38,182 nucleotides of DNA, from positions 1-38,182 of the forward strand of contig JAICPY010000032.1 in assembly GCA_025929585.1 (NCBI GenBank), in the 5' to 3' direction. The position numbers and the translations under genes were made by a program. The notes under the pieces were generated by a model. That model was not told the DNA's origin. It saw only the letters and a list, made by a program, of their open reading frames with translations, and did not search any database. The stretch is from Steroidobacter sp. (GTDB lineage: Bacteria > Pseudomonadota > Gammaproteobacteria > Steroidobacterales > Steroidobacteraceae). The first letter of the stretch is position 1. Each line of letters starts with the position of its first letter. Positions 1 through 38,182 of this stretch are shown here, one piece after another.

Positions 1-7
1 CGTCTTA

Positions 8-30
8 CTATCCCCTACCCCCCTAAACAC
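8..30. repeat. C-rich degenerate heptamer arm (right half of a dyad cut by the window edge)
   Basis: Two to three units of the CTATCCC/CTACCCC type are followed by CTAAACACT. This is the form and orientation of the right-hand arm seen in the complete dyads at 11130-11140 and 12941-12979. The string CCCCCTAAACACT recurs at the folC-accD dyad. The matching G-rich arm would lie left of position 1, so this is inferred to be half an element. Confidence 0.5.
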
Positions 31-48
31 TGAACACTTCCCCGAAAT

Positions 49-125
49 TGGTCGGGGCAGAGGGAGTCGAACCCCCGACCCTCTGCTCCCAAAGCAGATG
101 CGCTACCAGACTGCGCCATGCCCCG
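49..125 (-). tRNA. tRNA-Pro (anticodon UGG)
   Basis: Read on the minus strand, a complete 77-nt cloverleaf is visible. The acceptor arm CGGGGCA pairs with TGCCCCG, followed by discriminator A and an encoded CCA tail at 51-49. The anticodon stem TCTGC/GCAGA encloses the loop TTTGGGA, giving anticodon TGG and so proline. The T arm carries GGTTCGACTCC. It delivers proline to CCN codons. The encoded CCA is usual for gammaproteobacteria. A 6-bp inverted repeat (CCCCGA at 40-45, TCGGGG at 52-57) overlaps its 3' end. Confidence 0.97.
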
Positions 126-226
126 CCGTTCCGCCTTCCGCGCCGCTTGGACGAGTTAGGTCCGCCCCGCACGGGACGGCGAATCATACGGGTGAGGTCA
201 GGGACCGTCAATTTGATAAGAGCGAA

Positions 227-255
227 GGGGATAGGGGATGGCGGATAGGGGATAG
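227..255. repeat. Tandem heptamer array, G-rich arm (GGGGATA word)
   Basis: Four 7-bp units (GGGGATA, GGGGATG, GCGGATA, GGGGATA) plus one G lie between tRNA-Pro and the cysS stop codon. No complementary C-rich arm follows before cysS, so this is a single-sided copy. It has the same word as the arrays at 12872-12900 and 28855-28883. The flank TAGTTCGGAACAGG after it resembles TAGTTCGGAGCAGG after the array at 38138-38166. Confidence 0.85.
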
Positions 256-277
256 TTCGGAACAGGTCATTACAGCT

Positions 278-1711
278 TTATGATCGTCGCCAGGAAGTCG
301 TGCCATCGGGTTTGTCCTCCAAAACGACTCCGCGCGCGGTCAATTCGTCACGAATCTCATCGGAGCGTTTGAAGTTCTTGCTGCGACGCGCCTCGCGACG
401 CTCGGCGATCAATCGCTCGATCTCGTTCTCGGAAAGCTGCACGGCGGGTGGCGATTCACGGCTCGCATCCAAATCGGTAGCAGCTACCTTCGCTTTGCGT
501 AGGAATTCCGCGGGGGAAAGGTTCAGTATGCCCAGAACTCTCCCGAGCCTCACGAGCTCTGCTGCCAAAGCACCGGCGCTCGCGTAGTCGCCAGCCGCCT
601 TGGCCCGATTGATCTGCGTAGCAAGATTTTGTAGCGCCGCCAGCGCCTCGGGCGTGTTGAAGTCATCATCCATCGCCGACTCGAACTCAGTCGTCGCGGC
701 TGACGCGGACGAGACCTTCTGCGGCTCGACGTCGCGCAACGCCGTGTAAAGCCGGCTCAACGCCGCATCGGCTTGTTCGAGCTGTTCGAGCGAATAATTG
801 ATGGGGCCGCGATACTGGCTGGAGATCAAGAAGAAGCGCAGCACTTCAGGATCGCGGACGTAGCCCGAGTCGAGCACATCGCGAATGCGAAAGAAGTTGC
901 CGAGCGATTTCGACATCTTCTCGTTGTCGACATTGACGAATCCGTTGTGCATCCAAACTTGCGCGAAGGTGTCATCGGTTGCTGCGCAAGACTGCGCGAT
1001 CTCGTTCTCATGATGCGGAAACTTCAAATCCATCCCGCCGCCATGGATATCGAAGCGCGAGCCCAAGATATCGAAGCTCATCGCGGAGCACTCGATGTGC
1101 CAACCGGGCCGTCCTTCGCCCCACGGAGAGCTCCAACTCGGCTCACCCGGTTTCGCGCGCTTCCATAAAACGAAGTCGAGCGGATCACGCTTCGCCTCAT
1201 CCACGGCAACACGTGCGCCCGCTCGCAAATCAGCAAGCTGTTTGCCGGACAACTTGCCGTAGCCTGCGAATTTCGAGACTGAGTACAGCACGTCACCGTT
1301 GGTGACTACATAGGCATAACCCTTCTCGATGAGCCGCTGCGTCATCGCGACGATGCTGGCGATATGGTGCGTTGCCTTGGGCTCGTAATCGGGGCGCAGA
1401 ATTCCGAGGCGATCGTAATCTTCGTGCATTGACTTCGTGAAACGATCCGTCAGCGCTTGCACGCTCTCGTTGTTCTCGGCCGCACGGGCGATGATCTTGT
1501 CATCGATGTCGGTGATGTTGCGCACGAACGTGACTTTGTAGCCACGATAGGCGAGATATCGGCGCACGATATCGAACGCCAACTTCGATCGCGCATGACC
1601 GATGTGGCAAAAGTCATAAACGGTATCGCCGCAGACATACATGCGAACGATTCCAGGTTGCAGCGGCTCGAATTCTTCTTTGCGGCCGCTCAGCGAATTG
1701 AAAATTTGCAT
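278..1711 (-). CDS. cysS: Cysteinyl-tRNA synthetase
   Basis: Class Ia aminoacyl-tRNA synthetase that charges tRNA-Cys in the cytoplasm. The 477-residue protein has the HIGH signature at 36-39 and KMSKS at 265-269. The zinc ligands that recognise cysteine are conserved (C27, C208, H233, E237, the last two within PHHENEIAQ). The length is slightly above the 461 residues of E. coli CysS. The ATG is 12 bp downstream of the gltX stop codon, so the two synthetase genes probably share a transcript, with gltX upstream. Downstream lie a single heptamer array and the tRNA-Pro gene. No key residue is missing. Confidence 0.98.
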   Translation of the reverse strand: MQIFNSLSGRKEEFEPLQPGIVRMYVCGDTVYDFCHIGHARSKLAFDIVRRYLAYRGYKVTFVRNITDIDDKIIARAAENNESVQALTDRFTKSMHEDYDRLGILRPDYEPKATHHIASIVAMTQRLIEKGYAYVVTNGDVLYSVSKFAGYGKLSGKQLADLRAGARVAVDEAKRDPLDFVLWKRAKPGEPSWSSPWGEGRPGWHIECSAMSFDILGSRFDIHGGGMDLKFPHHENEIAQSCAATDDTFAQVWMHNGFVNVDNEKMSKSLGNFFRIRDVLDSGYVRDPEVLRFFLISSQYRGPINYSLEQLEQADAALSRLYTALRDVEPQKVSSASAATTEFESAMDDDFNTPEALAALQNLATQINRAKAAGDYASAGALAAELVRLGRVLGILNLSPAEFLRKAKVAATDLDASRESPPAVQLSENEIERLIAERREARRSKNFKRSDEIRDELTARGVVLEDKPDGTTSWRRS

Positions 1712-1723
1712 AGGGGTTGCGTG

Positions 1724-3145
1724 TCAAACGCTCGCGAGCTGTTGTGCACTGGACAACCGGCGCTCGATCTCCGCGTCCGGAATGAGCGTAAGCAATGGAG
1801 CCAGCTCTGGTCCGTGCGTCACACCTGTCAGCGCGGCTCTGAGAGGCATAAACAGGCCGGGGCCTTTCTTGCCGGTGGTCTGCCCAATCTCTCGAACCGC
1901 TTGTTTGAAGTCTGCAGCGCCACGCGCGAGAACACTTGCAGCGGATGCGAAGAATTCCGGACCCGCCGCTTTCACGGCTGCTTGCGCATCCGGATCTAAC
2001 TCGAGGTGCGAACCGAATACCACCTTCACCCATTGCGCGGCATCTTGCGGAAACGCAACGTTGTGACGAATCGCCGCGAGAAACGGCATGAGTTTGGATT
2101 CATCCAAGCCAGTGGGCAATTGCGCGGCGGTCCACGTGGAGAACTCCTCCACGCTCAAATGTGCGGCCGCTTCCTTTTGCCAGTGCAACAGTTGAGCATC
2201 GTCGAACTTCGCTGCAGCTCGACCGAGTCGCTGCAGATCGAAGTCTTTCAACATCGCGCTGTGATCTAGCCAACCGTCCGTGACGCAACTGTGCCCCAAC
2301 CTGACGAGGTGATTGCGAACCGCGCTTGGCAGATATCCACGCTCTCTCAAATCTCGCAGACCTAGCGCGCCATGTCTTTTCGATAGCGGCGCGCCGTCCA
2401 TGCCCATAAGTAAGGCGACGTGCGCGTAGCGCGGCACGGGCAAGCTCAATGCGTTCAGGATCAAAATCTGCCGCGGCGTATTCGTCATGTGGTCATCGCC
2501 GCGAAGCACTAGCGTCACGCCCATCAGGGAATCGTCGAGCGCGTTCGAAAAGAAGAACGCGGTGCTCCCATCGGTACGCCTGATGATGAAATCGCCGATG
2601 TCATCGGTATTGAAACGTTGCGCACCATGGACGACGTCCTCGAACTCGACGATCTCTCCCGATGGAACCCGAAATCGCAAGGCCGCAGCCTGGCCTTGCG
2701 AAATTCGCTCGCTAATCTGTTCCGGCGTGAGATCGCGGCAAGTGCCCGGATAGCGCGGAGGTTTCCCAGCGGCCAATTGCCGTTTGCGCGCGATGTTGAG
2801 CTCGGCAGGAGTGCAAAAGCATGGGTAGGTCAATTTCGCAGCATCGAGCTTTTCGAGCCAGTGCTGATAAATATCGCCGCGAAGTTGCTGGCGATAAGGA
2901 GCATGCGCGCCGCCAACATCTGGACCTTCATCCCAATCCAAGCCCAACCAGTGTAGATCCTCGTACAGCGCCTGCATGAACGCATCGGTAGAGCGCGCTT
3001 CGTCCGTATCTTCGATGCGTAGAATGAATCGCCCGCCCGTCTTGCGGGCAGCCAGATAGCTCAACAAGGCGGTACGAGCGTTGCCCAGATGCAGAAAACC
3101 AGTCGGGCTGGGAGCGAAGCGAGTCACCAAGGAGGATGCAGACAT
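1724..3145 (-). CDS. gltX: Glutamyl-tRNA synthetase
   Basis: Class I synthetase charging tRNA-Glu. The 473 residues match the usual length of about 470. The HIGH-type motif is HLGN at 19-22 and the KMSKS-type motif is PLSKRHG at 253-259. The zinc-binding insert has C109, C111 and C136 at the spacing of E. coli C98, C100 and C125, but the position of the fourth ligand (E. coli H127) is Asp138. The gene is first in a likely two-gene operon with cysS. Its start faces the divergent cyclophilin gene across a 220-bp gap. The variant zinc ligand is noted as a finding; the assignment itself is secure. Confidence 0.97.
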   Translation of the reverse strand: MSASSLVTRFAPSPTGFLHLGNARTALLSYLAARKTGGRFILRIEDTDEARSTDAFMQALYEDLHWLGLDWDEGPDVGGAHAPYRQQLRGDIYQHWLEKLDAAKLTYPCFCTPAELNIARKRQLAAGKPPRYPGTCRDLTPEQISERISQGQAAALRFRVPSGEIVEFEDVVHGAQRFNTDDIGDFIIRRTDGSTAFFFSNALDDSLMGVTLVLRGDDHMTNTPRQILILNALSLPVPRYAHVALLMGMDGAPLSKRHGALGLRDLRERGYLPSAVRNHLVRLGHSCVTDGWLDHSAMLKDFDLQRLGRAAAKFDDAQLLHWQKEAAAHLSVEEFSTWTAAQLPTGLDESKLMPFLAAIRHNVAFPQDAAQWVKVVFGSHLELDPDAQAAVKAAGPEFFASAASVLARGAADFKQAVREIGQTTGKKGPGLFMPLRAALTGVTHGPELAPLLTLIPDAEIERRLSSAQQLASV

Positions 3146-3365
3146 GTCGAAGTAGTGCTCTTTGAACTATAAGCGCGATGAGCTCACAAGCGTGCGATTC
3201 GGCGAGATTTCTCAGTTGACCGTCCGAGGCAGCCATTCGCCCGAGTCTTTCGGCTGTGCGCTGATCACAATCCGGCATTCTATACGGGGCTCTTCATTGC
3301 GTCGCGTTCGGTACGCGGGCCAGGCTTTGCTAAGATCGACCATCCACCAAACGCCACGCACAATC

Positions 3366-3926
3366 ATGAGACTACGAACTTTAACTTGTCTTGCCCTGCT
3401 CGCCTTCTGGACATCGGGCCTGAATGCGCAGGAACCCGCACTCGTTCGAGTACACACGAACATGGGCAGTTTTCTGATCGAACTAGATACTGCTCGAGCG
3501 CCGCTGACGACTAAAAACTTCCTGGAGTACGTCCGTTCGGGCCACTACACAGGGACGATCTTCCATCGCGTGATCTCGAACTTCGTCGCACAAGGCGGCG
3601 GCTACGACGAGAAGCTCGTAGAGAAGCCCGTTGGCGTAGCAGTTCCCAATGAGTCCGGTAATGGCCTTTCGAATAGTCGCGGTACGGTGGGGCTTGCACG
3701 CACCGGCGATCCTCACAGTGGCACAGCGCAGTTCTACGTGAATCTCACCGATAACGCCTCATTAGACCCTCAACCCAGTCGATGGGGTTATGCGGTCTTC
3801 GGCCGCATCATCGAAGGCATGGGCACGATCGACAGCATCGGTGCGGTCGCCACCGGCGAGCAAGGCGAATTCGCGAGCGATGTGCCGTTGAAGGCGATCG
3901 TGATCGAGAAGATGGAAGAGCTGTAA
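3366..3926 (+). CDS. Periplasmic peptidyl-prolyl cis-trans isomerase (cyclophilin, PpiA-like)
   Basis: Cyclophilin-type prolyl isomerase that assists protein folding. Starting at the ATG at 3366, the 186-residue protein opens with a typical Sec signal peptide (Arg-rich start, hydrophobic core TCLALLAFWTSG, cleavage near LNA|QEP), placing the enzyme in the periplasm. Cyclophilin motifs follow: FHRVISNFVAQGGGY around residues 58-72 and the GTAQFYVNL active-site strand. An in-frame extension to 3162 exists but would bury the signal peptide, so I reject it. No strong Shine-Dalgarno is visible. It is co-directional with lpxH, separated by about 100 bp of heptameric repeats. The gap 3146-3365 upstream holds no other recognisable feature. 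Confidence 0.93.
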   Translation: MRLRTLTCLALLAFWTSGLNAQEPALVRVHTNMGSFLIELDTARAPLTTKNFLEYVRSGHYTGTIFHRVISNFVAQGGGYDEKLVEKPVGVAVPNESGNGLSNSRGTVGLARTGDPHSGTAQFYVNLTDNASLDPQPSRWGYAVFGRIIEGMGTIDSIGAVATGEQGEFASDVPLKAIVIEKMEEL

Positions 3927-3928
3927 AC

Positions 3929-4023
3929 GGTGAAGGGCGGACGGCGGACGGCGGATGGTGAGGAAGCTTCGCGCGACTGTGTGACCGTGGCCTACAGCCT
4001 ACGATTACCGGTCTACAACCTCT
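3929..4023. repeat. Heptamer array pair between the cyclophilin gene and lpxH
   Basis: The left arm at 3929-3963 is five 7-bp units (GGTGAAG, GGCGGAC twice, GGCGGAT, GGTGAGG), starting just after the cyclophilin stop codon. The right arm at 3989-4023 has pyrimidine-rich heptads of CCTACAG/CCTACGA type, ending just before the lpxH ATG. The order (G-rich first, pyrimidine-rich second) is that of the other dyads, but here the two arms pair poorly with each other. Confidence 0.65.
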
Positions 4024-4027
4024 AACT

Positions 4028-4762
4028 ATGTCTCAGCTCTTCATCTCCGATCTGCATCTCGATGGCGCGCATCCTGAGATCACAGATCAATTTCTGCAGT
4101 TCCTCAACGGTGAAGGGAAGCACGCGCAAGCTCTGTACATCTTGGGCGATCTTTTCGAAGCGTGGATTGGGGACGATGATCCCGATGCGGATAAGCAACG
4201 CGCGGTGCGCGCGCTTCGCGCGATCACGGATTCGGGCGTCAAAACCTATCTGATACACGGCAACAGAGACTTTCTGCTCGGTCGGCGCTTCTGCGCGGAA
4301 ACCGGAGTGCAGTTGCTAAAGGATGGCACGATCATCGATGTCTATGGCCGGCGCGTTCTATTGATGCACGGAGACTCCTTGTGCACCGACGATCCCGCTT
4401 ATCAGCGCTTGCGCCGCATCGTTCGCAACCCGTTGGTTCAATTCGTGATGCGCAGCCTCAGCCTGAAACAGCGCCAGAAGCTCGCCGCTAAAATGCGCGC
4501 AGGCAGCAAAGCACACATCCAATCGATGGATCGCCTGGCGCCGCAGATCATGGACGTCAACGCCGATGAGGTGCTCGCCACGTTTGCTCGCTACGGGGTC
4601 GACTGCCTCGTGCATGGCCACACTCATCGTCCCCACATTCACTCGATCTCAACCGACGGCAAGCAGCTGACGAGAATCGTATTAGGCGATTGGTATGAGC
4701 AAGGCAGCGTGCTGCGCTGGGATGAGAAGGGGTATGAGTTGGCGGGGTTGCAGAGGAAGTGA
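4028..4762 (+). CDS. lpxH: UDP-2,3-diacylglucosamine diphosphatase
   Basis: Peripheral inner-membrane metallophosphoesterase of lipid A synthesis. It hydrolyses UDP-2,3-diacylglucosamine to lipid X and UMP, upstream of LpxB. The 244 residues compare with 240 in E. coli. The dimetal ligands are all visible: D8 and H10 (SDLHLDG), D41 (GDLFEAWIGDD), N79 (HGNRD), H114 (MHGDS), and H196/H198 in HGHTHRPH. The protein is good evidence for a Gram-negative outer membrane. Its TGA stop at 4760-4762 is the first trinucleotide of the inverted-repeat arm shared with miaE, which it faces convergently. Confidence 0.97.
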   Translation: MSQLFISDLHLDGAHPEITDQFLQFLNGEGKHAQALYILGDLFEAWIGDDDPDADKQRAVRALRAITDSGVKTYLIHGNRDFLLGRRFCAETGVQLLKDGTIIDVYGRRVLLMHGDSLCTDDPAYQRLRRIVRNPLVQFVMRSLSLKQRQKLAAKMRAGSKAHIQSMDRLAPQIMDVNADEVLATFARYGVDCLVHGHTHRPHIHSISTDGKQLTRIVLGDWYEQGSVLRWDEKGYELAGLQRK

Positions 4763-4874
4763 TGGAGGTGATGAAGTGACGTAAGTGATGAACGTTGAGA
4801 GACTGAAGCTACACGGGTTCTCTCACTTACTTACATTACTTACATCACTTACATCACTTACATCACCTCCATCA
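4759..4874. repeat. Nonamer inverted-repeat dyad between convergent lpxH and miaE
   Basis: The left arm at 4759-4794 has four 9-bp units (GTGATGGAG, GTGATGAAG, TGACGTAAG, TGATGAACG). The right arm at about 4820-4874 repeats TTACATCAC-type nonamers. TGATGGAGGTGATG at 4760-4773 is a perfect 14-bp reverse complement of CATCACCTCCATCA at 4861-4874. The outermost triplets of this perfect stem are the stop codons of lpxH and of miaE themselves. No U-tract follows the stem, so a standard intrinsic terminator is not obvious, although an RNA hairpin would form on either strand. Confidence 0.92.
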
Positions 4875-5495
4875 GCCGCTTCGCGGCGTTCCCGAATGAA
4901 ATCTGAACTGCTCATCGGGTGCCGTCGCAAGCTCTGCCTCGATTTCAGCAAGCATGGCGAGTCGCTCGCGAACATCCGTTTCCGGTGCGCGTCGCTCAGC
5001 AAGGCGCAAGTAGAGTGATTGGTGCCTCGCTTCCGATTCGGCGAGCGCGCGGTAGAACGTCGCCAGTGGTTCGTTCAGCCTCGGAACGAGGCCGACGAAT
5101 CGCTCGCACGAGCGCGCCTCGATGAGCGCACCGCACAGCAATAAATCGAGTAGCCTAGCGGGCTCATCCCGCCGGAGCGTTCGGCGTAGTCCTTCGGCAT
5201 AACGCGACGGCGACATGCGCTGAAACGGCACATCCAAGTCAACCATGAACTTCTGAACTTGCTCGAAATGACGCAACTCTTCGCGCGCGAGCCGCGATAA
5301 GCGGCTCGTCAAATCTAAGTCCTCTGAATAGGTGAAGATCAAACTGAGCGCAGTCGAGGCTGCCTTTTTCTCGCAGTTCGCGTGATCGACGAGCAATTCT
5401 CGCCAGCGCTCAGCCGCCGCGTCGAACCAGCGAGGATCAGTCGGCGCTAACAGCACCGTCTCCTTCGTCGGCGAACAAACACGCTCGGCACTCAC
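4872..5495 (-). CDS. miaE: tRNA-(ms2io6A)-hydroxylase
   Basis: Non-haem diiron monooxygenase that hydroxylates the isopentenyl group of ms2i6A at position 37 of tRNAs reading UNN codons, to give ms2io6A. The 207-residue all-helical protein shows the ferritin-like ligand set: E42, E73 with H76 (EELRH), E126, and E155 with H158 (SEARHQSLY). The start is a GTG at 5495 that overlaps the kinase stop codon as GTGA, so translation is probably coupled to the upstream kinase gene. It needs MiaA and MiaB, which are not in this window. The stop codon lies inside the repeat dyad shared with lpxH. Confidence 0.93.
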   Translation of the reverse strand: MSAERVCSPTKETVLLAPTDPRWFDAAAERWRELLVDHANCEKKAASTALSLIFTYSEDLDLTSRLSRLAREELRHFEQVQKFMVDLDVPFQRMSPSRYAEGLRRTLRRDEPARLLDLLLCGALIEARSCERFVGLVPRLNEPLATFYRALAESEARHQSLYLRLAERRAPETDVRERLAMLAEIEAELATAPDEQFRFHSGTPRSG

Positions 5496-6820
5496 GCGTG
5501 CGCCTCATTCAAAGCATGCAGATCTACGAGCAACTCATTCGCAGATGCAAAACGCTCCACCGCGCTCTGGGCCAGAAGCCGGTTCAGAACGGGTTGATAT
5601 CGCGAAAGCTCGGCCTCCAGCCTCGGACGCGGTGCATTCGCGTGCTGGTAAATCACCGCCATGGGGTTCGCCGCAAGAAAGGGCTTCTTGCCCGTGAGCA
5701 TCTCGTAGAAGATCACGCCCAAACTATACAAATCGCTGCGCTCATCGAGCTTCTGACCATGTCCTTGCTCCGGACTCATGTAATAGGGCGTGCCGAAAAT
5801 TTGGCCGGCGGCAGTGATATCCACCTCGACTGCGCAATGCTTCGCAAGACCGAAATCAATCAGTGCAAGTGAGCCATCGGATCGCACCATGACATTGCCC
5901 GGCTTGAGATCTCGATGAAGCACGCCGATCGTATGTACGACCTCCAGAGCGCTGGCCATGTCTATCAATGCCTTCACCGCGTCCGTAGATCTCATTCCTT
6001 TGGCGATGTGTGATCGCAGATCGCCTCGAGGAAAGTACTCCATTGCAATGTAAGCATGGTCATCGGCGATACCCAGATCCAAGATGCGCACCACATTCGG
6101 ATGGCGAATCTTGGAGATCAACTCGTATTCCTGCAGGAATCTGGAGAAATGCAGCGAGTCGTCCTTACCGGTATCGTCTCGCAGCACTTTCAGGACAACC
6201 ATCTCCCCGGCTCGCTCGCTTTCGGCGAGATAGACCAACGAGGTTCCACCCACCGCAAGCTCTTGCACGAAGCGATGCCCGAGAATCGTGATCGGGCCGA
6301 AACGAGCTTGCTCTTCCACGTGAGTACTAGTGCGCAGCAACGCACTCTCATGTCTGCGACGCGAGACTCCCTCTAGTAGAGCGTTTGCGAGTTTGCGGTT
6401 GTCTATGCGCTCTCTGGCGATGCACTCGATGGCGCCCAGCTTGAGGACTTGAGTCGCTCGCGCCGGGTTGTCGCTCGGTGCGATGTACACGACGGGCGGA
6501 AAATGAGCTCGGTTCAGCAAACTCTCCAGCCATTCGGATCCCAAGCCTCGTTCTGCTTTGTCATCTAGTAGGACCGCATCGTAGCCGGAAGCGATAAATG
6601 CACGATGCAAACGCCCTGAATGAAGCGGCGCATGGATACGACACTCGGCGTCCGGGAAAATGATGGAAACGTGTTGTTCGAGCGCGCGGGCCAAACTCGT
6701 CTGATCAGTGATGATCAAGACCCGCGGCGGGTGAGCGCCACTTGTCGTGGACGAAGGCCCAGCGGCCGGAATAGAAGATCCGGACGACATGGCAATCAGC
6801 AAATCATTGCCTACCCGCAC
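5492..6820 (-). CDS. Ser/Thr protein kinase with N-terminal receiver-like domain
   Basis: The 442-residue protein has two parts. Residues about 32-155 resemble a response-regulator receiver: strand VLIITD, a possible phospho-acceptor D86 in VLLDDKAE, then VVYIAPS. The first acidic pair is TD rather than DD, and the usual Lys near residue 136 is Arg, so it may be degenerate. Residues about 176-440 form a Hanks-type kinase: Gly loop VGGTSLVYLAE, Lys211, HRDLKPGN at 302-309, DFG at 322-324, and activation-segment end GTPYYMSPEQ. All catalytic residues are present. I see no membrane segment, so it is probably cytoplasmic. The GTG start abuts the purF stop; an ATG at 6790 (11th codon) is an alternative. 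The miaE start overlaps its stop. Its substrate is unknown; the link to purine synthesis or tRNA modification is only positional. Confidence 0.9.
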   Translation of the reverse strand: MRVGNDLLIAMSSGSSIPAAGPSSTTSGAHPPRVLIITDQTSLARALEQHVSIIFPDAECRIHAPLHSGRLHRAFIASGYDAVLLDDKAERGLGSEWLESLLNRAHFPPVVYIAPSDNPARATQVLKLGAIECIARERIDNRKLANALLEGVSRRRHESALLRTSTHVEEQARFGPITILGHRFVQELAVGGTSLVYLAESERAGEMVVLKVLRDDTGKDDSLHFSRFLQEYELISKIRHPNVVRILDLGIADDHAYIAMEYFPRGDLRSHIAKGMRSTDAVKALIDMASALEVVHTIGVLHRDLKPGNVMVRSDGSLALIDFGLAKHCAVEVDITAAGQIFGTPYYMSPEQGHGQKLDERSDLYSLGVIFYEMLTGKKPFLAANPMAVIYQHANAPRPRLEAELSRYQPVLNRLLAQSAVERFASANELLVDLHALNEAHA

Positions 6821-8329
6821 CTAAACGGCGCGGATTGCTTTGACAGAGCCTCGGCTGCTGCGGCGGCTCGCTTTTGCTTGATCCGAACGCTCTTGCTGCA
6901 ATCGAGCGAGATAATCCGCAGTCACATCGCCGGTGACGTACTCTCCGGAGAAGCAAGAAGTATCGAAAGATTGAATCTGAGAATCGTGATGCTGGCAGGC
7001 TCGTACCAGATCTTCCAGATCCTGATAGATCAGCCGATCGGCGCCAATCAGCTTCGCGACTTCTTCTTCCGTGCGTCCAGCGGCCACCAACTCCGAAGCA
7101 GCGGGCATGTCGATGCCGTATACATTCGGGTACTTGACCGGGGGCGCTGCTGAGGCGAAGTAAACGCGGCGTGCGCCTGCTTCCCTAGCAAGATCGATGA
7201 TCTGCGCGGAAGTGGTTCCACGCACGATCGAATCGTCGATGAGCAATACGTTCTTGCCGCGGAACTCCAAATCGATGACGTTCAACTTCGAGCGAACCGA
7301 TTTAGCTCGTTGCTCCTGGCCCGGCATGATGAACGTGCGGCCGATATATCGGTTCTTCACGAAACCTTCGCGATACTTGATGCCTAACAGCTGCGCGACC
7401 TGCACGGCTGCAGTGCGGCTCGTATCGGGGATCGGAATGACGACATCGATGTCGTGATCGGGCCAAATGTGCCGAATCTTCTCAGCGAGCAGATCTCCCA
7501 TGCGCAGCCGAGCCTTGTGCACCGAGATGTTGTCGATGATCGAGTCAGGTCGCGCGAAGTAGACGTACTCGAAGATGCACGGTGTGTGCTTGCCTGCAGG
7601 AGCGCACTGTTGGGAATAAAAGCGACCATGTTCATCGATGAACACCGCTTCACCGGGACCGACATCGCGCAAGCGCGTAAAGCCGAGCATATCGAGCGCG
7701 ACACTCTCGGAAGCCAGCATGTATTCGGGCCCTTGCGCTGATTCCCGCTTGCCGAGAACCAGAGGACGAATGCCATGTGGATCGCGAAAGCCCAATAGGC
7801 CATGGCCGACAATCATCGAGACAACGGCAAAGCCGCCACGCACTCGTCGATACACGGCGCTGACGGCATTGAAAATATCGGCAGCCGAAGCACGCGGCGT
7901 TCTAGTTCGCGAAAGCTCGCTCGCCAAAACGTTCAGCAGGACTTCGGAATCCGAGCTCGTGTTGAGGTGACGCAGATCTTCCCGCATCAAAACCTCGGCC
8001 AGCTCGGTGGCATTGGTGAGATTGCCGTTGTGACCCAGACAAATACCGTGGGGAGAGTTGACGAAGAACGGCTGGGCCTCTGAAGAGGTATCGCAGCCTG
8101 CGGTTGGATATCGAACGTGGCCGATGCCGATATTTCCCTTCAGGGCCAACATGTGGCGCTGCTGGAAGACATCACGCACCAAACCGGTCTGCTTGCGCAG
8201 AAAGAGCTCGCCCTCGTGGTAGGTCATGATGCCTGCGGCATCCTGGCCACGGTGCTGCAAAACGGTCAGCGCGTCATAGATTTGCTGGTTTGCTGGCGTA
8301 TGACCAACGACTCCGACAATCCCACACAT
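6821..8329 (-). CDS. purF: Amidophosphoribosyltransferase
   Basis: First committed step of de novo purine synthesis: PRPP plus glutamine gives phosphoribosylamine. The N-terminal Ntn glutaminase needs Cys2 exposed after Met removal, and MCGIVGVVG starts at the ATG at 8329, with a GAGG Shine-Dalgarno 6 nt upstream. The longer frame beginning at TTG 8335 is therefore rejected. The protein has 502 residues against 505 in E. coli. The phosphoribosyltransferase PRPP loop [10 protein letters not shown] is at about 365-374. It lies 2 bp after cvpA, the classical cvpA-purF operon, and is followed directly by the kinase gene. Confidence 0.98.
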
Positions 8330-8331
8330 GA

Positions 8332-8853
8332 TCAACCTCGCATCGCGGATTCACCGGCGCGTGCTTGCTCGTCGAGCACTTTCATCCCAGTTTCCGCAAA
8401 CGTCTGAATCCAACCCGCCAACTCGGTCGCGTAAGGCAACAACGTCGACTGCCTCCACCACGCTACGTCGGTCAACTCGACGAACTGACCAAGCAATACG
8501 AAGACCGCGACGACCACGGCACCGCGCACGAAGCCGAAGATTGCGCCGAGCAAGCGATCTACAAGAATGCTCAGTCCGGAATGACGCAATAAATAGCTTA
8601 GGACACCTGCGACCAGCCAACCGATGATCAACACCAGCAAGACGATCAACGCGCGCGCAGTCCACGTGCTTACGGGAGGCTCACCGACAGCCCCACCCAG
8701 AAACGGCTCGAGGAGCGGCGCGTAGCGCCAGGCCAGCCATAAGCCGCCGAGCCAAGCCAATACTGCGATCGCTTCGCGAACAAAACCCCGGACCAATCCC
8801 AGCAGTACCGAAATAAAGAGCACGCCGAGAATCAAGAGGTCAGCACCATTCAT
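8332..8853 (-). CDS. cvpA: CvpA family inner-membrane protein
   Basis: A 173-residue membrane protein of the colicin V production family. The first segments ([20 protein letters not shown] and a second hydrophobic helix around [15 protein letters not shown]) are followed by two more hydrophobic stretches ([20 protein letters not shown] and [15 protein letters not shown]), giving about four transmembrane helices. The molecular role is not well understood; in enterics it is linked to colicin V export and envelope stress. The place between dedD and purF is the conserved order. The 120-bp gap to dedD (8854-8973) contains no clear feature. Confidence 0.94.
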
Positions 8854-8973
8854 ACGTGCGGCCGGATCATCCTGAGGTTGCGATTAGAGATATCGCCGAT
8901 GCGACGGGTCAAAGCCGCGCGGATTCTATCAGTGCCGATCCATTGCTGCCCAACTGCCGAAACCCGCAGCCAA

Positions 8974-9699
8974 TCATGGATGAGCCACTACAGCCGCCCC
9001 TGCCACCTTGGCCTTGACGCGCTTCAAGGTGTCATCCGCATCGACGCGATCCTTCATTGGCCCGATGCGTACGCGATAAAGGGTGGTGGCCCCCGACTTT
9101 ACTGGCATGACGAACGCGTCATAGCGTTCCGCCTGAAACTCATTGACCAATCGTTCCGCACTCTCCCTATTGGAGAAGCTACCCAACTGCACTGCCCAGC
9201 CCTTGTTAGTGGGGACAGCACGCGTAGATGCAAGCGGGCGAGGTGCGGATTCTGCAGCCGTGTTTCGAGGCTGCTGTTCGACAGTCGAAGATCGTGCCGG
9301 CGGCGGACTGCGGTCGGCAGCATTCGCTCCACTGGGCTCCGCAGCACTCCGCGCAGGGGACGATCCACTCGCGGGTGAAGTGTCTACCCTTTCAGGGGAT
9401 GTCTGAGGCTCGCCCGGGGAGTTTGGCTCGGAAACATTTCCGCCTGTGCTGGCGGAAGACCGCGCAGGAGTAGCGCCCTCTTGCGGTGGCGCACTCTCGA
9501 CTACCTGCGTATACGAAGAGTTTGGGTCGCCAAGATCGATCGTATACGTCTTGACTGCGGTTTCGGACGTGACACGCGCAGCCTCCTGCGTCGAAGACCG
9601 ATCGGGTCCAGAGAGCATCTCGGGTATGAGAATGATGGCCGCGGCCATCAGTACCGCCGCACCCACCAACCGTTCTTTTACATGACGTTCCACGGGCAC
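8974..9699 (-). CDS. dedD: DedD-like SPOR-domain cell-division protein
   Basis: A 241-residue bitopic inner-membrane protein. A short basic N-terminus leads to one transmembrane helix at about 11-30 (LVGAAVLMAAAIILIPEML), then a long Pro/Ser/Ala-rich periplasmic linker (about 70-160) and a C-terminal SPOR domain (about 167-238, from WAVQLGSFSN to the end). SPOR domains bind denuded peptidoglycan at the septum. The position between folC and cvpA is the enterobacterial and pseudomonad order. The start is GTG at 9699; another GTG two codons on is equally possible, and neither has a strong Shine-Dalgarno. Confidence 0.92.
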   Translation of the reverse strand: MPVERHVKERLVGAAVLMAAAIILIPEMLSGPDRSSTQEAARVTSETAVKTYTIDLGDPNSSYTQVVESAPPQEGATPARSSASTGGNVSEPNSPGEPQTSPERVDTSPASGSSPARSAAEPSGANAADRSPPPARSSTVEQQPRNTAAESAPRPLASTRAVPTNKGWAVQLGSFSNRESAERLVNEFQAERYDAFVMPVKSGATTLYRVRIGPMKDRVDADDTLKRVKAKVAGAAVVAHP

Positions 9700-9727
9700 G
9701 GAGTATAAGAGCCAGGGCGCACTCGAA

Positions 9728-11005
9728 TCACGTCAATGTGACACAACGTGACTCAAGCCACTGAAGGGCGGGCCCGACTGTCAAGAACGACCCGAAAACG
9801 ACGACTCGTCCGCTTGGCCCCGCAAGTTCGAGCGCGCGACTGCAAGCCGCTGCCACATTCGGACACTGCGCTTGGACGTTTGCACCGGCAGCCGTCAGTC
9901 TCGTTACAAGCTCTTCGAGAGATAGAGCGCGAGAACCTTCCAGACCTGCCGCAACCCAACCATCGATCCGTCCCGCCAATTCGGTGACGATGCCAGCGAG
10001 GTCCTTGTCGCCTAAGACAGCGCACACGCCGATGGTTGGCGTGCGCGCGTCGAGCACACCCAGTTGTTGCGCCAGCGTTCTCGCAGCAGCCGGATTGTGC
10101 GCAACATCCAATATCCATTCGGCTTCGCACGAAACGATCTGGCAACGTCCCGGCAAACTCACAGTCGTAAGGCCCGCGTGAATAGCCGTGCGTGTTACGG
10201 GCAAGCGTTCAGATAACAGTGTCAAGGCAGCCAGAGCAGTCGATGCGTTGTCGAATTGGACGGCTCCGGCGAGCGCAGGCATTGGGAGCGCCACCTCCTC
10301 TCGACCTAGACCTCGCCAGGTCCACGTGCTTTCGTCGACCTGCCAGTGGAAGTCGCGGCCCAACCGTAGCAATGGCGCGTTCAAGGTACGAGCCGCATGC
10401 TCAACGGAACTGGGCATTTCACGAGCACCGAAGATCGCAGGTTTACCGGCTCGGAAAATGCCGGCCTTCTCGCCACCGATGGTTTCCGCATTCGAACCCA
10501 ACCACTCACAGTGATCGAGTCCTATCGAGCAGATGATCGGAACGTCTGCATCCACGACATTCACTGCATCTAAACGTCCTCCCATCCCGACCTCCAACAC
10601 GATCGCGTCCAGGTGAGCCGTTTCGAAGATCAATAACGCGGCGAGAGTGTTGAACTCGAAGAAGGTCAGCGTGTCTTCTCCTCGCGCGGCATCGATGCGC
10701 TCGAACGCCGCGATCAAGGAAGCATCGGAAACTTCGCGCTCTGCGACGCAGATGCGTTCGTTGTAGCGACGCAGATGCGGAGAGGTGAACGTCCCGACGC
10801 GATAGCCGCCTGCGCTCAAAATTCGGCGCACAAACGCAACCGTCGACCCCTTGCCGTTCGTTCCACCCACCGTGATGACCGGACAGCGCGGTGGTTTCCA
10901 ATCCAGACGTGAAAGCGTCCGACGTATCCGCTCGAGTCCCAGATCGATTGCATTCGGATGCAATTTCTCCTGCCAGACGAGCCAGTCGGAGAGCGAGAAG
11001 CGCAT
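9728..11005 (-). CDS. folC: Bifunctional folylpolyglutamate / dihydrofolate synthase
   Basis: Adds L-glutamate to dihydropteroate and to tetrahydrofolates. Starting at the ATG at 11005 the protein has 425 residues, with the Mur-ligase-like P-loop GGTNGKGST at 47-55 and the HLRRYNERI loop of the family. An in-frame GTG at 11059 would add 18 residues, largely encoded by the intergenic repeat arm, so I prefer the ATG. The sequence just upstream of the ATG is pyrimidine-rich (complement of the repeat arm) and has no Shine-Dalgarno. Neighbours accD upstream and dedD downstream follow the conserved cluster. Confidence 0.96.
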   Translation of the reverse strand: MRFSLSDWLVWQEKLHPNAIDLGLERIRRTLSRLDWKPPRCPVITVGGTNGKGSTVAFVRRILSAGGYRVGTFTSPHLRRYNERICVAEREVSDASLIAAFERIDAARGEDTLTFFEFNTLAALLIFETAHLDAIVLEVGMGGRLDAVNVVDADVPIICSIGLDHCEWLGSNAETIGGEKAGIFRAGKPAIFGAREMPSSVEHAARTLNAPLLRLGRDFHWQVDESTWTWRGLGREEVALPMPALAGAVQFDNASTALAALTLLSERLPVTRTAIHAGLTTVSLPGRCQIVSCEAEWILDVAHNPAAARTLAQQLGVLDARTPTIGVCAVLGDKDLAGIVTELAGRIDGWVAAGLEGSRALSLEELVTRLTAAGANVQAQCPNVAAACSRALELAGPSGRVVVFGSFLTVGPALQWLESRCVTLT

Positions 11006-11012
11006 AGGGAAA

Positions 11013-11142
11013 GGGGGGTAATGATCAGGGGGTAGGGGTAGTAAAGCGGCGTGCGACACATTGGGGTGCGAGTGGCTGACACCGCTGGGTATTGCGCGTA
11101 CGAGTGTGCGCCTTCTTGCTATCCCCTTGTCATTACCCCCTA
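11013..11142. repeat. Inverted-repeat dyad between accD and folC
   Basis: The G-rich arm spans about 11013-11042 (GGGGGTA and GGGGTAG words around GATCA). The C-rich arm at 11119-11142 reads CTATCCCCTTGTCATTACCCCC and runs into CTA, the accD stop codon on the minus strand. GGGGGTAATGA at 11014-11024 is a perfect reverse complement of TCATTACCCCC at 11130-11140. The G-rich arm starts 8 bp from the folC ATG. The period is less regular than in the other dyads. Confidence 0.8.
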
Positions 11143-12015
11143 AACACTCTTTCTCTCTGCAGGTGCCGGCACCTGCATGAACATCGTCAAGAGTCCGGCG
11201 ATGCGATCGCGCATGTCGCGGCGGTCGACGATCATATCCAGAGCGCCATGGTCGAGGAGGAATTCGCTGCGCTGGAAACCTTCCGGCAGAGTCTCGCGTA
11301 CCGTCTGTTGAATTACGCGAGCGCCCGCGAAGCCGATCAGAGCCTTCGGTTCGCCGATGTTTACATCGCCCAGCATTGCAAGACTGGCAGACACACCGCC
11401 GGTAGTCGGGTCGGTGAGCACTGAGATGTACGGCACACGTGCTTCGGATAAACGTGCCAGCGCGGCACTGGTCTTCGCCATCTGCAGCAGAGATAACAAA
11501 GCTTCTTGCATGCGAGCGCCGCCGCTCGCCGAAAAGCAGATCAGTGGTTTGCGATGTTCGAGGGCGTGCTCTGCCGCACGCACGAATCGTTCACCGACCG
11601 CGGATCCCATGGACCCGCCTAGAAAACTGAATTCGAACGCGCAGGCAACGACCGGCAGCCCCTGAACGGTGCCCGCCATGACGATGAGTGCATCTTTCTC
11701 TTGAGTGGACTTTTGCGCTTGCAGTAAGCGATCGCGATATTTTTTCGTATCGCGAAACTTGAGCGGATCCTCCGGCTCGATGTTGCCAGCGAGCTCCGTC
11801 ATCCCTTCCGGATCCAAAAAGCAATCGAGACGATCGCGAGCGCCAATGCGCATGTGATGACCGCATTTGGGACACACGTGAAGGTTGCGTTCCAGCTCGG
11901 CACGGTACAGAACGGCATCGCACGCAGCGCACTTCATCCACAAGCCTTCCGGGACCGAACGCGTACGGCGTTCAGTCTTGATCCGCGAAGGCATAATTTT
12001 TTCAAACCAGGTCAT
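11140..12015 (-). CDS. accD: Acetyl-CoA carboxylase carboxyltransferase subunit beta
   Basis: Beta subunit of the carboxyltransferase that moves the carboxyl group from biotin on AccB to acetyl-CoA, giving malonyl-CoA for fatty-acid synthesis. The 291 residues compare with about 300 in relatives. The N-terminal zinc ribbon has C29, C32, C48 and C51. The crotonase-fold core includes the [12 protein letters not shown] and [11 protein letters not shown] loops that form oxyanion holes. An AGGA Shine-Dalgarno sits 7 nt before the ATG. It lies 34 bp after truA and ahead of folC. Confidence 0.98.
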
Positions 12016-12049
12016 TCACCCGTCCTGACGGACCATAAAGAGTGCGCAT

Positions 12050-12859
12050 CTATACTTGGTCCGCCTGCACCGGGCAAGCGGCCGGCAATACGTCCTGCGG
12101 CTCGCTTGGCAAAGCGAGGCTGGAGGAATAGCGCACGCCTGCCAAGTACAATCCGGCCGCGGGTGCGGTAACTCCGCCCTTCTTACGATCTTTGGCAGCC
12201 AACACTTCGGCAGCCCACCCCAAATCCCGCTCGCCGGTTCCGATCGCGATCAAGACGCCCGCGATATTGCGCACCATGTGATGCAGAAACGCATTGGCAA
12301 GAACGGACACGATTACGAGCTCGCCCTGCCGCACGACCGTGATCTCGTGCATCTGCCGCATCGGTGTGCGAGCTTGGCATTCTGCCGCACGAAATGAAGT
12401 GAAATCGTGTTCGCCGATCAGGCTCTGCGCGGCTGCTTGCATGCGCGCGGCATCCAGCGGATCGCGCACCCAGCAGACGCGCTGTGCGGCCAGGGCAGGA
12501 CGTGGCATGCGATTGAGGATCACGTAGCGATAACTGCGAGCGAAAGCGCTATACCGAGCGTGAAACGCATCGGGCACTGGTTGTGCCCAGAGCGCGCTGA
12601 CGTGAGGAGGCAAGTAAGTGTTCGCACCCAAAACCCAGCCCCGTTCGGTTCTGGGCGACTCGGTGTCGAAGTGCACGACCTGCATGAGCGCGTGCACGCC
12701 GGCATCGGTGCGGCCGGCCGCGAAAACTACAACCGGATGATTCGCGACGTTGCTAAGCGCCTCTTCGACTGCAGCCTGAACGCCCTGGGCATGGGCCTGC
12801 GACTGCCAACCCGAAAACGCACTGCCGTCGTACTCCAGACCGAGAGCGATGCGAGGCAT
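12050..12859 (-). CDS. truA: tRNA pseudouridine(38-40) synthase
   Basis: Forms pseudouridine at positions 38, 39 and 40 of the anticodon stem-loop of many tRNAs. The 269-residue protein has the TruA catalytic motif AGRTDAGVHA with nucleophile D52, and the N-terminal LEYDGSAFSGWQ signature. It sits between fimV and accD as in pseudomonads. The leader just before the ATG is CT-rich and is the complement of the repeat arm, without a Shine-Dalgarno; translation may depend on another signal. Confidence 0.97.
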   Translation of the reverse strand: MPRIALGLEYDGSAFSGWQSQAHAQGVQAAVEEALSNVANHPVVVFAAGRTDAGVHALMQVVHFDTESPRTERGWVLGANTYLPPHVSALWAQPVPDAFHARYSAFARSYRYVILNRMPRPALAAQRVCWVRDPLDAARMQAAAQSLIGEHDFTSFRAAECQARTPMRQMHEITVVRQGELVIVSVLANAFLHHMVRNIAGVLIAIGTGERDLGWAAEVLAAKDRKKGGVTAPAAGLYLAGVRYSSSLALPSEPQDVLPAACPVQADQV

Positions 12860-12871
12860 GGGAAGAGAGAA

Positions 12872-12979
12872 GCGGATAGGGGATGGCGGATAGCGGATAG
12901 TGAAGAAAGAAGCGACAGATGCCCGAAGCGGTTCCTCTGCCTATCCCCTATCGCCTATCCGCTATCCCCTTCTATTATC
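12872..12979. repeat. Heptamer inverted-repeat dyad between fimV and truA
   Basis: The left arm at 12872-12900 is GCGGATA, GGGGATG, GCGGATA, GCGGATA plus G. The right arm at 12941-12979 is CTATCCC, CTATCGC, CTATCCG, CTATCCC and two degenerate units. Over 29 bp, 23 positions of the arms are complementary. The right arm ends against CTA, the fimV stop codon. Read on the minus strand, its TAG triplets fall in all three frames. Confidence 0.92.
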
Positions 12980-15844
12980 CTACCGAATCGATTCCAGGAG
13001 CCTGTTTGCTTCCTGCTTCTGGTTCGGATTGCCTTCCTGAATGACCTCTTCGAGGATGCTGCGCGCACCGTCGGGATCACCCATGTCCATGTAGGCACGC
13101 GCCAGGTCGAGCTTCGTACCGACTTCACTCATCGTGACCGGCTCGAGCTCGGAAAGCTCCATCTCATTGATTGGCTGTCTCGCAGTCGGCGAGCGGTCTT
13201 CTTCCATACCGACCATGGCATCGCCAACATCGAGATCGATGTTCGCGGTGTCGCCCGTGCTGCCCGAGAACACGTCGCTGAAATTGTCGGCATCGCTCGG
13301 ACGTGCTTGACGCACGGTGTCTGCGCGTGGAGGCAGGTCCTCTAAGCTGTCGAGATCCAGATCGACCTTCATCGAGGCGGTGGAGTCGATGTCCGCTGCG
13401 CGAGGTTGCTCGACGGTATCTCCACCTGACAGATCGACTTGATCGATATAGATCGTGCCTGTGCTTTCGACATCGAACTTCTCGATGCGCGGTGCTTCCA
13501 TGGTGCGATCGAAGCTGCTGAGCGAAGGCGCAAGCTGAGTCATCTCATCGTCCTGGATCGGACGTGCGCTCTCGATCGTATCGCCCGCATCCTTCTCGAG
13601 CGATGTCGTATCTTCGAGCGAACCGGAATGATCGATTGCTTCGGCGTCCAGACCCAGATCGTCCAGCGAAATCTCTGCGGTTTGCTCCGCCGATAATTTG
13701 CCGAAATCCGATGTATTCGCCTGTTCGCGAATCGTCGCCTCGCGGCGATCCAGCATTGGGGATTCGATCGTCGGTGTCTCTTGCGTACGCGCGAGCGGGT
13801 CGAGCTCACGAGTGGAATCGTCGTCCTCTCCCTTTGGGTCATCCAGCAGGAAGTCTAGATCGGATTCCGAATCCGCCGCCTTGCGCTCGCCGCTTGCGAA
13901 TTCCAGATCCAAACCGGCCGGTTGATCCCCATCAGGCTCGGCGAACAGATCCACATCGACGCGGTTTTCGCCGCCTTCCAAATTGACATCGACCAAATCG
14001 ACGTGAGCGCCAGCCTCTCCCTTGAACATCGAGTCATCGGGAGCAATCTGCTTGCCCATGATGAGCACTTTGTCCCACTCACCAGGAGCCGCTTGGCCAC
14101 GAGTCGAGTGCAGATCACGCGCGGTGTCTAGGAATAGATCCTTGTTGCCCCAAACGAAGTAGATCTCCAATAGCTTCAGCTTCAAGTCTCGTCGAGCGGG
14201 CTCGCGCTCGATCGCGATCTTGACCAGATCTGCGGCCTGATCGTAGAGGCCATACGCCATGTGGAAGTCGGCTTCGGCAAGCGCATCCTGTTGATCCAAC
14301 CGAATCGCGGTGTCGCTGCTGAGCGTGTCATCGATGGATTGCTCGGAAGCAACCGGTTCGATCGGACGGGTCGCAGGAGCTTCGCCACGGCGTGCCGTAA
14401 CGGGAACCGGCGCATCCATTACATCAGCCGTTTCATCGTCACCTGCGACGAATGGCTCGGGTTCTCTCGCCTTCGTCATCGACGGCGAACGACGCGAAGG
14501 TGGCTCGTAATCCAGCGACGTCATCGAGTCCAAAGAGTCGAGTGAACCGGAATCCGCGCGGCGTCGGCGCGCTACAACCAATACGATTGCTAATACCAAT
14601 CCGACGATGACCGCCACCCACCAAAGACCTTGGATGCGCTCCATGAGCGAGGGGCCGGCGGGCTCTTCGACAGGCGGTGCAGCTCTGCGCGGCGGCGCCG
14701 GTTGCTCGGCAGCAGTCTCGGGCTCCTCCGCAGTCGCAACGGGTTCTTCGGCGATCGGCTCTTCTGTAATCGGTGCTTCGGTAGCGGGTGTTTCATCGAC
14801 ACCTTGCTGCACACCGGCGAGATCCGGGCTTTCAACTTGCAAGCGTCGATCCTGTTCCGACGTCGTTCCCGCGCTAGCAGCCGGAGACGTCGAAGGCGTG
14901 GGTTCCTGAGCTGGTGCGGGGGCAGCCGTCGGTGGTGTCGGCGCTTCCTCTGGGGTCACGAGCCGCAAACGGTTCACTTCTTCGGTCGCAGCCGTCGTCG
15001 GCAACGCCGCGCTCCATTCCGAGGTTTGGCGCGCCACTTCGGCGGACGCATCCGCAGTCGAAATGGTTTCGATTTCGGCCAATTCAGGAATGCGCAACAC
15101 CGCGCCCGCGCGCAGACGATTGATGTTGCCGTTGAACGCGCCGGGATTTGCTTGATACAGCGCAATCATCGTGCGATTCACGGTGCCGGGAGAGCCCGGC
15201 GTGATTTCGCTCGCGATACGCCATAGGGTGTCGTTGCGCTGGACGGAGTATTCCCCACCCACGGCTCCCGTGAACTCGGCAGCAGAGGAAACAGGGGCTT
15301 GTTCTCGCTCCGGCAGCGGTGTCGGTGTCGGCGCTGCACTGCGCTCTTCAGGCTCGGGCTGCGCGGTAGGACGCTCGATGCGACCTTCCGTCTGAGCGCC
15401 GGCTTGAGGCGTCGTGACGGGTGCGGGCGCCTGAGATTGCGACGGCATGAAAACCGGCGGATCCAATAGAACAGTGTATTCGCGCACCAAGCGGCCGCGT
15501 GCCCAGCTTGCCTCGACGAGCAGTGTTACGAATGGCTCGGTGACAGAGCGGTTGGAACGCACCTTAATTGTCGCGCGACCATCGCGGGAGCGACTCAAAG
15601 AGAAATCGAAACCGCCTAGATAAGCAGGACGCTCGACGCCATAACGCGAGAACACATCATTGCTCGCCAACCCAACCTTCAAGCTTTGCAGCTCCTCCGG
15701 AGTGGGCGACAGCAGCTCGATTTCGGCGTCAAAGGGCTGGTTGAGGGCGGAGTTCAGGCGAATTTCGCCTAGTCCCAGCGCCCAAACACTCATTGGAGAC
15801 AGCAGTGCGCCGGTCAGCAGCAGCCGCGGCAGATATCGTCTCAT
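12980..15844 (-). CDS. fimV: FimV-like pilus assembly / polar hub protein
   Basis: Large bitopic inner-membrane protein needed for type IV pilus function and polar localisation in Pseudomonas. I place the start at ATG 15844 because GGGAG lies 8 nt upstream and a clear signal sequence follows (RRYLPRLLLTGALLSPMSVWA); an upstream in-frame extension to 15949 is unlikely. The 954 residues hold: the FimV N-terminal domain (LGEIRLNSALNQPFDAEIEL), a LysM peptidoglycan-binding domain at about 199-253 (YSVQRNDTLWRIASEI), a Pro/Glu-rich linker, one transmembrane helix at about 407-425, a very acidic Asp/Glu-rich cytoplasmic region, and a C-terminal TPR-like FimV motif (DLARAYMDMGDPDGARSILE). Neighbours asd and truA match the pseudomonad order. 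Confidence 0.95.
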   Translation of the reverse strand: MRRYLPRLLLTGALLSPMSVWALGLGEIRLNSALNQPFDAEIELLSPTPEELQSLKVGLASNDVFSRYGVERPAYLGGFDFSLSRSRDGRATIKVRSNRSVTEPFVTLLVEASWARGRLVREYTVLLDPPVFMPSQSQAPAPVTTPQAGAQTEGRIERPTAQPEPEERSAAPTPTPLPEREQAPVSSAAEFTGAVGGEYSVQRNDTLWRIASEITPGSPGTVNRTMIALYQANPGAFNGNINRLRAGAVLRIPELAEIETISTADASAEVARQTSEWSAALPTTAATEEVNRLRLVTPEEAPTPPTAAPAPAQEPTPSTSPAASAGTTSEQDRRLQVESPDLAGVQQGVDETPATEAPITEEPIAEEPVATAEEPETAAEQPAPPRRAAPPVEEPAGPSLMERIQGLWWVAVIVGLVLAIVLVVARRRRADSGSLDSLDSMTSLDYEPPSRRSPSMTKAREPEPFVAGDDETADVMDAPVPVTARRGEAPATRPIEPVASEQSIDDTLSSDTAIRLDQQDALAEADFHMAYGLYDQAADLVKIAIEREPARRDLKLKLLEIYFVWGNKDLFLDTARDLHSTRGQAAPGEWDKVLIMGKQIAPDDSMFKGEAGAHVDLVDVNLEGGENRVDVDLFAEPDGDQPAGLDLEFASGERKAADSESDLDFLLDDPKGEDDDSTRELDPLARTQETPTIESPMLDRREATIREQANTSDFGKLSAEQTAEISLDDLGLDAEAIDHSGSLEDTTSLEKDAGDTIESARPIQDDEMTQLAPSLSSFDRTMEAPRIEKFDVESTGTIYIDQVDLSGGDTVEQPRAADIDSTASMKVDLDLDSLEDLPPRADTVRQARPSDADNFSDVFSGSTGDTANIDLDVGDAMVGMEEDRSPTARQPINEMELSELEPVTMSEVGTKLDLARAYMDMGDPDGARSILEEVIQEGNPNQKQEANRLLESIR

Positions 15845-15960
15845 CAGCTCTCCCGGTCGGTGTCCTGAAGCATCCCAAGCCTTCGATGAAGTGCTTTTGG
15901 GAAGGCGCGAGCTGGGGTCGATGCTCATGTGTTTGTTGACTTTGCGCACGCAACTATAAC

Positions 15961-16983
15961 TTACAAGTAGGTTTTCGCCAAAATCTCGGCGATCTGAACG
16001 CTATTTAAAGCAGCTCCCTTGCGAACGTTATCTGACACAATCCACAGATTCAGACCGCGCTCGTGACTGATGTCTTCACGAATGCGACCCACGTACACAG
16101 GATCGGTCCCCGCACCCTCCGTGGCTGCGGTGGGATAACCCCCCGGGCGACGTTCGTCGATCACGACGACACCGGGTGCTTTGGAAAGCAGCTCTTTGGC
16201 CTCACTCTCGCTGAGCTTGCGTTTGGTCTCAATGTGCACCGCTTCGGAGTGTCCGATATACACGGGCACTCGCACGGCCGTTGCATTCACCTTGATCGAG
16301 CTGTCTTCGAGGATCTTCTGGGTTTCCCAGAACATCTTCATCTCTTCCTTCGTGTACCCATTGTCGAGAAACACGTCGATTTGCGGCACGCAGTTGAACG
16401 CGATCCGCTTCGCAATCACCTTCGGTTCGACCGCGGCTCCGCGATCGAGTGCAGCATGCTGTTGCGTCAGCTCATCCATCGCCTTCTGCCCCCCACCCGA
16501 CACCGACTGGTAGGTCGCGACATTGATTCGCTCGATACGAGCGGCATCGTGCAGAGGCTTTAGCGCCACCAGCATCTGCATCGTCGAGCAGTTTGGATTC
16601 GCGATGATGTTGTGCTTTCGAAAACCCTCGATTGCATGAGGATTCACCTCCGAGACAACCAGCGGGATGTCATCCTGATAACGAAACTGCGAGGTGTTAT
16701 CGACCACTACGCAACCCGCTTGACCGGCTCGCGGCGCGTGTACCTTCGATACGCTTGCGCCAGCGGAGAACAGGCCAATCTGTGCCTTCGTGAAATCGAA
16801 GGTCTCGAGATCCTGAACCGGAATCTCGCGGCCTTTGAACTTGACCGTCTTGCCGACCGAGCGCGCGCTCGCAAGCGGATAGATCTCACCGACTGGGAAA
16901 TCGCGCTGTTCGAGAATCGATAGCATCGTGCCGCCGACCAATCCGGTCGCGCCAACCACCGCCACATTCCAACGTCTGCTCAT
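15961..16983 (-). CDS. asd: Aspartate-semialdehyde dehydrogenase
   Basis: NADPH-dependent reductive dephosphorylation of aspartyl phosphate to aspartate semialdehyde, the branch point to lysine/diaminopimelate, threonine and methionine. The 340-residue protein opens with the Rossmann motif VVGATGLVGG, and the catalytic cysteine is C132 in NPNCST. This is the form typical of pseudomonads and relatives. It lies 116 bp upstream of fimV in reading direction. The gap of 235 bp between the aroC stop and the asd start (16984-17218) shows no tandem array and no gene; it may hold an asd promoter. Confidence 0.97.
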   Translation of the reverse strand: MSRRWNVAVVGATGLVGGTMLSILEQRDFPVGEIYPLASARSVGKTVKFKGREIPVQDLETFDFTKAQIGLFSAGASVSKVHAPRAGQAGCVVVDNTSQFRYQDDIPLVVSEVNPHAIEGFRKHNIIANPNCSTMQMLVALKPLHDAARIERINVATYQSVSGGGQKAMDELTQQHAALDRGAAVEPKVIAKRIAFNCVPQIDVFLDNGYTKEEMKMFWETQKILEDSSIKVNATAVRVPVYIGHSEAVHIETKRKLSESEAKELLSKAPGVVVIDERRPGGYPTAATEGAGTDPVYVGRIREDISHERGLNLWIVSDNVRKGAALNSVQIAEILAKTYL

Positions 16984-17218
16984 CGCCGTCTGTTAGCCTT
17001 CAGGAAACCAAACTTGAATCTCGCGGACACCCGTCGAAAACGCGGGGCCCTAATATTCTCAGCTGCGGGCTGCAAGATTCTCTGAGACTGGAATCAGGCG
17101 CTCCCGCAACGCTCCTCTAGCGCTCGCAAGTCCGAAGCGGCGCGAAATTTGCGCAACACTACCCTAAACACTGCACATAATTAAGCTGCAGCGCTCGAAA
17201 ATTAGGCTTGAATCACAA

Positions 17219-18316
17219 TCAGGGGGTTGCGGGGATCACCGGCGTAGCGCATCGGACGTCGGCATTCTGAGCGCGGTGTCGCAGGTAGTGGTCCATCAAA
17301 ACCAACGCCAGCATGGCTTCCGCGATGGGTGTGGCGCGTAGACCCACGCACGGATCGTGTCGCCCAGTCGTTACGACCTCCGTGACCTCGCCGTCCACGT
17401 TGACGGTTCGACCCGGTATCGTAATGCTGGAGGTCGGCTTCAGCGCAATGCTGACCAGAATGTCTTGTCCAGTCGAGATTCCGCCCAGAATGCCGCCGGC
17501 ATTGTTCGAGAGAAATCCTTGCGGCGAAATCTCATCGCGGTGAACGCTGCCTTTTTGTTCCACAGCGGCGAATCCAGCGCCGATTTCCACTCCCTTCACG
17601 GCATTGATGCTCATCATCGCATGCGCGATATCGGCATCGAGTCGATCGAAAACCGGTTCGCCTAGCCCCGGAGGTAAACCCGTGGCGATCACGTTGACGC
17701 GCGCGCCGACCGAATCTCCTTCCCTACGCAAGTTGATCATGTAGGTCTCGAGCTCTTCCAATCGCGAAGGATCGGGCGAGAAGAATGGGTTGTCGTAAAC
17801 GCTTGCCAGCGACTTCGGCTCGAGCTTCAACGGTCCGAGCTGCGCAAGGTAACCGCTGATCGTGACCGACAGCCGCTCGCGCAAATACTTGCGAGCGATC
17901 GCGCCCGCGGCAACACGCATTGCCGTCTCGCGCGCGGATGATCGCCCGCCCCCGCGGTAATCGCGAAAGCCATACTTGTGTTGATAGGTGTAGTCCGCGT
18001 GCCCAGGTCGGAATCGATCCTTGATCTTGTCGTAGTCGCGCGAGCGTTGATCCTCATTCTCGATCAACAGACCTATCGGAGTTCCTGTCGTGCGGCCTTC
18101 GAATACACCCGATAAAATTTTGACCTGATCCGGTTCCTTGCGCTGACTGGTGTGACGCGAGGTACCAGTACGTCGACGCTCCAGATCGGGCTGAATGTCT
18201 GCTTCGGAAAGCTCGAGCCCCGGTGGACATCCATCGACGATACATCCCAACGCCGGCCCATGGCTCTCGCCGAACGTCGTCACTGTAAACAAGGTACCGA
18301 AGGTGTTGCCGGACAT
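17219..18316 (-). CDS. aroC: Chorismate synthase
   Basis: Last step of the shikimate pathway: FMNH2-dependent anti-1,4 elimination of phosphate from EPSP to chorismate. The 365 residues fit the family. The signatures [19 protein letters not shown] at the N-terminus, [12 protein letters not shown], and [20 protein letters not shown] are present. The pyrimidine-rich complement of four GCGGTTA repeats lies directly before the ATG, ending 10 nt away, and no Shine-Dalgarno is visible. Confidence 0.98.
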
Positions 18317-18326
18317 AGAGGAAGAA

Positions 18327-18355
18327 GCGGTTAGCGGTTAGCGGTTAGCGGTTAG
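18327..18355. repeat. Perfect tandem array of four GCGGTTA heptamers
   Basis: Four identical 7-bp units plus a G, starting 11 bp from the aroC start codon. TAG occurs at each unit junction, so three frames are closed on the plus strand. No complementary arm follows before the prmB stop, apart from a short CCGTTA at 18414-18419. The same word appears at the folE2 stop 20 kb away. Confidence 0.92.
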
Positions 18356-18416
18356 GCAGATCGTCAGAGATGCTGTCTACAGCCATGAAGTGATGGCATC
18401 TTAATCTTTCTCACCG

Positions 18417-19319
18417 TTACGCCCTAGTCATGCCTTCCAACTGTTCCGCGGTGAGCACAAACACGCCTCCGCCGCCGCGCTCGAATTCGAGCCACGTGAA
18501 CGGCACGTGTGGATAGGCCTTGATGAGGACTTCCTCTGAGTTGCCGACCTCCACGATCAAAACGCCGTGCTCATGCAAGTGAGCGTGTGCTTCGCGCAGG
18601 ATCGTGTGGACGATATTCAGACCGTCGTGTCCTCCATGCAAACCCAAGCGCGGCTCCCGGCCGTACTCTTCCGGCAGTGCGTTGAGCTCCTCGTCTCCTA
18701 CGTAAGGTGGATTGGACACGATCACGTCGTACCGCTCGTGCGCCAGACCTTGGAAGACATCCGAACGGACCGTTCGTACTCGGGATTGGACCTTGTGGCG
18801 TTCGATATTCAACGTGGTCACCGCAAGCGCGTCCTCGGAGATATCGGCCGCATCCACCGTGGCTTGCGGCAAGGAGAGTGCCGCTGCAATGGCAATGCAG
18901 CCCGAGCCCGTTCCGATATCCAACACGCGCCGAATCCGGGACGAATCGATCCAGGGTTCGAATCGCGATTCGATGAGCTCGGCAATCGGTGATCGTGGGA
19001 CGAGTACACGTTCATCGACATAGAACTCGTGCCCCGCAAACCACATCCGGTGTGTGAGGTAGGCCGCGGGAATGCGCTCACTGATCCGCCGGTCGAACAA
19101 GGATCGGATCGCTTGTAATACCCTCGCATCAAGCTGCTGAGCGTAGGCACGATCCGCATCCTCATGACGCAAGCCAGCGCCAAAGAACACGAGCTCAGCC
19201 GCTTCATCGTGCGCATTGTCGCTACCATGGCCGAACCAAAGATTCGCCTTCTTGAAACGCTCTGCGCCCTCGCGAATCAACTCTTGGACGCTTACCAGCG
19301 GCGTAGCACTACTCGTCAT
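18417..19319 (-). CDS. prmB: Ribosomal protein uL3 glutamine N5-methyltransferase
   Basis: SAM-dependent methyltransferase that modifies a glutamine of ribosomal protein L3. The 300 residues have the SAM-binding motif DIGTGSGCIAI at 134-144 and the substrate-glutamine motif NPPY at 203-206. The N-terminal LWFGHGSDNAHDEA segment favours PrmB over the release-factor enzyme PrmC. PrmB is usually found next to aroC, as here. The ATG at 19319 is only 23 bp from the divergent SCO1 gene. Confidence 0.94.
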   Translation of the reverse strand: MTSSATPLVSVQELIREGAERFKKANLWFGHGSDNAHDEAAELVFFGAGLRHEDADRAYAQQLDARVLQAIRSLFDRRISERIPAAYLTHRMWFAGHEFYVDERVLVPRSPIAELIESRFEPWIDSSRIRRVLDIGTGSGCIAIAAALSLPQATVDAADISEDALAVTTLNIERHKVQSRVRTVRSDVFQGLAHERYDVIVSNPPYVGDEELNALPEEYGREPRLGLHGGHDGLNIVHTILREAHAHLHEHGVLIVEVGNSEEVLIKAYPHVPFTWLEFERGGGGVFVLTAEQLEGMTRA

Positions 19320-19342
19320 GCGATAATTCCGGGCAGAGGATC

Positions 19343-19987
19343 ATGATGAGTCGCAAAAAATCGATTGCACTGGCAATCACGCTCGCCATTGTAGCCGCCA
19401 TCGCTGGCATGCTGTTGTCGCGGGTGCTGATGCAGCGGCTGCAGGGGCCGGACACTGTCGCGCTGGTCACGGGAACGTTGCTAGAACCTCCACGACCTCT
19501 ACCAGACTTCGCGCTCGTGGACCACGACAACCAGGTCTTCATGAACGAGAGCCTGGACGGTCGCTGGACGTTTCTGTTCTTTGGATTCACTCACTGCCCC
19601 GATGTGTGTCCGACCACGTTGCGAATGCTGGCCGAGGTCACGCGATCCCTATCGGATTTGCAGCCCGCCGCTCGCCCTCGTGTAGCTCTGGTGTCTGTGG
19701 ATCCAAAGCGAGATACACCGGAGCAATTGAGCAAATACGTCCGCTTCTTCGACCCTGACTTTATCGGCGTCACGGGAAGTGAGGACGCTCTGAATGATCT
19801 CACTCGTCAGATCGGCGTGCCGGTCGCGATTACTCCCACCGATGGCGAGGGATACACCGTGGACCATTCCGCCGCCATCTTTCTCATCGATCCATCGGGA
19901 TCGATAAGAGCATTGTTCTCTCCGCCCCATTCCCCCGCAACGATCGCCGCTGACTATCGGCGCGTCTTGAAAAGCACAGGCCAATAA
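19343..19987 (+). CDS. SCO1/SenC family copper chaperone
   Basis: Membrane-anchored thioredoxin-fold protein that helps build the CuA centre of cytochrome c oxidase. The 214 residues begin with one transmembrane anchor at about 8-26, and the domain faces the periplasm. Copper ligands are C85 and C89 (THCPDVCP) and H175 (VDHSAAIFL). A GAGG Shine-Dalgarno precedes two ATGs; the second, at 19346, has better spacing. It lies 4 bp before psd, the first gene of a plus-strand operon. No cytochrome oxidase genes are in this window. Confidence 0.93.
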   Translation: MMSRKKSIALAITLAIVAAIAGMLLSRVLMQRLQGPDTVALVTGTLLEPPRPLPDFALVDHDNQVFMNESLDGRWTFLFFGFTHCPDVCPTTLRMLAEVTRSLSDLQPAARPRVALVSVDPKRDTPEQLSKYVRFFDPDFIGVTGSEDALNDLTRQIGVPVAITPTDGEGYTVDHSAAIFLIDPSGSIRALFSPPHSPATIAADYRRVLKSTGQ

Positions 19988-19991
19988 TCCG

Positions 19992-20909
19992 ATGCCCGAA
20001 GAGGTTCCCGTCGCGAGCGCTGGCGATCACGTTTTTGCGGCTCTTCAATATGTGCTGCCGAAGCATCTGCTCTCACGTCTTGTCTATGCATTGATGCGCG
20101 CTCGTACGCCGTGGGTAAAGAATGCGACTTTGCGTGCGTTTCTCGCCGGATACCGAGTCGACATGAGTGAGGCGCAGCAGCCTGATCCTTATGCCTATCC
20201 GACGTTCAACGATTTCTTCACGCGCGCGCTACGGCCCAACGCGCGTCCGGTCGCGCTCGATCCGAACCTCATCGTCAGCCCCGTCGATGGGACCGTGAGT
20301 CAATGCGGTCATCTGCATGACACTGCGATCTTTCAGGCCAAAGGTCACGACTATTCGCTCGCCGATTTGCTGGCCGGAGACCTCGACGCAATCGAGGCTT
20401 ATCGCGGTGGCACGTTTGCTTGTATTTATCTGGCTCCCTATAACTATCACCGCATCCACATGCCTTACGCGGCTACGCTGCGTAGCAATCTGTATGTCCC
20501 CGGCGATCTGTTCAGTGTGAACGCCGCAACCGCGCGCGCAGTGCCGCGAGTATTCGCACGGAACGAACGTTTGATCTGCGACTTCGACACTGCAAGCGGC
20601 CGCATGGCGGTAGTCTGTGTAGGGGCATTGTTCGTCGGCAGTATCCAAACTGTGCACTGTGGTGAAGTGAATCCCCCACCGCGCGCTCGTAAGCGACCCG
20701 TGCCGATTGCAGAGGGCATCGGCCGTCCATTCGACAAAGGTGAAGAACTGGGCCGCTTCAACATGGGATCGACCGTCGTGCTGTTGTTTCAACCGGGGCG
20801 CATTCGCTGGGATGCGAGATTGGCACCGGAAACGAAAGTGCGATTAGGACAACCGATTGGGCGCATCAACGGCACGCAAAACGGCAACACACATTACGGT
20901 CATGCTTGA
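19992..20909 (+). CDS. psd: Phosphatidylserine decarboxylase proenzyme
   Basis: Makes phosphatidylethanolamine from phosphatidylserine at the inner membrane. The proenzyme of 305 residues cleaves itself to give a pyruvoyl group. The cleavage site here is MGST at 258-261 with S260 as future pyruvoyl, where E. coli has LGST. The triad members are visible as D99 (SPVDGTVS) and H156 (YHRIHMP). The final codons overlap the epmA start by 8 bp, which suggests coupled translation. psd and epmA are also close in E. coli. Confidence 0.97.
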   Translation: MPEEVPVASAGDHVFAALQYVLPKHLLSRLVYALMRARTPWVKNATLRAFLAGYRVDMSEAQQPDPYAYPTFNDFFTRALRPNARPVALDPNLIVSPVDGTVSQCGHLHDTAIFQAKGHDYSLADLLAGDLDAIEAYRGGTFACIYLAPYNYHRIHMPYAATLRSNLYVPGDLFSVNAATARAVPRVFARNERLICDFDTASGRMAVVCVGALFVGSIQTVHCGEVNPPPRARKRPVPIAEGIGRPFDKGEELGRFNMGSTVVLLFQPGRIRWDARLAPETKVRLGQPIGRINGTQNGNTHYGHA

Positions 20910-21855
20910 TTGGAAGCCTACTGCTTCGCTCGCGACGCTTCAGACCCGCGCAGCAATGTTGCGCGCCGCGCGTGAGTATTTCGCGGCCACTCGCGCATTA
21001 GAGGTAGACACTCCGATTCTGAGCGCCGCGGCCGTGAGTGATGTACATCTCGCCAGTGTTGCTGCGCTGGCGATGGGCGAGCGGCGTTTTCTGCACACCT
21101 CTCCGGAATATGCGATGAAACGTCTCCTCGCGGCTGGCTTGGGCGACATCTGGCAAATCTGCAAAGTGTTCAGGGATGGCGAATCGGGTCGTTGGCACAA
21201 TCCGGAATTTACGATGATCGAATGGTACCGACTCGGCATCGACCATCATTCGTTGATGTCGGATGTCGAACGATTGATTGCAACCTTACTTCCGCCAGCT
21301 AAGCAGTTCGATCGCGCCGAGCGGTTGACCTATGGAGAAGCGATGCAACTGCACGCAGGCCTGGATGTGTTCAGCGATCCGATAGCAGTTTTTGTTGCGC
21401 GACTAGAAAGCGCCGGCATCGATATTCCCGAAGGCTTGCATCGCGATCGAGATGCCTGCCTGGACTTGATCATAAGCACGATCGTAGGTCCTAAGCTCGG
21501 CTTGGACCGGCTGACGTTCATCTACGACTATCCCCCCTCGCAAGCAGCCCTCGCGCGCATTCGAGGTACCGTTGCCTCGAGATTCGAGGCCTATCTGGAT
21601 GGCATCGAGCTTGCCAACGGTTTTCACGAATTGGGTGATGGGCAGGAGCAAAGAGCGCGCTTCGAAAAGGATCTCGCAGATCGTAAGACCCGCGGGCTGC
21701 CGACCGTTCCGATTGATGAGCGTTTTATAGCGGCATTAACCCACGGCTTGCCCGAATGCTCTGGTGTCGCACTTGGCTTCGACCGTCTTGTGATGTGCGC
21801 TGTCGGAGCGAAGCATCTGGATGAAGTTTTGCCCTTCCCATTCGAACGCGCATGA
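20902..21855 (+). CDS. epmA: Elongation factor P--(R)-beta-lysine ligase
   Basis: Lysyl-tRNA-synthetase-like enzyme (PoxA/GenX/YjeA) that attaches (R)-beta-lysine to EF-P Lys34. The 317 residues consist of a class II catalytic core without the anticodon-binding domain. Motif 2 is at about 90-109 (FRDGESGRWHNPEFTMIEWY) and motif 3 is GVALGFDRLVM near the end; the substrate segment HTSPEYAMKRLL is at 65-76. I choose the ATG at 20902, overlapping psd; the upstream in-frame extension to 20857 lies in psd. Its target efp and partner epmB are within 2.5 kb. Confidence 0.96.
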   Translation: MLDWKPTASLATLQTRAAMLRAAREYFAATRALEVDTPILSAAAVSDVHLASVAALAMGERRFLHTSPEYAMKRLLAAGLGDIWQICKVFRDGESGRWHNPEFTMIEWYRLGIDHHSLMSDVERLIATLLPPAKQFDRAERLTYGEAMQLHAGLDVFSDPIAVFVARLESAGIDIPEGLHRDRDACLDLIISTIVGPKLGLDRLTFIYDYPPSQAALARIRGTVASRFEAYLDGIELANGFHELGDGQEQRARFEKDLADRKTRGLPTVPIDERFIAALTHGLPECSGVALGFDRLVMCAVGAKHLDEVLPFPFERA

Positions 21856-21898
21856 TCGCAGAACATCGTCTGCATCGCGCATCGCTTCTGGAAATCAC

Positions 21899-22375
21899 AT
21901 GCACGTAAGCCACATCGATCTGAATGCGCCCAAAGCTCAGCTCTATGCTCAGCTTGCAGAAGAACTGCGCGCGTTGATCGCAGGGGAATCCGACTGGATC
22001 GCGAATCTCGCCAACGCCTCGGCGCTGCTCTATCACTCGTTGCCGAACGTGAATTGGGCCGGCTTTTATTTGTTGCGGCAGGATGAGCTCGTCGTCGGTC
22101 CCTTCCAGGGCCGTCCTGCCTGCGTCCGAATCAAGATGGGCCGAGGGGTGTGCGGCACCGCGGCTGCTCGGCGAACCACGATCATCGTTCCGAACGTGAA
22201 TGAGTTTCCAGGACACATCGCCTGCGATTCCGCCTCCAATTCAGAAATCGTCGTGCCGATGATTCAGCACAACGAGCTCTTGGGAGTATTGGATATCGAC
22301 AGCCCGACACAGGGCCGGTTCGACGAGGAAGACCGTCAGGGATTAGAGGCGTTTGTCGAGGCCCTAATTGCGTGA
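21899..22375 (+). CDS. msrC: Free methionine-(R)-sulfoxide reductase (GAF domain, MsrC/YebR type)
   Basis: Reduces free L-methionine-(R)-sulfoxide in the cytoplasm, with thioredoxin as likely partner. The 158-residue protein is a single GAF domain. Three cysteines C75, C85 and C109 have the 10 and 24 residue spacing of the E. coli catalytic and resolving cysteines. Family motifs WAGFYL, GPFQGRPAC and GRGVCGTA are present. An upstream in-frame extension to 21821 overlaps epmA and is rejected. It is last in the SCO1-psd-epmA operon. The stop codon is the first triplet of a heptamer array. Confidence 0.94.
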   Translation: MHVSHIDLNAPKAQLYAQLAEELRALIAGESDWIANLANASALLYHSLPNVNWAGFYLLRQDELVVGPFQGRPACVRIKMGRGVCGTAAARRTTIIVPNVNEFPGHIACDSASNSEIVVPMIQHNELLGVLDIDSPTQGRFDEEDRQGLEAFVEALIA

Positions 22376-22484
22376 CTAGTGACTAGTGACTCGTGATTTG
22401 CAAGAGACGGAGCACTAACCGAGCGATGTCCGGCCGCTCGCCTCCTACGACCCGCTACCCGCTAATCACGACTCACTTCCCTTA
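22373..22484. repeat. Heptamer inverted-repeat dyad between msrC and efp
   Basis: The left arm at 22373-22400 (TGACTAG, TGACTAG, TGACTCG, TGATTTG) begins with the TGA stop of msrC itself and closes all three frames. The right arm at about 22445-22484 has CCGCTAC-type heptads, then AATCACGACTCAC, and ends at the efp stop codon. GTGACTCGTGATT at 22386-22398 matches the reverse complement of 22464-22476 at 12 of 13 positions. It lies between convergent genes. Confidence 0.88.
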
Positions 22485-23051
22485 CTGCTTGGCTCTCGCG
22501 ATGTACTCACCCGTGCGAGTATCGACGCGAATGACTTCGCCTTCGTTGATGAATAATGGCACGCGAACGACGGCGCCGGTCTCAAGCTTGGCGGGCTTTC
22601 CGCCACCCGTCGCGGTGTCACCACGCAAACCCGGATCAGTCTCGATGATCTTCAGCTCGACGTGAGCGGGCGGAGTCACATTCAAAGGGACGCCATTCCA
22701 CAGCATGACGGTGCAATTCATGCCGTCCTTCAACCAGATCGCTCCATCGCCGAGCGCCTCTTTACCGGCTGTGTACTGCTCGAAAGTATCGGGCACCATG
22801 AAGTGCCAAAATTCACCGTCGGTGTACAGATACTGCATCTCCGATTCGACGACGTCCGCGGATTCCACGCTATCGCCAGACTTGAAGGTGCGCTCGATGA
22901 CGCGGCCCGTCTTGAGATTGCGGACCTTTACGCGATTGAATGCCTGCCCCTTACCGGGTTTGACCATCTCATTCTCGACGATCGCGTACGGATCGTTTTC
23001 GAGGATGATCTTCAGGCCCGACTTGAATTCGTTCGTGGAGAAACTGCCCAT
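22482..23051 (-). CDS. efp: Elongation factor P
   Basis: Relieves ribosome stalling at polyproline stretches. The 189 residues fit the three-domain EF-P. The modified loop is VKPGKGQAF with K34, the lysine that takes beta-lysine in the EpmAB route; the Arg34 used by the rhamnosylation route of Pseudomonas is not present. The gene is divergent from epmB across 178 bp and convergent with the msrC operon. Both modifying enzymes are therefore adjacent, but no epmC (hydroxylase) is present here. Confidence 0.98.
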
Positions 23052-23132
23052 TTGGCACCGCCGCCCAATCTGTGAGAATGCTGATGAAAGTGTTCGATGC
23101 CGTGATCGCCCGCTACGCTAAGACTGCGCCCT

Positions 23133-23149
23133 CATCAGCGTGCCTGATG
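23133..23149. promoter_or_regulatory. Inverted repeat CATCAG-N5-CTGATG in the efp/epmB divergent gap
   Basis: A perfect 6-bp dyad (CATCAG at 23133-23138, CTGATG at 23144-23149), with further C/G pairing around it, lies between the divergent starts of efp and epmB. It could be an operator or a leader hairpin of either gene. No known consensus was recognised, so its role is a guess. Confidence 0.35.
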
Positions 23150-23229
23150 GGCATCGACTTGGCCGCAAGGGCGCCGAATCAATGTTCAAACGTCAGTCTT
23201 GCCCATAGCGGGTTCGACAAAGGGCGCAG

Positions 23230-24258
23230 ATGATAGCCGCAACCCCCCTCTCTGGCCAATTCGAGCTCGATCAGACTCCAAAAGGATGGCAGCAGCAGCT
23301 GGCCGATGCAGTAACGGATCCTCTCGAGCTCTGCAGGATCCTGCAATTGGACCCGGAGACAATTCTGCCCGTACTCGAACGTTCACCGGAGTTTGCGCTG
23401 CGTGTACCGCGCAGCTACGTCGCGAAGATGCGGCAGGCAGATCCTCGAGATCCTTTGCTGCTTCAGGTTCTCCCCCTGATCGAGGAGAACAGCCGGGTGC
23501 CCGGATATGGCACTGACCCAGTCGGCGATCTGGATGCACGCGCGGCCACGGGCGTGCTTCATAAGTATCAAGGCCGTGCTTTGGTCATCGCAACGGGCGC
23601 GTGCGCCATTCATTGCCGCTACTGCTTTCGCCGCCACTTCCCCTACGCAGAAGAGTCCGGGCTACAAGCCGGATGGCAAACGGTCCTCGCTGCGCTGAAG
23701 GCCGACCCGACGCTCAGCGAGATCATCTTGAGCGGCGGAGACCCCTTGAGTTTGAGCGACCGCCGGCTTCAGCAGTTCACTGATGCACTCAGGGAGGTTC
23801 CGCATGTACTTCGGCTGCGGATTCATACGCGCTATCCGGTAGTGCTACCGGACAGAATCGAGCAAGGCCTCCTTAATTGGCTAGCTTCGGCGCCGTTACA
23901 GAAGGTAGTCGTCATCCACGCCAACCACGCTCGGGAGATCGACTCGTCCGTCCATCGCGCCTGTACAGACCTGAGAGGGGCTGGTGTGACGCTGCTGAAT
24001 CAAACGGTCCTGCTGAAAGGCGTGAACGACTCCGTAGAGACGCTTACGGATTTGAGCGAAGCCTTGTTTGCGGCAGGCGTGCTGCCCTATTACCTGCACG
24101 TCCTAGATAAGGTGCAGGGTGCGGCGCATTTCGACGTCGATGAAGCGCGTGCCCTCGAGATTCACGCGGATCTGGCGACCCGACTGCCGGGTTATCTAGT
24201 GCCTCGCTTGGTTCGCGAGGTGGCGGGCGCCCCGGCAAAAATGCCTGTTCGTGCTTGA
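23230..24258 (+). CDS. epmB: EF-P-lysine 2,3-aminomutase
   Basis: Radical-SAM enzyme (YjeK) that converts (S)-alpha-lysine to (R)-beta-lysine, the substrate of EpmA. The 342 residues carry the cluster motif CxxxCxxC at C125, C129, C132 (ACAIHCRYCFRRHFPY). The N-terminal block WQQQLADAVTDPLELCRIL and LRVPRSYVAKM match the family. The PLP-binding aminomutase features (LSGGDPLSL; HANHAREI) are also visible. An AAGGG lies about 7 nt before the ATG. It is read in the same direction as the FimX-like gene 134 bp downstream. Confidence 0.96.
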   Translation: MIAATPLSGQFELDQTPKGWQQQLADAVTDPLELCRILQLDPETILPVLERSPEFALRVPRSYVAKMRQADPRDPLLLQVLPLIEENSRVPGYGTDPVGDLDARAATGVLHKYQGRALVIATGACAIHCRYCFRRHFPYAEESGLQAGWQTVLAALKADPTLSEIILSGGDPLSLSDRRLQQFTDALREVPHVLRLRIHTRYPVVLPDRIEQGLLNWLASAPLQKVVVIHANHAREIDSSVHRACTDLRGAGVTLLNQTVLLKGVNDSVETLTDLSEALFAAGVLPYYLHVLDKVQGAAHFDVDEARALEIHADLATRLPGYLVPRLVREVAGAPAKMPVRA

Positions 24259-24392
24259 GCGCTGGTTTGCCGAGGTGGCGGACCCTGAATGACTGCAAAT
24301 CGGGTTGCGGGCGTCACAGTTAATGGAATGAGGCCGGGTTACAATCCCGCGCCTCGAATCTTGAGCTTCAAGTCTTAAGCGGAGTACACACC

Positions 24393-26447
24393 TTGGCCGA
24401 CCAGAGCGCTGTGCCGATGATTGTTCTGACACGTCATCAGGACAATGTCGAAGCAATCAACAGCACGCTGCGCAATGCAGGCCATGCGGTGCGTTGCACT
24501 TGGATCCGCGAGCTCAATGACCTTGGGGACGCCCTAGCGCAACTCAACGCGCACATGTTGATCGCTTTCGTAGGTCCCGATCCCGCCGATACATCCAAAG
24601 TGATGTCGGTGTGCACGCAGTTCCGCGCAGAAGTTCCGGTGTTGATTGCGCGCGAGCAGGTCGACGAGGAAATCATTGCTGCGGCCATGCAGCAGGGCGC
24701 ACGCGACGTCATCACCCTCAAGAACACAGTGCGTCTGCAGGCAGTCGTGAAGCGCGAGTTGGATGCGCATCGCCAAGCGCGTACTTTGAATGCGACTGTC
24801 AATGCAGCACGCGAGTATCGCGAGCAGCTCAAATCGTTCATGGCCGGATCGGCCGATGCAATTGCTCACGTGCAGGAAGGCATCGTCGTGGATGCCAATC
24901 CCGCTTGGCTCGAGCTCTATGGGTTACCAGACGCCGATGCCATCGTCGGTACGCCGTTGATGGACTCGTTCGACCCAGAGGCACACGCGGCCATCAAGGG
25001 TGCGCTCGTTGCCTGCATGCAGGGCAAGTGGTCGGATCACTCGTTGCGAGCGAATGCATTACTCGCCGACGGCTCTGCTGTTCCGCTCGAAATGGAATTA
25101 TCCAAGACCGAGTTCGAAGGCGAACCCTCGGTGCGCCTGTGTATTGCAGCGAGCAAGAGCGCCAATCCGACGACCCTGGATCAAAACCTGAACGAAGCGC
25201 TCGAGCGAGATGCGGCAACCGGCGCATTGCAGCGCCGATTTTTCTTGGAGCGCCTGAAAGCAGCGCTGTCACAGCCGATCAAAGCCGGCGTTCGGCAACT
25301 GGTCTCGATCGAGGCCGACAAATTGGCTGCGATTTGCGAGGACATCGGACCTTTAAGTGTCGAAGAGTTCGTCGGCCAGTTTGCCGGCTTGATAGACGAA
25401 ACCAGACAGCCGACCGACCTGTTCGGCCGCTTCGGCGATGGCGCGTTCATATTGCTCATGGAGCGGGGCACACCGCGTGACATCGAGGTATGGGCGAAGA
25501 ACTTGCTTCGAAAAATAGGAGCGCAGGTATTCCGAGTAGGCGACAAGCAGATCTCGTGCACATGCAGCGTCGGCATCGGCGCGATCGATCCACGCACGCC
25601 GGACATCGCAGCCTCGATCAACGATGCGCTGGCGGCGCGTCGCAGTGCGCAGCAAGCGGGCGGCAGCCGCATTCAAGTGATCGACCATCAAGACGAAGAC
25701 ACTAGGCAGCAGGCTGCCGATGAAATTTGGGTGCGCCACATCAAGTCCGCCCTGATGGAGAACCGTTTCCGTTTGATGCAGCAACCGATTGCGAGCTTGC
25801 TCGGCGAAGACCGCGGCATGTTCGATGTGCTCGTCCGTATGGTCGATGAAGCAGGTCAAGAACTCTTACCCTCGGAATTCATGGCCGCTGCCGAGCGCAA
25901 CGATTTGATGAAGAACATCGACCGCTGGATCATCGGTGCATCGATGACGTTCTGCGCAAGCCGGCCCGTGAAGCAACTCTTCGTGCGGCTATCGAAGGAC
26001 TCGGTTCGAGATAAATCGCTGCTCCAATGGTTGACGAACCAGTTGAAGGCAACGCGGGTCGATCCGCAGCGCATTGCGTTTCAGATCAGCGAGCAAGTGG
26101 CCACCGAATACTTAGCCGATACGACCGACCTTGCAAGCGGTCTGCGAAAGTCCGGGTTCTTGTTCGCACTCGAGCATTTCGGCACGGGTCGCGATCCAGC
26201 ACGCCTGATCGCGCATTTGCCACTCGACTACATCAAAGTCGACGGAACGCTGATGCAAGGACTCGCGGTCGATCCCAACCTACAGCAGCGCGTGCGCGAT
26301 CTGGTCGATCAGGCAAAAGGTAAGAAGATCGCAACCATTGCCGAGCGTGTCGAGGATGCAAATACCATGGCCGTGCTGTGGCAGCTCGGCATCGAGTTCA
26401 TCCAAGGATATTTCGTGAATGAGCCCGAGCAGGTGGTAATGGGATGA
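24393..26447 (+). CDS. FimX-like REC-PAS-GGDEF-EAL protein, probably catalytically inactive
   Basis: A 684-residue cytoplasmic signalling protein with the same domain order and almost the same length as FimX of Pseudomonas aeruginosa, a polar c-di-GMP effector for type IV pili. Domains: receiver-like about 8-125, PAS about 145-255, GGDEF about 270-430, EAL about 445-680. The GGDEF motif is GDGAF at 348-352 and the EAL motif is DVL at 478-480. Metal-binding positions of the EAL domain are lost: LFVRLS replaces the NLS motif and EHFGTG replaces DDFGTG. This fits a c-di-GMP-binding, non-cleaving role. The start is TTG at 24393, with GGAG 8 nt upstream. Assignment to FimX is by architecture; another degenerate GGDEF-EAL protein is possible. 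Confidence 0.88.
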   Translation: MADQSAVPMIVLTRHQDNVEAINSTLRNAGHAVRCTWIRELNDLGDALAQLNAHMLIAFVGPDPADTSKVMSVCTQFRAEVPVLIAREQVDEEIIAAAMQQGARDVITLKNTVRLQAVVKRELDAHRQARTLNATVNAAREYREQLKSFMAGSADAIAHVQEGIVVDANPAWLELYGLPDADAIVGTPLMDSFDPEAHAAIKGALVACMQGKWSDHSLRANALLADGSAVPLEMELSKTEFEGEPSVRLCIAASKSANPTTLDQNLNEALERDAATGALQRRFFLERLKAALSQPIKAGVRQLVSIEADKLAAICEDIGPLSVEEFVGQFAGLIDETRQPTDLFGRFGDGAFILLMERGTPRDIEVWAKNLLRKIGAQVFRVGDKQISCTCSVGIGAIDPRTPDIAASINDALAARRSAQQAGGSRIQVIDHQDEDTRQQAADEIWVRHIKSALMENRFRLMQQPIASLLGEDRGMFDVLVRMVDEAGQELLPSEFMAAAERNDLMKNIDRWIIGASMTFCASRPVKQLFVRLSKDSVRDKSLLQWLTNQLKATRVDPQRIAFQISEQVATEYLADTTDLASGLRKSGFLFALEHFGTGRDPARLIAHLPLDYIKVDGTLMQGLAVDPNLQQRVRDLVDQAKGKKIATIAERVEDANTMAVLWQLGIEFIQGYFVNEPEQVVMG

Positions 26448-26455
26448 AAGCGGAC

Positions 26456-26584
26456 GTGTACACGTGTAGAAGTGTGAAAGTGTAGGCGTCGGAGTGAAAC
26501 GACGCGGGTAAGCCAGCCTAAACTTCTCTATCCGGCTGTCTTCTCTGACCTCTACACGTTTACACCATACACCCGTACACACTA
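26456..26584. repeat. Octamer inverted-repeat dyad between the fimX-like gene and parC
   Basis: The left arm at 26456-26487 has four 8-bp units (GTGTACAC, GTGTAGAA, GTGTGAAA, GTGTAGGC). The right arm at 26550-26581 has CTCTACAC, GTTTACAC, CATACACC, CGTACACA, and runs into CTA, the parC stop codon. The left arm begins 8 bp after the fimX-like stop and closes all three plus-strand frames (TAG, TGA, TAG). The word is quite different from the GATAG and GGTTAG families, but the design is the same. Confidence 0.88.
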
Positions 26585-28837
26585 GTTGCCTTCAACATCC
26601 AACCGCTCGACCTTGCGCCAGCCGCGAGGTAATACTGCGCCGCGTTGAGCGCGTTCGCCGCGATAGTCTTTCAGGTCCGAAAACCTCAGCGTCATCTTGC
26701 GCTCGCCGCAGCGGACGATGAGATTTTGGTCCGGTGCCACGACGGTGATCCCGGCCAGGTATTCCTCTCTGCTCGCGACCTTCTTCGAGGACAGTCCAAA
26801 GATCTTGTTGCCTTTGCCGCGCGGGAGCTCGGGCAAATCCTTGACCGGAAATACCAGTAACTTGCCTTCGGAGCTCGCGGCGCACAACAGTGCGCCCTCC
26901 GCGGCCGGCACCTGTGCGGGCGCCAAGACACCCGAGCCTTCAGGTACTTTCAATACAGCCTTGCCGGCGCGATTGCGCGAATGCAGCTCCTCTAGTTTCA
27001 CAACGAATCCATAACCCGCATCGGAGGCCAGAACCCATTTGTCCTGGGGATCGCCGATCAGTACGCCGGCGAACGTTGCGCCTTCAGGCGGATCCAGGCG
27101 CCCCGATAGGGGTTCGCCCTGCCCTCGTGCCGAAGGCAAAGTGTGCGCGAGCAGGCTATACGCTCGTCCTGTGCTGTCGAGAAACACGGCTTGTTGAGTG
27201 CTGCGTCCCCTCGCCGCCGATCGGAACGCATCCCCTGTCTTGTACGAAAGTGTGCCTGGATCGAGCTCATGTCCTTTCGCAGCGCGCACCCAGCCGCGCT
27301 CGGACAACACCACCGTGACCGGCTCGCTCACGACCAACTCGGTCTGATCGATCGCCTGGGCTGCGGCACGCTCGACGATTTTGCTGCGTCGCTCGTCCCC
27401 AAATAGTTCCGCATCCGCGACTAGCTCATCTCGGACGAGCTTCTTCAAACGCGCCTTGCTCTTGAGGATCTTGTCGAGCTCAGCCTGCTCTTCCGCCAAT
27501 TCTTTTTGCTCGCCGCGGATCTTCATCTCTTCGAGCTTCGCTAAATGACGCAGCTTCGTTTCGAGTATTGCCTCGGCTTGAATCTCCGTGAGCTTGAAAC
27601 GCTTCATCAACACCGGTTTGGGCTCATCCTCGCGGCGGATGATCTTGATCACCTCATCGAGATTGAGATAGGCGGCAAGTAAGCCTTCCAGGATGTGCAG
27701 GCGCGCCTGCACCTTGTCCATACGCCACTGCAGACGCTTGGTGACGGTGTCGATGCGGAATTTGAGCCACTCTTCCAAGAGAGACTTCAATCCCATCACC
27801 TTCGGTCGGCCATCGAGCCCGATGATGTTCAAATTGACCCGGTAACTGCGCTCCAAATCGGTGGTCGCGAACAAGTGCGCCATCAGCTGTTCGACATCGA
27901 CGCGATTCGAGCGCGGCACGATGACGATGCGGCAGGGATGCTCGTGGTCGGATTCATCGCGAATGTCCTCAACCATTGGAAGCTTCTTCGCCTGCATTTG
28001 TGCGGCAATCTGCTCCTGAATGCGGCTGCCCGAAACTTGATAAGGCAGTTGCGTGATGATGATGTCGCCATCCTCCATCTCGTACACTGCACGCGCGCGA
28101 ATCGAGCCGTTGCCCGTTTCGTAGATTTGTCGAATGTCGTTGCGCGAGGAAATGATTTCTGCGCCTGTCGGAAAATCCGGTCCTTGCACGTGTTTGCACA
28201 GCTCGCGCAACGTGACATCAGGGTCTTCCAACAGCCGAACGCAAGCGGTGACCACCTCGCGCAAGTTGTGAGGCGGAATGTCCGTCGCCATGCCGACCGC
28301 AATCCCGGTCGCGCCATTGAGCAGTACGTTTGGAACCCGCGCCGGCAACAGTACCGGCTCCTCCAACGTGCCATCGAAGTTCGGTGTCCAATCCACCGTA
28401 CCTTGCGCGAGCTCGGACAAGAGCAACGAGGCATAACGCGTCAATCGCGATTCCGTGTAACGCATCGCAGCGAAGGATTTCGGATCATCGGGCGACCCGA
28501 AATTTCCTTGCCCATCGACGAGCGGATAGCGGTATGAAAACGACTGCGCCATCAGCACCATCGCTTCGTAACACGCTGAGTCGCCATGCGGATGGAACTT
28601 GCCGATCACATCACCGATCGTGCGCGCCGACTTCTTGTGCTTGGAAGCGGCCGACAATCCCAACTCGCTCATCGCGTAAACGATGCGACGCTGCACAGGC
28701 TTGAGCCCATCACCGATATGCGGCAACGCTCGATCCAGAATGACGTACATCGAATAGTCGAGGTACGCCTTCTCGGTGAACGCCTTGAGCGAGAGCCGCT
28801 CGATACCTTCGAAGTTCAGAGGGGGTTGGGATGGCAT
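26582..28837 (-). CDS. parC: DNA topoisomerase IV subunit A
   Basis: Breakage-reunion subunit of the type IIA enzyme that decatenates daughter chromosomes. The 751 residues match E. coli ParC (752). The active-site tyrosine is Y127 ([10 protein letters not shown]). The quinolone-resistance region [14 protein letters not shown] keeps S87 and E91, the equivalents of E. coli S80 and E84, so the known target mutations are absent. The ATG lies 17 bp from a heptamer arm and lacks a Shine-Dalgarno. parE is directly upstream. Confidence 0.97.
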
Positions 28838-28854
28838 GATGTCGAAATCTAGAA

Positions 28855-28998
28855 GGCGATAGGGGATAGCGGATAGGCGATAGGTGTCTCAAGGAGATGC
28901 ATGGTCCAAAACATTGGGAGTACGTTTCAGCGAGGCCGGCTGCAAGTAGCACGCCGCCGTGCTCCGACTATCCCCCATCCGGTATCCCCTATCGCCTT
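28855..28998. repeat. Heptamer inverted-repeat dyad between parE and parC
   Basis: The left arm at 28855-28883 is GGCGATA, GGGGATA, GCGGATA, GGCGATA plus G. The right arm at 28968-28996 is its reverse complement at 26 of 29 positions, the best conserved of the GATA-word dyads. The arms are separated by 84 bp. On the plus strand the left arm has TAG in all three frames. The right arm ends 10 bp from the parE stop codon. Confidence 0.93.
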
Positions 28999-29006
28999 CT
29001 TTCTTC

Positions 29007-30899
29007 TCAAATCTGTACTTCCGCCAAGTTGCCCTTGGTCTCGAGCCACTCGCGGCGGTCGGCGGCACGTTTCTTCGCGAGCAGCATGTCGAGCATTTGA
29101 TCCGTTTGATCTTTTGCATCGACCGTGAGCTGTACCAGGCGACGCGTCTCGGGTGCCATCGTCGTTTCACGCAACTGGATCGCGCTCATCTCGCCGAGGC
29201 CTTTGAAGCGGGTGACAACGGGTTTCGCACGCGAATTTTCGGCTGCAATGCGATCGAGGATGCCCACGCGCTCTGCGTCATCGAGCGCGTAGTACACCTG
29301 CTTACCCACATCGACGCGGAACAAGGGGGGCATCGCGACGTACACGTGACCGGCGAGCACTAACGGGCGGAAATGACGCAAGAACAAAGCACATAGCAGC
29401 GTTGCGATGTGTTGTCCGTCGGAATCGGCATCGGCCAAGATGCAGATCTTGTGATATCGCAAACCTTTGAGATTGTCGGAACCGGGATCGACTCCGATCG
29501 CAATCGTTATGTGGTGAACTTCCTGCGACTGCAAAACTTCACCGGCTTCGACTTCCCACGTATTGAGAATCTTGCCTCGCAGCGGCATCACCGCTTGGAA
29601 CTCGCGATCGCGAGCCTGCTTCGCCGAACCGCCCGCGGAGTCGCCTTCCACCAAGAACAATTCGCCGCGCTCTGGCTCTTGGGAAGTGCAGTCAGCGAGC
29701 TTGCCCGGCAACGCCGGTCCGCTCACCACACGCTTGCGCGAAACCAGCTTGGACGCTTTGAGCCTCGCTTGAGCGCCGGCAATTGCGAGCTGCGCGATCT
29801 TCTCACCCGATTCGGGATGCTGATTCAGCCACAGTCCGAATTGGTCCTTGACGACGCCGGAGACGAATGCCGCCGACTCGCGCGAAGATAATCTTTCCTT
29901 CGTCTGACCGGCGAACTGAGGCTCCTTGATCTTGGTGGAGAGCACATAGCTCACACCATCCCAAACATCTTCGGGAGCAAGCTTCAATCCTTTCGGCAGT
30001 AGATTGCGAAACTCACAGAATTCTCGGATCGCATCCGTCAACCCAACGCGCAAGCCGTTGACGTGCGTGCCACCTTGAGGCGTTGGAATTAGATTGACGT
30101 AGCTCTCTTCAACGCGAGCGCCCTCATCGATACGCCACGCGATCGCCCACTCGGCGGCTTCTTGCTCGCCTTCGATGCTGCCGCTGAACATTTCTTGCGG
30201 CAGCCATTCTCCTTCCCCTAAGGCCTCGCGAAGGTATTCATTCACGCCCCCCGTGTACAGCCATTCCTCCTTCTCGCCCGTTTGTTCTAACGTCAGCGTG
30301 ACACGCAGGCCGGCGCATAACACGGCCTTGGCGCGCAGCATGTGCTTGAGCTTCGGAATCGAGAAGCCCGGCGATTCGAAGAACTGCGGATCGGGCCAGA
30401 AGCGCACCGTGGTACCGGTGTTGTTCTTGCCGACCTCATCGACCACTTCCAGCTTCGATGAGACCTTGCCGTTCTTGAACGCGATGTTGTATTCCTTGCC
30501 GCCGCGCTTGACCCAGCACTCGAGATTTTTCGACAGCGCGTTGACGACAGAGACACCGACGCCGTGCAGGCCGCCCGAGAATTTGTAGTTCTTGTCCGAG
30601 AACTTGCCGCCCGCATGCAAGCGCGTGAGGATCAGCTCGACGCCGCTCACTTTCTCCTTCGGATGAATGTCGACGGGCATCCCTCGCCCGTCATCGGAGA
30701 CTTCCAGCGAGCCATCTTTGTAGACGGTTACATCGATACGCTTGGCATGTCCCGAGAGCGCCTCGTCGACTGAATTATCGACGACCTCGTGAGCTAGATG
30801 ATTGGGTCGACTCGTATCCGTGTACATCCCGGGACGGCGACGTACGGGATCAAGCCCGCTCAGTACTTCGATGTCGGAAGCGTTATACGACTGGGCCAT
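29007..30899 (-). CDS. parE: DNA topoisomerase IV subunit B
   Basis: ATPase subunit of topoisomerase IV. The 630 residues equal the E. coli ParE length. The GHKL ATP site is visible (EVVDNSVDEAL, DDGRGMPVDIHP, GGLHGVGVSVVNAL) and the TOPRIM domain has LVEGDSAGGSAKQARDREFQ and DADSDGQHI. It lacks the long insert of GyrB, and the adjacent ParC supports ParE. The ATG is in a gap of 169 bp shared with the DUF3501 gene. Confidence 0.97.
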   Translation of the reverse strand: MAQSYNASDIEVLSGLDPVRRRPGMYTDTSRPNHLAHEVVDNSVDEALSGHAKRIDVTVYKDGSLEVSDDGRGMPVDIHPKEKVSGVELILTRLHAGGKFSDKNYKFSGGLHGVGVSVVNALSKNLECWVKRGGKEYNIAFKNGKVSSKLEVVDEVGKNNTGTTVRFWPDPQFFESPGFSIPKLKHMLRAKAVLCAGLRVTLTLEQTGEKEEWLYTGGVNEYLREALGEGEWLPQEMFSGSIEGEQEAAEWAIAWRIDEGARVEESYVNLIPTPQGGTHVNGLRVGLTDAIREFCEFRNLLPKGLKLAPEDVWDGVSYVLSTKIKEPQFAGQTKERLSSRESAAFVSGVVKDQFGLWLNQHPESGEKIAQLAIAGAQARLKASKLVSRKRVVSGPALPGKLADCTSQEPERGELFLVEGDSAGGSAKQARDREFQAVMPLRGKILNTWEVEAGEVLQSQEVHHITIAIGVDPGSDNLKGLRYHKICILADADSDGQHIATLLCALFLRHFRPLVLAGHVYVAMPPLFRVDVGKQVYYALDDAERVGILDRIAAENSRAKPVVTRFKGLGEMSAIQLRETTMAPETRRLVQLTVDAKDQTDQMLDMLLAKKRAADRREWLETKGNLAEVQI

Positions 30900-30960
30900 T
30901 TATTCGCGCGAGCGCTAAAGGAAGAGAGCGGCGCGGATTCTAGCACGCGACCACGCGCGC

Positions 30961-31061
30961 TAGTCCGTAGTCCGCAGTCTGTGGTCTGCGGCCGGAGGAG
31001 AAGCTAGCAAGCGAACCACGCTTCGGCTGCAGACTGCGGACTAGGGACTGCCGACTCTCCG
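30961..31061. repeat. Heptamer inverted-repeat dyad between the DUF3501 gene and parE
   Basis: The left arm at 30961-30988 is TAGTCCG, TAGTCCG, CAGTCTG, TGGTCTG. The right arm at 31027-31061 is CTGCAGA, CTGCGGA, CTAGGGA, CTGCCGA, CTCTCCG, close to the DUF3501 stop codon at 31071-31069. The reverse complement of the right arm (AGTCCCTAGTCCGCAGTCTGC) uses the same word as the left arm. This word is not shared with the other loci. Confidence 0.87.
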
Positions 31062-31068
31062 CGTTCTT

Positions 31069-31659
31069 TCAAGCCAAATCCTTCGCCAACGAATCCCTGC
31101 TCGGTTGAGGTAAAGGCTCAACGCTGTGACGGTAGTTTGCATGATCGATGCCGATGCTAATCGCCGCGCCGTTCTTGACTGCCTCGCACATCGGCGGCGT
31201 TAGCTCGAAGCGCATGAAGTGCACGGACGAGGTTTTCTCTTCGTTCTCGCGTTCCAAATCCTCATCCGCGATCGCCCAGACGCGGTCGAACCCTGCGACT
31301 TGAACCCAACAACGATCTTCGATGCCTTTGAGACCGGCTAAGCGCACCTTGCGCTCCTCTGGATCGGGGTATTCGATCAAGAACGTCGCTTTCCAGTTCG
31401 CCCCATCCGGAATCAGCGGGTTATAGGAATCAAGCTCGTCCTGTATGCCGGCAGCTTCGAAGATCCGTTCGACGCGAAGCATCTCTTGGACTTGGTACTG
31501 CACGGTGAGCTGATCCTCGAAACACCACGTGGCGTTCGGTCCAATCGCGACGGTACGCCGGCTCTTGTGCTCCAAGACTTTCGCCCGGAAGTCCTTGCGA
31601 GCCGTCGAGTACTGCTCGAGGCTCATGAGATCGCTGCGAGTGAGTTTGGGGAGGTGCAT
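31069..31659 (-). CDS. DUF3501 family protein
   Basis: A 196-residue protein of unknown function. I recognise the DUF3501 family by its opening (LTRSDLMSLEQYSTARKDF), the HKSRRTVAIGPN segment and the ELTPPMCEAVKNGA region near the end. No signal peptide, membrane helix or metal motif is evident. In other proteobacteria this family is typically adjacent to a GlpC/HdrD-like Fe-S protein and a rubrerythrin, as here. The ATG is at 31659; an in-frame extension to 32079 runs through the 9-bp repeat (encoding HHLHHFHHLHH) into the next gene and is an artefact. No Shine-Dalgarno is seen; the complement of a repeat arm lies 10 nt upstream. Confidence 0.85.
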   Translation of the reverse strand: MHLPKLTRSDLMSLEQYSTARKDFRAKVLEHKSRRTVAIGPNATWCFEDQLTVQYQVQEMLRVERIFEAAGIQDELDSYNPLIPDGANWKATFLIEYPDPEERKVRLAGLKGIEDRCWVQVAGFDRVWAIADEDLERENEEKTSSVHFMRFELTPPMCEAVKNGAAISIGIDHANYRHSVEPLPQPSRDSLAKDLA

Positions 31660-31668
31660 AGAGGCTAC

Positions 31669-31772
31669 GTGATGAAGATGATGAAAGTGATGGAGGTGAT
31701 GTAGGTCAGAAAGTCGGAAGTGCAGGATCTTGCATCCATCACTTTCATCACTTTCGTCACCTACATCACTCC
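31669..31772. repeat. Nonamer inverted-repeat dyad between the Fe-S oxidoreductase and DUF3501 genes
   Basis: The left arm at 31669-31704 is GTGATGAAG, ATGATGAAA, GTGATGGAG, GTGATGTAG. The right arm at 31737-31772 is CATCACTTT twice, CGTCACCTA, CATCACTCC, next to the upstream gene's stop codon. TGATGAAAGTGATGGA at 31679-31694 is a perfect 16-bp reverse complement of 31735-31750, with a 40-bp loop. GTGATGGAGGTGATG (31687-31701) is identical to 4759-4773 in the lpxH-miaE dyad. Confidence 0.93.
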
Positions 31773-31775
31773 GCC

Positions 31776-33125
31776 TCAGATTCCATACGCCATCCGCAAC
31801 AACTTGAGCGGATGCGTAGGTGCTTTCGCGTTGTCGAGGCCAGACTCGATTTGATGCCCCGCCATTGGACAATCGCTGGAGTAAAAATCCGCGTCCGAAT
31901 CGGCGACTCGTCGGACGACCGGGCGCCCGATTTTCATCGAGATATCGCGAAACTCGCGTTTGACACCATAAGTGCCGTTGTGTCCGGAGCAACGCTCGAT
32001 CGGATCCACTTGCGTCTCGGGCACGAGCATCAAGACGTCGCGAGTTTTGAGGCCAAGATTCTGCACTCGGGTGTGACACGGCACGTGGTAGGTGATCTTG
32101 CCCAGCTTGCGCACGAAATCCGTTCGTAAGAGCCCGGCTTTATGTCTCGCCCAGAGATATTCGAACGGATCGAACATTGCATCGCGAACCTTCTGTACGC
32201 GCGCATCCTCCGGAAACATCAACGGCAGCTCTTGCTTGAACATCAGCGTGCAAGAAGGCACGGGCGTCACGATGTCCCAACCTTCATCGACCCAGCGAAC
32301 CAATTCCGGGATATTGGCTTCCTTGTATTTCTCGATCGTTTCCAGATCGCCGATTTCCAACTTCGGCATGCCGCAACAGCGCTCCAGATTCGCAATGGTT
32401 ACCGCAATACCGTTGTGCTCGAAAATTGCCGCTAGATCTTCGCCGAGCGCGGGCTCGTTGCGATTTCCGTAGCACGTTGCGAACAGCACCACGCGACCGC
32501 TGGTATCGCCGGCCGCCTTCACCTCGAGCGCGGGATGTTCTTTCGCGCGGTGACGCTTGCGATACGTGTTGCTGTGGTAGTCGGGAATCGGCGCCCTCGG
32601 GTCCACACCGAGAGTCTTATCGAGCATGGCGCGGCCGATGGCGGTCTTGTTGACGGCGTTCACGATGCCGGCGACGACGGGAATGCCGGCAATGCTGCCG
32701 ACAGCATCCGTCGAGCTCAAGATCTTGTCGCGCGTGCGCACCGAGTGATGCTTGAACTTATACGCCTTCGCTCGCAGCATCAGATGCGGGAAATCGACGT
32801 TCCAAGGATGCGGCGGCACGTAAGGACATTTGGACATGTAGCACATGTCACATAGATAACAATGATCGACGACGTCCCAGTACACCTTCTTGTCGACCGC
32901 CTCGACCTCGCCTGTGCTGGACTCATCGACTGCATCGAACAAGGTCGGGAAGGCGTTGCAAAGACTGAAACAACGTCGGCAGCCGTGACAAATATCGAAG
33001 ATCCGCTCGAGCTCTTTGAACAGCGATTGCTCGTTGGAGTAATCCGGATCCTTCCACGCGATGGGATGCCGCGTCGGCGCCTCGAGACTTCCTTCGCGAG
33101 CTGAGCTTGAGTCAGATTTGGACAC
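31776..33125 (-). CDS. GlpC/HdrD-like (Fe-S) oxidoreductase subunit
   Basis: A 449-residue soluble protein with two ferredoxin-type clusters and cysteine-rich CCG domains, as in GlpC and heterodisulfide reductase subunit D. From the GTG at 33125: first cluster C46, C49, C52, C56 (CHGCRRCFSLC), second cluster C89, C92, C95, C100 (CYLCDMCYMSKCP, with four residues before the last Cys), CCG-like segment ERCCGMPKLEIG, and a variant ERCSGHNGTYG. A longer frame to TTG 33203 reaches into a hairpin and is unlikely; GAGG lies 10 nt before the GTG. It probably transfers electrons. The substrate is unknown, and it is linked with rubrerythrin and DUF3501. Confidence 0.87.
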   Translation of the reverse strand: MSKSDSSSAREGSLEAPTRHPIAWKDPDYSNEQSLFKELERIFDICHGCRRCFSLCNAFPTLFDAVDESSTGEVEAVDKKVYWDVVDHCYLCDMCYMSKCPYVPPHPWNVDFPHLMLRAKAYKFKHHSVRTRDKILSSTDAVGSIAGIPVVAGIVNAVNKTAIGRAMLDKTLGVDPRAPIPDYHSNTYRKRHRAKEHPALEVKAAGDTSGRVVLFATCYGNRNEPALGEDLAAIFEHNGIAVTIANLERCCGMPKLEIGDLETIEKYKEANIPELVRWVDEGWDIVTPVPSCTLMFKQELPLMFPEDARVQKVRDAMFDPFEYLWARHKAGLLRTDFVRKLGKITYHVPCHTRVQNLGLKTRDVLMLVPETQVDPIERCSGHNGTYGVKREFRDISMKIGRPVVRRVADSDADFYSSDCPMAGHQIESGLDNAKAPTHPLKLLRMAYGI

Positions 33126-33189
33126 GCGGCTAAGTCCTCGGGTAGAGGCGAGATGTTGAAATCCACACGGACGTGGGACGGTGAGAACG

Positions 33190-33235
33190 GCTGAAGGTCG
33201 CAAGGCATATCGGAAGCCTTGCGCAAGCCTTCAGC
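33190..33235 (-). terminator. Strong two-part hairpin between rubrerythrin and the Fe-S oxidoreductase
   Basis: GCTGAAGG at 33190-33197 pairs with CCTTCAGC at 33228-33235, and inside it GCAAGGC at 33200-33206 pairs with GCCTTGC at 33216-33222 around a 9-nt loop. There is no U-run, so it may be an attenuating or mRNA-stabilising hairpin that lets rubrerythrin be made in excess over the downstream genes, rather than a full terminator. Confidence 0.5.
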
Positions 33236-33256
33236 CTATATGCCATCGAATTCGCT

Positions 33257-33673
33257 TTAGAGCGTATCCAAGGCCTTTTGGAACCGATTTGCGTGCGAGC
33301 GCTCGGCTTTCGCCAGCGTCTCGAACCAATCGGCAATTTCTTCGAACCCTTCATCGCGCGCTTGCTTGGCCATGCCCGGGTACATGTCGGTGTACTCGTG
33401 CGTCTCGCCTGCAATCGCCGCCTTCAGATTCGCGCCAGTCGGTCCGATCGGAAGGCCGGTCGCGGGATCACCGACCGCTTCCAAGTACTCCAAGTGTCCG
33501 TGCGCATGTCCCGTTTCACCCTCAGCGGTGGAGCGGAACACGGCAGCAACGTCGTTGTAGCCTTCGACATCGGCTTTCGCTGCGAAGTAGAGGTAGCGGC
33601 GATTGGCTTGTGACTCGCCGGCAAATGCGTCCTTCAAATTCTTTTCCGTGCCCGTACCCTTCAGACTTTTCAT
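33257..33673 (-). CDS. Rubrerythrin-type diiron protein without rubredoxin domain
   Basis: A 138-residue four-helix-bundle protein expected to reduce hydrogen peroxide. The diiron ligands are E20, E53 with H56 (GETGH), E90 with E93, and E124 with H127 (AERSH). The C-terminal rubredoxin domain of classical rubrerythrins, with its CxxC pairs, is missing, so electrons must come from another protein, possibly from the neighbouring Fe-S oxidoreductase. The start is set by GAGG 8 nt before the ATG at 33673; an upstream extension to 33721 is rejected. It is the first gene of the trio. A 15-bp palindrome lies 130 bp upstream. Confidence 0.93.
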
Positions 33674-33802
33674 TGCAGGATCCTCGCTTCTATGGACAAA
33701 ACCGAAACCGGCAACCGCCACGGCCGCGCCGTAGTGCCGGGCCTTAGGAACCGGTCCGGCATTTCGACCCCGCGAAACCGCTGAATGGGGGCGAACGCCG
33801 CT

Positions 33803-33817
33803 TTAGACCTAGTCTAA
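33803..33817. promoter_or_regulatory. Palindrome TTAGAC-N3-GTCTAA in the rubrerythrin/xseB divergent gap
   Basis: A perfect 6-bp inverted repeat with 3-bp spacer lies near the middle of the 268-bp gap between the divergent rubrerythrin and xseB genes. Its position fits an operator for a redox or iron-responsive dimeric regulator, but I do not recognise a defined consensus. The rest of the gap (33674-33941) shows no gene. Confidence 0.45.
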
Positions 33818-33941
33818 CCTGACAGAAATCTATGCCCGGCCGTGCGGCAAGTCAACGTCGAGAACCACCGTGCTTCACGGTGATCATTTGACCGTCCACG
33901 CGCCGGCATGCAAGCTTGCCGCGCTTCAACCAGCCCAACGC

Positions 33942-34232
33942 ATGCACGTGACCGCTCAAAACGCAAAGCCCAGCAATGTCGATTCGCCGATGGTCGACTT
34001 CGAACGATCTCTCACCGAGTTGGAGACCATCGTCGAAAAGCTCGAACAAGGGGATCTCACCTTGGACGAATCCTTGAAGCAATTCGAGCGCGGCGTGCAG
34101 TTGGCGCGCACATGTCAAAGTGCTTTAAAGGAAGCGGAGCAAAAAGTCGAGATCCTGCTCCGCAAGAGTGGCGACCCTGAGAAGTTCGATGCCGGACAGT
34201 ACGGCAACGAAGATGAGGTCGACGAAACTTAG
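33942..34232 (+). CDS. xseB: Exodeoxyribonuclease VII small subunit
   Basis: Small subunit of ExoVII, which degrades single-stranded DNA with XseA (not in this window). The coiled-coil motif is clear: [20 protein letters not shown], then [19 protein letters not shown] and the [11 protein letters not shown] helix. From ATG 33942 it has 96 residues; from ATG 33990 it has 80, as in E. coli. Neither has a clear Shine-Dalgarno, so the start is uncertain. It is followed 5 bp later by ispA, the standard xseB-ispA-dxs order. Confidence 0.93.
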
Positions 34233-34237
34233 CAGCC

Positions 34238-35140
34238 GTGCAGAGCCCATCCGACTTTGCAGCGCTTCTGCTTCAGTGGCAGCAGCGAATCGAACGCGAG
34301 CTATCCGAGAGGCTACCGGCTGCTCAATCCGAGCCATCACGTCTGCACGAAGCAATGCGGTATGCCGTACTTGGAGGCGGCAAACGCGTGCGCCCCGCGC
34401 TCGTCTACGCTACTGCGACCGCGCTGCAACTGCCTTTATCTGCCGTCGACGCAGTGGCATGTGCGATAGAGCTCATACACGTGTATTCGCTGGTCCATGA
34501 TGACCTGCCCGCGATGGACAACGACGATCTACGTAGAGGCAGGCCCACTTGCCACAAGGCCTTCGATGAGGCGACAGCGATTCTCGCGGGCGACTCACTT
34601 CAAGTGCTGGCCTTCGAGATTCTCGCGAGTGATCCTGGCTTGCCGAACGATGCATCGATTCGATTGCGGTTGGTCCAGCTGCTAGCTGCCGCGAGCGGGA
34701 CGCACGGCATGGCTGGCGGTCAGGCTCTGGATCTCGCTGCACTCAATCGGCAACTGTCGATAAACGAAATAGAAACGATGCACGCACGCAAGACGGGAGC
34801 GTTGATTCGCGCATCCGTCATGATGGCTGCAGCGTGTGCTCCTGGGATCGGCGAAAACGTGACCCGCGCCTTGCATGCCTATGCGACGGAAATCGGGCTC
34901 GCGTTCCAGATCCAGGACGATTTACTCGATGTCGAAGGCGATCCTCGTTTACTCGGCAAAGCCGTGGGCGCGGATCAGGCGCTCAATAAGCCGACCTATC
35001 CTTCCATAGCAGGACTCGATGCATCACGCGAGCGCGTGCGCGAGCTACACGATCGAGCTTTGCGAGCGCTGCAAGCGCCCGGACTTTCCAGCACACCTCT
35101 CATCGCAATTTCGAACTGGCTGCTCCATCGAAAAAGTTAA
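34238..35140 (+). CDS. ispA: Farnesyl diphosphate synthase
   Basis: Condenses isopentenyl diphosphate with DMAPP and geranyl diphosphate to farnesyl diphosphate. The 300 residues have the first Asp-rich motif [10 protein letters not shown] (D88, D89, D94) and the second motif QDDLLD (D227, D228, D231); [10 protein letters not shown] at 46-55 binds the allylic pyrophosphate. The start is GTG at 34238, 5 bp after the xseB stop. It feeds undecaprenyl phosphate, ubiquinone and other prenyl pathways. Confidence 0.96.
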
Positions 35141-35307
35141 ATGGCGCATCCCTAACGCCATCCTACCAAGACCACGAAGCTCTGAAGTTGAGCGGTCCTT
35201 GCTGTAAACTCTCGCGCGATTCATCGGTTTGTCATGATTCATCCGACAAACGCCCGATATGGCTGAGACACTCGCATGAGCAGCGAAACGCTTCTGACAC
35301 TTTCAGC

Positions 35308-37194
35308 ATGAATGCCGGCACTCAGTATCCGCTCCTGACGCAGATCGAATCTCCCGCCGACCTGCGCAATCTGCCAGCGTCAGATCTCGAAGCGCTCGCC
35401 GCCGAGTTGCGTCAATACTTGATTGAGACCGTAAGCCAGATGGGTGGCCACTTCGCCGCCGGTCTCGGAACGGTCGAGCTCACGGTCGCGCTCCATTATG
35501 TCTTTGAGACGCCGCATGACAGGCTGGTGTGGGACGTGGGGCATCAGGCCTATCCGCATAAAGTCCTGACCGGACGCCGCGACCGGCTGCAAACCATCAA
35601 GTGCAAAGACGGGCTCGCTCCCTTCCCCACTCGCAGCGAAAGCGCGTTCGACACCTTCGGCGTGGGCCATTCCAGCACCTCGATAAGCGCAGCGTTGGGT
35701 ATGGCGTTGGCCGCATCACGGCGCGGTGAAGAGCGCCGAGTCGTCGCGGTGATCGGCGACGGCGCGATGAGCGCAGGAATGGCGTTCGAGGCGCTGAATC
35801 ACGCCGGTAGCTTGGACGTGAATATGCTCGTCGTCTTGAACGACAACGACATGTCGATCTCCGAGAACGTCGGCGCATTCTCCAATTACTTTGCGCGTGT
35901 CCTCTCCGGCAAGCTCTACGCGACGCTTCGCGAGGGCAGCAAGAAAGTTTTGAAGCGGATGCCGACGGTTTGGGAGCTCGCGCGCCGTTCCGAAGAGCAC
36001 ATGAAAGGCATGGTCTTGCCAGGCACGATCTTCGAGGAACTCGGGTTCAACTACATCGGTCCGATCGACGGTCACGATGTCGGCGCGCTGGTTGCAACGC
36101 TGAAGAACCTGCGCGATCTCAAAGGTCCTCAGTTTTTGCACGTGATTACACGCAAAGGCAAAGGCTATGCGCCGGCGGAAGCCGATCCGATCAAATGGCA
36201 TGGGCCGGGCCCGTTCGATCCGAAGAGCGGGGTGATCTTCAAAGAGAAGACGAGTGGGCCGAGCTACTCGCAGGTTTTCGGGAATTGGATGTGCGATATG
36301 GCCGAGCTCGATCCGAGTGTCGTCGCTATTACTCCGGCCATGCGGGAAGGATCCGGTTTGGTCGAATACTCCAAGCGTTTTCCCGACCGCTATTTCGACG
36401 TGGCGATTGCCGAACAACATGCCGTCACGCTCGCCGCCGGCATGGCTTGCGACGGTTTGAAACCCGTGGTGGCAATCTACTCGACCTTCTTGCAGCGCGC
36501 TTATGATCAACTGATCCACGATGTGGCGCTTCAAAATCTGCCCGTGACGTTTGCTGTGGATCGCGCCGGCTTAGTCGGAGGCGATGGCGCAACTCATCAA
36601 GGCAGTTACGATCTGTCGTATCTGCGCTGCATCCCGAATCTCACCATCATGGCGCCTGCCGATGAAAACGAATGCCGCCAGATGCTCTACACGGCGACTC
36701 AGTTAGGCGCGCCGGCCGCCGTGCGTTACCCGCGCGGACAAGGTTCGGGTGCGGCGATCGAATCTGATATGCAGATGCTCGCGGTCGGCAAGAGCCAGCT
36801 TCGCCGCGAGGGCCGTAGCGGATTGGCGATATTCGCGGTCGGCGCGATGGTGCCGATGTGCGAGCAAGTCGCCATTGCGCTCGATGCGACCCTGGTGAAT
36901 TTACGCTTCATCAAGCCGCTTGATGAGGAGCTCATCTTGCGCGTGGCTGCCACTCATCGCGCGATCGTCACTGTCGAGGAGAATGTGGTGGCTGGCGGTG
37001 CGGGAAGCGCAATTGCCGAGGTGCTTGCTGCGCACGGCGTCGCGTTGCCGCTCATGCATCTAGGTATTCCAGATCGATTCATCGAACACGGCTCACGCCA
37101 GGATTGTCTGGCCGCTGCCGGTCTGGACCTGGGTTCGATCGAGAGTTCGATCACTCGGTGGTGGCGCGTGCCCGCGCGCGCTGCGGGACTGTGA
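35308..37194 (+). CDS. dxs: 1-deoxy-D-xylulose-5-phosphate synthase
   Basis: Thiamine diphosphate enzyme that makes DXP from pyruvate and glyceraldehyde 3-phosphate, first step of the MEP isoprenoid pathway. From ATG 35308 it has 628 residues (E. coli 620). The ThDP motif GDGAMSAG is at 150-157 with N178/N180 following (LNDND); active-site histidines lie in [20 protein letters not shown] and VGHSSTS. An in-frame extension to 35188 has no homology and is rejected. The 167-bp spacer after ispA (35141-35307) shows no clear promoter. Confidence 0.97.
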
Positions 37195-37215
37195 TCAAGA
37201 AGGCGGCCCGAGGCA

Positions 37216-37236
37216 GAAGAAAGTCTGTCTTTCTTT
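37216..37236 (+). terminator. Weak hairpin after dxs
   Basis: AAGAAAG at 37217-37223 and CTTTCTT at 37229-37235 form a 7-bp stem with loop TCTGT, extendable by one G-U pair, 22 bp after the dxs stop codon. It is A/T-rich and only a short T-stretch follows, so termination would be partial at best. Confidence 0.3.
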
Positions 37237-37266
37237 AGGTTGAAGGGTCGGCTGCCGGGGTTGCTT

Positions 37267-37272
37267 TATACT
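37267..37272 (+). promoter_or_regulatory. Possible -10 box TATACT upstream of folE2
   Basis: TATACT lies 46 bp before the folE2 ATG, with a leader of about 40 nt. No convincing -35 hexamer is present at 16-18 bp, so it may be activator dependent or chance. Zur-type control is known for folE2 in some bacteria, but I see no recognisable Zur box. Confidence 0.3.
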
Positions 37273-37317
37273 GCCGCCAGCCCCACTACCAGGCTTTCGA
37301 CTTAAATCTCAGCGCCC

Positions 37318-38145
37318 ATGGCCACCCCTCCCGTCTCCGCAATCTCTCCCGCCAAAGCCGCCATCGAGGACGTGCAAGGCCGCGCGGATTCGCGTCGCAT
37401 TCCCATCAATAAAGTGGGGATCAAGGATGTTTATCACCCGATCCGAGTCAAAGATCGATCACGAGGCGAACAGCACACGATCGCCAACTTCAACATGTAC
37501 GTCGCACTGCCTCACAATTTCAAAGGCACGCATATGTCGCGGTTCGTGGAAGTGCTGCATCGGAACGAGCGGGAGATTTCCGTCGAGTCGTTTCGCGACA
37601 TCTTGATCGAGATGACGCAGAAGCTCGATGCCGAGTCAGGTCACATCGAGATGGATTTCCCTTACTTCGTCATGAAGAAGGCACCCGTTTCGGGCGTGGA
37701 AAGTCTGATGGACTATAAAGCCTCCTTGATCGGCGAGTTCCACGGCGGGGAGGCAGAGCTGTGGCTGAAGGTGGTCGTCGCCGCGACCAGTTTGTGCCCC
37801 TGCTCCAAGAAGATTTCCAACTACGGCGCGCACAATCAGCGCTCGCACATCACGATCAAGGCCCGAGTCGAGGGTCACATCTGGCTCGAGGAGTTGATCG
37901 ACATCGCCGAACAAGAGGCCTCATGCGAGGTGTACGGCATCCTGAAACGCCCTGACGAGAAATACGTCACCGAGCGCGCGTACGACAACCCAAAATTCGT
38001 CGAAGACATCGTGCGAGACGTCGCCGTTCGCCTAAACGCGGAAGAACGCGTTCGTGCCTACGTCGTGGAAGCGGAGAATTTCGAATCCATCCACAATCAT
38101 TCGGCGTATGCGCTGATTGAGAAGGACAAGGAACGAAGCGGTTAG
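37318..38145 (+). CDS. folE2: GTP cyclohydrolase FolE2 (type IB)
   Basis: Converts GTP to 7,8-dihydroneopterin triphosphate, the first step of folate and related pterin synthesis. This COG1469 family can use manganese or other metals and replaces zinc-dependent FolE in many bacteria. The 275 residues show the conserved [20 protein letters not shown] block with C160 and C162, the family's active-site region. The last residues Ser-Gly and the TAG stop are encoded by a GCGGTTA repeat that continues into the intergenic region. Confidence 0.96.
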
Positions 38146-38166
38146 CGGTTGGCGGTTAGCGGTTAG
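38138..38166. repeat. Tandem array of four GCGGTTA-type heptamers at the folE2 stop
   Basis: GCGGTTA, GCGGTTG, GCGGTTA, GCGGTTA plus G. The first unit spans the last codons of folE2 and supplies its TAG stop. The word is that of the aroC-side array at 18327-18355. The window ends 16 bp later, so a complementary arm cannot be assessed. Confidence 0.9.
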
Positions 38167-38182
38167 TTCGGAGCAGGAGATC

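Follow-up and report, generated by a model that had tools for sequence, protein, structure and literature searches.

Cyanobacterial STRR repeats are degenerate heptamer arrays and are not known to pair in inverted orientation. The paired systems closest to the repeats described here were reported in Geobacter metallireducens and Xanthomonas. According to the available sections of the Geobacter report (Aklujkar 2009, PMC2700814), the genome carries tandem 7-8-mers paired on opposite strands in several classes. Sites of classes 1-3 comprise three to five tandem 7-8-mers at a variable pair distance, the classes number 24, 21, and 8 pairs, and the pairs are suggested as possible IHF/HU sites. The same sections mention a pair between proBA in whose place a sister species has a different conserved sequence. 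In Xanthomonas, the accessible part of the report (Rehm 2015, PMC4692102) describes inverted pairs of GGGAATC heptamers, built on one GGGAATC-type word and read as G-quadruplexes. The closest systems in organisation are REPINs, or BIMEs, which the portion of text at hand (Bertels and Rainey 2011, PMC3116915) presents as extragenic, hairpin-forming inverted doublets with class-specific ends and a less conserved spacer. The TAACTGA repeats of Beggiatoaceae are, in the excerpt available (MacGregor 2015, PMC4679880), mainly direct repeats located ahead of start codons, and one case is inverted.

Here, we analysed a window of 38,182 nucleotides from a Steroidobacteraceae genome, in which the first-pass annotation had noted paired intergenic arrays of a form it could not name. 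As far as the sections cited above go, paired tandem repeats had been in print since 2009 for Geobacter and 2015 for Xanthomonas.

Arrays and dyads in the window

All twelve arrays noted before were confirmed, and they belong to a genome-wide family. Tandem Repeats Finder (TRF) placed arrays of period 7-9 at 226, 3936, 4755, 12871, 18326, 22372, 26456, 28854, 30961, 31669, and 38137, with low scores at 26456 (32) and 30961 (31). The twelfth, at 11013, is degenerate and was recognised by eye. The reverse-complementary second arms were recovered by scan for seven dyads and by eye for 11013, and no second arm is evident at 3936, in agreement with the earlier reading. RNA folding of the 8 window dyads gave z values of -3.3 to -9.6 against dinucleotide shuffles. 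Beyond the earlier list, 3-34 reads as the right arm of a further dyad that the contig end cuts off, and 38137-38166 as a left arm at the opposite contig end. The features are as follows:

3-34, no strand assigned: C-rich right arm of a GGGGGTA/GGGGATAGTAAGA-class dyad, by eye; left arm beyond the contig end
226-255, plus: single GGGGATA array of about 4 units, partner arm not found (TRF)
3936-3955, plus: single GGCGGAC array 3' of a cyclophilin-type PPIase gene, without visible complementary arm
4755-4790, plus: left arm, 9-bp unit GGAAGTGAT (TRF, scan; RNA fold z -9.6)
4829-4874, minus: right arm of the 4755 dyad (TRF)
11013-11046, plus: left arm GGGGGTAATGATCAGGGGGTAGGGGTAG, composite class (by eye; fold z -3.3)
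11114-11142, minus: right arm of the 11013 dyad, differing from the left by indels (by eye)
12868-12900, plus: left arm, GSGGATA x4, in the gap of truA and a fimV-like gene (TRF, scan; fold z -5.3)
12941-12973, minus: right arm of the 12868 dyad (TRF, scan)
18326-18355, plus: single GCGGTTA array (TRF)
22372-22401, plus: left arm GTGACTA/GTGACTC, with the stop codon of a GAF-domain gene inside (TRF, scan)
22450-22486, minus: right arm of the 22372 dyad, before the EF-P gene end (TRF, scan)
26456-26485, plus: left arm, 8-bp unit GTGTAGAA (TRF, scan)
26548-26576, minus: right arm of the 26456 dyad, ahead of the end of the gyrA-like gene (scan)
28851-28883, plus: left arm AGAAG-GCGATAG-GGGATAG-CGGATAG-GCGATAG, between gyrB-like and gyrA-like genes (TRF, scan; fold z -8.3)
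28968-29000, minus: right arm of the 28851 dyad (scan)
30961-30981, plus: left arm TAGTCCG/CAGTCTG, G about equal to C (TRF, scan)
31027-31056, minus: right arm of the 30961 dyad (TRF)
31661-31706, plus: left arm, 9-bp unit GTGATGAAG (TRF, scan)
31737-31777, minus: right arm of the 31661 dyad (TRF, scan)
38137-38166, plus: GCGGTTA x4 array with the folE2-like stop codon; any partner beyond the contig end (TRF)

The arm at 3-34 is of the same class as arms at L006:13357, L011:1508, and L036:4369. The left arm at 4755-4790 contains the stop codon of the phosphoesterase gene at 4028-4762. The 11013 left arm overlaps the start of a called folC-like ORF, whose true start may lie further downstream than called. 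The genes around the window dyads are ordinary housekeeping genes.

Genome-wide census

The census covered 577.8 kb of the same genome, which is 5.13 Mb in size. At period 6-10 and a TRF score of at least 40, there were 83 intergenic and 16 mostly coding arrays, compared with 3 in one shuffled copy. Inverted repeats (ungapped, score at least 12, ordinary short-loop hairpins included) occurred in 77 of 285 gaps against 1.7 expected. The arrays are in excess over shuffles and not confined to the few first seen. Array dyads with loops of at least 15 nt numbered 48, which extrapolates linearly to about 430 in the genome; hundreds had been named beforehand as support for the family. Arrays lay within 130 bp of 8 of the 61 contig ends examined, compared with 1.9 expected, and given this excess they may break assemblies.

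Arm architecture

A dyad consists of two inverted arms of about 20-40 bp, each usually with three to five tandem words of 7-9 bp. Loops span 25-131 bp in the 48 long-loop dyads, and a few other dyads have shorter ones. In 50 gaps that hold at least two arrays, the top-matching pair was complementary 41 times, and a direct match of the same pairs was found once; at least two of the 41 (L032:13111, L040:1676) are word hybrids. Partner arms had equal periods in all 36 pairs compared, which had been preselected at 75% identity or more. Three different word periods occur within one genome, and related words span 7, 8, and 9 bp (GTGACGG, GTGACGAG, GTGATGAAG). Single arms are found besides dyads, both in the window and in relatives, and long arrays occur occasionally, as with 18 units at L023.

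Four units were the commonest number for GTTGACR (32/48), GSGGATA (40/63), GCGGTTA (9/13), the remaining heptamers (8/10), and nonamers (7/17). Exceptions were octamers, with five units in 7/19 against four in 5/19, and GTGACGG, with four in 3/14. In these counts TRF cut-offs trim short arrays, and some loci were picked by three-unit patterns. What is new here is this arm of three to five units, most often four in most word classes, with G-tracts or none. The GTTGACR, GCGGTTA, and GTGATGAAG words have no GGG run, in contrast to the Xanthomonas G-quadruplex repeats with GGG in every unit and a clear preference for four units; in the GGG-less GTTGACR arrays, too, four is the most frequent count. 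Three to five tandem units, opposite-strand pairs, variable distance, and several word classes are shared with Geobacter, with nonamers as an addition. The words differ, and the available sections of PMC2700814 give tens of pairs per class, compared with 48 dyads in 577.8 kb here; those sections contain no loop-side box, polarity count, or orthologous-gap comparison.

AGA and TCT stand together on the two loop sides in 26 of 48 dyads, against 9.1 in mononucleotide shuffles. A CAGA/TCTG-like box adjoins the loop in about half of the dyads; this box, the loops without common cores, and the missing U-tract are further features new here. The loops themselves have no shared core: 97 loops gave 7 matches of 12-18 bp at E<=0.01 and none longer, against a background of 0-1 in five shuffles, and several of the 7 fall in leftover repeat units. 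When 13 loops were compared with the whole genome, there was, beyond self, a single hit at E 7e-5, plus four weaker ones at E 0.1-0.8. The homologous core that MITEs or IS remnants carry between terminal inverted repeats was not found in these comparisons. The dyads resemble REPINs in consisting of two inverted class-specific repeats around a spacer, but they differ in their loops, unrelated and ranging over 25-131 nt where a REPIN spacer has a set length with some conservation, and in their arms, which on reading are tandem 7-9 bp arrays rather than the REP palindromes of the REPIN text at hand.

Polarity and placement

The G-rich arm comes first in 43 of the 48 long-loop dyads. That no dyad of opposite polarity was seen, as stated earlier, holds in the window; in the wider sample, the first arm had G<C in 3 of 48 and G=C in 2 of 48, and L032:1448 is a clear reversed dyad. 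Another 40 loci from two word classes, many of which were chosen because they showed a plus-then-minus pair, yielded 34 inverted repeats, and all of these also had the G-rich arm first. The companion claim of a stop-bearing first arm does not hold everywhere: the dyads of Sedimenticola (L092) and Thioalkalivibrio (L049) have their stops mostly or wholly in the second arm. The Sedimenticola contig carries a TAACTGA-type dyad with 76-bp arms; the Beggiatoaceae repeats of that word, as excerpted, are likewise intergenic heptamer arrays.

Inverted repeats were present in 22 of 60 convergent, 46 of 148 tandem, and 9 of 77 divergent gaps. Counted from the margins, 60 of 74 stop-codon sides, but 15 of 42 start-codon sides of tandem gaps, had an arm at most 22 bp from the called gene end. 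The T-run of an intrinsic (U-tract) terminator is missing after the hairpin: over the 12 nt that follow the 3' arm, the T fraction is 0.25, and T makes up at least 50% in 4 of 71.

Word subfamilies and partner arms

One architecture with many words, as first proposed, is borne out. Several words do differ; they are not private to a locus but form dispersed subfamilies shared by many loci. The GSGGATA pattern has 96+81 (177) and the GTTGACR pattern 40+59 (99) exact matches in this genome, several per array. The consensus GAAG-GGCGATA-GGGGATA-GSGGATA-GGGGATA-GTCAGA fits arms at many loci, the same composite arms are met again at distant loci, and in a BLAST comparison among 63 dyads, 79 of the 81 arm-arm hits fell on the plus strand.

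The suggestion that arms evolve together within a locus, through selection for pairing or copying, found no support. Identity over the best 20 nt of TRF-only arms was 0.895 within loci, compared with 0.884 between loci that share a fine word class. The partner was strictly the best match at 1 of 32 loci, and in a looser test it was best in 7 of 39 against 4.6 expected (means 0.74 and 0.58), although these tests are weak for fine co-variation because periodic arms align in several registers. Partner arms have a common word and period without locus-specific variants at the tested resolution, and matching of word and period therefore suffices to explain the pairing.

Orthologous gaps and mobility genes

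The same gap often bears a different word in a sister species, as predicted, at a rate near that expected from independent arrival. Co-occupied gaps numbered 6 (4.0 expected) with Povalibacter uvarum (G008), 3 (3.0) with G004, and 4 (2.9) with G007, and in-place word switching is not required. The gap orthologous to the 18326 array has nearly the same single-arm word in P. uvarum and a GTTGACG dyad in G007. Several sister species have no dyad in a gap that holds one here. The DUF3501/CCG-domain gap, which here contains the whole 31661 dyad with its loop, measures -7 to 42 bp and is dyad-free in six readable relatives. In G006, truA and fimV overlap and gyrB-gyrA are 6 bp apart; the latter gap is 43-242 bp in the other eight relatives. 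Neither excision nor fresh insertion was observed; the divergence of these relatives is too great to offer exact empty sites.

No Y1_Tnp (RAYT-type) gene turned up in the dyad-rich drafts G004 (91% complete) and G007 (75%); G002 has five, and the one in this genome has no array within its 3.3-kb locus. RVT_1 had no match in dyad-bearing P. uvarum (98% complete), and the single match here carries an internal TGA. In these genomes, no link of the dyads to RAYT or reverse-transcriptase genes was found, a further new feature; the lack of a RAYT link is another difference from REPINs.

Discussion

The arrays seem to form a class of spreading repeats that has been poorly charted and is similar to those of Geobacter and Xanthomonas. 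We lean, by a little over an even judgement, towards REPIN-like intergenic doublets that spread within the genome and settle at gene 3' ends as hairpins. Several word subfamilies per genome would spread as inverted pairs in the manner of REPINs, and would persist chiefly next to stop codons, seldom between divergent genes. After settling, they would probably be transcribed into long hairpins that lack a U-tract and stand at the 3' ends of mRNAs. Each sister species would have seen its own subfamilies expand, so that one gap can hold different words in different species. The family with its subfamilies, inverted arms, polarity, placement, and varying presence among species is shown directly, whereas spread as a doublet and hairpin formation in RNA are inferences. 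We count for this reading the excess over shuffles, the pairing with equal periods, dispersal, arm matching barely closer inside a locus than across its class, polarity, loop box, presence/absence, and placement. Against it, a doublet moving as a unit should take its loop along, yet loop cores are not shared; no mover was found in the G004 and G007 drafts or at the 3.3-kb locus; no excision or new insertion was seen; two dyads or more combine different words; and related words of 7, 8, and 9 bp need coordinated change in all units, for which simple transposition is inadequate.

Selection for bidirectional terminators or 3'-end stabilisers, in which the transcript of either flanking gene reaches the G-rich arm before the other and forms a long hairpin, would account for dyads at gene 3' ends, some overlapping the stop codon, for the lower frequency of inverted repeats in divergent gaps, and for strong RNA folding. 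In the accessible part of PMC4692102, Xanthomonas transcripts also begin or end at G4-type repeats more frequently than at control ones. We nevertheless regard it as unlikely, given the missing U-tract, the little locus-specific arm matching, the gaps that are dyad-free in several sister species, and the close or overlapping DUF3501/CCG-domain, truA-fimV, and gyrB-gyrA genes of relatives, although most gyrB-gyrA gaps are longer; the orientation bias is equally expected from selection against promoter disruption. Local mutation alone, with slippage building an array and quasi-palindrome template switching copying it inverted, locus by locus, appears less probable still: it fits the tandem structure, long arrays, and single arms, but not the recurrence of composite arms at distant loci, partner arms with little in common beyond class-level variants, or the presence of a complete dyad, loop included, where six relatives have a short gap.

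By analogy with the IHF/HU proposal already published for Geobacter (PMC2700814, as available), the dyads could be paired sites of a DNA-bending or global regulator, to which limited arm length, the frequent four units, and a loop-side box open to protein recognition would be suited; the loop range and words of three periods fit one site poorly and, with the housekeeping neighbours, make this improbable. Hardly credible to us is a templated addition, telomerase-like or other, by which both 3' ends of a break would gain G-rich words and be sealed with filler DNA. It would yield G-rich-first polarity, unique loops, and a word common to both arms, as seen, but the recurring variant order and outer GAAG ends look inherited rather than freshly templated, P. 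uvarum argues against a templating polymerase of RVT_1 type, and the one match here is interrupted.

Beyond the favoured doublets, we put forward tentatively, as a possibility we would not bet on, a large, unrecognised, patchy proteobacterial superfamily of spreading hairpin doublets with arms of about four tandem 7-9 bp units and a CAGA/TCTG-like loop box, lacking a RAYT/RVT_1 mover, of which the Geobacter, Xanthomonas, and TAACTGA repeats would be branches. In it, a unit-level process would rewrite every unit in the two arms together, converting GTGACGG into GTGACGAG and GTGATGAAG, so that new word subfamilies would keep arising. The Geobacter, Xanthomonas G4, and TAACTGA reports each offered a function of their own. 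One architecture independent of G-tracts, stop codons, or a single word would undercut such word-specific explanations and would shift the question to what builds and moves paired arrays.

Tandem-repeat dyads in the window and in the genome

The window corresponds to contig C85 within a 5.13-Mb draft of 297 contigs, and its synteny with relatives is good. The arrays in it neighbour ordinary genes (cysS-like, truA, fimV-like, aroC, EF-P, gyrA, gyrB, DUF3501 and folE2), and its sole Rfam match at gathering thresholds is the tRNA. The first-pass annotation had described at least twelve intergenic arrays of tandem 7- to 9-bp words, nine of them followed after a loop by a second arm, clearly inverted in all but one, to form dyads. 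Eleven of these arrays were recovered by Tandem Repeats Finder (TRF), the twelfth (11013) was legible by eye, and 8 of the 9 dyads had a clear reverse-complement arm. RNA folding of eight window dyads gave z values of -3.3 to -9.6. Both contig ends of the window hold one arm each (3-34 and 38137-38166). Across the contig ends examined, arrays lay within 130 bp at 8 of 61, compared with 1.9 expected (window 38137-38166 and contig pieces L007, L012, L016, L023, L028, L032 and L036). Because contig ends are thus enriched for arrays, the repeats may have broken the assembly there.

The own-genome sample, 577.8 kb out of 5131 kb, consisted of the window and parts of contigs C1-C35, taken in the order of the contigs instead of at random; a custom codon-usage script called 481 genes in it (85% coding). 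TRF arrays of period 6-10 at score ≥40 were mainly intergenic (83, with 16 mostly coding), and one dinucleotide-shuffled copy yielded 3. The period was 7 in 61 of these 99 arrays, 8 in 19 and 9 in 17. Ungapped inverted repeats (score ≥12) were present in 77 of 285 gaps, compared with 1.7 expected, including 22/60 convergent, 46/148 tandem and 9/77 divergent gaps. A loop of ≥15 was found in 63, and 48 of these, which also had an arm periodicity of ≥0.6, are referred to as array dyads; their loops span 25-131, and three of the 48 are doubtful as arrays (L038:628, L020:9456 and L025:17377). At least five further array dyads, with loops of 3-13, lie outside this count. By our own count of 66 inverted repeats, 60 of 74 stop-codon sides had an arm ≤22 bp from the called end of the gene, and 19 of the 74 had one overlapping it; among the start-codon sides of tandem gaps, 15 of 42 had an arm this close. 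An excess of dyads flush with both gene borders was not supported (28/66, compared with 25.9 expected).

Arm anatomy and unit number

Two or more TRF arrays were present in 50 of 286 gaps, and the best pair was complementary in 41; read as direct repeats, the same pairs matched in 1. The period was equal in all 36 pairs compared, which had been pre-chosen at ≥75% identity. At least two of the 41 complementary pairs are hybrids of two words. Such hybrids lie at L032:13111-13264 and L040:1676-1790, with one arm of GTTGACG type and the other of GTGACGG type, which would fit a swap or rewriting of one of the two.

For the arms, the consensus is either GAAG-GGCGATA-GGGGATA-GSGGATA-GGGGATA-GTCAGA or a run of GTTGAC units with GGCCAGA after it. 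In 26 of the 48 array dyads, compared with 9.1 expected, AGA at the left side of the loop was accompanied by TCT at its right side, CAGA being the commonest form of this box. Four units were the most frequent number for GSGGATA (40/63), GTTGACR (32/48), GCGGTTA (9/13), other heptamers (8/10) and nonamers (7/17), whereas octamers and GTGACGG arrays most often had other numbers. A G-quadruplex was rejected as the cause of four units, since GTTGACR, which lacks GGG, also prefers four, although this preference is absent from octamers and GTGACGG. From GTGACGG to GTGACGAG and on to GTGATGAAG, every unit grows by one base at each step; this series hints at a possible rewriting at the level of units.

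Polarity of the dyads

The G-rich arm had been proposed always to come first. This held as a strong tendency, the first arm having G>C in 43 of the 48 array dyads, but not as an absolute rule, with G<C in 3 and G=C in 2. At 40 further loci (two word classes, three genomes), 34 inverted repeats all had the G-rich arm first, many of the loci having been picked because a plus-then-minus pair was already listed; the other 6 had no inverted repeat. Among the matches listed, a hand count of GSGGATA/GTTGACR pairs within 300 bp gave 28 plus-then-minus and 0 minus-then-plus. Of the 48, 39 had more stop codons in the first arm, 4 had more in the second and 5 had equal numbers. A stop-codon rule was nevertheless rejected as the cause of polarity: the stop-free GCGGACA in relative G007 keeps it, and the second arm holds all or most of the stops in Thioalkalivibrio locus L049 and Sedimenticola locus L092. 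At L032:1448-1530 the C-rich arm comes first, with a CAGA box at the outer end of this reversed arrangement, which perhaps represents the facing arms of two adjacent dyads.

Orthologous gaps and the relation between arms

Thirteen same-genus genomes were available for comparison. The closest named TruA was that of Povalibacter uvarum (66%; genome G008), followed by a Steroidobacteraceae MAG (64%). The gyrB-gyrA gap carries GGGGATA here, GCGGATA in G008, GTGAGTG-like words in G004 and GCGGTTA-like words in G007; the truA-fimV gap carries GCGGATA here, GCGGATG in G008 and GTGAGTG in G004, and a pair resembling GGGACTGG was read there by eye in G013. No dyad was found in these two gaps in the remaining relatives examined. 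The DUF3501-CCG gap is 116 bp with a dyad here, and -7 to 42 bp and dyad-free in six relatives. Fourteen coincidences between the own genome and a relative were flagged in gaps of ≥35 bp in both; two (the G008 gyrA gap and the G012 gyrB gap) were discarded by eye as not arrays. In the other 12, the two words agreed fully or almost fully in 3 (all G008) and differed in 9, which bears out the expectation of different words in the same gap of sister species. Co-occupancy of orthologous gaps was close to chance, with small numbers (observed and expected, 6 vs 4.0, 3 vs 3.0 and 4 vs 2.9). Exact searches of 40 genomes found GSGGATA patterns in 3 and GTTGACR patterns in 3, the own genome being one of them in both cases; the nonamer GTGATGRAG was found in the own genome only.

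The two arms of a locus had also been thought to evolve together. No variant-level matching was detected: with fine word classes, best-20-nt identity was 0.895 within loci vs 0.884 between loci, and the true partner was strictly the best match in 1 of 32. A looser earlier test gave 0.74 vs 0.58; in it, 7 of 39 loci had their true partner as the best match, compared with 4.6 expected. Permutation over looser, word-mixing classes gave 0.898 for true partners vs 0.716, because both arms carry the same word. Arm pairing is therefore clear at the level of words and undetected at that of variants, in a test weakened by the periodicity of the arms.

Dyads beyond the genus

We read 80 named TruA loci, including that of P. 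uvarum, at about 4-21 kb each, a thin sample per genome. Most showed no array-like dyad, and eight besides P. uvarum did:

L049, Thioalkalivibrio denitrificans, array-like dyad
L058, Sedimenticola, array-like dyad
L092, Sedimenticola, array-like dyad
L064, array-like dyad
L070, Thiodiazotropha, array-like dyad
L085, Chromatiales MAG, several array-like dyads
L093, Dokdonella, array-like dyad
L100, Endozoicomonas, array-like dyad

Their words include TTCAAGA, CGCAAAG, CACAGAG and TAACTGA. Exact triples, patterns too strict for mapping the family, were found in 8 (CACAGAG) and 1 (CGCAAAG) of 398 Pseudomonadota genomes; both closely paired CACAGAG cases have the purine-rich arm first. In the own genome, the inverted repeat at L025:17377-17537 has a CGCAAAG-type word, as do L085 and L070, which suggests words common to different families. 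The CGTCATTCCCGCG...CGGGAATCCA-type palindromes of L152, L153 and L098, which accompany arrays in G008 and also occur in Dyella, look like a repeat family distinct from the arrays.

Possible routes of spread

We lean slightly towards REPIN-like spread of doublets, combined with hairpins that are tolerated or useful at 3' ends. Against such spread, the loops are unrelated and no mover was found. The 97 loops compared gave no shared core, with 7 matches of 12-18 bp (0-1 in shuffles), some falling in leftover repeat units. For the 13 of 48 loops searched, no source elsewhere in the genome was found from which a filler loop could have been copied. These 13 were long loops; L038:628, L020:9456 and L025:17377, three of the longest, were omitted as doubtful arrays. 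Apart from the loops themselves, the search returned one hit at E 7e-5 and four of lower significance. An origin from RAYT/REP elements was rejected, as the occurrence of Y1_Tnp transposase genes did not follow that of dyads across the ten genomes of the genus that were searched. Read by eye, the own genome's single Y1_Tnp gene seems to lie between two similar direct repeats, each a few hundred bp long (L172:1-480 and 1895-2330). Reverse-transcriptase templating was rejected on the lack of an RVT_1 match in the dyad-bearing G008. The own genome's sole RVT_1 match (G000:C77:47574-48242) contains an in-frame TGA.

As for termination, no U-tract followed the dyads. As to whether dyads replace canonical terminators, these were called at 0 of 74 dyad ends vs 6 of 194 other ends, by a detector that recovers only 3 of 35 even in Pseudomonas contigs; with the same weak detector they were few in dyad-poor relatives too, and the difference carries no weight for or against replacement.

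Relation to described repeats

Related repeats have been described before. Aklujkar 2009 (PMC2700814) includes several classes of paired tandem 7-8-mers in Geobacter metallireducens, on opposite strands at variable distance. Rehm 2015 (PMC4692102) includes Xanthomonas GGGAATC arrays that prefer four units, have the G-rich strand near stop codons and form 70 inverted pairs in one genome and 75 in a second. TAACTGA arrays are the subject of MacGregor 2015 (PMC4679880), and REPINs were defined by Bertels and Rainey 2011 (PMC3116915). Searches of full-text, mostly non-subscription literature found no paper uniting these four descriptions, and searches with six array sequences found no paper at all. 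The kind of repeat is already known piecemeal, and the multi-word form described here represents a new version of it.
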